DNA of 64,000 nucleotides, taken from positions 2,232,001-2,296,000 of the forward strand of contig OY725505.1 of the NCBI GenBank assembly GCA_963281255.1, read 5' to 3'. This document shows, piece by piece, positions 1 to 64,000 of this stretch. Position numbers and translations under genes: made by a program. This DNA is from Aphrocallistes beatrix. Its lineage: Eukaryota > Porifera > Hexactinellida > Sceptrulophora > Aphrocallistidae. Positions within the stretch are counted from its first letter, which is position 1. Every line of letters starts with the position of its first letter. A model generated the notes under the pieces. That model searched no databases, was not told where the DNA came from, and saw only the letters and a program-made list of their open reading frames with translations.

Positions 1-179
1 AATTGTGGTGATTTTAGGTGATTTTTCTAGTGATATCGATTATCACAGTAGGACAGACATATTTAGAGATGCTATCTTCCATATAATCAACCAATGTGAC
101 CCCAGGCGACCAAAGTGAGCCACCGACGGACACAAAGTGTCCGTCAGCCGCGCAGCGAAAGCAAGCGAAGCGCGCTTGT
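1..179 (+). repeat. family A repeat (HINE-like), hairpin end
   Basis: This is the right-hand part of a family A copy cut by the window edge. It holds the block with ACAAAGTGTCCG and ends in the GC-rich hairpin AAGCGAAGCGCGCTTGT. At least ten other family A copies in the window share this terminus. I call the hairpin end the 3' end. Assignment to Helitron/Helentron-derived elements is inferred from the hairpin terminus, the absence of terminal inverted repeats and the internal microsatellite. Confidence 0.7.
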
Positions 180-401
180 ATTCTATTAAAATTTCAGCCT
201 GTTATCTCCTATAATGGCTGAGTTATGCTCGAATAACTGTATTGCTTGACTTTTAAAATGCTGACAATGACGTCATAGTTCCATGATGAGTCGACATTTT
301 GCTCTGAACTCAGAACTTACTGGAGGCATAGTCTAAATACTCCCACATGCCAAAAATCAGCTTTCTGCTCCCGGTAGTTTCTTCAATCAATTCGTTAGAG
401 G
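180..401 (-). repeat. family A repeat, left piece split by a hAT
   Basis: This family A segment runs from TTCTATTAAAATTTCAGCC to TTCAATCAATTCGTTAGAG. It is interrupted at 402 by a hAT element and resumes at 2551 with GTTACAGATATA, a TA run and the terminal AGTTTTAATAGTAAGGA near 2617. The hAT therefore landed in an existing family A copy. Confidence 0.7.
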
Positions 402-2550
402 CAGGGCCGGCGGAAGCGGGGCGGCTGGGGCGGCCCGGGCCGCCCCACTTTTTGTGTGAATTTTTGGTACAGGACGTACAGCGGAACCCCTCTTAGCGAC
501 CACCTCAGAATAACGAACATTGTTCTGGAACGAAACCCTATTTTCAACCCCAGAAATACGACCAAAATACAAATTACAATTCATTCTTCCAGATCTAGAT
601 TGTTATTTATTTGTCAAATTAGTATTGTTTTCTATTGATCAATATTTCCAAATCTTGGGCAATAGGAAACAATACAATACTAAATTGACAAATAAATAAC
701 AATCTAGATCTAATAGTATAAAATGAAAAGAAAAATAAGATGAAATATCAGTTATATATTTGAGTTAGCGCGATGGCTTCATTTGATGGCAATAGCCGAC
801 TACAAACACCGGCGATCGGTGACAAGCCGCACCAACCTTCCTCTTTTCGCTTTTCCAAACGTGAGTTTGGAAATACCTTAGTGATGAAACGTTCGTTTCA
901 ACGGAAGTGGTTCGACAGGTGGTCTTGGCTGCACTACGAGGAAAACCTAGACCTTGCCTTCTGTTTTACGTGTGTCACTGCTTACCAAAATAATCTCCTG
1001 CAATCTGCTCATTGCTTGGAACCGACTTTTATATCGACTGGCTTTTCTAACTGGAAGGATGCTATAGCAAAATTTTCTAAGCATGAATGTAGTCTGTCAC
1101 AAAGATTCCGTGCTGAAGACGATTACCCTCCCGCTACAACAAGTGATATCGGTGAAATGCTGTCTTCGCAACTCGCAAAAGAGCGATTGGAGCGTTGCAA
1201 GTGTCTCCTCAATTTGTTATCAAATGCTCGCTTTCTTTCAAGACAAGGACTTGCCTTTCGTGGTGACGTTGAGGAGTCTGATTCCAATTTCATGCAACTG
1301 ATTTATCTCCGTTCTGAAGACAACCGCAAGCTTGTCGACTGGGTTCATCAAAAGACAGACAAGTTTTGGAGCTTTGGGCTGAGTCTTTGGAGCGTGTCAA
1401 GGATACGGAGTTGAAGGCGAGGATACAAGGTGTTGCTGCTCAGATGATGAAATTTGACTACTTTTTTGGCGTTTCTCTTGGTCTGCTGATCTTACGCCAC
1501 ACCGATAACCTCAGCAGAATGTTGCAGAAAGCAGATATGTCGGCAGCAGAAGGTCAAGTTATAACAGCCATGACCGTTTCCACCTTGAGGTCCTCCCGCA
1601 ATGATGCCAGTTTTGATCTATTCTGGCAGAAGATCACTGCTTCAGCAGAAAATCTTCAGATTGATCGTCCAGTTCTACCCCGTCTTCGAAAGGCCCCCCG
1701 CCGATTCTATGATGGAACCGTACCTATCCTTCATGTGACGGTGGAATACTACTTTCGAGAGATTTATTTTGAGGCGCTTGACCTTGCTATTTCCGGCATC
1801 GAAGATCGTTTCAACCAACCTGGTTACCAGACCTATGCAAATGTCCAAGCGCTCCTCCTCAAGGCAGCAGGTGTACAACCATATCAAGAAGAACTTCAAT
1901 TCGTTCTCGACTTTTATGGTACTGATTTTGATTATCTACTCCTTCCAGCGCATTTGGAAATATTTTCAAATAGTTTTCCAGGTGAAGGAAAAATATTTTT
2001 GTCAGACATCCTTAAATTCTTTCGAATTTGCATACCAGGTCAGTTGGGGCTGATGTCTCAGGTCAGTAAACTAGTGAGGCTAATGCTTGTGATGCCAGCC
2101 ACCAATGCAGAGAGTGAAAGATCCTTCAGTGCTGTGCGACGTATCAAGACATATCTTCGCTCGACGATGTCTCAGCAGCGTCTGAACCATTTAATGCTTT
2201 TACACATCCACAAGAAGCTCACCGATGACCTCAACCTTGTGGATGTTGCAAATGACTTCATTGCTGGCCATGATCACAGGAAACAGGTGTTTGGTACCGA
2301 GTTCAAGCCGGATGATCTTCAATAATTACAATGTTGCTATAGTAGAGTATTAGAGAAATTGAATGATATAACATTATTTGATCCCGTAGTTGAGCAGCTA
2401 GTATACTCCATAATCGTAATATATATATGGGAGCTTGGGAGGGGTTGCGAACACATTGACCGTAATGTAAATTTTTTTGACTCTGCGATCATCATGATTG
2501 TCATCTCAATTCAAGGCCGCCCCACCTCTCACGAGCTTCCGCCGGCCCTG
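402..2550 (+). mobile_element. hAT transposon, internally deleted, inserted in family A
   Basis: The terminal inverted repeats begin CAGGGCCGGCGGAAGC on the left and end GCTTCCGCCGGCCCTG on the right. The flanks GTTAGAGG (394-401) and GTTACAGA (2551-2558) match at 6 of 8 positions, as expected for an aged 8-bp hAT target duplication. It carries the transposase relic at 773-2325. A TA-rich stretch lies near its right end. Confidence 0.85.
773..2325 (+). pseudogene. hAT transposase relic (TTF-type finger plus hAT C-terminal dimerisation region)
   Basis: The first frame (773-1414) starts MASFDGNSRLQ and contains a TTF-type zinc finger: W-S-W followed by FCFTC, a GFSNW motif and KFSKHECS. The second frame (1366-2325) ends with the hAT C-terminal dimerisation signature, ESERSFSAVRRIKTYLRS followed by RLNHLMLLHIH. 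Transposases of this group (DUF4371/ZMYM-like) are usually 700-800 residues. Here the two pieces total about 530, and much of the RNase H-like core is absent, so there is an internal deletion as well as a change of frame near 1366-1414. It is probably non-functional but could be mobilised by a related active copy. Confidence 0.85.
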
Positions 2551-3035
2551 GTTACAGATATATATATATATATATATATACATATACGTAGATTAATCGA
2601 GTTTTAATAGTAAGGACAAGCGCGCTTCGCTTGCTTGCGCTGCGCGGCTGGCGGACACTTTGTGTCCGCCGGAGGCTCCCTTCGGTCGCCTAGGGTCACA
2701 TTGGTTAACTATATGGGAGATAGGATCTCTAAATATGTCTGTCCTACTGTTATAATCGATATCGCACGAAAAATCACCAAATTTATCAATTTTAAAAATT
2801 TTGATGAGTAATGATGACGTCAAAACACAGTGATGAGTCATCACTTTCGAATGATAGTTGCATCATATGTGAGGTATGTTAGTATACAGATTCTATTAAA
2901 ATTTCAGCCTTCTATCTCCTATAATGGTTGAGTTATGCTCGAATAACTGTATTGCTTAACTTTTGAAAATGTGACAATGACGTCATAATTCCATGATGAG
3001 TCGACATTTGCTCTGAGCTCTGAACTTAGTGGAGC

Positions 3036-4938
3036 CATAGCCTACTATAATAAGGCCTGTTTCATCGTAACTTGATAACCACCATGGATGCACAACTTCT
3101 ATCGTAACTTGATTACCCTGAGTTACTTGAATAGGAGTGTTAAGTTGAATTGGGATTCGACCGAGCACCCTTGAAGTGTTAATTTTAAAACCAACTTCCG
3201 ATTTGAATAAATTCGATGTTATTGGAAAGAAGAGGATCAGACGTTTATGAAAATGTATGACAATTTTAATTGTTATGCCTCTTAGGCTAGTTAAACCGAG
3301 TACAGTCTCAACAATATTGTTAGTAGTTCATCTAAAATTCCAATTCAAGACTTTGTACCCATATTTCTTAATAACAGGCGTTTATTGGATTGAAATATTA
3401 CTGCTTAAAATCATGCTCACTCTGGTAACTAGCAAGAAGGGTATACGTCCGAACTAACTGAGCGCCAACTCTACCAACCTATAGCTCCCAAGAAATTTGG
3501 AATTTTCCTATGAAATTTAAACTGCATAAACGCCTGTTATTAAGAAATATGGGTACAAAGTCTTGAATTGGAATTTTTTAGATGAACTACTAACAATATT
3601 GTTGAGACTGTACTCGGTTTAACTAGCCTAAGAGGCATAACAATTAAAATTGTAATACATTTTTCATAAACGTCTGATCCTCTTCTTTCCAATAACATCG
3701 AATTTATTCAAATCGGAAGTTGGTTTTAAAATTAACACTTCAAGGGTGCTCGGTCGAATCCCAATTCAACTTAACACTCCTATTCAAGTAACTCAGGGTA
3801 ATCAAGTTACGATAGAAGTTGTGCAGCATCTAATTATCAAGTTATGATGGTAATCAAGTTACGATGGTTATCAAGTTACGATGAAACAGGCCTCAGAGTA
3901 ACTTGCGAATTTGGCACTAGGGATGCAGTAGAAGATGGTTGAAGAAATACTTGAGCTGCCTTAAATCATTAACAAAGCACAATAGAGTTTAGGAATGTAT
4001 TACCAGCATATATAAATATGGTGTCAAAGCACCCATATCCGTTGTTAAAATTTAGATTAGTCATCAAATGATTGCGCAATAGGCTATATTTGGGTCAAAT
4101 TTAGTGATTTTCTGAGTTCGTTTATGGGCACTTCTAAGTGTTTTTATTACAAGTTTTTTCGCATAGAACTGAGAAGTGAATGTGTTAATACGAAAAATTT
4201 TGCATTTTTTCATGGAATGTTCTTACATTACAGTGTTGCAATGGAAACCTGTTTTGGTCAGTTGGGGCTATATCTTGAAAACAGCGGTAGCTAGACATCC
4301 AAATTTAATCCCATTTGATAGCAAATAGGCTACTTCCTATTAAGCTATAATACAATTTATATGTCTTAATTCAATAATTTTCGTGTTATTAGACAATTTA
4401 TCATATTGGTCACATTTGGTAATTTGTCGAATATCTCGTAAACCATTGACTTTAGACACAGAAATTGTATTATAGCTAAATAGGAAGTAGCCTATTTGCT
4501 ATCAAATGGGATTAAATTGGATGTCTAGCTATCGCGGTTTTCAAGATATAGCCCCAACTGACATAACACGTTTCCACAGCAACACTGGAATGTAAGAACA
4601 TTCCATGAAAAAATTCCAAATTTTTAGTATTAACACATTCACTTCTCAGTTCTATGCGAAAAACCTTATAATAAAAACACTAAGAAGTGCCCTTAAACGG
4701 CCTGTGAAAATCACTAAATTTGACCCAAATATAGCCTGTTGCGCAATCATTTGATGACTAATCTAAATTTTAACAACGGATATGGGTGCTTTGACATCAT
4801 ATTTATATATGCTGGTAATACATTCCTAAGTCCTATTGTGCTTAGTTAATGATTTAAGGCAGCCCATGTATTTCTTCATCCATCTTCTACCGCATCCCTG
4901 GTTAAGTTACTCTTAGGCCTTATATATAGTAGGCTATG
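3036..4938. mobile_element. P-like foldback element with a second foldback inside
   Basis: The ends are CATAGCCTACTATA and its inverse TAGTAGGCTATG. A 7-bp target duplication GTGGAGC flanks it (3029-3035 and 4939-4945). The two arms are long inverted copies, folding near 4400, with sequence shared with the foldbacks at 27063 and 58147. The motif GGCACTAGGGATGC lies just inside the left arm, after the nested insertion at 3054-3892. No coding capacity is seen. P-superfamily assignment is inferred from relatives in this window that keep THAP relics. Confidence 0.75.
3054..3892. mobile_element. nested long palindromic element
   Basis: A second, unrelated palindrome begins GGCCTGTTTCATCG and ends CGATGAAACAGGCC. 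Its arms (about 400 bp each) match in inverse order around a centre near 3480. AGGCCT occurs at both borders but is itself palindromic, so the target duplication is ambiguous. It sits in the outer part of the P-like foldback and is therefore younger than it. Confidence 0.7.
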
Positions 4939-5020
4939 GTGGAGCCATAGCCAAAAGACTCCCACATGCCAAAAATCAGCTTTCTGTGTCTGGCAGTTTC
5001 TTCGTTTGAATAGTAAGTAT

Positions 5021-5680
5021 ATACTATTTTCGATTTGTCCATTGAATAGCTGAGGAGATCAGCTTTCGATTTGCATATAAGATTGTTGTGATAGAACAAT
5101 TATGGTGATTGGTACGTTCGATTTATATACATGGTTTAGGTGACTGTTGAAAAATTGGAATCTCCCCATTGAAAATGGCTTAAAAATGAATTTGGTGATA
5201 TTTTATTGAATTCGTGGAATAGGATCATTAAAAGGTCAAATAATTAAGAACATATGTGTGATGAAGTAAACGGGAGGTGTTCAGTACAATAACCTGTGAT
5301 AAAAAGTAATTATGCAACTTTACGTGGATTTTTTCCCAATTTTCCCACCCTAAAAATGGGACAAAAGTGGTAGTATACCATTTCATAAACAATTTATTCC
5401 CCAGCCTAAAACCATAATGCTACAAATAAATCAATATTTATGGGGGTTTTTATATGTAGAATTTAATGGAAGGTCAGTTTTAATCCAAATTTGCTCAGAA
5501 ATGAAATACAGCCTTATGGAACTCAAAATTCACGTTTGAAGGCAGTATCCTAAACTGATGTACTTAAATTGGATGTAGGAACCACAATAATTGTTCTATC
5601 TCACAACAATCCTATATGCAAATCGAAAGCTGATCCCCTGAGCTATACAATGGGCAAATCGAAAATAGTATATTTTCACT
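5021..5680. repeat. foldback (inverted-repeat) element
   Basis: The left arm, beginning ATACTATTTTCGATTTG, is matched in inverse order by CAAATCGAAAATAGTAT near 5655-5672. Blocks such as ATCAGCTTTCGATTTGCAT also recur inverted. The loop (about 5150-5570) has no recognisable gene. The family is unknown. Confidence 0.6.
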
Positions 5681-5835
5681 AACTTCTGAATACAGATCAC
5701 GGCTCAGTACTTATGAAATGACCTAAGTAAAGCAAGAAAACATCCAACATAACCACGGGAGATTGAGTCATGATTTATATGAAGGACTATTCGTATACGT
5801 ACATGTTAGTTTGTAGTAAAAGAGAGAGAACTATC

Positions 5836-7083
5836 ACAATGTCTAATTATCACAGGAAATCTTAATGTGGAACAGTTGTTTAGAAATATGCGGAAATATT
5901 TATCGGAATGTTGACACATTCCTGCGTTGCTAGGGAAATGTAATTTGACTAATTTGGACTATATCTTGAAATTTTGCTAGACGCATAAATGGTACCGTCT
6001 AGTAAGCAATAGGCGACTATTCACCAATAATACACTTTGTCTCTCTAAATATAATAGTTTTATATTTATAGACCAATTTATCATGTACAGTAGAACTCGG
6101 TTAGTACGTACACCTCCAGGATGCGGAAAAAGTATGTACTATCCGTAAGTACGTACTGACCGAGTTGATATTACATAGGAATCTACACTAACCCAAACCC
6201 GGACAAAAGTATTTGTACACGATATTCTTCCCCATACAAATAGTACTAAATTGATCTTTTCAAGGGAAAAGGATTCAAACTCTAAGAACTATTAAGAGTC
6301 TGATTTAAGATACGAAATCTTCACATTCGAATTTGTAATAGATTTGTAACAAATGACTCAACCCAATGAGTAAAATTATCAACCTGTGGCACAAGAGGTA
6401 GTACATCACCATCATGTATAGTGATAAAAAGGGAATTATGTAGCACAAGGTGGCAGTGATTGATAATTTGAAATAATTGGGAATTAGTAATTGATTAGAA
6501 ATATCCTACAATAACTAATTCGAATGCGAAGATTTCGAATTTGAAACCCGATTAGTTGTATCACTTACCGTTTCGGAGTTTTAATCTTCATGAATAGACC
6601 CATTTAGTATTAAATGCACATAATATAATGAAGTGTGCAAATACTTTTGTCAGGGTAATTTGGTTCAGAAAAATGAGTACGAACTAAGCCGAAGTACGTC
6701 TTATCCCGAGTATGTACTACCCGAGTCCTACTGTATATCCAAAATTATACATTGCTCCATAACTGTATAACTGTTATATTCAGAGAGACAAAGTGTATTA
6801 TTGGTGAATAGGAAGTCGCCTATTGCTTACCTGATAGTGCTATTTATTAGCATCTAGCATTTGCAAATTTCGAGATATAATCCAAATTACATTTCCCTAG
6901 CAACGCAAGAATGTGTTAATTCTTGTACAATTTGATTACGGATTCGGGGATATGTTGTTTATATATGCTGGTAATACATTTTAAAAGTCTATGTGCCTAG
7001 AAAAGTGAAATTCCCTAACTATACTAGTCCATCCCTGGTCCAAGTTTTTTGGCGCGGCAGTACCTTATGTATAGATTGCTATG
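5836..7083. mobile_element. P-like foldback, left-truncated, with a pogo-like insert
   Basis: The right end reads CCTTATGTATAGATTGCTATG, the inverse of the P-like terminus, and keeps the internal CCCTGGTCC motif 42 bp inside. The arms around ACACTTTGTCTCTCT (left) and AGAGAGACAAAGTGT (right) are inverted copies. The expected left end is missing. A pogo-like element occupies the loop at 6088-6733. Confidence 0.6.
6088..6733. mobile_element. pogo/Tc1-type MITE
   Basis: Flanking TA dinucleotides lie at 6086-6087 and 6734-6735. The inverted ends are CAGTAGAACTCGGTTAGTAC on the left and CTACCCGAGTCCTACTG on the right. The length (646 bp), the CAGTA start and the TA target fit non-autonomous pogo-like elements. 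No transposase is present. Confidence 0.7.
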
Positions 7084-7408
7084 ATAATGACTTATGATAG
7101 TTAATTCAATGTAGAAGGTTTTATTTTATTTGCTAATGTAATCTCTAGATATATTGATTACTTCACTAATGCGGTAAGGCATATCATTTATTAGATTTTG
7201 AAGAATCGTAGGTTCAATCTGTGCCCACCCCTTTTTCAAATCAACAAGGGAGTTTCTCCAAGTATAGACCACAAATTTTTAATGGGGCTCAGGTCGGGAG
7301 AGTTACCTGACTAGTCAGCCTTCACCCAATACCTTGGTAAATTCGCAGAGCACCAGGCCTGGGTTAGCTTACCCGTGTGCGCTGGAGCACCATCCTGTAT
7401 AAAAATGA

Positions 7409-9618
7409 GTTGACTGAATAAGGCCGAATTATATTCAAGACTGGAATAAGGCCGAATTATATTCAAGACTTCTATTGAATGTATATATATATGATATCAA
7501 TTCCAATCAATTCCATTGGTTCCCAATTACATTAATTATTCAGTTTCATTAATAAGGATAAGAAAATGTAATTAAATAGAAAGAAATTAGAAAATGAGTA
7601 AAAAGGCAAGAAAAGGAATAAGGAAAATGATTATGATGATCAGTAAAGGAGAAAAAAATATCTTAGAACAGTATCCAAAAAGTCAAATTAGGGCAATCAA
7701 ATATTATCAATTCATAGGAATATTTGAAAGAATTGTTGAATTGGTCCTCTACATACGGGACACTTGTTTAGGTCATCTGAAATGGTAATGATTTCAGTGC
7801 AACTTTTGCAAGTTTGTGCATGCCAACATGGAATAATGAGAGCGTCAGCTTCATTGAGAAGACATACCCGACATAATATTTCATTAGTCTATTCTCCTAC
7901 GTTGAAAATTATAGCAAAATATTCACTTTCTGAAATTACATTTATTTCATCTTGATCAATAGTAGATGGGACTAAGTTTCCTAGTTTCATGAAATCTGTC
8001 CTTTGCTGATAACATATGTTGTCTAAGCAATCGATTAAATTGATCTCATCGTGTATTAATTTTCTCTGGAGGTCTTGGATAACTCGATTTTTATGGAGTG
8101 TATCAGGTGTTGCATTACTGCGAATTGGGATGTTGTTATCAATTCTTTCTATATCTTTGTAGTTTTAATATAACTTGATTCATTTTTGTTACTTGTATAA
8201 AGCCCCAGTAATTAGGATTATGTGAGCAAAATTTTCTTTTCAATTTAGAGTGGAAACTCTCAGTCATTATTTGTTTGTCAATCTGGAATACAGAGAGTCT
8301 TGAAGGGCTTATTTGTTCCAACCAGATTCGTTTGTAGTATCTGAGTAGTTTCTTTTTCGTTCTCTGGTAGTGGTAAATCAGGTATCTTGCGTTTGAGATA
8401 GTTAAACATATCTATGATTTCCTCAGATGGAAGAAGAAGTATAGAGTCACCAATCCATTTTTTAGTATTCCTGTTTTATATAGTGCTTGGTCGTGATGAA
8501 ACTTACAACCACTAACTGTTGCATTGGGAAAGTATGATGATAAAGAATTGAATAGTGCTCTTTCATAATCTGTAATTATTCTAGATGCAGTAATTGTAAC
8601 ATCTCTTTAATTTTCTCCACAGCTCGATCATAAAGGGTAGCTGTATTTTTTGTCATCAGAATGTGAATTGCTGATAAAGAACGGGACTTGTAGTCCAGGA
8701 AATACTCAACAATTGATTGAATTGCTTAGGGACTACATAAAACGTAGCATCAGCCTGCAATAATGTTGCGTCTCCGCCTGACCGTAGAGTACATATCCAT
8801 TTAGGGCTCATAAATTCAATTGCCATCTCACCTTGCAATGGTCCATTAATTGAAAATGAATGATATATTTTGAATTCGTCATTGCAAGTTTGCATTAAAG
8901 AAATCACTTCTTCTGCATCAAGGGAATTTGTGGTCTGTTTAATCTTCTTCTTTTATACATAGTATTCTCCACTTGTACAAAGCTAATATGTCCACCTACT
9001 CCAGACTCATTAGCCTCTTCATCGAAAAGTTCACGAAGCGATCCTTGCGAACATTCAGCTTTTCGTTTAACTTTAGTTAATAGCTTTCTAATTTCGACAT
9101 TTGTTTCGGAAGCTTCATGATTTGCGTGTCCATTTGTGATTGAAATCATGTCAGAAGAAATTTGGCTCACCCAGGACAACCCAGCTTGAATTCAGTACAT
9201 CTCGAATATCGGATATCTTTAACATCTTTATCCTTTCTGTAGGTATATCCTCCATTGACATAAATGAACGAGTCTTTGCGACAACCTTCAATAATTTCGT
9301 AATTAGTCATTATCGGGATAAGACTGTTAAGATGTATTCTATAATATATACTAGTATAAGTTTGCACTACAAACTATGTACATGTACCTGTAAGTATATG
9401 TATATATGTATCAAGTCTGATAAGAAGCCGGATCAGAGAATAACATGTTGGAATCATTTTAGTTGAGAATACTATTATTTGTGTTAAATCAAATCAAATT
9501 TGTACGAATAGTAACAAAACAAACATAATTCGGCCTTATTCCCTGATTAATAATTCGACTTTATTTCAGTCATGAATATTATTGGTACTTATTCCATTCG
9601 GTTTTATTCAGCTTTCCC
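7409..9618 (-). mobile_element. MULE (Mutator-like) transposon encoding FLYWCH, MULE and RING modules
   Basis: A perfect 10-bp target duplication ATAAAAATGA flanks the element (7399-7408 and 9619-9628), within the usual MULE range. The ends are imperfect inverted repeats: ACTGAATAAGGCCGAAT on the left against the inverse of ATTCGGTTTTATTCAGC on the right. The end motif is repeated inward: two tandem copies on the left (7412-7471) and three on the right (9525-9612). It sits in the Tc1 transposase gene between the codons before and after QDGAPAHTG. The coding relic is described separately. Confidence 0.85.
7751..9367 (-). pseudogene. MULE transposase relic with N-terminal FLYWCH finger and C-terminal RING finger
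   Basis: In coding order on the - strand: a FLYWCH zinc finger (about 9167-9340; YVNGGYTYRKDK, then SRC and GCPG); a charged linker (8904-9179); the MULE core with LQADATFYVVPKQFNQL (8656-8907); then TDYERALFNSL and GCKFHHDQALYK (about 8480-8590), the second acidic residue and C/H motif of MULE transposases; and finally a RING finger (7751-7874) with CRVC, PCWH, CKSC and CPVCRGPI. The RING spacing is C-x2-C-x11-C-x-H-x3-C-x2-C-x11-C-x2-C, closest in look to IAP-type RINGs. At least two frame changes and an in-frame TAG just before the RING show it is no longer translatable as one protein. A single original protein is inferred from order and strand. Confidence 0.75.
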
Positions 9619-10150
9619 ATAAAAATGACTTGAGACATGTTTTCAAGCATAGCTTGTTCCAGAATTGTACCAAATCTGATGTTCGGTTGATTGCGTTTAT
9701 GCAAGTCAGTTTCAAGATGTTCTCACGATAATATTCTCCATTTACACTCTGTTTTTGAAGAATAATATGAAGTTCTGATAGTGCCCTATGCGACATTATG
9801 CCCCAAACCTGAATTGTCGCCGGAAATTTAACACTTTTGAAAGACTGAACATCTATCGAACTATGTGACCATACCCTATCGTTCTGCCGGAGGGATTTGT
9901 TACCACTTGTATGGATAAACATTGATAGAATTTCTCAAATAGCGATGAAAAGTAGAATGAGATGCCGAGTAACCTGAATAGACTAAATCACGAGCTATTG
10001 TCGTTGTAGACTCTCCTCTTTTCTTTTAGAAATAATTTGTGAGTTTAAGGATGCAAGAAAGGATTTTTGGCGTCCGTTTCTGGACAATGTTTCATGAGTG
10101 TGAAGGAAGTTAGCTGCGAATTTGGCAGCGAAAATCGAGCACGACATTGC
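9608..10150 (-). pseudogene. Tc1 transposase relic, 5' part
   Basis: The open part (9608-9922) includes KFPATIQVWGIMSHRALSEL and NDRVWSHSS, typical of the stretch between the first and second catalytic aspartates of Tc1 transposases. Upstream (9930-10100) a different frame reads TTIARDLVYSGYS and HRYLR, a Tc1 helix-turn-helix. The continuation, with FIQDGAPAHTG, lies beyond the MULE at about 7230-7398. It is broken by the MULE and by frame changes. Confidence 0.75.
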
Positions 10151-10196
10151 TGGTTATACTTCTGCAACCAGTCACTCGATCGGGATGCCATTTGGT

Positions 10197-10350
10197 ATAT
10201 ACAAGCGTGCTTCGCTTGCTTGCGCTGCGCGGCTAGTCACCATTGATTAATTATATGGGAGATAGCATCTCTAAATACGTCTGTCCTACTATCATAATCG
10301 ATATCACACGAAAAATCACCAAATTTGTCAATTTTTAAAATTTTAATTTC
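10197..10350 (-). repeat. family A repeat, truncated
   Basis: The hairpin end ACAAGCGTGCTTCGC is on the left. The copy stops after TTTTTAAAATTTTAA, where it meets TTCGGGGGTCCCCCC. A middle part between GCTGCGCGGCTAG and TCACCATTGATTAATTA is missing. Confidence 0.7.
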
Positions 10351-10910
10351 GGGGGTCCCCCCATTTATAATTTTATGAAAAGTATTACCCATTTGTTTCT
10401 ACTACTACTAATGTTTACTAGTATTTAATGTTGATATAACCTGACAATTTATAATTGAATTGTATTTCAGAACCGTAAGAGCTGTTCAACCGAGGTCAGC
10501 CCATAGGAAACCGCCCCTGCTCTCCCCGTCCGATTTAGAAAGGTCACTATTCTGAAAAGTGCAATGCCTGACGGCTTCTACGCCATGACTGGTCCATCCC
10601 GACCTGTTGTAGAAAGGGGCCGCCAGTTATGGCATCCACAATTGCTCCCCTCGTACTAGTTAAGGCGTGACAGGTCGATTCAAAGGTGGTGTTATAACGA
10701 GAAACATTGAGAATACCAAAATACTGAGATTGTGCACTTTTTAATTTGGGGTTTATACTCTAATCAAAAGTGTTAATTGAAGACTCATATGAAAACTTGA
10801 AAAGTAGTTAATCTTGCTGTGCTTTCAAGGGATTATTATCACACAGCTACAATTTGATGTCATTACGAGCTACGCACTTAGTATCCATGACCTAACATCT
10901 GGATACCAGT
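10351..10910. other. unidentified segment with a GC-rich block
   Basis: This stretch has no credible reading frame. Bases 10470-10690 are clearly more GC-rich than the surroundings. They include two related segments, TACGCCATGACTGG and CCGCCAGTTATGGC, in inverse order. I could not match it to rRNA, tRNA or a known transposon end. Confidence 0.4.
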
Positions 10911-10915
10911 AAGTA

Positions 10916-11070
10916 TGTAACAAGGTATGCAGTGCTATAAATATAACCACAGCAAGGTATATTATCGAGAAGTAACAATTAGCTAAATAGGCCCTAGTGT
11001 TTGAGTATCTAACTCAAGTAAACTGTTCTACTTGAGGTTAACTAATAAACTAAGTAATCTTCCCATGACA
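10916..11070 (-). repeat. 3' LTR of the gypsy-type fossil
   Basis: This is a 155-bp terminal repeat reading TGTCATGGGAAG...TTGTTACA on the - strand. It is identical by eye to the repeat at 15401-15555. It is flanked outside by AGTA. Confidence 0.9.
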
Positions 11071-14000
11071 TCACCTCCCCCTCATTTAGGATCTTCATCG
11101 CGAGCGCCATGGGGAGTCTTTATACTGTTCCATGAAACGGGGTTGCCAAAGAATTCCGTCTGCCTGGTTACCCGCGACGACCTTCTCGTTCCCCGATCAC
11201 CTAATTCCAAATCTACCTCCATTCCATTCGAATTGTCTTGGAGGAATTCCTCGTAAGGTTCGTTGTTCTCTCTTTCCGCCGGTGTTACACCTTCGGGGCT
11301 TTCTTCGTGAAATTCATTCTCTAATTCATCTGGAAGTGTCAATCCTATCGGCATTGGAACTGTATTTGCCGCTGATTTTTTGCATCGATTTAGATGTACC
11401 CACTTCTCCTTTTGGCTCACGGGATCTCTCAACAATGCATTGGCCCCTTTTCTCTCGCGCACCGTGAACGGACCGATGTACCGTGGATCCAATGAGTCGT
11501 GCTTGGCTTCATTGCTTAAATATACTCGATCTCCCTCAGTAATGCTGCTGTCCTTCTTCCCTTTGTCATACGCGTATTTTATCCTCTCTTTAGCCTCTTT
11601 TGAATTATTTAGGGCCACCTCTCGCAGTTCTGCTTGTATTCTCTTGAGCTCAGACACAGTATCATGCTCGTCTAGGTTTCCCATCGCATCGTTGTTCTCG
11701 AGCATTGCGTCGATCGGTCCCCTCAATCTGTTCCCGTACATCAATTCCTGAGGACATAGTCCGGTAGAGGCGTTCACCAATGTATTACACGTGAAACTAA
11801 CTTCGCTGAGCAGACGCGGCCATTCTGTTTTGGGGATGTTCCGTTCTAACAGCAGGCACCGCATAACCTGCTTGACTGTACCAATAGAGCGCTCTGCTAA
11901 ACCATCCCCTTCGGGATGATATGGCGAAGAGTGCCTTTTGTCAATCCCTAACTTTGCACATAGCTTTAGAATTACCTCTCCGTCGACGTTCCGTCCCTGG
12001 TCGGACACCAAGATTCTTGGAACACCATGCCTATGTATCCATCCCGATGTAAATGCATTCTCAATGCTCTCAGACGTCTGATCTTGTAGTGCAACTAGTT
12101 CAATATGCCGAGTGAACATATCGACAACTAGGAGGAAATACCTGTAACGCTCATCACTCCAGTGGCCACGTCCATAGCAACGGCGGACCTAGGGTGCAAC
12201 TCTCCCAAATCGTACGGTTGCAAAGTTTGTTTAGGCGTATGACTACTCTTTGACTTGCTGCAGATGTGACATGCCTTGCAAAACTGGGCTATATCCACGT
12301 TCATGCCCTGCCAAAAGTAATAGCGCTTTATTGCTTCGAGCGTTCCTTGCCTCCCTGCATGCGACCTACCGTGCACCATGCTAATCACTTTTCCATTTAG
12401 AGCATTCGGAACCGCGACTTGTCTTCCTCGACACAACATATCGTCGGTTATATTCATGTCTCGATAAGATTTGAACTTCCCTGAGCATATTCCACCTTGT
12501 TTAACCTGCTGCTTAGCGCGGTTGATAGCTTCATCATTCTTTTGCGCTGACCTTAATTCATTGATCCACTCCGGATGACCTGAGAGAACGTAGACCCGAT
12601 CTTCGAACGTACTCTCGCAGTTAACCTCTTCATCGTAAAAGTTGGTACCCCTGCTCAGTGTATCCGCTACAGTATTGTCACTCCCTTTCCGATATACAAC
12701 CTCGTAATCTAGGTCCTCCAGTTCCATTATCCATCTCGCAAAGGTATTGCGGGGGTCTTTTTGCTTCTTCATCCACACGAGAGGGTTATGGTCCGTGATC
12801 AGGTAGACATGGGTGGCCGCTCTCAAATAGTCGTACCACTTCCGCGTAGCGCTGACCAAAGCCCAAGCTTCTCTTTGACCGGCAGAATACCTCCGCTGAC
12901 TCTCATTCAATGTCGTGGAAAAGTAACTAATCGGACACAATATAGTACCTGTGCGCGGATCTTTCTGAGACAATACTGCTGCCACCCCCACTGAACTAGC
13001 ATCAGCCTCAACGAAAAAGGGCGAGTCCCATTTGGGATGGGCTAACACCACCGGTTGGTGGGCAAGCCTCCGGCATAGCGTCTGGAATGCCTCTTGACAC
13101 TTGACGTCCCAATTCCAGTTAGAAGATTTCCTCATTAGCATGTGTAGTGGTTCGGCGATAGTTGATAGATCCGGGATATACTGCCTATAATAATTTATCA
13201 TCCCCATAAACCTCTGCAGCTCCTTTATTCTTGTTGGAGTAGGGAAGCTAACGATGCGCTCCACCATCTCGTCCACTGGCCTACGGCCGGCTTCAGAAAT
13301 CTCGTGTCCAAGGAAAACACCGCTACCGTACCCAAAACGACATTTGTCGCGCCTGAGCTGGATGTTGGCTGCTTTAAAGGATTCGAGCACTCTCTTCAAG
13401 TCGATCAGATGACTCTGGAAATCCAACGAATGAGTTATGCAGTCGTCCACATATGACTCTGTATTCTTGGCTCCGTTGAGGGCGACGTCTAGGATACGCT
13501 GGAATGTACTCTGGCTGTTACACAGGCCGAAGGGCATCACTAACATCTCGTAGTGGCCACGAGGGACGGTAAATGCGGTTTTCTCTACACCTTCCTTTTT
13601 TAGCTTTACACACCAATACGCCGATGCACAATCTAGGAAAGAGAAAATCTTACTCCCCTCTAACGCATCGAAAAGTGATTGTGGGTCTGGCATGGCGTAA
13701 GCATCCTTTCTTGTATACTCATTTAGCTTTCGATAGTCGATGGCAAACCGCAAGCTACCATCCTTTTTCTTGACTATTACCACTGGACTGCCCCATGGTG
13801 AGTTGGAGGGCCGACAGATACCATTCCGTAGCATCTGCTCTATCTGCCTGTTAATCTCTGCTTCTGTCCCAGGAGACACGCGCCTTAACCTCTGTTTCAC
13901 TGGCAAGGCCTCACCAGTATCGATGGCATGTTCTCCAAGGTGCGTTGTAGCTGGCTTCTTGGGATTAGGGGCGAAAACTCCATCAAATTCCGTCAGAAGT

Positions 14001-15400
14001 TCTGTCAACGCCCTTCTTTCAGTTTCGGTCAATCCTGGGTTGACGTCAAAGCGTGCATTGCTATCCACGTCTTGGGAATCACACAATTGAGAAACTACAG
14101 CACGTGTAACGGTGGAGCCGCCTCTAATCGAGGCTGGGGGGTGCTTACGAACACCTCCCAGATGCACTTCGCACGAATCCCAGTCAAACTTTACTGACTT
14201 GAATTTTCCCAGAAATTCCCGACCCAAGATTACTACTGGTTCACCGCTTTCGAGTACTCGGAATGACTGATCTAATTCTTGTCCATCGCCAACATCTACC
14301 TTAAGGTTCACAATCCCTGCCACGGTAACTGGAGATTTACATAACCCATATACCAACCCAGAACATTCCTATAATAAGTGGATTAGTCCTAGGCGTCTAA
14401 GGGTAACCTCGTCTATCACCGCAGGGCTAGCCCCCGTATCTAACAGTGCATTCGTTCGTTTCCCATTAAGGCAAATTTCTAGCGTAACACAGCTCTCCCA
14501 TTCGTTAGGACCAATGGTATAGATTCTGTCTTTCCCACGCGGAGCCGAAAGTGGCTTTGTCTTACATTGATCAGCATCATGACCTTGATTTCCACAGATT
14601 GCACAAGTGCGCTTTGGGCAGACCTTCCACCCATGTGCACGGCTCTTGCAGATATAACACTCAAATCTTTGCTTCGCGTCTCTTGGTTTGTATCCACTTC
14701 GCACATACTTATTCGTGTCTCTGCGAGTTACTAAAACGTCTGACTCCTGTGCTTCCTTCCCTCCAACTTCCTGGGATTCGAAGGCCTTAAAGCTGGGTTC
14801 GACTTCCGCTATTTCTACCTTGCCTAAATCTCGATAGCCTTTGTCAAGTGGTAGCCCGCGTTCTGAAAGCAGGCCCTTTATCTTAACAATGAGCTCTCCT
14901 CCTTCCGCTTCACTAACGTTTTCCTTTTCGGCTAATTCTGACTTTATTTTCCCTTGAATCTCCTTGGGTAGTTGTGCGGTAAGTAGCACACATATCGTTC
15001 GGACTGAGAGGTTAGCTCGTTTGGCTTCCTTCCGCAGTGAGTAGTAATAATCCCCAATGGTTTCTCCGGGCCTCCACTTCATATCGCAGACACGAAGGAT
15101 AGAAGTGTATTCATCAGTCGGGGGATCCAGCCGCTCCCTCAGAGTCTTGAATGCTTCGTCGAGAGTAGTGCTCGCCTGAACAACCACCCTTACCACTTCT
15201 CGCTCCTCAACACTGCTGCATATGTAAGCGGGAAGCATTCCAATTGCCAGTTTCAAACCGTTTTCTCCTTGGGCCACCAGAGGGCCTGTAGCAGCGCGAA
15301 AAAGCAGTTCCCAATTCTCCACTCGTTCTCCAGGTATGAGATGTGGGATAGCCATACTCGAATTGGGGGTAGCCATGATAGTTGAGGTAATTGTTACTTA

Positions 15401-15555
15401 TGTAACAAGGTATGCAGTGCTATAAATATAACCACAGCAAGGTATATTATCGAGAAGTAACAATTAGCTAAATAGGCCCTAGTGTTTGAGTATCTAACTC
15501 AAGTAAACTGTTCTACTTGAGGTTAACTAATAAACTAAGTAATCTTCCCATGACA
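15401..15555 (-). repeat. 5' LTR of the gypsy-type fossil
   Basis: This is the second 155-bp terminal repeat, on the 5' side of the - strand element. The gag-like start lies only about 25 bp inside it, an unusually short leader. AGTA follows at 15556-15559. Confidence 0.9.
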
Positions 15556-15600
15556 AGTACTGTACTTGTACATAGTACTTCTATACTACATGCTATGTAT

Positions 15601-16244
15601 CAAGGATGTTCAAACGGTGGCCCGCGAGACCATTCGCTGTGGCCCGCGGATAATTCGCTGGTTTTCATTATTCATATATATACAGTAGATTGACGTGCTT
15701 CAATCGTCAGATAATATTTGTTTTTTCTAAACACCATATAGAAATAATTATAGATACTCTACAAATGCATTAATGTTCCTAGTATAAATACAGTATTTGC
15801 TAACTATAGTTTGCATTTACGAATTCTATCAATTATTAGAGCTTCACAAGTATAACCTAGGAGGCAGAACCTAAATTAAAATGGAGAGTTCTAGCTTAGT
15901 TAAATCCAAGCAACATTATCACTCTCATTAGCTAAATTTCGTAGTTTAGGTATATTTTTCTGCAATGTTATTCTACTATGTACATAGTATACCTCAAATC
16001 TAAGTTTAGTACTATTGTCCAGTTCAAAAGAGACATCAAATGATTCAAACCCATTCAAAAGATTATAATTTAAGTCAATAACCTGAATTTACAAGTAGAA
16101 TCCATTGTTCATGCAATATGAGGTCAAATATTATAGCTTGGAAATTGATTAAACTAAAGCCAGAGGCGATCTATGATTTGTGACCCGTAAGGCGGAGCCT
16201 AATTTTTAAAGTGGTCCGTAGATTTGAAAGTTTGAGCACCCCTG
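15601..16244. mobile_element. hAT-type MITE
   Basis: The ends CAAGGATGTTCAAAC and GTTTGAGCACCCCTG are imperfect inverted repeats of the CAGGGGTG...CAAAC type common in hAT elements. The flanks CTATGTAT (15593-15600) and CAATGTAT (16245-16252) match at 7 of 8 positions. It has no coding capacity. GGCCCGCG and ATTAGGCTCCGCC-like blocks near the ends are typical of this hAT terminus. Confidence 0.75.
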
Positions 16245-16252
16245 CAATGTAT

Positions 16253-17400
16253 CATCTGTAGCACTCGTAGCAGTGTGTGTTAGTATTTTATTAGTTAACA
16301 AAAACACACTAGTTGTTGTAACTTGTAAGTAATCCAAAGGGATTATTTTATTAAATATGATTTTTGAGCGTACTCGATTACCCTAACTAGCCGTTGAGAG
16401 CAAGCCTCTTCGATTATTTTGGTATTACACAACACTTTGTCTAAACAATAAATATCGGCCCAGTAAAAACAACCTAGGATGTTATCTAAACTGCGGAATT
16501 CGAATTCAGAATATTTAAATATTGATCAAAGTTGAATCACATTGCTTACATTCTTGAAAAATAACACGTAATCAATAAGTTTGCAATGCTCTATTATTAT
16601 AATAGAAGACACAGACACGCCCATACACACTCAAAGATACATAAAAAACAACGCAATAATACAGAATCTTAAAGATTAACGATGTATTTAATGCTTGTTT
16701 CCGGAAATAATTAGAGCTTGAAATCGCTACATTAATACAAATGGGGGGACCCCCCCCAAATCGAGGATAATAATAATAAAAATTGGGGGGTCCCCCCCCA
16801 ATTTGAAGGGGGCCCCCAAAATGAGATACAAAATTTGATAGAAATGGGGGTCCCCCCCAACTGAAACCCTACAGCCATGACCCCCAATTAAGTGATGAAG
16901 TTACTTTCTACTTTTTTCTTGATTTTTATACATCAAAATGAATGAATAATTTGTAGTACTTGTATATTAAAGTACAATATGGAATGTTAGACTCCTCCGG
17001 TCCGCGTGCTTATAGATGTTAATCATTCTTCCCGTGGGCTGAAAAGTTTGCCGACCCCTGGTATTGTACTTCATGGCCCTATAGACATTTAACATATTGG
17101 GCTTAATTTTCATTAAGTTAGCTCATACTCATGGTTTTCCATAAATTCAATTACTGAGTAAACATACAAAAAAGAGTCCCAAGTTTGTCTCTACCTTTGC
17201 TATCCAATTATACCATCTAGACATCCCACAAACAAAGTACCGCGCTGCCAAATGAGTCCTTGTTATGATCGAGTGCAGAAACCTATGCATTGAGCAATAG
17301 CTATACTCACTTGGTATTGCAGGTAGCCCAGCACTTTGTGGGATGGGGAAGGTGGAGGTAAACTGAGTATCTTTTTGATATTGTTTGTATCACTATATTA
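16253..17400. other. non-coding stretch with G-run/C-run palindromes and a hAT end
   Basis: No gene is visible. At 16741-16870 there are four closely spaced palindromes of G runs meeting C runs (for example GGGGGGACCCCCCCC). At 17000-17060 the sequence reads CCCGTGGGCTGAAAAG followed by TTTGCCGACCCCTG, the right terminus of a hAT element whose left end I did not find. Confidence 0.5.
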
Positions 17401-17470
17401 AGGTGGAAAGACTCCAACATGCTAAAAATAAGCTTTCTGTGCCTGAAAATTTCTTCAATCAATTCGTTAC
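17401..17470 (-). repeat. family A fragment
   Basis: Only the AAAGACTCCAACATGC ... TTCAATCAATTCGTTACAGA segment of family A is present. The adjoining stretch to about 18140 holds no recognisable gene or repeat. Confidence 0.6.
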
Positions 17471-18144
17471 AGAAATTTTAATATAATGTATACATTAATA
17501 TATCTCAAATATGATACAATTATCATCAAAAAATTTCGGTCGACCGACCAAAGTGCAGTTCCAGTAAGTGACAGAAAGGAATGTGAAATATGAATATCTA
17601 AATACTTCATACTTATTTTAGAGTATTCTAAGTGTAACATTTGAAATCTACAAATGGAAATACCCTATATTGCCGTTAAGAGCTCACTTTTAGCAACTGA
17701 GGAATGCATAGACAATCCAAATAAGATTTTCAGACTTTTTGGATTAAGGCCTTCCAATTTTTATTCTATAAAAAATCAAACATTATAAATGCAGATAACC
17801 ATGTCTTAAATGAGCTAGCTCTTAAAAGAGCCTATTGCGCAATCACATGATGACATATCGAATTAAACACAAAGTTTTCCATTTCGTCAACTTAATAATG
17901 CAATTTTTTTATTTGAATTGGGCCGACTTCTCTCCTGAGCCGAGTTCATCAGTATTCCTTTGAATCCCCAATGGTCCGCGACGTCGAGATACTGCAATTG
18001 AAGAGAGCAAAGAAAAGGAATAATTCGGTCATTAGATTAACTCGCAAAGCACCAAGTTCTTAGGGTTTGTGTTACCAATAAGTATACTACTCATTTATAA
18101 GGCATGCAGCATGGTTGAAACCAAGCCGGACACTCTTACTAGAC

Positions 18145-18760
18145 ACACAGTCTGTCCCATAATTATTTTGGATTATAAAACTCTTAAATTCAAAAGCTAG
18201 AGATGCCATAATATTGATGATTCTAAATGCTAATCAATATGTTGTTTATTAATTTATTTCATAACCATTGTTATCGTTAACAATTGGCACTTTTTTCATT
18301 GACCGCCAATATAGTTCGAGGAAAATACATCTATACCTTACCAAATAGCAGTCACGTCATCTTTAAGACCCTTTAGAGTCACTGGACCGCGTTCGATAAT
18401 TTATTTATTCAACCTAGCAAACAAATTCTCAATCAGGTTGGCATCCGGTCTCTGACTGGGCCAGTCTATGGTGTTTTGAGGCATTTTTCTTTCATCCAAG
18501 TCTTGATTACCTGTGTATTTTGGGTCGTTGTCTTGGACCAGAAACCATTTCTTTCCGTGAAAAGCATTTGGTTGTTGCAACAAATGTCCATTTAAATTAT
18601 TACAAAATATCAGTTAGAATACCCCAAAAATGTACAATGGAGAGGTTCCCACTAATGAAAATTCCGCCTATATACAAGTAGTATGGATTTTCTTGGTATG
18701 TTTAGCGGTTGGGGGAGTCCTGATATGACCACTCTTAGTCCACATGCGAATAATCGAGTT
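18145..18760 (-). pseudogene. Tc1 transposase relic
   Basis: The open part (18401-18583) reads KWFLVQDNDPKYTG and then WPSQRPDANLIENLFARLNK, the second catalytic aspartate and the glutamate region of Tc1 transposases. Further 5' on the - strand, a damaged frame gives LVGTSPLYIFG. The low-coordinate end CAGTCTGTCCCATAATTATT looks like a Tc1 inverted repeat; the other end is missing. The relic is truncated, with several stops. Confidence 0.75.
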
Positions 18761-19101
18761 TTAATAGTAAGGATATTTTCGAAGAAAATTTTACTTGGGG
18801 ATAGTCTTGACCGAGTTTTTGAGATATATTAATATACGCATTCTCTTAAAACTTCAGCCTTCTTTCTCCTAAAATGACTGAGTCATAGTCGAAAAATGAA
18901 GTTTCTAATTATAAAAAATGTGAAATGACTTCGTAATTCCATGAGGAGTTGACATTTTCGTCTTAGGTCAGAACTTAGTGGAGCAAAATACTCCCACGTG
19001 CCAAAAATTAGCTTTCTTTGCCTGGCAATTTCTTCACTCAATTCGTTATACTGTATATATACACATATATGCCCATTAACCGAGTTCTAATAGTAAGGAT
19101 A
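18747..19101 (-). repeat. family A repeats, two partial copies
   Basis: A terminal fragment TCGAGTTTTAATAGTAAGGA lies at 18753-18773. It is followed by a second partial copy (about 18836-19101) from the CTTAAAACTTCAGCC block through AATTCGTTATACTG, a TA run and CGAGTTCTAATAGTAAGGA. Both lack the hairpin end. Confidence 0.65.
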
Positions 19102-19321
19102 TCATATATACGTATATATAAGAATTATATTATGCATTATATTCATTTAGATAGAATTTTCATCAATTTTAATTTTCTAAAATTTTTCCATTAGAAATTT
19201 TCACCCGATGTCTTCTCTATACTATATGGTGATCATTATGAATCTTGTCATAGTTATATTATTGATGTTGCTTGTAAAAACTTCAGCGAAGATATATATA
19301 TAGTAAGTGCTTAATATTTAT

Positions 19322-19450
19322 GTACAGTAGAACTCGATAATCTAACACCTGTAGATGTAATTCGGAACACCTCTAAAATCGTACCATGCATTTTATACTG
19401 CATAATCCGACAATTTGTTAATCCGACGCTTTTTTCGTTTCACAACGAAT
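19322..19450. mobile_element. pogo-like element, one end only
   Basis: TACAGTAGAACTCGATAATC begins a terminus closely similar to the pogo-like MITE at 6088. Stepwise repeats of AATCCGAC follow. The opposite end was not found. Confidence 0.45.
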
Positions 19451-19626
19451 GCCGAATTGTGTAGGTTATACTATATAGTAATGTTTTGTATACGTACAGA
19501 TTATATGTTCCGCGCCAAGTTTGAATTTACGCCAAATAAGAATATTCCTATTTGGTACGAAACACATCGCACGTTGTTTGTATATTAAAAAAACGCATAT
19601 ATTTTACAGCATGGTATATCTTATAT

Positions 19627-19826
19627 ATTAAACACTAGGATTTTGTTTGTTTGTTTATTTGTTTGTTCGAATTGATTGAAGGATTAGCAAGTAATAGAGA
19701 TATGAACATTAGCATGTAAGTGATATCATATTATTAAATGATGAGTATGGGATTAAGTTCGAAGATCTAAGTAGAATTTTCACACTCCCCCAAAAACTGC
19801 AAAACAACTTTTACATTTTCTATACA
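19627..19826 (+). repeat. family B repeat, 5' fragment
   Basis: It starts TATTAAACACTAGGATTTTG with a TTTG run and the shared GAATTGATTGAAGGA block. It breaks off after the segment ending CAACTTTTACATTTTCTATA, where a family A hairpin end begins. Confidence 0.6.
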
Positions 19827-20351
19827 ACAAGCGCGCTTCGCTTGCTTACGCTGCGCCGCTGGCGGACACTTTGTATCCGTCAGAGACACTTTTTGGGTGC
19901 CTAGGCTCACATTGGTTAATTATAGGGTAGTTAACATCTCTAAATACGTCTGCCTTACTGTTATAATCGGTATCACTTGAAAAATCACAAAATTTGTCAA
20001 TTTCTTTTTTGCAGCGTAATGATGACGTCATAACAGAGTGATGAGTCATTATTTTATGATGAGAGGTGTATCATATTTGAAATATATTAATATACATATT
20101 CTATCAAAATTTCAGCCTTCTATCATCTAAAATGGCTGAGTTCAAGTCGAAAAACTAAAATTGCTAATTATAAGGAAGGTAACAATGACGTCATAATTCC
20201 ATGATGAGTCACATTTTCGTCTGATGTCAGAATTTAGTGGAGTCATAGCCAAAAGACTCCCGCATGCCAAAATTCAGCTTTCTGTCTTGGCAGTTTCTTC
20301 AATCAATTCGTTATAGAGATAGATTTACATATACGTATACACACAATACTA

Positions 20352-21638
20352 CGAGGGGAGTTCAATATATTCTTAGCCTACCACACTTTTCTTCATTATC
20401 ATGGAGAGAAATTTTGCAAGCTTGTTTATTGACATACCTAAGCCCATCTTTAAACAACAAACCTCTTGGATCTAGCCATTTATTATCAACAAGTCTATTT
20501 ATATATAGCCTCTCTAAATTTATCCAAAAATGGACAGAATTGAATACAGAGCCGCATAAAGTTTTTGACTTTAGAAGGGAATGCACTGATGGACATCCAC
20601 CAAAGGTTAGCTATCGTTTGTGGTGATTCAGCTCCTTCGTACGCGACAGTAAAAAATTGGGCAGGGAAACGAGACGTGGTAGGGTACAACTCCAAGATGA
20701 ACCGAGATCAGGGAGGCCTGTTGAAGTCACTACTGAGAAAAATGTGGACAAGGTGAGGAAAATGCTCGAAGAAGATCGCCGAATTACAGTGCGAGAAATA
20801 GCTGTTGAAGTATCGTCCTCGATTGGAACCGTAGTCAGCATTTTACATGACCATCTAATCTTGAATAAAATTTGTGCCAGATGGGTCCCCAAATGTTTAA
20901 CTAAATAAATGGAGCAAGTGAGGGTAGACGTTAGCAAGTCTCTCTTATCAAGATATCATCAGGACCCTTCAATACTATACCGAAAAATTGTCACGGCAGA
21001 CGAAACATGGCTTCATCACTATGATTAGGGTTGCCAACCCTCCCAGAATCTCAACCAGTCTCCCGGAAATTAGCAAATCCAATCCAGGGAGGTTTTATCG
21101 TAAATATCAGCAGAAGTATACATTCAAGCAGCATAATAGTGAAGGCATTCTTCTTATTGATTGTGTACCCCGTGGTCAAACGGTTACCGGTATGTACTAT
21201 TCATCCCTGTTGCCCAAACTCCGGCGGAATATAAAGGATAAGAGGCGTGGTATGCTCAGAGCTGGAGTGATCCTTCACCATGATAATGCTGCAGTTCATA
21301 CCTGTAAGCTTACAACTGCTGAAATTCGTCAATGTGGATTTGAAACCCTTCCTCACCCACCGTATTCTCCTGATCTGGCGCCAAGTGACTTTCACCTGTT
21401 TCCTCGACTAAAACAAAACCTACGTGGTGAGAAATTTGACAATGACGAAGAAGTTATCGATGCCGTAAATAGGTTTTTTGACACTCAACCAAAGACTTTC
21501 TTCCACAGTGGATAAAAACTGTAAACGTTGGGAAAAGTGCATTGATCACCTAGGCGATTATGTTGAAAAATAAAGTTCAACTACTTGATGTAATTATAGT
21601 TTTGAGGGTGAGGCTAATTACTTATTGAACTCCCCTCG
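20352..21638 (+). mobile_element. mariner element
   Basis: TA dinucleotides flank the element at 20350-20351 and 21639-21640. The inverted ends are CGAGGGGAGTTCAATA and TATTGAACTCCCCTCG style copies (left CGAGGGGAGTTCAATATATT, right TATTGAACTCCCCTCG). The length of 1287 bp is normal for mariner. It lies in the TA-rich part of a family A copy. Confidence 0.9.
20560..21515 (+). pseudogene. mariner transposase relic (D,34D)
   Basis: N-terminal pieces read IHQRLAIVCGDSAPSYATV and then DEPRSGRPVEVTTEKNVDKV, the mariner DNA-binding region. The catalytic triad remains visible: ADETWLHHYD near 21000, HHDNAAVHT near 21275 and YSPDLAPSDFHLF near 21370, with 34 residues between the last two aspartates. 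At least three frame changes and a stop just after HHYD break it. The last frame (20988-21515) is the longest surviving part. Confidence 0.85.
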
Positions 21639-21671
21639 TATGTACATTAATCGAGTTTTAATAGTAAGGAT

Positions 21672-22324
21672 ACAATATACGTATACGTACATACTTATAG
21701 CTTCACTCTCACAAAAGAAATCAATTACGGCACCACAATAAAGTGTCATTGTTATTAATAGATAACTTTTAATGACTATCTTATCTTAATTTATTATAGT
21801 GTACAACAATAAAAAAGTATGTGCGATATTCATACCCTTATGTGCATATTGTATTTTCACACCTTTTAGAAATTAATGTGCTAGAGATTAGTTTTTAACA
21901 GTTGAAATGGGTTTTTTGAATAGCGGATGTTTCGTCAATGATATTTCTTTGAATGAAATTATTGATCATACAGTTTCTAAAACCTATATTTTTCTAATAT
22001 GCATTTTATCTCCTGTATTGCTCTTATAAATTATAATCTCCAAAATTATCACTTCCACTCACCCACTCATTCTAACAAATACTAAAATGCAAATCATTCA
22101 CCCCTTCACGAAATAATAGTTCCACTTTCACTCTCCCATTCATTCTATTCAGTTTTATAAAAAATTCTGGTTTCCCAACAGTTTGCAATCAATAATTTCA
22201 TTCAAATAGATATCAGTGACGAAACAGCCGTTAACGGGTTTTTAGAGATGTAGATTTCGAATATCGTATTTTCGAATCTATATGATAAATTATTTGTTTA
22301 ATTTGTTGTTTTGTTTTTCTTTAG
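21672..22324. other. presumed intron or upstream sequence with a degraded family B tail
   Basis: No credible reading frame is seen. The stretch 22210-22310 (TAGAGATGTAGATTTCGAATATC, then AAATTATTTGTTTAATTTG) is a degraded match to the tail of family B. It ends in a pyrimidine-rich tract and AG at 22324, the acceptor of the first RNF213-like exon recognised here. Confidence 0.5.
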
Positions 22325-22423
22325 GAAAGACCCAAAGATATTAGTTTAGAATTTCTTAGTTTCTCTCTTTTTGATTTATCTATCAATTCAACAATCAATT
22401 TATCACAGAGTATCAATGAACAG
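22325..22423 (+). CDS. RNF213-like exon a (33 codons)
   Basis: A pyrimidine-rich tract and TTTAG precede the exon; CAG|GTAATG follows it. The frame, beginning ERPKDISLEFLSFSLFD, is phase 0 at both ends. Identity rests on joining in frame to the next exons; its own sequence is not distinctive. Confidence 0.65.
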
Positions 22424-25400
22424 GTAATGTTGTATAACATTTTCTTTATATTTAAAATTTGCATTGTAATTATATTTGCCAATTTTTGTAAAATAAAGAT
22501 AAACCTGATTGAACCATAAAATACATTTTTGGCCTTCTATAACCGATACTTTGCCTTTCCTGTAATAGTAACACTGAACACTAGATACTGTATAACTAAC
22601 AATTTATACAAAGTTATAACACCATTCTTTCACTCAATACAGTATAAGGACCGATATCAGAGGATAGGAATTTAAATAAAAATCTATCGGTTTATCTTAT
22701 TAGCAGAGTTGCCATGGAAATGGGAATTTATGGGTTTCCTATATGGGATGGGAATTAATGAGTTTAAGCCTATTGATATTCCCACATGTAGGAAACTTTG
22801 GGGATTCTATGAGCATATTTGGGTTTCTGTGGGTTTCTGTAGGTATTCATGTGGGTTTCGTGGGTATTTCCTGTGGATTTCTGTCGGTATTCCTACAGAA
22901 ACCTGTGGAAATGGGTATTGAATTCCACTCCCACTGCTACCCTGCTTATTAGACATTAATGACATTAAGATTTCATTTCCTGTTAATATCCACTAAATTT
23001 TATTTGTATTTTAGTCAATTTTATCAATTATTGCTATCATTCAGAACAATTTTTGTTTAAATAAATTACCTTGGAGACCACCATTGCGTATAGAATGTAT
23101 GTTTTAATTAACAATATTAAATACTTATTTTTATTGCCCTGCGTGCGACGAATTATTTCGATATACAGTCTCTACAGTTGGCACACTCGAGACTATATTT
23201 TCTTTTTGTTAATAATATTGAATGAACTATTCAATATTTACGACAGAGAATAATGTTCACTATTGGATGTTTGACAGTAATTAAATAGGAATTAAGTTAA
23301 TTTAACTTCCTTAGATTAATCGTCAAGACTTTATGGAATACATGAAGAAAAATTGTTCCCTTTTGTTGTTAAGTTGTTTACAAGAAAGATCGAGTCTAAA
23401 TATTGCTATACTTAGACTTTTATGGCATTTGACATTTATCTTGAGATCACACAGATATCCAGCTATTTTTAAACAAATTTCGTATATTTTTGGAAATCCT
23501 GAAGCACTCGAAAAGACATATTTCCCAACAATGGAGGATTCAGGATCTGATTTCGCCAGATCAATTTTAAACATGAGAGGAAACACGACTGGAAATTGGT
23601 ACTCTTGCAAGAATGGACATATTTATTTCATTGAAAACGTAAGCCAATTAAACTAGTTCATCGATTTTTACCAACCATATAAATTTGTAGATTACGTAGC
23701 AAATTTGAAATATCTTCATTATTCAGGACTTATTATATATACAAACGCGCTTTGCGCACTTGTGTAGCTAGCCTATGGGTTTTAAATAATTCCTAATATT
23801 GATTACTTTCACCAATTCATTTCGAAATTTGTTTAATACAAGCGCGCTTCGCTTGCTTGCGCTGCGCAGCTGGCGGACACTTTGTGTCCGCCTGGAGTCA
23901 CATTGGCTAATTATAAGGGGGATAACATCTCTAAATACGTCTGTCCTACTGTTATAATCTATAGCGCACGAAAAACCACCAAATTTATCAATTTTTAAAA
24001 TTTCGATGAGTACTGATGACGTCATAACAAAGTGATGAGTCATCATTTTGGATAGGATAGAAGCATTTTGCACCAGAAATTGTGCAAAGAAGAGGACTGA
24101 AATAGTGCTTTAGCTCCTGAATCTTGCTTCAGTCTCACGAACTCCTCTTCGGTGATATCATCGTCGATGATGGCGTCTAATGATGCACTGAAAGGGTCTC
24201 GAGCAACAGCGAATGACTGGGTGTCGAGCTCGGGAAAATAGTTTTCGAATTGACCGATCAGTGACTGAATATGTTCAGTAATTCCGTGTGAAATATGCTC
24301 GAGATCGATGTCTTCCGATTCTTCCATGTGTGCAGATAGACGCGGAAATAAAACGAAGCGGTTGTGACTCACTTTATCTTTCAACAAAGCCAGTGTTGCA
24401 AGAAACCCTTTAATTTTGTCATGGAAGAGCATCATGTTCGTATCTTTCCCTTGAAGCGTACGATTTAGTACATTGATACGTTCAAAAATGTCACTCAAAT
24501 AGCACAAGTTAGCAACCCAGTTACTGGACTCAAGCATTGTTACTCATTCATTCTTATTTTGTGTACGTAGGAACTCTTTTAATTCTTCACGTAGCTCGTA
24601 AACACGTAAAATAACATTTCCTCGTGAGAGCCAATGTACCTTAGTGTAGAACAGTAAGTTTAAGTGGTCAGCGTCCATTTCATGACAGAATAATCTGAAT
24701 AACCTCGTGTTTAGGGCACTCGATTTGATGTGATTTATTATTTTGATCACCTGCGAAGAGACGTTCATCAAGCTTTCTGGCATTGTACGGGCAGCCACGC
24801 TTCCCGATGGATCATGCAATGTATCATCAGTGCATGAGGAGCCACTTGCTGTAATTTCGTTTTGAAGCCGGAATGCTTCCCAAGCATTGCAGGAGCTCCA
24901 TCTGTTGTAGATCCAATTAATTTATTGAATTCTAGACCTTCTTTATTGTAAAAAGAATTGATTTTGTTGAAAATGTCTTCTCCTTTAGTTGTCATCTCCA
25001 ATGACTTGCACATTAAAGGCTCGTCGACAAAATCGCAATATTTGATAAACCTGATCCAAATCATTAATTGTCCGCATGATGCAATGTCAGTTGATTCATC
25101 CAGCTGTATTGCATGCCAAGGTAACTCCTTGATAGCAGCTATATTCTGGGCGGTAATGTCCTCACATATGTCACAAATTCTGCGATGAACAGTGTTATTT
25201 GAGAGAGGAATGATTCCGAGTTTACTAACCATTTCTTCTCCGATCATGAGAGAAACCATTTCCTTGGCACATGGCATTATCAGCTCCTCTCCGATGGTGT
25301 GTGGATGTTTAGCTTTTGCAATGCGCAATGAAACCCGATAAGAAGCTTCCAGAGCATGCTCATTGTTCTGACTATATTTAGCTTGTTTATCCAAGCGAGT

Positions 25401-28400
25401 GTCTCTAAGGGAGGTCAACTTCCGTTCGAAAAAGGAGCGATCTCTATCTTTGTACGCTGAATGTTTTGAAGACAGATGTCGTTGTAATTTGTTCTGTTTC
25501 ATGGATTCACTCGAAAGTACTTCGTAGCAAATAACGCACTGAGATTTCTGGAGCCCACAATCTGTCACATAATAGAAACCAAGTTCAATGAATTTGTCTT
25601 GGTAATGTCGTTCGCGTGATGCTCCCGCCATCTCCCTGCACGAAACGTAACTCTAGAGTCTAAACTTAGTATTAGCAATATAAAATGATGGGTATAGGAA
25701 CGAATACGTGCAATAACGAAAAAGATTAGAGATTAGTTCGCGACCCCAATTGGGGTCGCGACCCATAGTTTGGGAACCACTGTGCTAGTAATATATTCCC
25801 AAGCTCTATTGTGCTTCTTAATGATTTAAGGCAGCTCATGTATTATTTCAACCATCTTACCGCATCCCTAGTCCCAAATCCGCAAGTCACTGTAAGGCCT
25901 TTTATACAGTAGGCTATTACTATATATATATATATATTAACTCAGTCATTTTAGGTGATAGAAAGCTGAAATTTTAACCCGATGTGTATATGAATTGATC
26001 TCAAATATGATACAACTCTCATCAAAGAGTGATGACTCATCATTCTTTTATAAAGTCATCAAAAATTTAAGAATTGACAATAGTGGTTTTTCGAGTGATA
26101 CCGATTATAGCAGTAAGACAAACATGTTTAGAGATGTCATCTACCTTCTTATAATCAATCATTGAGCGCCCATTGGGCGCCTCTGGCGATACAACGTATT
26201 GAGTAGGCTATGGCTAGACTGATTGTAACTGTTAGAATTTTGAAGTCTTTTGATAGAATTATCTCAACTACAAAGTGCAACCCATGGACTCCAGGAGTTT
26301 ACCTACATCTACTCGTATTCAGATAATACAGGTAAACCTCCCAAAGCGGCACCCATCGGGAGAATGATTTTGTGCCGCTTCTTGGAGGTTGCTCGTATAC
26401 ACCCTTAATATATTATTCAAAAGCTAAAATAGCATATATTGATACTAATACGTAGTAATCGGTTATATGAGTCTAAATTGGTTATAAAGACGTTTTTCTC
26501 TAATCATTTGTGAGAGGTTACCATGCTTATATGGATATTTGGACTCCAGAGGAAGGAGAACGTTTGAACTTAATCGGGGAGCAAGACAATATTAAATATA
26601 AGTATGCAGTATCAGTTATGAAAGACGGCCTGGTTGTAGGCCATGTCCCTTATAATCTAGCACCAAGAATTTCACAATTTTTGAAGAGAGACATAAACAA
26701 GCCTTTGCTGAGGTTAAATCTAAACCAATAAACCGAGGAGGAGGTTTTAATTATTCGAATAATTTATCCCTACAATTTATGACTTTTTCTTGATAAAACT
26801 TTATATTTTCCAATAATTCTTCTCAGGTTTAATGAATTATGAATTATTCGAATTATTCGAATTATTCATTAATTCATGAATTAGTCAACTTAGCAAAATA
26901 TGTTAATCGAAATCTACACCCCTAAAAACCACATGTCACCCGTTGGAAGCTAGTCTCTACCATTATTCTCAAAATTCATCAAATGGTGTGAAAATATGCA
27001 TATAAAGGTGTGAAAACATGTACATAATATTTTTTAATTCCATACATTATAATACATTTAAGCATAGCCTACAGTATATAAGGCCTCACAGTAACTTGCG
27101 GATTTGGGACTAGGGATGCAGAGGAAGACCGTTGAACTAATACATGAACTGCCTTAAATCATTAACAAAGCACAATAGAGCTTAGGAATGTATTATCAGC
27201 ATATATAAATATGGTGTCAAAGTACCCATGTTCGTTGTTAAAATTTTGATTAGTCACCATATGGTTGCGCAATAGGTTATATTTGTGACAAATTTGGTGA
27301 ATTTGGTGATTTTGAGGCCGTTTAGGGGCACTTCTAAGTGTTTTTATTGTAAAGTTTTTTCGCACAGAACTGAGATGTGAATGAGTTAATACGAAAAATT
27401 TGGAATTTGTTCATGGAATGTTAGTACATTCCAGTGTTGCTATGGAAACGTGTTTTGGTCAGTTGGCGTTATATCTTGAAAACTGCAATGGCTACCCATT
27501 CAAATGTAATTCCATTTGATAGCGAATATACTACTTCCTATTAAATGATAATATAATTTCGACCTCTAAATTCAATAGTTTATGAGATATTCGACAAATT
27601 ATCAAATGTGACCAATATGGTACATTGTCGAATATCTCATAAACTATTGAATTTAGAGGTCGAAATTATATTATCGCTTAATAGGAAGTAGTATATTCGC
27701 TATCAAATGGAATTACATTTGAATGTGTAGCCATTGCAGTTTTCAAGATATAACGCCAACTGGCCAAGTGCCCCTAAGCGGCCTCTGAAAATCACCAAAT
27801 TTGTCACAAATATAACCTATTGCGCAACGGATATGGGTACTTTGACACCATATTTATATATGCTGATAATACATTCCTAAGCTCTATTGTGATTTGTTAA
27901 TAATTTAAGGCAGTTCATGTATTAGTTTAACGGTCTGCCTCCGCATCCCTAGCCCCAAATCCGCAAGTTCCTGTGAGGCCTTATATACAGTAGGCAATGA
28001 TTTAAGATATCAAACATAAGTTGTGGTTTTGAAGTATTAATAACAATTACGATCTATTGTAGTGTCATAATTGTACAATGATTTCTATTATGGTAGTGTA
28101 GTCATTTATTTTGTATAGAAAAGGTGTGAAAATTTCCATTTTTTTGCAGAGGTGTGAAATTTCGCTTAGATATTAGAACTTAATCGTAGCTATATCATTT
28201 GACACCTACATGCCAATTTTCACATCTCTCTGACTTCCCGATTCCACAATCAATTCGGACAAACAAATAAACAAAAAACAAAAAAAATCCTAGCATTTTA
28301 ATATATAAGATTAGTAATCTGAAAGCAGTACAGTCTAGAAACGATTCTACAACTGACGGTTGAGATAATTCTAACAAATGACTACTTCAAAATTCTAACA

Positions 28401-31400
28401 AATGACGCTCTCGCTTATGAATTTAGTGATCAAAGCAGAGTTACGTTTAAAAGATAATGACTTGAATCTTATTTGTGAAGGTAGATCGATACCTATGTCT
28501 CCATTGAATTAGTGATATTATTTACAAATCCAAACATTTTTTCTTTTGATCATTGGTACAGAACTGTTCTGATTAGCGAATGTATATTGTGTTAACTGTA
28601 CATTATATTTATCTGTTACAATCAATTTGTTTAGCCGCTTTGATGATTTAGATATTAATATTCTTAGTGTGGAAGACCTTGGAGTCGGGGTAAATGTCCT
28701 GATTGTGGTGAGATCATTGGCGGAGCTGATTTGCATGTCTTACATGAAGGAAACAAAAGAATTTCACAGGAGATGTTAGGAACTGGTTATCTACTGAAAG
28801 ATTCTACAGATGTTAACTCTCTCCATTTACATAAAAGGTAACTGTTTGTAGAGTATAAGTTTACTTATATTAAAATGAATTAATATCAATAGATATATAA
28901 CTATGTGTTTTCTAGTCTAACAATATATCATTTTTGTATCTTATATACAAGCACAAGTTTTGATCACTTGGGAGCAGCGCGTCCTGCGGACACAAATAAT
29001 TTTAATATTTCAAAAACTAACATTAAACATATTTACAATATTCAAACTTAATAAGATATCGGCAGTTACCATCCTGAGATCACTATCGGATTGAAGTCCG
29101 ATACCGAGCTGCAAATGTTTCACTACACATCTGAAAATTTGGAGTCCTTAACTAATATGATTCCTGCAGGAGAAGGGATAGTTTTATTTCTAATTTTTGA
29201 AACACCAGACTATTTTGTAACTGAAAATAACAACTCATTACAGGATTATACATTATTGCCACCCTTTAATAATTTTTCATTCCATTAAGTTATGTCATCC
29301 AATATGTTATCAATTACTTTTTGTTTATTCAATCAATTCATTATATGATTTGTATTCTAGTATATAGTTATGAATTTGATGAAATTCTTAAATACTCCTG
29401 CACAAAATAATAATTACATAAATTTCCTAAAATGTTCAGAGATTTATCATAAAATCTGGTTTCACTATCTTACCGTAACATATACAAGTTCACCATTTAC
29501 CTTTGTATCTCTCTTTTTACTTTTAGGGCTATACATCCTATCGGTGTTGTGATAATACAGATTCTTATTCACTCTACATTCTTAATAGCATCTAAGCTGA
29601 ATGACCCAAATTCTTTGACTTGCCTATTAACAACAACTGATTTAGGGAAATTAACATTAGAAGAATTTTTCACTCAGCGTCTATCAAAAGATATTAGTAA
29701 TTTGAAGATTCTAACACAGAAAAATTGTGATGAAGCTATCCTTTGTGTTCATATTATCTTGAAAAACTTTCTCATTTCACCAGAGAAAATTAGTAAGTTT
29801 TATTATGATATTACTACTACACTGATATTACTACTGATATTATGATATTACTACTGCCTTAACTTCAGCTAATGAATCAAGTCATTATAGGTGCCCAACA
29901 AGTGCATATAATTTCTCATTTTGCCTCATCCATGATTTTTTAAATTTCAATAGAATAAAACTAAAACTATGTCTTCATCATTTATGACAAGTATCACTGT
30001 GAGTATATAGAAACTAGTCTAGATGTGGGGTCTCTTTACCTATGTTTATGTTTTCCCCTGTACAATTATTTAATCGATATACCTCCCTGACATGAAATCT
30101 GAAAATGAATATATACCCTACAATACAAACATACTTTAGCACCATGTTGGGGGGTGATTATTCGAGCCAATTATCCCTACTACTATTCGAGTTTATACGA
30201 TACTTATACTTATATATTAAAATGTTAGGGCATAGCATTCTATACATAAGGCAATGGCAGTCACTATTTTTTTTGACCAGGGATTGCTTAGTATATTCAA
30301 ATTAACATTCATCCTTTATACGTTATATATGATTAATTAAGCATTTTAAGTGACCTCACTCACAAATATGACCATTAATTGTCAAGATATATTTGATCTT
30401 TGTAATTATTTTTATTCTGGAGAAAACAAATATGACATAATATAAATATTAAGCTCATAAATACAAAATAAATATTAGATTTCGAGAAGTACTAATGAGA
30501 CGGACTTCTACTTTTTGATGGCAGACTATGGCTTGGCTTAGCTTGAGACAGACTTGACTTTGCTTGAGAGATAGACTTGACTTAGCTTGAGAGACAGACT
30601 TGACTTAGCTTGAGAGACAGACTTGACTTAGCTTGAGAGACATACTTGACTTAGCTTGAGAGATAGACTTGACTTAGCTTGAGAGATAGACTTGACTTAG
30701 CTTGAGAGACAGACTTGACTTAGCTTGAGAGACAGACTTGACTTAGCTTGAGAGACAGACTTGACTTAGCTTGAGAGACAGACTTGACTTAGCTTGAGAG
30801 ACAGACTTGACTTAGCTTGAGAGATAGACTTGACTTAGCTTGAGAGACAGACTTGACTTAGCTTGAGAGATAGACTTGACTTAGCTTGAGAGACAGACTT
30901 GACTTAGCTTGAGAGATAGACTTGACTTAGCTTGAGAGATAGACTTGACTTAGCTTGAGAGACAGACTTGACTTAGCTTGAGAGACAGACTTGACTTAGC
31001 TTGAGAGACATACTTGACTTAGCTTGAGAGACAGACTTGACTTAGCTTGAGAGATAGACTTGACTTAGCTTGAGAGATAGACTTGACTTAGCTTGAGAGA
31101 CAGACTTGACTTAGCTTGAGAGACAGACTTGACTTAGCTTGAGAGACAGACTTGACTTAGCTTGAGAGATAGACTTGACTTAGCTTGAGAGATAGACTTG
31201 ACTTAGCTTGAGAGATAGACTTGGCTTAGCTTGAGAGACAGACTTGACTTAGCTTGAGAGAGACATACTTGACTTAGCTTGAGAGACAGACTTGACTTAG
31301 CTTGAGAGATAGACTTGGCTTAGCTTGAGAGATAGACTTGGCTTAGCTTGAGAGATAGACTTGGCTTAGCTTGAGAGATAGACTTGACTTAGCTTGAGAT

Positions 31401-34400
31401 TGACTTGGCTTCGCGTGAGAGACAGACTTGACCTGAGACGTCATAAGGGAACAATATACTTCTACGAGTAATAAGGAACAAGCACACATTCTGGCCTTCC
31501 AATTGGATATAGTCACACATTTCGGACCTTTACAGCATGATGAAGTTGACTAAATAAACAATTAATATTATTAAATCAGTTCTTGAATTTAGCAAGTTTA
31601 GTTTACTATTATCATGTTTCAATACTACGGTAGTGCATTATATAGAGGTCTTAACTTTATTAGATAATGAACAGTTGAATACAGTGAAAAAAGCTTTGGT
31701 AGAATGTCAAACCGTGACGTACTGCATGTGCAAAATTCCTCAAAGTATACAATGTTCTAATTCCAGAGTAGCACATGCCAAATGAATAAGATGAGTATGG
31801 GAAGAGTCAGAATAAAGCTTTAAAATTTCTGCTAAGGGTGCAGATACATCGTCGTTAAAATGACTATTCTTCTCTACCCAATTCACATTGAACAAACATC
31901 ATTGATGAATTTCAAGAACTTAATAATTATATAACAGTTGTTTTTTCGATGTTACAAGCTAACTGTTCGACAGAAGTTGACTCATGGAAAACCTTAAGGG
32001 CCAAATTTATATTTTGCCTTTCCAAGCTGATAGTCAGCAGGCTTTCGATGTTAATTTGGGGCACTTCTAAATAAATTGCATTTATCCAAATTAAATAAGG
32101 TTCTTATGAACTTGTTTTTGGAGTAACGAGGATTGCATTCACTAAATTGGGGGAAGGTAAACACTTTTCGTAGTTTTTTAAATTCAGTCAATTGTTTCTA
32201 ACAAACTTGAGTATATGCATGATTTAGAATAATTACATGACTTATGTCAAGAAACCACTTACTTTTGGAATCTTGTAGTTTTGGTAGTCTTCACAGGACT
32301 TGAAATGGCTCAATTTCATTTTCACGAAGAGCACCATCTTTTGGTAAATTGAAAAACTTCATGGAGTGTTCTACTCCTCTGTAATTGGAAGTAAAGCCAG
32401 GCGCGACACAAGACATCTCGTCCAAATATTAATTCATGCAATTAGTGTTGTCAAATGAGTCATTATAAATGAGTAATAGAAATGATATACACGTAAATGT
32501 AATACACTAGTGTTGTATGCGAAGTAAATATAAATATTGTGGTTACATAATATTTTCAAAATGCATATTTAATCAACCCATGAACACAAAATATGTAATA
32601 ATTATATAGTTGATAATAACAGTATTAATTTAGCGGTTTTAGGATTGAATATACTAAGGAATCCATGGTACTAGTTTTTTGGTGACTGCCATTGCCTTAT
32701 GTATAGAATGCTATGGTTAGGGGTTTTTTTAATTTGTTTGTTTGTCCGAATTGATTGAAGAATTGGCAAGTCGTAGAAATACGAGAATTGGGATGTAGGT
32801 GTCAAATGATGAATCTAGGATTAAGTTCGAAAGGCTAAGCGAAATTTTCACACCTCTGCAAAAAAATGGAAATTTTTTCACACCTTTTCTATACAATACT
32901 ATGTACGGCTTCAATCTCACAATAGAAAAATTATACGACAATATATTGTAGGCTGTAATTGTAATTAATACTTCAAAGCAATAACTTATATAAATGTCTC
33001 AATTATATTTTATCGTGTATGGCAGTTAAAAGGTTATTTGTATATTTTCACACCTTTATATACATATTTTCACACGATTTGACGAATTTTGAAAATTATG
33101 CTAGAAGCTACCTTTCAACGGTTGACATGGGGGGTTTTAGGGGTGTAGATTTCGAATATCATATTTTCAGATCGATGTGATAAATTATTTGTTTACTTTT
33201 GTTTACAATAGATACATAAAGTAAACAATTTACAAAAATAGGCTAGAAACTAGCTTCCAACGGTTGACATGGGGTTTTAGGAGTGTAGATTTCGAATATC
33301 ATATTTTCAGATCGATGTGATAAATTATTTGTTTACTTTTGTTTACAATAAATACATAAAGTAAACAAATTACAAAAATAGTTTAGATTGAGTAACTCCA
33401 GGCACCCGCAGAGCGACTCTGCGGATACGCAGTGTCCGCAAAGCGCAGCGCAAGCAAGTGAAGCGCGCTTGTCTTATATTAAAACGCTAGGATTGTTATG
33501 TTTGTTTTTACTTTTTCCGAATTGATTGAAGAACCAGCAAGTCGTAAGATATAAAAATCCTACGACTAATACTGCCGTTATTTGAAAGTTGAAATTTGAA
33601 TCACAGGTGTATAATCCTTACTATTAAAACTCGATTAATGTGTATGTGTGTACGAGGGGCACTCGAAATGTTTTGACGTTCACCTACATATCAAATAGTT
33701 AGTATGAAGATTTATATTACATTTTTTCAAAATACTCTCCATGAGACTCTATACATTTTTTCATTCTACTAAACCACTTCTGAAAACACATTTTCCACTC
33801 ATCTTTGGGTATGGCTTCGATTACCTTGAAAAGTGCCCCCGCCAGCTCCTCATTCGATGAAAATCTCCTTCCACGCAACTCATTCTTTATCGTAGGGAAC
33901 AGCCAGAAGTCGCAAGGGGCTAGGTCTGGACTGTACGGAGGATGGGGCAGTGTTCTAAGTCCACAATCTTCCAAAAACTCGCGAGTTCTGAGTGCGGTGT
34001 GAGATGATGCGTTATCATGATGTAGCAAAATTCCCCTGACGCCCGTCTTTTCACGCTGTGAATTTATTTCTGTGATGACTTTGGGGAGGCATACTGTGGT
34101 GTACCAATCGGCAGTAACTGTTTTTATATCCTCAAGCGCCACAGCTGCTACAAACCCACTGGATCTGAAAAAAATTTCCCACATTTGCTTCCCTACAGAT
34201 TTCACCCTTCGTACTTTTGTTGGAGATGGAGCATCTTCTTCCACCCACTCCTTCGATTGTTGTTTTGTTTCCGGATCATAATGGTATATCCATGTTTCAT
34301 CCCCTGTAAGAATATCCGAAACAGCCCTTGAAGTTCCATTATCAAATATTTTGAGCATAATTTTGCAAAAGTCAACTCGGGCCGATTTTTGCTCTAAAGT

Positions 34401-36333
34401 CAAAGAATGGGGGATCCAGCGGGCACACAACTTTCGTAGACAAAGTTCTTTTTGTATAATGACATTAATAGTCCCGATGAGAGGCCAGTTTCATGCTCTA
34501 TCTGAGCGTATGTAACATGAGAATCCTGGATCACTAGTTCCAATACTTGATCCACATTTTGTTCATTGTGGGAAACACTCGGCCTCCCTGCACGAGGAGC
34601 ATCCTCTAGAACGAAGTTCCCATGAGTAAATTCTCTGTACCATCGCTCAAATGTACTCAAAGAAGGAGCAACATCTGGGAAATGTTCCTGTAAAGTTTCA
34701 TGGATCTCCTGCATCATCTTCTTCATTTTGAATAAAACAAAATCATTGCACGAAAATCACGTCTAGTGAAATCTGAGGATGATGTAAGCAAGTTAGAAGC
34801 CATGGACTAACAAGTCAAATATTTCTGGAAGTATAAAAGATAAATGAATGAAATTTTCAGTGTATACTAATAACCGCAGAATGAAACGAATTAGCAATAA
34901 ATCTTTCTTCTAGATTAATGGTTTACATAGCAAACGTCAAAACTCGAGTGCCTACGTATGTGTGTATATATATATATCTGTAACGAATTGGTTGAAGAAA
35001 CTGCCAGATTCATCATGGAATTATAACGTCATTGTCACATTTTTAAAAGTTAAGAAATATAGTTATTCGAGCATAACTCAGCCATTATAGGAGATAAATG
35101 GCTGAAATTTTAATAGAATATGTATACTAACATACTTATGCAACTATAATAAAAAAATGATGACTCATCACTGTTATGACGTCATCATTACTCATCAAAA
35201 ATTTTAAAAATTGACAAATTTGGTTATTATTCGAGTGATATCGATTTTAACACTAAGATAGACGTATTTAGAGATGCTATCTCCCTTATAATTGACCAAT
35301 GTACCCCCAGGCGACCGAAGGGAGTCTCCTGCGGGCCCTTAGTGTCCGCCAGCCGCGCAGCGCAAGCAAGCGAAGCGCGCTTGTATTTAATATTTCACAA
35401 ATGATGATAGCAATAATTATCAAAAAATGATGAGTCATCGTTAAAGTGTTACACCATCATCCGCATAATCAAATTACTAGTTGACTAATATGCTTATAAC
35501 TCGTAATGTCTAAATGCTGCAAGAACAACCACTAAAGAAGGCACGCATATACACTATAATATTATCTACTACACTATCTATTATTTGTCCATTTTGGTCA
35601 AAAATACTTAATGATCATGAGTGATGACGTCATTGTCACCTTTCTTTCATTTTCAATTTATTAGATGGCCTCTAAATTCTATAATTTTCCCTGGCGTCTT
35701 CAAGATGCCTAAAACGGACACGAGGTGTTCGCTAGCCACGCTATTTAAGTGCGCGAAGCATGATTATATTTGTTATTTAATTTTTATTTATTATTCTAGA
35801 GTCCTCTTTATCACTCATTAGAAGACCTGATGATAGAGAATTATGGGAAAAAGATTTTTATGATAACATTATTTTTCCAGCCCTTGAAGATATGGATTCA
35901 AGCGCCATAAATCTTTACCAACACTTTAATATTCCTCGGTAAGTAAAGTAATTTTTCATTTATACTGTCCCAATAATATCAGTCATGCTGTCAGTTGATC
36001 GAATTACATTTTAAATATCTTACAAGCGCGCTTCGCTTGCTTGCACTGCGCGACTGGCGGAATTTTTGATGACTAATGACAAAGCGATGAGTCATCATCT
36101 TTTGATAATAGTTGCATCATATGTGAGATGTGTTAGTATACATATTCTATTAAAATTTCAGCCTTCTATCTCCTATAATGGCTGAGTTATGCTCGAATAA
36201 CTGTGTTGCTTAACTTTTTAAGCATGATGAGTCGACATTTTCGTCTAACTTACTGGAGCCATAGCCAAAAAACTCCCACATGCAAAAATCAGCTTTCTGT
36301 GGCTGACAGTTTCTTCAATCAATTCGTTACAGA

Positions 36334-36371
<38 letters not shown>

Positions 36372-36862
36372 TCACATACACACACAATAATCGAGTTTTA
36401 ATAGTAAGGATATATATATATATATACGTATATATATATATACAGTCGACTCTCGTTAACACGTACACCAAGGGACCGTGGATATTTGTACTCCTTATCC
36501 GGAGTACGTATTAACCGAAGTACGTACATAGCCACATTTGTCCAAAATACTTAATATACATAGTGATAACTACGTGAGAGTATGAAATTGTACTTGTCAA
36601 ATAGAGAATTCATTATCCATGTTGTATTAACGATATTCGACAGCATTTTCCTTGAGAAATATCTGTCTAGTATCTATCTACGTACATACTACGAACCATA
36701 TTCGAAGTGCTCGTAGGCACACACCTGTTCGTATTATCCGTGTTCGTGTTAACCGGAGTTCGTTTGTATATATTTTGCCATAGATTAGGTTGGGGAATCA
36801 AAACTTGTACTTCTTATCCGATTGTACTCCTTATCCGTGTTCGTATTAACGAGAGTCGACTG

Positions 36863-36893
<31 letters not shown>

Positions 36894-39800
36894 AATTTGT
36901 TTACTTTATGTATCTATTGTAAACAAAAGTAAACAAATAATTTATCATATCGATCTGAAAATGTGATATTCGAAATCTACACCCCTGAAAACTACATGTC
37001 AACCGTTGAAATCAAGTTTCTAGCATATTTTTGTCATTTGTTTACTTTATGTGTCTATTGTAAACAAATAATTTATCATATCGATCTGAAAATATGATAT
37101 TCGAAATCTACACCCCTAAAAACCCCATGTCAACCGTTGGAAGCTAGTTTCTAGCCTATTTTTGTAATTTGTTTACTTTATGCATCTATTGTAAACAAAA
37201 GTAAACAAATAATTTATCATATCGATCTGAAAATATGATATTCGAAATCTACACCCCTAAAACCCCATGTCAACTGTTGGAAGCTAGTTTCTAGCATAAT
37301 TTTCAAAATTCGTCAAATCGTGTGATAATATGTATATAAAGGTGTGAAAATATAGAAATAACCTTTTTAACTGCCATACACTATAATATATAATTGAGAC
37401 ATTCATAAAACCTATTGCTTTGAAGTATTAATTACAATTACAGCTTACAATATTGTCGTATAATGATTTCTATTGTGAGAGTGAAGCCGTACATAGTATT
37501 GTATAGAAAAGGTGTGAAAAATTGTTTTTCATTTTTTTGCAGAGGTGTGAAAATTTCGCTTAGGTCTTAGAACTTAATCGTAGATTCATCATTTGACACC
37601 TACATGCCAATTTTCACATCTCTACGACTTGCCAATTCTTCAATCAATTCGGACAAACAAACAAAAAATCCTAGCATTTTAATATATAAGATATACACAT
37701 TAATCGAGTTTTAATAGTAAAGATATATTAAAATGCTAGGATTTTTTTAAAAAAATAAATGTATTTGTCCGAATTGATTGAAGAATTGGGAAGTCATAGA
37801 GGTGTGAAAATTGGCATGTAGGTGTCAAATGATATGACTACGATTAAGTTCTATGATCTAAGCGAAATTTTTACCTCTCTGCGAAAAAAATGAAAAACAA
37901 TTTTTCACACCTTTTCTATACAAAATAAATGACTACACTCACGATAGAAACCATTGTACGACACTACAATGGATCGTCATTGTTATTAATACTTCAAAGC
38001 CACAACTTATGTTTGATATCTTAAATGTATTATAATGTATGGCAATATTTTTACACCTTTATATACATATTCTCACACCATTTGATGAATTTTGAAAATA
38101 ATGCTAGAGACTAGCTTCCAACGGGTGACTTGGGGTTTTCAGGGGTGTAGATTTCGAATATCATATTTTCGAGTAAATTTGATGATCAATTTGTTTACTT
38201 TTGTTTACATTAGATACATAAATTAAACAAATCTCAAAAATATGCTAGAAACTTGCTTACAACGGTTAACATGGGGTTTTCAAGGGTGTACTATGTTGAT
38301 AGTTGATAGATAGTCAGGTAATTAATATGTTATGATAAGCACAATATAATTAACGCAATAATTGAGTGGGACGAATTAATGAAGAAGCTGTGTATACTCA
38401 GACAAGCGATTAATTAAGTGCTGGCCCGAAAATGTTCTTTCTTTGTACTGTTTTATCGACAAATTCATCTGTGAGAGAATCAAGTTCCATTGTACGAACG
38501 ATATCTCTGTGTGCAGACAAGATTGCGCAATGATTCAGCCTCTGTTAAGTCTGACTGCTTTGTAAATATGTGTGGATCCTACGTAACATGCTAAACGAAC
38601 GTTCAGCTTCGCATGTACTCACAGGCAGGCACAAATAGATAACACATAATGAGTGCATATTGGAGATCATCCATTTCGACGCGTCTTCATCGACGAGTTT
38701 CCTTCTCAATATATCAACCGTCATTGAGGCATTCTCCTGACGGCACCTTTCAAACCACATATTCCTCTCGAAACACAGATTATCAAGATGGACGTCATAA
38801 AAGAGTACCAGCCTTGTCAGGTCTACATCTGTCATCTTTTTCTCTTCAAGAGTGCAGCGAATCAGTTTCACTATGTCGAGATTTTGCTTTGAGTAACGCT
38901 CAGTTAGGGCCCTTGAACTTGTTTCCATCACCGATATAAAAAGATCTGTGCAAAATTCTTTAATTTAGTCATCAGTTGTCCTTAGGTTTCTTGGCGTAGT
39001 AAACCTGAATCAATGGCTGACCATCTGAATCGGAAGAATCTCGAACTCGTTTAGAAGCCATTGTGATAAATCAAAGGGAGTAAGAAGCGAATCTAACTGG
39101 TTACAACAATAACCCATTTATAAGATTAATCACAAATGATGTACATTGTAATTACCACTTCATGGGTATTAGGATGAATATTATGCAACCCAATTAAAAG
39201 GGATGATATAAAATCGAGGTGACACAATAACAATCATGGAGTTATTCATTTTGGTAGACGAAATTGTTGTGAATAAAATTATGGTCAAGATATCGTTAAG
39301 ATCTCAACATCAAAAATTAAACAAACCGGTTTTCAATTTCCAAATCTGGGGGGGCCGCACCCCCAGTTTTAAAAGCTGGGGGGGCGCGCCCCCCCTGACC
39401 CCCCCCAACTTTCCGCTTATGTAGACACATAATGTAAACAAATTACAAAAATGGGCTAGAGTCTAGCTTCCAACGGTTGACATGGGGATTTTAGTGCTGT
39501 AGATTTTGATATTATATTTTCGGATCCATATGAGAAATTATTCGTCGACCTTTGTTTACAATATTTATTTAAAGGAAAAAAATTCCAAAATATGTTTGAT
39601 TGAGTGACTCTAGGCGCCCGCAGGGCGACTCTGCGGACACTGTGTGTCCGCAAGCCGCGCAGCGCAAGCAAGCGAAGCGTGCTTGTTGTCATTAAGATAG
39701 ATGGAAATTTTCCGAAAATATCAATATAATTTAGTGATATTAAATCTCTATTTTAATGGCTAGGAAAGGTTTTATAAGATTTTACATAGGAGAATCCAGG

Positions 39801-42800
39801 CGTTTTAGTTAAGCGTATACAGTCTGTTAACTTGAAATTGGGTGCATTTTTGATGTTTTATATATCCTATGATAGTTAATCTTACATATTAAAACGCTAG
39901 GATGTTTTTTGTGTTTGTCTGAATTGATTGAAGAATTGGCAAGTCGTAGAAAGATGAAAATTGGCATGTGGATGTCAAATGATATAACTACGATTAAGTT
40001 TGAAGATCTAAGCAAAATTTCCACAATTCTGCCAAAAAAATGGAAAACAATTTTTCAATATACGTGTATATGACTTCACTCTCATAAGAGAAATCATTTT
40101 ACAACACTACAATATATTGTCATTGATATTAATACTTCAAAGCTACAACTTCTTCTTGGGTGGTGCAGTGGTTAGGGCGTTTGAATAACAATACTTAGGT
40201 AGCGGGTTCTAACCTCGCTCTAGTCATTTGCATTTTACTCCCAATTACATTGCTTTGGTAATGTAATCTGAGCCTACACTCTTGCAGAGCCTTAGTGAGC
40301 TGAAAGCACTAAGGATGTCATCTCGTTTAAAGGTAAAGTTTAGTCAGGTGCTATCTTTCTTGCCTACTGTTAGCCGAGTTTTTCTCTGTAAACATGCTAT
40401 CATATGCATACACACATGCCGCATACACCACAGTCAGCAACTATCAGTAGGTTTAGCACCTCACCCAGATTGAAAACCCCCTGAGAACATATTAGCATGG
40501 ATTCGGGGGGGTATATAAATCTATAAACTTAACTTTAACTTTATAATATATAGCATAAAAAAGGTTGTGTGGATATTTTCACATCATTTGACGAGTTTTG
40601 AAAAATATGCTCGAGACTAGCTTCCAACGGTTGACATGGTATCTCTTATATGTCTATTCAACTCTACTGTAGTTCCATATCATCATTATCACAAAATGGC
40701 GGATCTGATTTCACATCAAAATTTTGGATGAATAGATCTTTGATTGGTTTGAATAATTTTAAATCAGTATTCCTCTCACAATCTCCTGCAGAAAAGAACA
40801 GTTATCCTATTCTGAATAAATTTGTAAATGAGGAGTTTCTTTTATCTGTTACCCAGCATTTGCCTGACATTATCCGACTACAAGCTATGTTATTCAAAGA
40901 CTTTGGGTTTCGAATTGATAAAACTTATGCCAAAAAGAACTCTATAGAGCAGATTCTCAAAAGAATTCCATCAGGTGTATATATTTTGTTTAAATGAATG
41001 TTTTGCTCTGAGATTAATTTATTTTTAACTTTAGTGACGATGGTAAAACCTTTTTAGTGACGATGGAAAAAACCTTTAAAGAAAATACACAGTGGGAAAA
41101 TTGGGTAGATTGAAACCGTTTTTTCTCAAGGAAAAAGCAGACGATTTTGAAAAACACCTAACTGCAAATTCACTTACAATTTTTATTGTTCAGACTCCAT
41201 AGAACACGATTGTATCTCCACTGATGAGAATTTTTGCACGAATTTCCTGAAACTCTTTTTAAAACCGCATAATTTACTGCTTAAATCTTCTAATATCCGC
41301 GTTAAAATTGCAGGAAGTCTTGTATTTCCCTAAATAATCACCCTAGCAATAATAAATTCCATACTAATTTTATTGAATCGTGACAATTTTGTCAAAAATT
41401 CCCTTCCCGCATTATCTTTATCTTATATATTAAAATGCTAGGATTTTGTTTGTTTGTTTGTTTGTCCGAATTGATTGAAGAATTGGCAAATCGTAGAGAT
41501 ACGAAAATTGATGGGTGTTACTTTAGCAGCGGATTCAGCAGTGGATTCGCCGTGTCGCACTTAAATGTTACTAACTTCATGAATTTAGGTCCGATTTGAA
41601 ATCTGATTATATCAATGTGTAGAGGAGGTCTGGACGTTTCATAATCTCAGTTCAAACCCCGAAATATCCAGTGATGACTTAGCATTGACCTTTTAATTTT
41701 TTCACGGTTTTTCTTGAATATCTCAAAAGCTATACGAGCTATTGAATCTATCTTAGACACATATGTGCTCCAGGTCTGGACGTTCATGTAGTTAAAATTT
41801 TAAGTCGATAAGTTAAGATTTATGGTCGATTCAATTTTTCATAGTTCATAAGTGTTACTTTAGCAGCGGATTCGCCGTGTCGCACTTAATTGCTAATAAC
41901 TTTAGGCCGTTGCTAGGAACGGCCAACCTAAACATTCTCCAAATATGGCCAATATATATATATCAAATGGCTGGAAATTTAGTGCTGGACCCGAATTAAA
42001 CAATAAAAATGTGATCTGGTGTGATTAAAAGTAGATAATACTGATAGATTCAACTCCGGTGATATCACATTATTAAATGTAAAATTCAAATATTAATAAT
42101 TCGTTCAAAAATTAATATTAAGTTGAAATTTGAAACACAAAATATACCAAGGCTGAAATAAACGTAGTTTAAAGGAAAAGTTTTATCATAAATATTTCAC
42201 GAGATATTAACCAAAAACTGAGACCGAAATTTGATGTGTCACTGCTAACTCATTTTGTAAGAATTTAAAAATTAAACTTAAAAATTAAATACACCAACTC
42301 TCTTCTTTCCACTGGTATGATTATTTTTTATCTAGAACGGATACCTTTCGAGTTATAAGCGATTAAGTGTGACTTCGAATCTGCGTCTAACACTAGTGTG
42401 CGAGCCAAACCAGTAAAAAATTGAACCGACCACAAATTCACCAAATTTTAACTTATTAGCTTCAAAATTTAATATCACAAACGTCCAGACCTCCTCTACA
42501 CGTTGGCATTATTAGATTTCAAATCGGATCCAAATTCATAAAGTTATTAGCATTTAAGTGCGACACGGCGAATCCGCTGCTAAAGTAACACTTATGAACT
42601 ATGAAAAATTGAATCGACCGTAAATCTCAAGGCTCCCAACCTGTCAAAGCCAGGAGCGTTCGGGTCTCCCCGTAAGTCGAGAAGGAAATCAACACCCAGG
42701 TAATCAGATGCTAGAGAATGGGCTCATTCGACAATCCTCCTCGCCTTGGGCAAGCAGAGTGATACTAGTGCAGAAGAAAGACATGTCCTATCGGTTTGCC

Positions 42801-45800
42801 GTCGACTACAGGGATTTGAATGACCAGACTAAAAAGGATTCTTACCCTCTGACAGATGTCAACGACATCTTGGACAAACTACAGGGTAGTACGTTCTTCT
42901 CATCTTTGGATGGTGTTAGTGCTTATTGGAGTATCCCGATTGTGGAACCCGACCGAGAGAAGACAGCCTTCATTACACCAAGCGGGCAATTTGAATTCTG
43001 CGTTATGCCCTTTGGGTTATTCAATGCGCAAGCCACGTACCAACGAGCAATAGACTCTGCCCTTATAGGAGCTACCAATAGCCTTCCGTATATAGACGAC
43101 ACACTGACTTTCTCACGTTCCTTCGACGAACACCTTCGACACCTCCGTTTAGTCTTAGAGTCCTATCAGTCCGCTAATATGCAGCTCAAGCGGGACAAGT
43201 AAGTTCGCGTTCAGCGAGTCCGAGTTCCTAGGTCACCTATTGTCCAAAGATGGGTATCAACCCCTTCCTAGCCTAGTAGCGAAAATTAAGAGCCAGCCTC
43301 GACCGCGGGACTTGAAATAACTCCTTTTTTTTTTTTTTAAATTTTATTATTTTCTTCATCATTAAATCCCGCTCAGAAGAAGTACAGTGAAATCCTGGAT
43401 GGGATTCTCTATCGGAGAAATCGTATCATAATCCCAGCATCTCTTCGCCAGTCCGCACTAGAATTGGTACACCGAACTTATAATGTATATGTTACCTTGC
43501 GGGCAGGACTAGATAATTTCGAAAGGGGGAGTGATGTCATGTCGCTAATTAGTTAGTTCTCACTAGGGTTTGGAATTATCCGTCTTTCACAAATATCCGG
43601 ATACCGAATACTTTTTCATCAGAGTATCCGGATATCCGGATATCCGCCTACAAATAATACCTGTCTTTCACATGTATTACCTAAGATAATTGACTAATTC
43701 AACGAACATTAATTATTAATCTAAACGAATGACAAAATAAGTAATGATGTGTAATATATTAGTCTAATTCTTTTGATTCTTTAAATAACTTCTGATGAAA
43801 CATAAACTATCTAAAGTATCATCAGCTAATCTAGATCGTATTTTTGTTATGAAGAGACCAGCAGCCGAAAACGCTCTTTCAGACTCTATGCTAGTTGGAG
43901 GTATTGTGTCCAAAGCTTCCGAGACTAAGGTGAGATTTTTTGACTTTGTACCAGTCTTTCTGAAGAGATCCAACTCATCACTTATAATTTGATCTAATGT
44001 CTGAGTGGGAATCTTGACGTTTGTGGTAGTTGTTGATTCGCGAATAGCACTTTCAAGTTCAACCAGCATTAGGTTAGTAGGTTGCATGAGACCTGGGCTT
44101 GTGAAGTTGTGTACAATTTCACAAGGAGCTTCTTGACCAGCATTACTCTCCTCGAATATCCCTTCAACGTTTATGAATTGCGATTCAGTATCTGAAAATT
44201 CGCTAGGAAATAATCTCAAAAATAATCTCTTAATAGTTGAGACAAGGGTGGAATTGTTTGTCTGTACTCCAGATATTCCACTTGGGTTAAGAAGAAAACG
44301 ATATATATTCACAATATTATTTTGTTTTCGTTCGAGAAAGCGCTTCTCTACAGCCGATTTCAGATCTTGACAGAATGAAATTGACGAATTTTTATCAAAC
44401 TGATCCATCAAAAATCGGTATACCCCTTCAGCTGAGAGCAAAGTTGCATCTCTACGACTTAAGGCACAAACAGCTATCTCAATTGGTTTTAGGCATCGAC
44501 AAATATGATCAAGAATCTCCCAATCAATTGAGTCCATCTTCTCTGTAGCTGCAATATCGATCAATGCTTTGCTTATAGGTTTTTTAAGAGATATGAATCT
44601 ATCTATCATTGCTAGCAGACTGTTCCAACGAGTTTTGCAATCAAGAAGGAGAGATAACTCTTTGCCATTCTCTTCTCGCACATATTTCTGGAGGATTGAA
44701 TTCTTAACCAGTGATCTTTTGAAGAGACGCACAATTCTCCGAACCTTAGAAATTACTTCCTCTATCCATTCTCTAAGTAATGGAGGTGGAATACTATAAT
44801 CAATACCGCCATCTAAATCAGTAATGGCATCATCACTGAATTCCTCTTCATCAAGGGGCATCTTTTCAATAAAGCTTGAGGTAGGTGAATATAAAAAATC
44901 ACAAACGGCTAAATGAATCCCGTGTGCATAACAAAGCTGTTGTTCTGGTTCGATCAGTTTACCATACTTAACCATAAGTGAGGCTCCATCATTAACAGTT
45001 GCTACAATATGTTTGCTTAGAACTAAACCATATTCCAAAAGTTTATGGCTAACCATCTCAACTACTTTCTCAGCTGGCATACTTCCTGATATCCTTTGCA
45101 TACCCAAATTCCAAAAACATTCTTTGGTATGCAAATTAATATTCATAAATCTGCGATTATGACATGAAGTATACTCATCTAATGAAATACTGAATCTTGT
45201 TCCTTTGAGAAGTAATCCTGATATTTGTCTTGACAAATTTTATTTAATACTTTTGCTGAAGGAAATGACAAGTCTTGCTGCAGTTTTCGGGCACAAAGGT
45301 GGGCTATATCCTTTTTCATTCAAAGATCTCCTAATGAATTGACTTCTTACTATTCCATGGAAGCTAAATCCATCCTCCGCAGTAAGTCTAGAGATAATTT
45401 CTGCTAAAGACTCCTTCTTGGTATACTGTAGAATTTCTGATTGATTATTACATTTCTTCTTTGCCGTTTCTGGGAACTCATTAAAACAAATTTTGTGCTT
45501 CGAGCGGCAATGATTTCGCATAGCACTAGTACAACCGCCCTTACAACAAATTTGTGTATTACATATATTGCATGTTGCTAAATCGCCCTGTCGTGAAAAA
45601 TGTTGCCAAACTTCAGATTTCTTTACTTGAATTGTGGACATGTAGAATATAATTGGAGGAAATATTTTGATAATATACTTATAGTCATCTTGTAGCTGAT
45701 AGAATCAGATAGATAGTCGAGTAGTATGTATAGAAATGTGTTATAGCAAAACAATCATTGTTATTGGTATTATGCTTGAAGCTTGTCAACAGCAACGAAT

Positions 45801-48800
45801 CTATATTTGTATCAGATTTGTTATAACGATTTTAAACGAATCAATTGTATGAATCCGGATATCCGTCAGGCTAATATCCGGATAGCGGATAATTTGTATG
45901 GTTTAGGTAACCGGATAGTATCCGGATATTACTATCCGGATTCCAAACCCTAGTTCTCACCCATTAGTTCTCTAGTCACATGATTAGTATAGTATTGCTA
46001 TAGTTCGGAGATTGTAGGTACCAACCAACTTAGTTTTCTTAACTGTGTCTGTCTAGATAATTACAAGGTATTTATTCTAGATATTTTACTGACGTCTCTA
46101 ACAAATCTACGATTAATTTCGAAAATCTAAGCGAATTTTCACACCTCTGCAAATAAAATGGAAAACAATTTTTCACACCTTTTCTATACTACTATGTACA
46201 GCTTCACTCTCACAATATAAATTCACTGTACGATACTTTTGTAGGCTGTCATTGTTATTAATACTTCAAATCAATAACTTATATAGATGTCTCAATTATA
46301 TTATAGTGTATGGCAGTAAAAAGGTTATATGTATATTTTCACACCTTATATACATATTTTCACACGATTTGCTGAATTTTGAAAATTATGCTAGAGAGTA
46401 GCTTCCAACGGGTGACATGGGGTTTTAGGGGTGTATATTTCGAATATAATATTTTCTGATCCATATGAGAAGTTATTGGTTAACATTTGTTTACAATATT
46501 TATATAAATTAAACAAATTCCCAAAATAGGCTAGATTGAGTAACTCCAAGCACCCGCAGGGCGACTCTGCGGACACACAGTATCCACAAGCCGCGCAGCG
46601 CAAGTAAGCGAAGCGCACTTGTGCTATATATAAATATTGGAGATTTCAGGAATTTGGAAGTAATATTTCAATATTAATCTGAAATTCATATTTAGATCAG
46701 AAATCTGTTTTGGATGAATATAATAGATGTTTAACATCACTTTTTAAAGCCTTGAAACAGATTGGAAAGACGGTATTAACTCAATGGAGATTGCCTCTCC
46801 CGAATAAAGATACTTCAGATTTTGATTTTAACACTGAATTGATATACTTCCTTCCTACTCCCATGAAAGAAAGCAAATTGATATCGTCTCTTATTGACAT
46901 CCTTGTTTGTTCTCATAATTCTCTTGTACATGAATTTGAAAACAAAAATATAAGGTGAGCCAATTTTTCATTGATTATACGTACATATTGCACCAAATTT
47001 GGCCTTATGGTAGAGATTTGAACCTGAGTCCAAATTCTGAAATATATTCATATTATTTCGGGCCTTTAACCGTAGAATGCCCAGAGGGGACACAGTGTCC
47101 CCGATATCGCGGATGTCTCCCAGCCATTTTATATGGCACTGAAGCCATATAAATGCTGAGCCTTCTACAGTCAATTTCTATTTTTAGGAAACACACTAAT
47201 TAAAAATGACGACCAGATAGGGCTGATTCCATGCTGGCCTATTATACATATATACTTTCTAAGGTGGGTCTATTACAAACAACTTCCTTACCTAAGCCTC
47301 AGTGACTACCTTTAAATTGATTGTTATTCTTCTCGTTTATACCACATACCCAATTTTTAAATTTAGTTTATTTTGTATAGCTTTAAAGCAAAGAAATTAA
47401 GTGTTCTGAACATCCGACATTATCATTTAATTAACTTTCAAGACTCCTTCCATTCTCTTTTATTGTCTCAAATCAATTATCAGCTTCCATTATCACAGGA
47501 TAATTCAGTTACTTATGACTTTAAAAAAATTGAGGAAGAATTTGCAGAGCGATATTTGAGAATGAGTCTAATTCTTATTTACGAGAGGTCATTATTTGAG
47601 TTTAAGAGAGAAGCTTATGATCCAATTATTTTCCAAAAAGTGAAAGAACAAGTTAAACAGGTAATCCTTGTACATTACATAATAACTTTAATGACTACAG
47701 AGCAAAACTGGTACGTCATATGTAGTAATAGTTATTTTGTTTTGAAAAATGTATTGTAGCATCTTTACAGGATTGCAGGTACGAGAAATCGTTCTATCAC
47801 ATTGATTCTTTAGTGCATTGTTTATTCTCCTCGTTATGAATACAAAACATATTAATCGAATAATAATCTTGAAGTTTAATGATGCAAAATTAAACAAACA
47901 AGTCTTACATATCTTGAGCTTACACTGTAAGAACACTTTGTGAATCTCCAATTTTAATAGATTGTATATTAACATTCTACACATATGATAATAAAAAAAG
48001 ACGACTCATCATTCTGTTATTACACAGTGCCGGATTAAGCACGTGGCAGAAGTGGCATATGCCACGGGCCCCGCGCTTTTAGGGCCCCGCACTTTCATTT
48101 ACTTGTGCCTCAAGATCACCAACTGTTCTGGTGAATGATCGTCCTCTAAACTCCGACTCATAAAAATCAGTTACGATCGTGTATGACTCAGACCCGCTTG
48201 AACAGCCTCACTCTGCTTAGCGTAGAATATGAACTTCTTCGTGACATTGATTTGTCATCACTTATTCGTGACAAGTGCGCTTCGCTTACTTGCGCTGAGC
48301 GGCTTACGGACACTGTGTGTCCGCGAGTCGCCCTGCGGGCGCCTAGAGTTACTCAATCTAGCCCATTTTGAGAATTCTTTTTATTTATGTATAAATATTT
48401 TATAAATATTTGTCCACCTGGTCCAGCCATCTGCTAGGCATAATACAAGCTGTTAGTAATAGCATGGTTTGCCCTGACCAGTACTATGGGCCCCGCGTAA
48501 AAAATATGCCACGGGCCCCGCGCAACCTTAATCCGGCCCTGTTATTACATCATCATTTCGCGTCAAAAAGTGAAAAACTGAAAATTTTTCGAGTGAAATC
48601 GATTAAAACAGTAAGTCAGACGTACAAGTATTTAGAGATATTATCTAACTTATAATTAATCATTGTGATCCTAGACGCCCAAAGGACGCCTCGGCGTACA
48701 CAAAGTGTCAGCCAGCCGCGCAGCGCAAGCAAGCGAAGCGTGCTTGTGTTTCAATAATAATGAAACAAACTGCAATTCACATGGATCATTTGATTTCTTA

Positions 48801-49008
48801 CACTTTTTAGGAAAATATTGGAGCTGATAGTCTCAAACATATTAAGGATTCTCTCGAATCTATCAATGTTATCTCGGAAATACTCTTACTTGTTGATGTA
48901 ATCATTGGATTTGTATCTTCAGCTGGAGGAGATCCTAACTGTAACCTGCTTACATATATTACAGATATACTATGTTATGATGTGACAAATATGGCTAAAA
49001 TTAGAGAG
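22325..49008 (+). CDS. RNF213-like giant E3 ubiquitin ligase, RZ finger and C-terminal region (ten exons)
   Basis: RNF213 (mysterin) proteins are very large cytosolic AAA+ ATPases and ubiquitin ligases. Human RNF213 acts on lipid droplets and coats intracellular bacteria by ubiquitylating lipid A. Ten exons join in matching splice phase into 702 codons with no stop. Landmarks in order: FPTMED before the finger; an RZ-type zinc finger with WYSCKNGH, NCGRPW, KCPDCG and IIGG; a helical C-terminal region including SYPILNKF, LPDIIRLQAMLFKDF, DFDFNTELIYFLPTP and FVSSAGGDPN. These follow the order known from vertebrate RNF213. The AAA+ core and RING are not in the window and should lie upstream; the last part of the C-terminus should lie downstream. 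Introns 3, 5, 6 and 7 are 4.7-6.0 kb and filled with transposons. ZNFX1 also has an RZ finger but lacks this C-terminal region. The open, phased frame suggests a live gene. Confidence 0.88.
22704..22944. mobile_element. hAT-type MITE with degenerate GGGTTTCTGT repeats
   Basis: A perfect 8-bp target duplication CTTATTAG flanks it (22696-22703 and 22945-22952). The ends are CAGAGTTGCCATGG and the inverse-like CCACTGCTACCCTG. The middle is a degenerate repeat of GGGTTTCTGTGGG. It lies in the intron between exons a and b. Confidence 0.8.
23015..23096 (+). CDS. RNF213-like exon b
   Basis: The acceptor is TATTTTAG and the donor AAT|GTATGT, leaving phase 1. The peptide reads SILSIIAIIQNNFCLNKLPW. 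The intron before it (22424-23014) carries a 241-bp hAT MITE. Confidence 0.6.
23328..23638 (+). CDS. RNF213-like exon c, first half of the RZ finger
   Basis: The exon contains LLWHLTFILRSHRYPAIF, PEALEKTYFPTMED and the first RZ ligands, WYSCKNGH (Cys-x3-His). It ends GHIYFIEN|GTAAGC in phase 0. The acceptor CGTCAAG at 23327 keeps phase with exon b; an alternative AG at 23314 would not. The PEAL...F.PTM..D block matches the segment just before the RZ finger of vertebrate RNF213. Confidence 0.85.
23838..24055 (-). repeat. family A repeat, truncated
   Basis: The hairpin end ACAAGCGCGCTTCGC is on the left. The copy runs to the GATGAGTCATCATTTTGGAT block and stops at the truncated end of a hAT element. 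Confidence 0.7.
24056..25782 (-). mobile_element. hAT element (ZBED5/FAM200-like), truncated
   Basis: The high-coordinate end is a hAT terminus, TTTGGGAACCACTG, preceded by GGGGTCGCGACCC. The opposite end is missing where it meets the family A fragment at 24055. It was inserted in a P-like foldback, whose remaining half continues at 25783-25918. Confidence 0.8.
24060..25631 (-). pseudogene. hAT transposase relic, ZBED5/FAM200/SCAND3-like
   Basis: The first frame (24768-25631) starts MAGASRERHYQDKF and has a BED-type finger (CVICYEVLSSESM, then LQRHLSSKHSAY). It continues with the RNase H-like core: LPWHAIQLDESTDIAS, FNKINSFYNKEGLEFNK and STDGAPAMLGKHSGF. The second frame carries LLFYTKVHWLSRGNVILRVY, and the third (24043-24537) VANLCYLSDIFERINVLN. 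There is a frame change near 24770-24820 and an in-frame stop at 24544. The C-terminal dimerisation region is cut off. Confidence 0.88.
25783..25918. mobile_element. half of a P-like foldback
   Basis: The sequence matches the right arm of the P-like foldbacks, from the TATTCCCAAGCTCTATTG block to CCTTTTATACAGTAGGCTAT. The internal motif CTAGTCC lies 45 bp from the end. The rest was removed or displaced by the hAT element to its left. Confidence 0.6.
25936..26190 (+). repeat. family A repeat, degraded
   Basis: It runs from TTAACTCAGTCATTTTAGGTG through ATGACTCATCATTCTTTTAT to GAGCGCCCATTGGGCGCC. The hairpin end is lost. Confidence 0.5.
26331..26395. repeat. short inverted repeat, possible pogo-like remnant
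   Basis: AACCTCCCAAAGCGGCAC is followed about 25 bp later by its near inverse, GTGCCGCTTCTTGGAGGTT. It resembles the end of a TA-targeting MITE, but no flanking TA pair is clear. Confidence 0.3.
26507..26731 (+). pseudogene. HIRAN-like domain fragment in intron 3
   Basis: The frame reads VRGYHAYMDIWTPEEGERL, then YKYAVSVMKDGLVVGHVPYN and ISQFLKRD. This is the conserved start of a small domain (HIRAN-like: WTP...GE, then AV.V.KDG..VGHVP) found in many uncharacterised invertebrate proteins, often near transposons. The usual following half is absent. There is no splice support for its being an RNF213-like exon, and the exon c to d join is complete without it. It is probably a fragment of a transposon-associated gene. 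Confidence 0.55.
26905..28309 (-). repeat. family B repeat interrupted by a P-like foldback
   Basis: The body GAAATCTACACCCCTAAAAA, TGTGAAAACATGTACAT and the end CCTAGCATTTTAATATATAA are family B in reverse orientation. The copy is split at 27063-27999 by a P-like foldback, with its 7-bp target ATTTAAG duplicated. Confidence 0.75.
27063..27999. mobile_element. P-like foldback element
   Basis: A 7-bp duplication ATTTAAG flanks it (27056-27062 and 28000-28006). The ends are CATAGCCTACAGTA and TACAGTAGGCAATG. The arms are inverted copies folding near 27600. The motif GGACTAGGGATGC begins 44 bp inside the left end. Frames visible within the arms are by-products of the palindrome. Confidence 0.85.
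28668..28837 (+). CDS. RNF213-like exon d, second half of the RZ finger
   Basis: After TATTCTTAG the frame reads CGRPWSRGKCPDCGEIIGG, supplying the remaining zinc ligands, then LHVLHEGNKR and GTGYLLKDS. It ends HLHK plus two bases (AG|GTAACT). The join FIEN-CGRPW restores the family motif exactly, across an intron of 5.0 kb. Confidence 0.9.
28838..29526 (+). other. intron 4 of the RNF213-like gene
   Basis: No transposon with clear ends is seen. A 65-codon frame at 29091-29288 (starting MKSDTELQMFHYTSEN) lies here, but exons d and e join in phase without it and it has no recognised domain. Confidence 0.5.
29527..29792 (+). CDS. RNF213-like exon e
   Basis: The acceptor TTTTAG at 29526 is followed by one base that completes Arg, then AIHPIGVVIIQILIHSTFL, matching the RLLTHLALLLGAS region after the RZ finger. 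Further on come LTLEEFFTQRLSKDISNL and CVHIILKNFL. The donor is TTA|GTAAGT in phase 1. Confidence 0.85.
30532..31430. repeat. 23-bp minisatellite, about 38 copies
   Basis: The unit is ACTTGACTTAGCTTGAGAGACAG, shown here as ACTTGACTTAGC followed by TTGAGAGA(C/T)AG. Copies differ mainly at one C/T position and, towards the right end, by GACTTGGCT for GACTTGACT. The period of 23 is not a multiple of three and stops occur in all frames, so it is not coding. It lies inside the P-like element. Confidence 0.95.
32291..32416 (-). pseudogene. THAP zinc-finger relic of a P-type transposase
   Basis: From ATG at 32416 the frame reads MSCVAPGFTSNYRG, then SMKFFNLPKDGALRENE. THAP domains start C-x2-4-C (CVAPGCTSNY) and continue F.FPKD..LR. 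Here the second Cys is Phe. Another frame just downstream reads LSHFKSCEDYQNYKIPK up to a GTAAGT, like the closing HF...EDY part of a THAP exon. A deletion and frame change separate the two. It is a decayed N-terminal exon, clearly recognisable in pattern but not functional. Confidence 0.65.
33653..34956 (-). mobile_element. mariner element
   Basis: TA flanks lie at 33651-33652 and 34957-34958. The inverted ends are CGAGGGGCACTCGA and TCGAGTGCCTACG, and both continue with TTTTGACGTT-type sequence. The length is 1304 bp. It sits in the TA/TG-rich region of a family A copy in intron 5. Confidence 0.9.
33717..34726 (-). pseudogene. mariner transposase, nearly complete, one frame change
   Basis: The N-terminal frame (34400-34726) has HFPDVAPSLSTFERWYREF and EDAPRAGRPSVSHNEQNVDQ, the mariner helix-turn-helix region. 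The C-terminal frame (33717-34430) has the D,34D core: TGDETWIYHYD, LLHHDNASSHTALRTREFL and YSPDLAPCDFWLF, and ends SRMKKCIESHGEYFEKM. The frames overlap at 34400-34430, so a single frame change separates them. The total length of about 345 residues is full size. The extreme N-terminus may be lost. Confidence 0.88.
35385..35799 (+). other. end of intron 5
   Basis: Degraded family A-like pieces occur (GATGAGTCATCG, GAGTGATGACGTCATTGTCACC, and CGGACACGAGGTGTTCGC). No gene is seen before exon f. Confidence 0.4.
35800..35938 (+). CDS. RNF213-like exon f
   Basis: The acceptor TATTCTAG leads into RRPDDRELWEKDFYDNIIF, aligned with the NNWEKEIAAVISPELEHLD-type segment of vertebrate RNF213. The donor CTCG|GTAAGT leaves phase 2. 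It is flanked by introns of 6.0 and 4.7 kb. Confidence 0.85.
36022..36411 (-). repeat. family A repeat with internal deletion
   Basis: The hairpin end is at 36022. The sequence jumps from GACTGGCGG to AATTTTTGATGACTAATGAC, so the middle block is missing. It then runs to AATTCGTTACAG, a TA run and TCGAGTTTTAATAGTAAGGA. Confidence 0.75.
36443..36862. mobile_element. pogo-like MITE
   Basis: TA flanks lie at 36441-36442 and 36863-36864. The ends CAGTCGACTCTCGTTAACAC and TATTAACGAGAGTCGACTG are inverted repeats. Internal repeats of CTTATCCG and GTATTAAC resemble transposase-binding arrays. It is 420 bp with no coding capacity, in intron 6. Confidence 0.8.
36890..37691 (-). repeat. family B repeat with three tandem internal units
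   Basis: Reverse orientation: it ends CCTAGCATTTTAATATATAA. The unit from GTTTACTTTATG to the CTAGTTTCTAGC block (about 130 bp) occurs three times in tandem (36890-37310). The hairpin end is absent. Confidence 0.75.
38300..39418 (-). mobile_element. internally deleted hAT derivative
   Basis: It carries the first and last parts of a hAT transposase on the - strand with the middle missing. The high-coordinate end has G-run/C-run palindromes (about 39347-39410, such as GGGGGGGCGCGCCCCCC). The low-coordinate end and target duplication were not resolved. Confidence 0.6.
38413..39061 (-). pseudogene. hAT transposase remnant (N-terminus and C-terminus only)
   Basis: From ATG at 39061 the frame reads MASKRVRDSSDSDGQPLIQ and YYAKKPKDN, then stops. 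The C-terminal frame (38545-38931) includes ISNMHSLCVIYLCLPVSTC and EAERSFSMLRRIHTYLQSS, the hAT dimerisation signature. An in-frame TAA follows, after which the same frame continues QRLNHCAILSAHRDIV and FVDKTVQRKNIFGPALN to 38413. Most of the catalytic core is deleted. Confidence 0.8.
39886..40640 (+). repeat. family B repeat interrupted by a SINE
   Basis: It starts TATTAAAACGCTAGGATG with GAATTGATTGAAGAATTGG and is split by a SINE at 40155-40542. It resumes with ATATATAGCATAAAAAAGG and ends at the TCCAACGGTTGACATGG block, 33 bp before exon g. Confidence 0.7.
40155..40542 (+). mobile_element. tRNA-derived SINE
   Basis: The 5' part has an RNA polymerase III promoter: an A box at 40168-40179 (GTGGTTAGGGCG) and a B box at 40204-40216 (GGGTTCTAACCTC), about 33 bp apart as in tRNA genes. 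The head GGTGGTGCAGTGGTTAGGGC is typical of tRNA-SINEs. The body is about 300 bp of unknown origin, and the tail is a short AACTTTA repeat. It cannot fold as an intact tRNA. It lies in intron 6. Confidence 0.75.
40673..40974 (+). CDS. RNF213-like exon g
   Basis: The acceptor CTGTAG is followed by a base completing Arg. The exon includes FWMNRSLIGLNNF, then NSYPILNKFVNEEFLL and LPDIIRLQAMLFKDFGFRI, matching the PILWHFL...LPEILALQRDLVKQF region. The donor TCAG|GTGTAT leaves phase 1. Confidence 0.88.
41426..41512 (+). repeat. family B repeat, 5' fragment
   Basis: TATTAAAATGCTAGGATTTTG, the TTTG run and GAATTGATTGAAGAATTGGC are followed directly by the start of a foldback. The rest of the copy is missing. 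The preceding stretch (40975-41425, start of intron 7) holds nothing recognisable. Confidence 0.65.
41513..42594. repeat. foldback element with ends GTGTTACTTTAGCAGC
   Basis: Left GTGTTACTTTAGCAGCGG and right CCGCTGCTAAAGTAACAC are inverted. GGAGGTCTGGACG and CGTCCAGACCTCC pair likewise, giving arms of 300-400 bp. The GTGTTACTTTAGCAGC block is also repeated at 41856 inside the left half. No coding potential or clear target duplication is seen. Confidence 0.65.
43564..45952 (-). mobile_element. hAT transposon, almost intact
   Basis: A perfect 8-bp target duplication GTTCTCAC flanks it (43556-43563 and 45953-45960). The terminal repeats are TAGGGTTTGGAAT and ATTCCAAACCCTA. Both subterminal regions are packed with TATCCGGATA-like repeats, probable transposase-binding sites. 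The length of 2389 bp contains one transposase gene covering most of the element. It is the youngest-looking autonomous-size DNA transposon in the window. Confidence 0.95.
43764..45641 (-). pseudogene. hAT transposase with BED finger, open except for one stop
   Basis: From ATG at 45641, MSTIQVKKSEVWQHFSRQ starts a BED zinc finger (CNICNTQICC, then MRNHCRSKH). A single in-frame TAA at 45237-45239 interrupts it after SKSIK; the same frame continues NLSRQISGLLLKGTRFSIS, so nothing else is lost. The core has SISLDEYTSCHNRRFM, HIVATVNDGASLMVKYG and TRWNSLLAMIDRFI. It ends with the dimerisation signature SIESERAFSAAGLFITKIR and LCFIRSYLKNQ. The full length of about 625 residues is normal. It could be a recent nonsense change or a sequencing error. 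Confidence 0.92.
46090..46621 (+). repeat. family B repeat, 5'-truncated
   Basis: It runs from ACGATTAATTTCGAAAATC through TTTTCACACCTTATATACA to the hairpin end AAGCGAAGCGCACTTGT, stopping 75 bp before exon h. Confidence 0.75.
46696..46954 (+). CDS. RNF213-like exon h
   Basis: Two bases after TATTTAG complete Asp. The exon then reads QKSVLDEYNRCLTSLF, WRLPLPNKD, DFDFNTELIYFLPTP and LVHEFENKN. It matches INLPKDY...DLDTEFEILLPRR...LHNEIV of vertebrate RNF213. The donor is AAG|GTGAGC in phase 2. Confidence 0.9.
47381..47660 (+). CDS. RNF213-like exon i
   Basis: The acceptor TTGTATAG gives one base, then FKAKKLSVLNIRHYHLINF. DFKKIEEEFAERYL corresponds to FDLEKIQRQIVSRFL in the vertebrate protein. 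The donor AAACAG|GTAATC is phase 0. The short intron before it (46955-47380) shows no transposon. Confidence 0.88.
48025..48541. mobile_element. hAT MITE containing a family B fragment
   Basis: A perfect 8-bp target duplication TTATTACA flanks it (48017-48024 and 48542-48549). The ends CAGTGCCGGATTAAG and CTTAATCCGGCCCTG are inverted repeats. GCCACGGGCCCCGCG recurs inverted or direct near both ends. A piece of family B (hairpin end leftward, about 48263-48400) is inserted in its middle. Confidence 0.9.
48263..48400 (-). repeat. family B fragment inside the hAT MITE
   Basis: ACAAGTGCGCTTCGCTTACT is the hairpin end. The sequence continues through GGACACTGTGTGTCCGC to TACTCAATCTAGCCCATTTT and ATTTATGTATA, then stops. 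Confidence 0.65.
48811..49008 (+). CDS. RNF213-like exon j
   Basis: After CACTTTTTAG the frame reads ENIGADSLKHIKDSLESI, then VDVIIGFVSSAGGDPN and LLTYITDILC, a clear match to LGFLSTAGGDPN...YTQDIL. The donor GAGAG|GTATCT is phase 0. I could not find the next exon, expected to encode the last 60-200 residues, before the end of the window. Confidence 0.9.
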
Positions 49009-49137
49009 GTATCTTTAATTTTTTTATAGTGATTTTTATTTGGATTTCGTGAAATATTTCATTTTGTAGCACGACTAGTTTAATATGTATATATATATAT
49101 ATATCCTTACTGTTAAAACTCGTTTAATGTATATTTA

Positions 49138-49880
49138 CAGGGTGGCTCATAAGTTCTGTGACAAGCCTCAGCAGGTATAAAATTTCTTATACTCAGACAA
49201 TCTTAGTTATTATGGTCTTTAGAGATTGTAATTCGATTATTCTCAATGATTTTGAAAGATTTTTCGAGTCTAAGACCTGGAACTGTGTTTTGTCTGGTGA
49301 TTTTTATGAGGAAAAATGTGTCCTAGCACGCAGCGAAAATCGAGTATCAGGGCTCACTGCTTTTCGAATGATCTTTCTAGAGTCTTCAAATTCTAGGAAA
49401 AATTGGCTCTCACATTTTCATCGAACACTCTAAATTTGTAGAATATTAAGATGTTTATATCAGTACATATTGAGAGCAATTTGGATCAGATTTTGGGTGA
49501 TTTTGCAAAATATACCTAATTTGAACACGTGAAATAATAACTTTCACTCATTTTTGATAATGAATTCAATGAATTTATGAAATATTTCCATGGTGAATGA
49601 AAGGTATCTGGTGTTAAATCGTCATAGAACATCTATTATGATGACATTTTTTACAGAAGCTGTGACCTTGATTCTCGATTTTTGCTGCGTGCCAGGACAC
49701 ATTTTTCCCCATAAAACTCACCATACAAAACACAGTTCCAGGTCTTAGACACGAAAAATCTTTTAAAACCATTGAGAATATTCGAATTACAGTCTCTAAA
49801 GATCATAATAACTAAGATTGTTCGAGTATAAGAAATTTTATACCTAAAGAAGCTTGTATCAGAACTTATGAGCCACCCTG
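49138..49880. mobile_element. palindromic Tc1/mariner-type MITE
   Basis: TA flanks lie at 49136-49137 and 49881-49882. The ends CAGGGTGGCTCATAAG and CTTATGAGCCACCCTG are inverted. Arms of more than 200 bp match in inverse order. Family A terminal fragments (TCCTTACTGTTAAAACTCG and TCCTTACTATTATAACTCG) flank it on both sides. Confidence 0.85.
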
Positions 49881-50184
49881 TATATATCCTTACTATTATA
49901 ACTCGATTAATATATATATATATATATATACAAGCGCGCTTCGCTTGCTTGCGCTGCGCGGCTGGCGGACACTTTGTGTCCGCTGGAGGCACCCTTCGGG
50001 CGCCTGTGGTCACCATTGATTAATTATAAGGGAAATAACATCTCTAAATACGTCTGTCCTACTGTTATAATCAACATCGCACGAAAAATCACAAAATTTT
50101 GATGAGTAATGATGAGGTCATAACAAAGTGATGAGTCATCATTTTTTGATGATAGTTGAATCATATGTGAGGCATGTTAGTATA

Positions 50185-51518
50185 CAGGGTGTTTCACAAT
50201 TGATGTCGTATTTTTATATTAGATTATATTAGACACCCATTTAACGAAATCTATTTAGTTTCACTTACAAAAATTGATATCATTTAATGTTTTCTCTCGA
50301 ATACAATTTCATTCATCAGTAACAAATTCCACTGTTTATATATTCTATACGAAATTGGGCTAAAAATAGTATTAAATTATGGTGAAAGAACACAGTATCA
50401 TGATTCGCTCACAGGCTGTTGGCATGTTACAAGCAGGTTCTTCTCAGAAGTTTGTGTCTATGAAACTTGGTGTTAACATCCGCACAATTCAGCGTTGGTG
50501 GCGATTATTCAAGAATGATTTATCATTAGAAAATCAGGGGGGGCCGCGGACGTAAATCGTCCGTACCTAAAATTGCAAAGATTGTAATCACGAAATATAT
50601 AGGCAAAAAACGGCGTTCTGTGCGTAATCTTTCCCGGGAATTAAAGTTGAAAGGTCTTTCAATATCTTACAGTACAGTATATCGTTATTTGAAAAGAGAA
50701 AAGGGAGTAAAATCTTACAGACGCCAGCGGCAACCGTTATTAACCGAGAAAATCAAAGCCGCACGACTAAAATTTTGCAAAGAACGTGCCAATTGGACAG
50801 TAGACGATTGGAGAAATGTACTATTCACAGATGAGTCCCCGTTTCAATTTAATTATCCCAAACCGGAAAAATGATTGTGTTTGGGCCAGAAATCCATCGG
50901 AGGTTGAGCCCATTCAAACAGTGAAGTTTCCCAAGAAAATTCAAGTCTGGGGTATGATGTCATATCGTGCACTGTCAGAGTTGCACTTTATCCCTGTTGG
51001 GCAAACTGTAACCGCAGATTACTATATTAACGAGATTCTGGATAAAACTCGAATGTCTGCAATGAACAGAAAACGAAAAACAGGCACCGTTTTGCAACGG
51101 GAAATGTTGAAAAATATGTCCGGTGCGATATTTCAACAAGATGGTGCCCCAGCTCACAACGCAAAAATTACTCGATGTTGGTTAAGAGGAAGGATAAACA
51201 GGTTTGGGGCGAAGGGGACCTGGCCAGCGAACTCTCCAGACTTGAATCCTATCGAGAATATATGGTCGATTTTGAAAAATGATCTGGATTCAATGGGTGA
51301 GTCAAAAGATTTAAAAATGCTGGAGAATCAACTAAAAACTGCATGGTCCAATATTTCACCTGACCTTTTGGGAAACTTAATAGATGGGATGCCAAATCGC
51401 ATTAAAACGTGCATTGAACTCAAAGGTGGATATATTGGTAAATAATTGTAGCTGTATTCCAATTTTAAAAAAAGTTACATGTAATTGTGTAATACGACAT
51501 CAATTGTGAAACACCCTG
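50185..51518 (+). mobile_element. Tc1-type transposon, full length
   Basis: TA flanks lie at 50183-50184 and 51519-51520. The inverted ends are CAGGGTGTTTCACAATTGAT and ATCAATTGTGAAACACCCTG. The length of 1334 bp is typical. It carries the transposase relic at 50379-51445 and is inserted in a family A copy. Confidence 0.92.
50379..51445 (+). pseudogene. Tc1 transposase (D,34E) with two frame changes
   Basis: From ATG at 50379 the first frame has VGMLQAGSSQKFVSMKLGVN and IRTIQRWWRLF, a helix-turn-helix. It leaves frame at a run of seven Gs near 50538. The second frame (50620-50874) has LSISYSTVYRYLKREKGV and WRNVLFTDESPFQFN, with the first catalytic Asp. A second change near 50870 leads into the third frame (50816-51445), with IFQQDGAPAHNAKI (second Asp) and SPDLNPIENIWSILKNDL (Glu). 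It ends DGMPNRIKTCIELKGGYIGK. All three catalytic residues are present. The G run could be a sequencing artefact. Confidence 0.9.
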
Positions 51519-51845
51519 TACATATTCTATTAAAATTTCAGCCTTCTATCTCCTATAATGGCTGAGTTATGCTCGAATAACTGTGTTGCTTAACTTTTAA
51601 AAATATAATTAGATGTCGCAATTATCTTCCAAATTCATTATCAAAGTTCATTAAATAATATTACATGATAATGATTGCTGGAATTGTGGTTAATAATTGA
51701 CTTGCAAATAGGACAATGCATATTGACTAAATTTTCGAAAGGGCTGCCCGGTTGAGAGAGGTGCCCCGATATCGGAGGTCCGGATAAGAGAGGTTCGAGT
51801 GTATATATATCGATTAATCGAGTTTTAATAGCAAGGATATATATA

Positions 51846-52618
51846 CAGGGTGGCTTTTAAGTTCTGTCCCAAGCTTTATTAGGTATAAAATTTCTTAAAC
51901 TCAAACAATCTTAGTTATTATGGTCTTTAGAGATTGTAATTCGAATATTCTCAATGATTTTATAAGATTTTTCGAGTCTAAGAACTGGAACTGTGTTTTG
52001 TATGGTGAGTTTTGTGAAAAAAATATGTGTCCTGGAACGCAGCGAAAATCGAGAATCAAGGCCACTGCTTCTGTAAAAAATGTCTCGATAATCGATTTTC
52101 CATTACGATTTAGCACTAGATACCTTCCATTCACCATTGAAATATTTCACAAATTCATTGAATTCATTATCAGAAACGAGATAAAGTTATTATTTCACGA
52201 CTTCAAATTAGGTACATTTTGCAAAATTCCCTAAAATGGCACTTTTTTTCACATCACAAAAAAATCTGATCCAATTTGTCCTCAAAATGCACTGATCTGA
52301 AAATCTTATATTTCTACAAATTTAGAGTGTTCAAGGAAAATGTGTGAGCTAATTTTTCATAGAATTTGAAGACTCTGGGAAGATAATTTGAAAAGCAGTG
52401 GTCCCTGATTCTCGATTTTCGCTGCGTTCCATGACACATATTATTTTCACAAAACTCACCATACAAAACACAGTTCCAGTTCTTAGACTCGAAAAATCTT
52501 ATAAAATCATTGAGAATATTCGAATTACAATCTCTAAAGACCATAATAACTAAGATTGTTTGAGTTTAAGAAATTTTATACCTAATAAAGCTTGGGACAT
52601 AACTTAAAAGCCACCCTG
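51846..52618. mobile_element. palindromic Tc1/mariner-type MITE
   Basis: The left end CAGGGTGGCTTTTAAGTT follows TA at 51844-51845. The right end AACTTAAAAGCCACCCTG is followed by AA instead of TA. The arms are nearly perfect inverted copies, and the element is closely related to the MITE at 49138. Frames seen in the arms are palindrome by-products. Confidence 0.85.
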
Positions 52619-52622
52619 AATG

Positions 52623-53106
52623 TCTGTAACGAATTGATTGAAGAAACTGCCTGGCTCAGAAAGCTGATTTTTTGTCTTTTGGCTATGGCTCCAGTAAGTT
52701 CTGAGCTCAGAGCAAAATGTCGACATATCATGGAATTATGACGTCATTGTCACATTTTTAAAAGTTAAGCAATACAGTTATTTGAGCATAACTCAGCCAT
52801 TATAAGAGATAGAAGGCTGAAATTTTAATAGAATCTGTATACTAACATACCTCACAAATGATGCAACTATCATCAAAAAATGATGACTCATCACTTTGTT
52901 ATGACGTCATCATTACTTCAAAATTTTAAAAATTGTTAAATTTGTTGATTTTTCGTGCGATATCGATTATAGCAGTTAGACAGACATATTTAGAGATGTT
53001 GTTTCCCTTATAATTAATCAATGTGACCCCAGGCGCCCAAAGGGCGACTCCAGCGGACACAAAGTGTCCGCCAGCCGCGCAGGGCAAGCAAGCGAAGCGC
53101 GCTTGT
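52623..53106 (+). repeat. family A repeat
   Basis: It starts CTGTAACGAATTGATTGAAG and runs through GACGTCATTGTCACATTTTT and GGCGCCCAAAGGGCGAC to the hairpin end AAGCGAAGCGCGCTTGT. It is one of the most complete copies, though the TCCTTACTATTAAAA end and TA run are absent. Confidence 0.8.
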
Positions 53107-56100
53107 ATATATAAACACAGATAGTATCGGGCACGAGTGTATGGCTACCCCACTGGCGTTTACTGTACCTCCATTACGAGAAGGACAAACAATCGAATCA
53201 TGGCAGCCCTTTTTCACTTTTTGACACTGTAGCTGCCGCATTCGAATACCTTACAGAAATATTAGATCCAGAGAAGGATGTCAATTCAGAGCTGAACGAG
53301 ATTGAACAGAGCAAACTGAACGACTTAGTGGAGCAATACGAGTAGATTATTTCACCTGACCGCAAACGCCCTGCGAGGACAAAGCTAGATGTACACCATG
53401 CTATTGTTAGAGGAGACTCTCCGCCTCGATGCAGTAGACCCCGTAGAGTTCCACCCAGTTGGGAACTAGAAATCAATCGTCAGCTTGAGGAGATGGTCGA
53501 GACAAACCCACCCATCTGTCGACCTAGCAAATCACCGTGGAGCTCATATATCATTCTAGTGAATAAGAAATATGGAAGTGTACGGTTTGCTGTGGACTAC
53601 AGAGACCTAAACGCGGTCACAAAATACGACAAGTATAGTCTGCCCAATCCTCAGAGCATCTTTGATAAACTAGAAGAAAACAATTTCTTCACGAAGTTAG
53701 ATATTGCGAGCGCCTACTGGACTGTGCCTATTCGAGACCAATACATCGAAAAAACTGCATTCCATTCCCCAAGGGGTTTATGCGAAATGCTGGTGATGCC
53801 GTTCGGTGTATGCAATAGCCAAGCCACGGTTCAGAGGTTAATGGACCAAGTTTTAAGAGAAGCAACTAACGCAGAAAGCTTCGTTGATGATATACTTAGT
53901 TTTCTCTCGCAGTTTTGTGGAACACCTAAACCACGTTGGCGAAGTATTTCGATGCCTCGCTGGCCTACAACTAAGGAGAGATAAATGTAGATTGGCCTAT
54001 CAAGGAGTAAAATTTCTTGGGCACTGGGTCTCACAGGAGGGTAGAAGCCCATTGGAGAGTTATACAAAAAGAGTCCAGAATTTTCCTCGACTCGAGAATG
54101 AAAGAACTCCAAAGATACCTTGGTATGGTAAATTATTACCGGTGTTATATCCGAGCGTTCTCAGTTGTAGCTGAGCTACTCTAGACTCTCACCAGGGCTG
54201 GTTGTAAGTGGTTGTTGGATGAAGGGTTTGAGCAAGCCTTCGATGAACTGAGACATCGACTACCGATGGAACTTGTCACACTAACATTTCCGAGATGGGA
54301 CGAGGAGTTCCACATTGAGGCAGACGCCTGTATTTCTGGGGTCGGGAATGTTTTAAGACAAATGGATAATGCAACAGGAATGATTAGACCAATCGAGTAC
54401 TTCTCCTTCTCTCTGACGTCAAGCCAACGTAATTATCCTGCTGGCCAATTAGAGGCATGGGCGGCCATAACAGCTACTTGCAAATGGTCCGTCTACCTGA
54501 AAAGTGCAGTTGGAGTAGTGTGCCACACTGACCATTGCCCGTTAAAGTGGTTACTCTCCCAGAAAGACCCCAAGCCAACGTTTGCACGTTGGTTAATAGA
54601 GCTTCAAGGAATACCATTACGCGTGTAGACCCCCCAGGGAAGGACAACGTAGTAGCAGACTACCTGAGTCGTAATAATTGCAGCGAGAAGGAAAACGCTG
54701 TATACAGGGATGAGATGTTCGAGGAGAAAATATTTTTGCACGGTCCTTGGAGAACCCACAAGAACGGATTGGGAGGGAGTAGGACAATGACCCTGTGATC
54801 GTCAACGCTAAACACGAAATATTTCGCGAAGGAGTGTGGTCGGGTCAGTTGAGAAAGGAAGCCGAGCATCTGAGAATGATAAAGGGAGTACTCTATTTCG
54901 AGGGGCGAATTGTGGTGCCAAAACAACTTCGCCTGGAAGTATTGGAATCAGTACACTCGCAGCACCACTTAGGAATTAGCGGAACCCTGCAATCACTCCA
55001 TAAATCATACTTTTGGCATTTGGGTATAGATGAGAAGGGACACCCGAGCATACTGTGAGTCAACGTGTCAAGCCAAGCAATGTGGGAAAAGAACCGATAC
55101 AGAGAATGAATATCAGCAGCAGGACTCCAGAGTATGCTGTGGAATAGATGTGGTGATTTTGCCATGGACAGAGGGAGGATATCGCCATTTTTTCTTTATG
55201 GTAGACCTTTTCAGCCGTTATATAGAAGTTTAGCCCCTGAAATACCAGGAAGCGTCCAGCCTAATCAAAGCTTTCGAGCAGGGATGGATTTATTAAGGAC
55301 ATGGCATACCGGTTCGAATATTGAGTGATCAGAGGAGCAGTAAGTTTTGTCGCTCGTTGGAGTAGAAAAGAAAACCACGCCCTACCACCCCGAAACGGAT
55401 GGGATGGTAGAGCATGATATAGGTATGGTGAAACAGGTAATTCGATGCCTACAAATGGACCGTAACCTGCCTAAAGATTCATGGCCCCTGCTGACGGAAG
55501 TCTCACTTCGGTGACTTCGCTGCAATCCCATGAACAACGCTACCGCTGGCATCTCCCCTCATATGTTGGCTTACGGACAGCAACCACGTTCTCCAATGGA
55601 TATATGGTGTAACACACTCGCGTTTGGAGAAATGAACTCGCATGGGGAGTACTTAGAAGCACTCAATGAGAAAAGGAAGTATTTGCAAAGGATCGCGTAG
55701 GATAATATATATAGTAATTTAGAAAGGGTAAGGGAAAAGGGAAACCAAGGAAGAAGTTCCTCTCCTATTCAAGTGGGCGACAAAGTGATGCTAAAGAGAA
55801 ATGTAGTCCAAGACTCATTGGTCCAAATGTCGAAATACAGATGGTTTTGCGGAAGAAGTGGGTACACCTCAACCACTGCAAAAAATACGAAGGGATGGAA
55901 ACTGTTGTGGTTCGAACGAATGGACCGGCCTGGAAACTCTCTAGTACGATGAGTAGCGAGGATACCGGGGGCGAGAGGCACAAGGATGATCTCAATATAC
56001 CTGAGACAGAGGCAGTTTCGGACGAAGAAACCCCAGAGCTATCACTTGGTGAAGGGGAAACGGTAGGAGATATTGACTGGAGTCACGAAAGACAGCGGGG

Positions 56101-56863
56101 ATGCCAGACCCATGACAGGCGAAATGGCGACGCAACGCAGGCACTATCCCGCACGCGAAAGGAAACCGCCTGCACATTTTTTGAAATATACACCTTGGAG
56201 TGAAATTCCGAGACTTGCTCAAATAGATAGAAAGAGGGGGTGATGTTACGAATAGAATCACTTCGACTAGTCACAGGCAAACTGGGAAGTCCCAAGCATT
56301 AGGCTTAGTCATAGCATTCTATACACTAAGGCAATGGTGCTGATTAGTGGACTTGTTAGTTTACTTTGATTTCAATTGATTTCAAAGTTAGTTAACTTTG
56401 ATTTCAAAATTCTAATACAATTGTAAAATTACTGTAACTACCCATATTAAGTAAATAATTAATAACCTACTGCCCTTTTATGAAATCATGAATGGTCGGG
56501 AGATAATTTTATATATAGTGGACATATAATAAGTAAATTAATAAATAATTAAGCAGAAATAAGTATAATTGATAACATATTATTCAGTTAAAATGAGCAT
56601 AGAGGTAGTTTAGAAAGTTGAGTAGAAGCGAGATATGATGATAGGGGTAGAATGTAATTCCGATGCGTCTTGATAAGTGTCATTGTAGCCGTTAGTGGAG
56701 TTCCTCGATGATGATAAAGTAGAGATTTCTTTCAGACGGTTGTAGATACAGGAGTGATAGATCATGTCGGAGGATTTATCTATAAGAATATATTACAATA
56801 ATTAGGTACTAACTTTGGTTCGAAATAATATTTGTAACGGATATAGATAATTATCAGTACATA

Positions 56864-57136
56864 CAGGGTGTTTCAAACGTCTTGGTACCGCTTCTAATAG
56901 AGCCACTAAAACAAACTAAGAAATAAAAAAATTGTCAATCGGGCCGCTGAAATAGTAATATCGAAATCATTCTTAGAGAATATAGTGAGTAGTATGCCAA
57001 ATCGAATTAGGAAAGTACTAGAATTGAAAGGTGATTATATTGACAAATTAAATTCAAAGTGAATGGAATTCAGCATGTATTTTATGTAGTATTTAAGTTA
57101 AAATGTTCAAGGGGCCAAGACTTTTGAAACACCCTG
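56864..57136 (+). mobile_element. Tc1 internal-deletion derivative
   Basis: TA flanks lie at 56862-56863 and 57137-57138. The ends CAGGGTGTTTCAAACGTCTT and GACTTTTGAAACACCCTG are inverted. The last coding stretch, SMPNRIRKVLELKGDYIDK, matches the C-terminus of the Tc1 at 50185. Only about 80 bp of the gene is left. Confidence 0.85.
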
Positions 57137-57341
57137 TAATGCAGCGGTTCTGAACCTGTCGATTAAATTTAATATAGAAAGAAGATCTGGAAATGAACTA
57201 ACTAAGAATTTATCTACCTTTTCTTCGTTGTCAGTCTCTTAGCTTGGAATTGGATTCGCATAGATAGGAAGGTTGGGGAATTGGTACTGCAGTTTATTGA
57301 GAGCTATTCTATCTCAGGAAACTGTAACAGTGCGAAGCCCG

Positions 57342-57615
57342 TCATTGTAGGTAATGGTTCTCTCGAATCTCGATGTCATCTGGTTTGAAATGATGTACAC
57401 ATACCTAAACGGTGAGTAGAAGTGTAAATCTGACGATCAGTAAATGAAACATAATCATAGAAACTTACTCTCATTTGCGTGTTTGCATAGTCCTTCCGTG
57501 TGTGTGGAATTGCTCTAAACCATTCTTCAGTTTCAGGTTTTCAGAAGTAGATTCTGCTTGACTTCTATAATTAGACTTGCAGCCTGGGCAGAGATTGAGT
57601 CTGATTTGTGCATAT
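57342..57615 (-). pseudogene. THAP zinc-finger relic, two exons, of a P-type transposase
   Basis: Exon 1 (about 57469-57615) reads IRLNLCPGCKSNYRSQ, the first two zinc ligands (C-x2-C). After a frame change it reads EWFRAIPHTRKDYANTQ, matching the W..AIP segment of THAP domains, and ends at GTAAGT. Exon 2 (57342-57404, after TTTAG) reads VCVHHFKPDDIEI, the closing C-x2-H and HF.P.D motif. All four C2CH ligands are visible. It is an N-terminal piece only; the transposase body is missing. Assignment to THAP is from motif pattern. Confidence 0.75.
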
Positions 57616-58146
57616 GAAAAGACAATGATTTGTAAAACTTTACAACAAGGTAGTAAATAAATATATAATTAATGTGGTTGACTTTAAAACATACAAATAA
57701 GTAGTATGTTTATGTATAAAAGTAATGTGGTTGGTTTAAATTAAATTCTCTACAGGGTTATCCTCAAACCATTTCAAAGTAAATCGATGTAGAATTCATG
57801 AAAACGAATCTCAGTATGCAATGTCCGAAGCTATATACCAGCATAATCGAACCATTCTTAGGAAATCAAATTTGACTGATCTAACCAATCCCTAGTCCAA
57901 GTCCACTAATCAGCACCATTGCATTAGTGTATAGAATGCTATGGCTTAGTCCACCTAGACCTTGACCAGTATATGTTTCATGTCTTACTTCTATATCTTA
58001 GTTGTTGTTACCTATGCTTATCTGTGTTTCTCTATTATTTACTTTACACAAGTCTACTTATTTCTCTAATTAGTATCAACGATGCATATATTGAAACTAA
58101 TGATGACGTAATAATTAAGAATTAGTCATTTTATAATAACATTAAC

Positions 58147-59227
58147 CATAGCCTACTATACATAAGGCCTCACAACTGATTGTGGATTTTGGACCAGGGA
58201 TGCGGAAGTAGACCGTTGAACTAATGCATGAGCTGCCTTAAATCATTTACAAAGCACAATAGAGCTTAGGAATATATTGTCAGCATATATAAATATGGTG
58301 TCAAAGTACCCATATCCATTGTTAAAAATTTGATTAGTCACCATATGGTTGCGCAATAGGTTATATTTGTGACAAATTTGGTGATTTTCAGAGGCCGTTT
58401 AGGGGCACTTCTAAGTGTTTTTACTGTAAAATTTTTCGCATAGAACTGAGATATGAATGGGTTAATACGAAAATTTTGGAATTTTTTCATGGAATGTTGG
58501 TACATTCCAGTGTTGCTATGGAAACGTGTTTTGGTCAGTTTGGGGCATATCTTGAAAACCACAAGAGCTAGACATTTAAATGTAATTCCATTTGATTGGA
58601 AATATACTACTTCCTATTAAGTGATAATATAATTTCAACCTCTAAAATCAATAGTTTATGAGATATTCGACAATGTACCATATTGGTTACATTTGATAAT
58701 TTGTCGATTATCTCATAAACCTTTGAATTTAGAGGTTGAAATTAGACTATCACTTAATAGGAAGTAGTATATTTCCAATCAAATGGAATTACATTTAAAT
58801 GTCTAGCTCTTGTGGTTTTCAAGATATGCCCCAAACTGACCAAAACACGTTTACATAGCAACACTGGAATGTACCAACATTCCATGAAAAAATTCCAAAA
58901 TTTTCGTATTAACCCATTCATATCTCAGTTCTATGCGAAAAATTTTACAGTAAAAACACTTAGAAGTGCCCCTAAACGGCCTCTGAAAATCACCAAATTT
59001 GTCACAAATATAACCTATTGCGCAACCATATGGTGACTAATCAAATTTTAAACAATGGATATGGGTACTTTGACACCATATTTATATATGTTGATAATAT
59101 ATTCCTAAGCTCTATTGTGCTTTGTAAATGATTTAAGGCAGCTCATTCATTAGTTCAACGGTCTACTTCTGCATCCCTGGTCCAAAATCCACAATCAGTT
59201 GTGAGGCCTTATGTATAGTAGGCTATG
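58147..59227. mobile_element. P-like foldback element, very similar arms
   Basis: A 7-bp duplication CATTAAC flanks it (58140-58146 and 59228-59234). The ends are CATAGCCTACTATAC and GTATAGTAGGCTATG. GGACCAGGGATGCGG begins 44 bp inside. The arms are so similar that the 74-codon frames read from each (58338-58562 on - and 58812-59036 on +) differ at one residue. These frames are palindrome by-products, not genes. Confidence 0.9.
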
Positions 59228-59284
59228 CATTAACAAACTATCAGGATATTAGTATATCCTTCAAATATTATGTTAACCCTAATA

Positions 59285-59615
59285 CAGTACACCCTCGATA
59301 GACCGAACCTCACCAATCCGAACCCTCGCTAATCCGAACACTTCATTCTTAAAATCCGAACATCCAAAATATATTATTATTCACCTCTATACTTTGAATA
59401 AACGTTTATTAACTTAAATCTATCAATAATATTGAGAAACCTCGTTAACTAAGCAATCAAGGCGAAATAACATCCTTAATATTCTAACAATACAAATTTA
59501 TTATAATTAATGCCTATTAAATTAGGGTTATTTCACTAATCGGAACAAATTTACTAATCTGAACAACTTTTTCTATCATTGGAACAGAGCTGTTCGGATT
59601 AGCGAGGGTGTACTG
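59285..59615. mobile_element. pogo-like MITE
   Basis: TA flanks lie at 59283-59284 and 59616-59617. The ends CAGTACACCCTCGATAG and TTAGCGAGGGTGTACTG are inverted. AATCCGAAC-type repeats near both ends suggest transposase-binding arrays. It has no coding capacity. Confidence 0.8.
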
Positions 59616-60506
59616 TAGTCAGGTCAATATGATGCATGACCCAAAAAATTGCAAGAAATTGTTTTATTGCATGTTTCCGTTGTACCATGTCTTAGGAGTA
59701 ACATACTAAAAGTTTACCAAAATCGGAGTATCAGAAAGTGATTTGGCACGACCCCGAACTATAAAAATCGCCGGTTTTGAAAACTGAGATTTAATCTTTC
59801 AAATGATTATAAAGTCACATTCGTGCTCAGCATTTAATTTCCAGAAATTTGATATATATATATTGACTATATTTTGAGCAAAGTATTTTGGGCCCTCCCT
59901 AGCAACAACCTGGAATGTAGAAATTCCGATCTCCAAATTTGGCTTAAACCATATCGAGTGACCCCTTGTATTTCTCGGCTATGCTTGCTGAGCACGAATT
60001 TCTTAATATAAATAGTCTACACGTTGGTTTTAAAATATTATGAACATACTAATAAATTTTTGTTTTGTCCCTTTAACTCCTATGAAATATAAGAATGGAA
60101 AAATTTTTGTGGCATAGATGGATTGATATGTTCATATTTCAATTTCATCTTCGGTTTCATCATCCGATACAATTCCTTCTTTCATATTGCCACAGTTGTC
60201 ATCTTGGCATCGTCCTCATGCTTGAGAACAGTTGAGTCCTTGTTTTCTGCAGCTACATCTGAGACTACTACAGCCTGTGGAACAGTTATAGGATCATTTT
60301 CAGGAGTGCTTCGGGTGCAGGGTTACTGTCCAACATGACTGGGATTAGGCTGTTATCTTGACAGTTCCATCCCCATTCGGTGACCTCCATACCATCAGCC
60401 ATGCCCATTCACAACATCACTTGGAAATAGCACCTCTGAGAGTGAAATTTCGTGGCGGAGGCTATATTTGGTTGTCTTTCGGATGTAACGAAGCTTTTGG
60501 CTGTAC

Positions 60507-61060
60507 TCACTTTCTTGCAGAGATCGTGTATCTCAAGTCGCGAAGACTATCACCAAGTGTTGCATTGAACGACGCGATCATGACTTTATAACCAGTGCTT
60601 TCTATCACAACTGGGTTTTGGTTTGGTGCAGAGAACACCCTAGCATAGCTTTTTAAGGTGGAATCCTCTTTGAACTTGTAAAGAGCAGACTTCTTTCCGA
60701 GCCCGAAAATCCTGGAAGTGGTGTCACACCCAGTGAATGCATGTAGAAAAAGCAGGCTGTGGCAGATTTCATCCTCAAACACCTGCTTTATCACCTTGAT
60801 ATCATACACTACGGTTGGCTTCCCTTTTTCCGAGCGGAAGTATATCTTCTTTGCATTGTTGTTAGATGTATAGTGCAACAACCAATAAACCCGTATCATC
60901 GCCTATGAGAGTTGTTGTCTTGAAAGATCCCATTGATACTGCTGCCTTCACAATGCCAACATCGGCACCCTCTTTCTCTCATACGTTCAGAAATGAGACG
61001 GATGAGGGCCTGTTTGTTGGCTTGATTGGAAAGGGAATCCTGTTTATTACAACAGCCTCC
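60507..61060 (-). pseudogene. relic of a PIN/FEN1-like nuclease-domain protein
   Basis: In coding order the pieces read GADVGIVKAAVSM and TTTLIGDDTGLLVVAL (about 60870-60985), then KIYFRSEKGKPTVVYDI and LLFLHAFTGCDTTSRIFGLG with KKSALYKFKED (60507-60899). The pattern ADV..VKAA, (E/D)DTDLL and GCDTTS.FG.GK is that of a large uncharacterised animal family whose core resembles PIN/FEN1 (XPG-I) nucleases. Here one expected Asp (DTDLL) is Gly. The N-terminal part NKQALIRLISERMRERGC extends into the right arm of the foldback. At least one frame change breaks it. The family name is uncertain and no function is claimed. Confidence 0.55.
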
Positions 61061-61250
61061 GCCACAAAATTTCACTCTCTGAGGTGCTATTTCTAGGTGA
61101 TGATGTGGATGGGCATGGCTGATGGTATGGAGGTCACTGAATGGGGATGGAACTGCCAAGATAACAGCCCAATCCCAGTCATGTTGGACAGTAACCCTGC
61201 ACCCGAAGCACTCCTGAAAATGATTCACTGTAACTGTTCCACAGGCTATA

Positions 61251-61735
61251 CAGTTGAAACCGGGTTTTTTTGACACCCCATTTGCACGCAAAAATGTCAA
61301 AAAACCCGATTGTCAAAAAAAACCAGTGTTGCACATTCCACAACGAAGAAAATATATTTTAGAGGTCATAGTAAGAATTATTAAGTATGTAAAGGTTAAT
61401 TAATTTCTTGACTCCGTAGTCCTTGACAATTTCCGTCAGAGGGTGACCCTTGTCAAGACGCAGGACTATCTCGTGCCTTTCCTTCAGTATCAGACGTTTC
61501 TGTTTTGTTATGGATATCATAAACTAATTGCTGAAAATTGGGTGTCAAAAAAACACTGTGTCAACTGTACATAAAACAAAGATTTTTACACCAACAATTG
61601 TCAAAAAATACCGATTGTCAAATAAACCCAGTGTCAAAAAAATCCGATGGAAATTCTATAGTAGAAACATGTAAAAAACAATCTGCAGCAAAATATGTCA
61701 AAAAACCCAGTGTCAAAAAAAACCGGTTTCGACTG
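61251..61735. mobile_element. TA-targeting MITE in one foldback arm
   Basis: TA flanks lie at 61249-61250 and 61736-61737. The ends CAGTTGAAACCGGGTTTTTT and AAAAAACCGGTTTCGACTG are inverted. Repeats of TGTCAAAAAA occur throughout (eight or more). It interrupts the right arm at the site that is intact in the left arm (GGCTGTAGTAG), which proves insertion after the palindrome formed. Confidence 0.85.
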
Positions 61736-62190
61736 TAGTAGTCTCAGATGTAGCTGCAGAAAACAAGGACTCAATTGTTCCCAAGCATGCGGATGATGCC
61801 AAGATGACAACTGTGGCAATATGAAGGAAGGAATTGCATCGGATGATGAAACCGAAGATGAAATTGAAATATGAACATATCAATCCATCTATGCCACCTA
61901 AATTTTTCCATTCTTATATTTCATAGGTGTTAAAAGGACAAAACAAAAATTTATTAGTATGCTTACCGTTAAAAATACATAAATACCACCAGCAGCAAAC
62001 CATAATATTTTAAAACCAATGTGTAGACTATTTATATTAAGAAATTCGTACTCAGCAAGCATAACCGAGAAAAACAAGGGGTCACTCGATATGGTTTACA
62101 CCAAATTTGGAGATAGGAATTTCTACATTTCAGGTTGTTACTAGGGAGGACCCAAATACTTTGCTCAAAATATAGTCAATATATATATAT

Positions 62191-62750
62191 ACAAGCGCGC
62201 TTCGCTTGCTTGCGCTGCGCGGCTAGCGGACACTTTGCGTCCGCCGGAGGCGCCCTGCGGGCGCCTGTGGTCACCATTGATTAATTATAAGGGAAATGAC
62301 ATCACTAAATACGTCTGTCCTACTGTTATAATTGATATCGCACGAGAAATCACCAAAAATATCAGTTTTAAAATTTTAATGAGTAATGATGACGTCATAA
62401 CAAAGTGATGAGTCAGCATTTTTTGCTGATAGGTGCATCATATGCGAGACGTGTTAGTATACATATTCTATTAAAATTTCAGCCTTCTATCTCCTATAAT
62501 GGCGGAGTTATTCCTGAATAACTTTGTTGCTTAACTTTTAAAAATGTGACAATGACGTCATAATTCCATGATGAGTCGACATTTTCTCTGAGCTCAGAAC
62601 TTGCTGGAGCCATAGCCAAAAGACTCCCACATGCCAAAAATTAGCTATCTATGACCGACAGTTTCTTCAATCAATTCGTTACAGATATATATATAGTATA
62701 TATACACATACTAGTATACAAACAAGAATCGAGTTTTAATAGTAAGGATA
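62191..62750 (-). repeat. family A repeat, essentially complete
   Basis: It runs uninterrupted from the hairpin end (ACAAGCGCGCTTCGC) through GGCGCCCTGCGGGCGCC, GATGACGTCATAACAAAGTG, TATTCTATTAAAATTTCAGC and AATTCGTTACAGATATA to TCGAGTTTTAATAGTAAGGA. It is a good reference copy of about 560 bp, including its TA-rich segment. Confidence 0.85.
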
Positions 62751-63584
62751 TATATATGGGGAATTCCATGTCAAAAAACCAATAATTTCACCACCATCAA
62801 CCGATTGGTCTGAAATTTGCTGTGTGGCAGGGCACTTATATGTCTTTACTTTTGTGAAAATTTCAGATCAATCGGTCATGTGGTTTTTGAGTTATGACGT
62901 AACAATTTTTGAATTTTTGCTGTTTGACCAAGGATTTTCACAATGGTAAAATCACCATCCCATTTTAAACTCGAATAACTCGAAAAATATTCATCAAATC
63001 CTTTCATAAATTGCAATACTTATGTTTTTACATATGGAGAATACGAAAAACTTGAGTAAATTAAGTTTTGAGTTCCTTTTCTTTGTGAAAACTGGAACTG
63101 AAACCAACTCCCGAAGCAAACCGGAACTATGACGTAACAAAAATGTATATTTTTGAAACTGTTTTATTTTTGGGTATTTTACTGTTTATATTCATAATTC
63201 ATTGTATAAAAAAATTCATTTGGTTTCCATATGTTCTCTTTGAGTTATTCACATTTTTGTACCTGTAAACGCTTTCTATATATAACTCAAAATTTTATGC
63301 CTTTTGTAAAAATATAAAATTGACCTGACAACTCTCAATTTCTACCATTTTGAAAATGCTTTTATGTCTTCCTCTATAATATCACTCATTCTTACAACAT
63401 TCTGCAATTGATATGTGCATTCGGAATTATAAGTCTGTTGTATATTTGACCACAGACAGACTAAACATAAACAGTGTAATGCTGTTGTTGCTATGTAATA
63501 GGAATGCAATAAATGTCACCAATGAGTTGAAAAGCTAATTTTAGAGGACTAATATTTGCTGAACAATCCGATATTTAGTCCGAA
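62751..63584. other. non-coding stretch
   Basis: No reading frame, transposon terminus or RNA gene is recognisable. GATTGGTCTGAAATTTGC and GAAATTTCAGATCAATCGG face each other as a short imperfect inverted pair within 62800-62880. Confidence 0.4.
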
Positions 63585-64000
63585 CATAGCACTCTGTATA
63601 TAAGGCCTCCCATCTAAATCTCAAAAATGGACCAGGGATGCGGTCGAAGATGGTTGATCAAATACATGATCTGCCAAAAATCATGAACGACGCAGAATAG
63701 AGCTTCGAAATGTATTACCAGCATATATAAATATGACGCCAAAGTATCCATATCCGTTGTTAAAATTTCGNNNNNNNNNNNNNNNNNNNNNNNNNNNNNN
63801 NNNNNNNNNNNNNNNNNNNNNNNNNNNNNNNNNNNNNNNNNNNNNNNNNNNNNNNNNNNNNNNNNNNNNNNNNNNNNNNNNNNNNNNNNNNNNNNNNNNN
63901 NNNNNNNNNNNNNNNNNNNNNNNNNNNNNNNNNNNNNNNNNNNNNNNNNNNNNNNNNNNNNNNNNNNNNNGTTGGAGTTAGGCCCCCACATTTACAAAAA
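63585..64000. mobile_element. P-like foldback, left arm entering an assembly gap
   Basis: It starts CATAGCACTCTGTATATAAG. GGACCAGGGATGCGG begins 44 bp inside, followed by arm sequence like that of the foldback at 58147. The copy is cut by the N run, so the other arm cannot be seen. Confidence 0.65.
63771..63970. other. assembly gap (200 N)
   Basis: A run of exactly 200 N lies in the arm of a foldback. A round-number gap at a palindrome suggests a scaffold join of unknown true size. Confidence 0.95.

Follow-up and report, generated by a model that had tools for sequence, protein, structure and literature searches.

Gene structure

The question raised by this locus is whether short open stretches lying between mobile elements belong to one gene for an RNF213-type ubiquitin ligase and, if so, which part of the protein they would encode. 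RNF213 itself is a giant ubiquitin ligase of immunity. The window (the whole stretch of 64,000 nucleotides that was analysed) is AT-rich, with a GC content of 33-46% per 4 kb. Nine exons on the + strand, spanning 22325-49008, were read from the sequence and joined to give 2,037 bp (679 codons):

Exon 1, 22325..22423, + strand: 99 bp (33 codons), phase 0 at both ends; probably an exon, without detectable homology
Exon 2, 23315..23638, + strand: 324 bp; pre-RZ region, then the N-terminal half (C-x3-H) of the RZ zinc finger
Exon 3, 28668..28837, + strand: 170 bp; RZ-finger part with the catalytic Cys and His and the third and fourth zinc ligands
Exon 4, 29527..29792, + strand: 266 bp; RNF213 homology
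Exon 5, 35800..35938, + strand: 139 bp; collinear and phase-compatible in the joined peptide, weak alone
Exon 6, 40673..40974, + strand: 302 bp; RNF213 homology
Exon 7, 46696..46954, + strand: 259 bp; RNF213 homology
Exon 8, 47381..47660, + strand: 280 bp; RNF213 homology
Exon 9, 48811..49008, + strand: 198 bp; contains FVSSAGGDP; the last of the exons detected in the window

All nine exons were bordered by an AG acceptor and a GT donor (9/9 for each), all eight junctions were in phase, and no stop codon occurred in the joined 2,037 bp; the other + frames of the joined exons contained 46 and 73 stops, and the reverse frames 59, 23 and 65. For exon 8, acceptors at 47381 and 47402 both preserved the phase. 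Introns 1-8 measured 891, 5029, 689, 6007, 4734, 5721, 426 and 1150 bp, respectively, and the exons made up less than 8% of the gene span (2,037 of 26,684 bp).

Protein-to-genome alignment of mouse RNF213 on 22001-52000 gave a score of 428; the two controls, the reverse strand and the reversed protein, gave 90 and 65, respectively. Exons 3, 4, 7 and 8 were recovered at both borders, exon 2 at its 3' border (local start 23357) and exon 9 at its 5' border, together with part of exon 6, from 40792 and including its 3' border. Exon 5 was not chosen; 31580-31683 and 40288-40449, which replaced it and the start of exon 6, were judged to be alignment artefacts, as was a run-on at 50922-51322, corresponding to a DDE transposase frame. 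These scores bear on the reading of the locus as a series of open stretches that happen to fall between splice-like dinucleotides. Such dinucleotides are common, and exons 1 and 5 taken alone were indistinguishable from shuffles, but the alignment score relative to its two controls and the match of the joined peptide to RNF213 (E 1.6e-42) make a chance chain vanishingly improbable. The view of the initial annotation that matching phases without a stop are hard to obtain by chance was thus upheld.

The exons were also scored singly against mouse RNF213. The observed score was reached in 0/500 shuffles for exons 2, 3, 4, 6, 8 and 9 (z values of 11.8, 9.5, 7.7, 5.9 and 13.1 for exons 3, 4, 6, 8 and 9, respectively), in 1/500 for exon 7 (z 4.9) and in 82/500 for exon 5 alone. 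Exon 1 showed no similarity to mouse RNF213 beyond that of shuffles (261/500). The mouse piece used here does not extend back to the part expected to align with exon 1, but with the human RNF213 region that precedes it, 259/500 shuffles likewise reached the score of exon 1. With a codon model built from exons 2-9, exon 1 scored higher than all 3,385 open, overlapping 33-codon stretches in the non-exon DNA of 22001-49900. At least eight well-formed RNF213 exons are present, and probably a ninth. Homology and collinearity support eight of them, weakly so for exon 5, which appears to be placed by splice phase and collinearity and not by its own score; exon 1 is a probable exon, for which the evidence consists of its splice sites and codon use. 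Most of the support initially described for the exons was borne out, the exceptions being exon 1, which is without homology, and exon 5, which has little of its own.

An exon scan combining codon use with a splice profile was trained on the same nine exons and is circular for those nine, which scored 18.4-25.3; the best flank candidates scored 14.0 upstream and 11.5 downstream. An exon at 47188, proposed by eye, was dropped as out of phase with exon 7 (exon-scan score 8.2).

Ten exons totalling 2,106 bp had been claimed in the initial annotation, which gave this sum and a size range of 82-311 bp but no exon list, and the ten-exon layout considered here is a reconstruction. Sum and range were reproduced exactly with a start of exon 2 at 23328, which shortens it to 311 bp, and an 82-bp exon before it. 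Two open 82-bp candidates lie before exon 2, at 22769-22850 and at the following position:

Possible extra exon, 23015..23096, + strand: 82 bp, open, phase-compatible; probable tenth exon of the initial annotation; without homology

The composition of 23015-23096 was coding-like, a fraction of 0.0002 of open non-exon stretches scoring as high, and its exon-scan score of 13.6 was not above that of the best upstream-flank candidate (14.0). Homology gave no decision between the nine- and ten-exon readings. The nine-exon reading was preferred because the acceptor at 23328 is weak, scoring 1.4 compared with 5.8 for 23315 in a profile built without exon 2; that an 82-bp tenth exon, probably 23015-23096, is real is the less likely case. 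The outer ends of the initial layout, 22325 and 49008, were exact, while its total gives way to nine exons and 2,037 bp, the tenth being doubtful.

Relationship to RNF213

The spliced peptide was searched against all PDB sequences and gave 12 matches up to E 1, of which the nine best were RNF213 from mouse and human (E 1.6e-42 to 4.1e-40) and the remaining three were at chance level (E 0.23 or more). The RNF213-type identity initially proposed was in this way set against a possible best match to an unrelated family, and it stood. The match was collinear over query residues 48-668 of 679 (~620 residues) and covered mouse residues ~4372-4998 (numbering of chain 7oik, 5161 long), with 154 of 610 aligned residues identical (~25%); near the exon 5/6 junction the peptide was ~15 residues shorter than mouse RNF213. 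Alignment of the joined peptide to mouse RNF213 scored 613, compared with at most 115 in 200 shuffles. Frame 40635-40997 searched alone against PDB gave chance matches only (best E 0.28), and the single frames of exons 4, 6 and 8 gave no Pfam match above cut-off. Very probably the locus is the 3' part of a host gene, orthologous or paralogous to RNF213, in an animal that is most likely an invertebrate to judge from the ~25% identity to mouse. It encodes part of the C-terminal E3 module, beginning shortly before the RZ finger and reaching the SAGGDP segment. From the sequence, we infer a functional gene.

RZ finger and catalytic residues

The RZ-finger motif reported initially was confirmed, PF20173 matching the spliced peptide with 68.4 bits against a Pfam cut-off of 27. 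The open frame 23315-23656 (exon 2) alone gave 26.6 bits, and because splicing raises the score to the higher value, the exon 2/3 junction is independently supported. Intron 2 (5,029 bp, repeat-bearing) splits the finger just before the catalytic Cys, exon 2 ending in ...WYSCKNGHIYFIEN and exon 3 starting with CGRPWSRGKCPDCGEIIGGADLH.

In the available text of PMC11549300, the zinc ligands of human RNF213 are given as C4505, H4509, C4525 and C4528; C4516 is the predicted nucleophile, and the predicted general base is H4537. The mouse counterparts are Cys4451, His4455, Cys4471, Cys4474, Cys4462 and His4483, and mutants of each lost autoubiquitylation or had it lowered, according to the accessible part of PMC12075652; Cys4457, described there as neither conserved nor required, corresponds to Y in the window peptide. 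All six RZ residues, namely the four that bind zinc and the catalytic Cys/His pair, are present here; five keep the human RNF213 spacing exactly, and a one-residue insertion precedes the His. Mouse entries 6tax and 6tay differ at a position (R and K, respectively) that aligned with E (phmmer); we take this position to be the moyamoya site R4810, the entries presumably modelling the moyamoya variant. The RZ transthiolation site of RNF213 is thus kept at ~25% overall identity to mouse, and the 6tax/6tay position is not.

A ZNFX1-type protein sharing only the RZ finger has to be weighed at this point. According to the available text of PMC11959080, no protein other than RNF213 and ZNFX1 is known to carry an RZ finger, and ZNFX1 keeps the Cys/His pair (PMC12075652, accessible part), so that the finger alone cannot discriminate; exons 2-3 alone matched RNF213 at E 2.9e-09. 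Without the finger, however, residues 199-679 (after exons 1-3, ~480 residues) had E values between 1.2e-25 and 4.2e-25 with the nine RNF213 sequences, and the six other matches were all at E 0.16 or more. The ZNFX1 layout, in which the RZ finger is C-terminal and follows a helicase and NFX1-type fingers, was not seen here. Because the part after the finger matches RNF213 alone, the ZNFX1 reading is excluded with high confidence.

Introns and mobile elements

The four longest introns contained the following:

Intron 2, 23639..28667, + strand: 5,029 bp; degenerate hAT-like frames on the - strand, 24043-25652
Intron 4, 29793..35799, + strand: 6,007 bp; tandem array and mariner-type transposase (- strand, 33717-34756)
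Intron 5, 35939..40672, + strand: 4,734 bp; hAT C-terminal fragment (- strand, 38545-38964) and inverted repeat, 37109-38290
Intron 6, 40975..46695, + strand: 5,721 bp; reverse transcriptase fragment (42624-43202, + strand)

Intron 6 also carried a hAT transposase with a BED finger (43764-45704, - strand). Within the frames of intron 2, 24768-25652 matched DUF4371 under the Pfam cut-off and 24043-24543 gave no match. Transposon coding traces were found in introns 2, 4, 5 and 6 and in both flanks. Self-comparison of the window covered 40%, 37%, 54%, 17% and 27% of introns 2, 4, 5, 6 and 8, respectively, and 0% of introns 1, 3 and 7 and of all nine exons, these figures being lower bounds, since they count repeats within the window. 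Interspersed repeat or transposon DNA was thus carried by 5/8 introns and 0/9 exons, and the transposon-filled introns of the initial annotation were borne out for the long introns by Pfam traces and self-comparison. Transposon-filled introns are common; among the titles retrieved from the literature, none was on RNF213 with an intron and transposable element theme.

Further repeats were observed. Intron 1 contained a short tandem repeat (22820-22894), and the array of intron 4 (30528-31432) had a 23-bp unit in ~39 copies, with 46- and 69-bp periods in addition. An element of ~0.7-1.05 kb occurred in several copies and orientations, 83-91% alike (3888-4940, 27047-27767, 58131-59233), one copy being located in intron 2, in which a HIRAN-like domain fragment below the Pfam cut-off was also present (26504-26728, + strand).

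Flanking DNA

Looking for a RING exon upstream had been proposed in the initial annotation, and none that was convincing was found in 1-22324. In human RNF213, ~470 residues lie between the RING and the RZ finger. Human RNF213 4037-4557 (chain 8s24), spliced onto 1-23700, scored 99 compared with 89 for the reverse strand, and exon 2 was the sole convincing piece of this alignment. Two candidates for an upstream exon were rejected, 20253-20333 lying in 19821-20343, a segment with further copies in the window, and 20538-20605 at the start of a mariner-like frame. Downstream, a C-terminal exon (E2-docking domain, last ~130-150 residues) was not found in 49009-64000 (best score 57, controls 48 and 52), and a scan for the LW..L segment motif gave nothing convincing by eye. 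A downstream chain to 59735, obtained with a mild intron penalty (score 156), had several pieces in repeat or reverse-transcriptase DNA and disappeared under a stricter penalty.

These flanks are relevant to two other readings. A decaying copy, in which a recent duplication of RNF213 left a pseudogene or gene fragment with its frame still open, would agree with the visibility of only the 3' part and with 22.3 kb and 15 kb of flanks without a further convincing exon. The AG/GT borders of 9/9 exons, the phases and a frame open over 2,037 bp at only 25% identity to mouse count against decay, as does the retention of all six RZ residues, and the introns argue against a retrocopy; we consider such a copy unlikely. 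A reduced RNF213 lacking the RING and AAA+ parts, acting as a stand-alone RZ ligase, would account for the lack of an upstream exon within 22.3 kb and is considered very unlikely. For the preferred reading, the 3' part of an RNF213 orthologue or paralogue, the dynein-like AAA+ core (upstream), the RING and the C-terminal domain are expected to lie outside the window, and if exon 1 is right, it is preceded by an intron of more than 22 kb or by exons too diverged or too short to be seen.

Other features of the flanks were recorded. Three adjoining open stretches on the - strand (11082-15397) represented LTR-retrotransposon frames with aspartyl protease (at cut-off), reverse transcriptase, RNase H and integrase, and the element looks recent. 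Two reading frames on the - strand at 60507-61312, one with LLFLHAFTGCDTTS, are perhaps part of another mobile element; frame 60507-60902 gave no Pfam match at E 0.01. An assembly gap of 200 N (63771-63970) is located near the window end. Rfam at gathering threshold gave no match, and ARAGORN no tRNA.

Predicted function

The transcript would have ~25 kb of intron spliced out, and the AAA+ core, RING and C-terminal domain of the protein would be encoded beyond the window. In vertebrate RNF213, an E2 docks and ubiquitin is passed to the RZ cysteine and then onward (PMC12075652, accessible part). By descent, the ligase studied here would accept ubiquitin from a docked E2 on its RZ cysteine and then transfer it to substrates, the RZ histidine acting as base. 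From membership of the family, a part in cell-autonomous immunity may likewise be predicted.

Comparison with known systems

By raw reading, a gene can be recovered even where exons fill less than 8% of its span. Biologically the find is ordinary, as RNF213 in invertebrates has been published already and introns of this kind are common. RNF213 is named in the Manila clam, deep-sea bivalves and the sea anemone Nematostella in the available portions of genome and expression studies (PMC7430831, PMC9993606, PMC11299980, PMC13319465); the comparison with these genes is one by name, and to judge from those portions the window gene adds a member to a family already in print. With mouse and human RNF213 the encoded part shares the order of the C-terminal E3 module, the RZ finger with its ligands and Cys/His pair, and the SAGGDP segment. 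With ZNFX1 it shares the RZ-type zinc finger and its Cys/His pair (PMC12075652, accessible part), whereas ZNFX1, as described in the available text of PMC11959080, is an RNA helicase with a C-terminal finger, and here ~480 RNF213-like residues follow exon 3.
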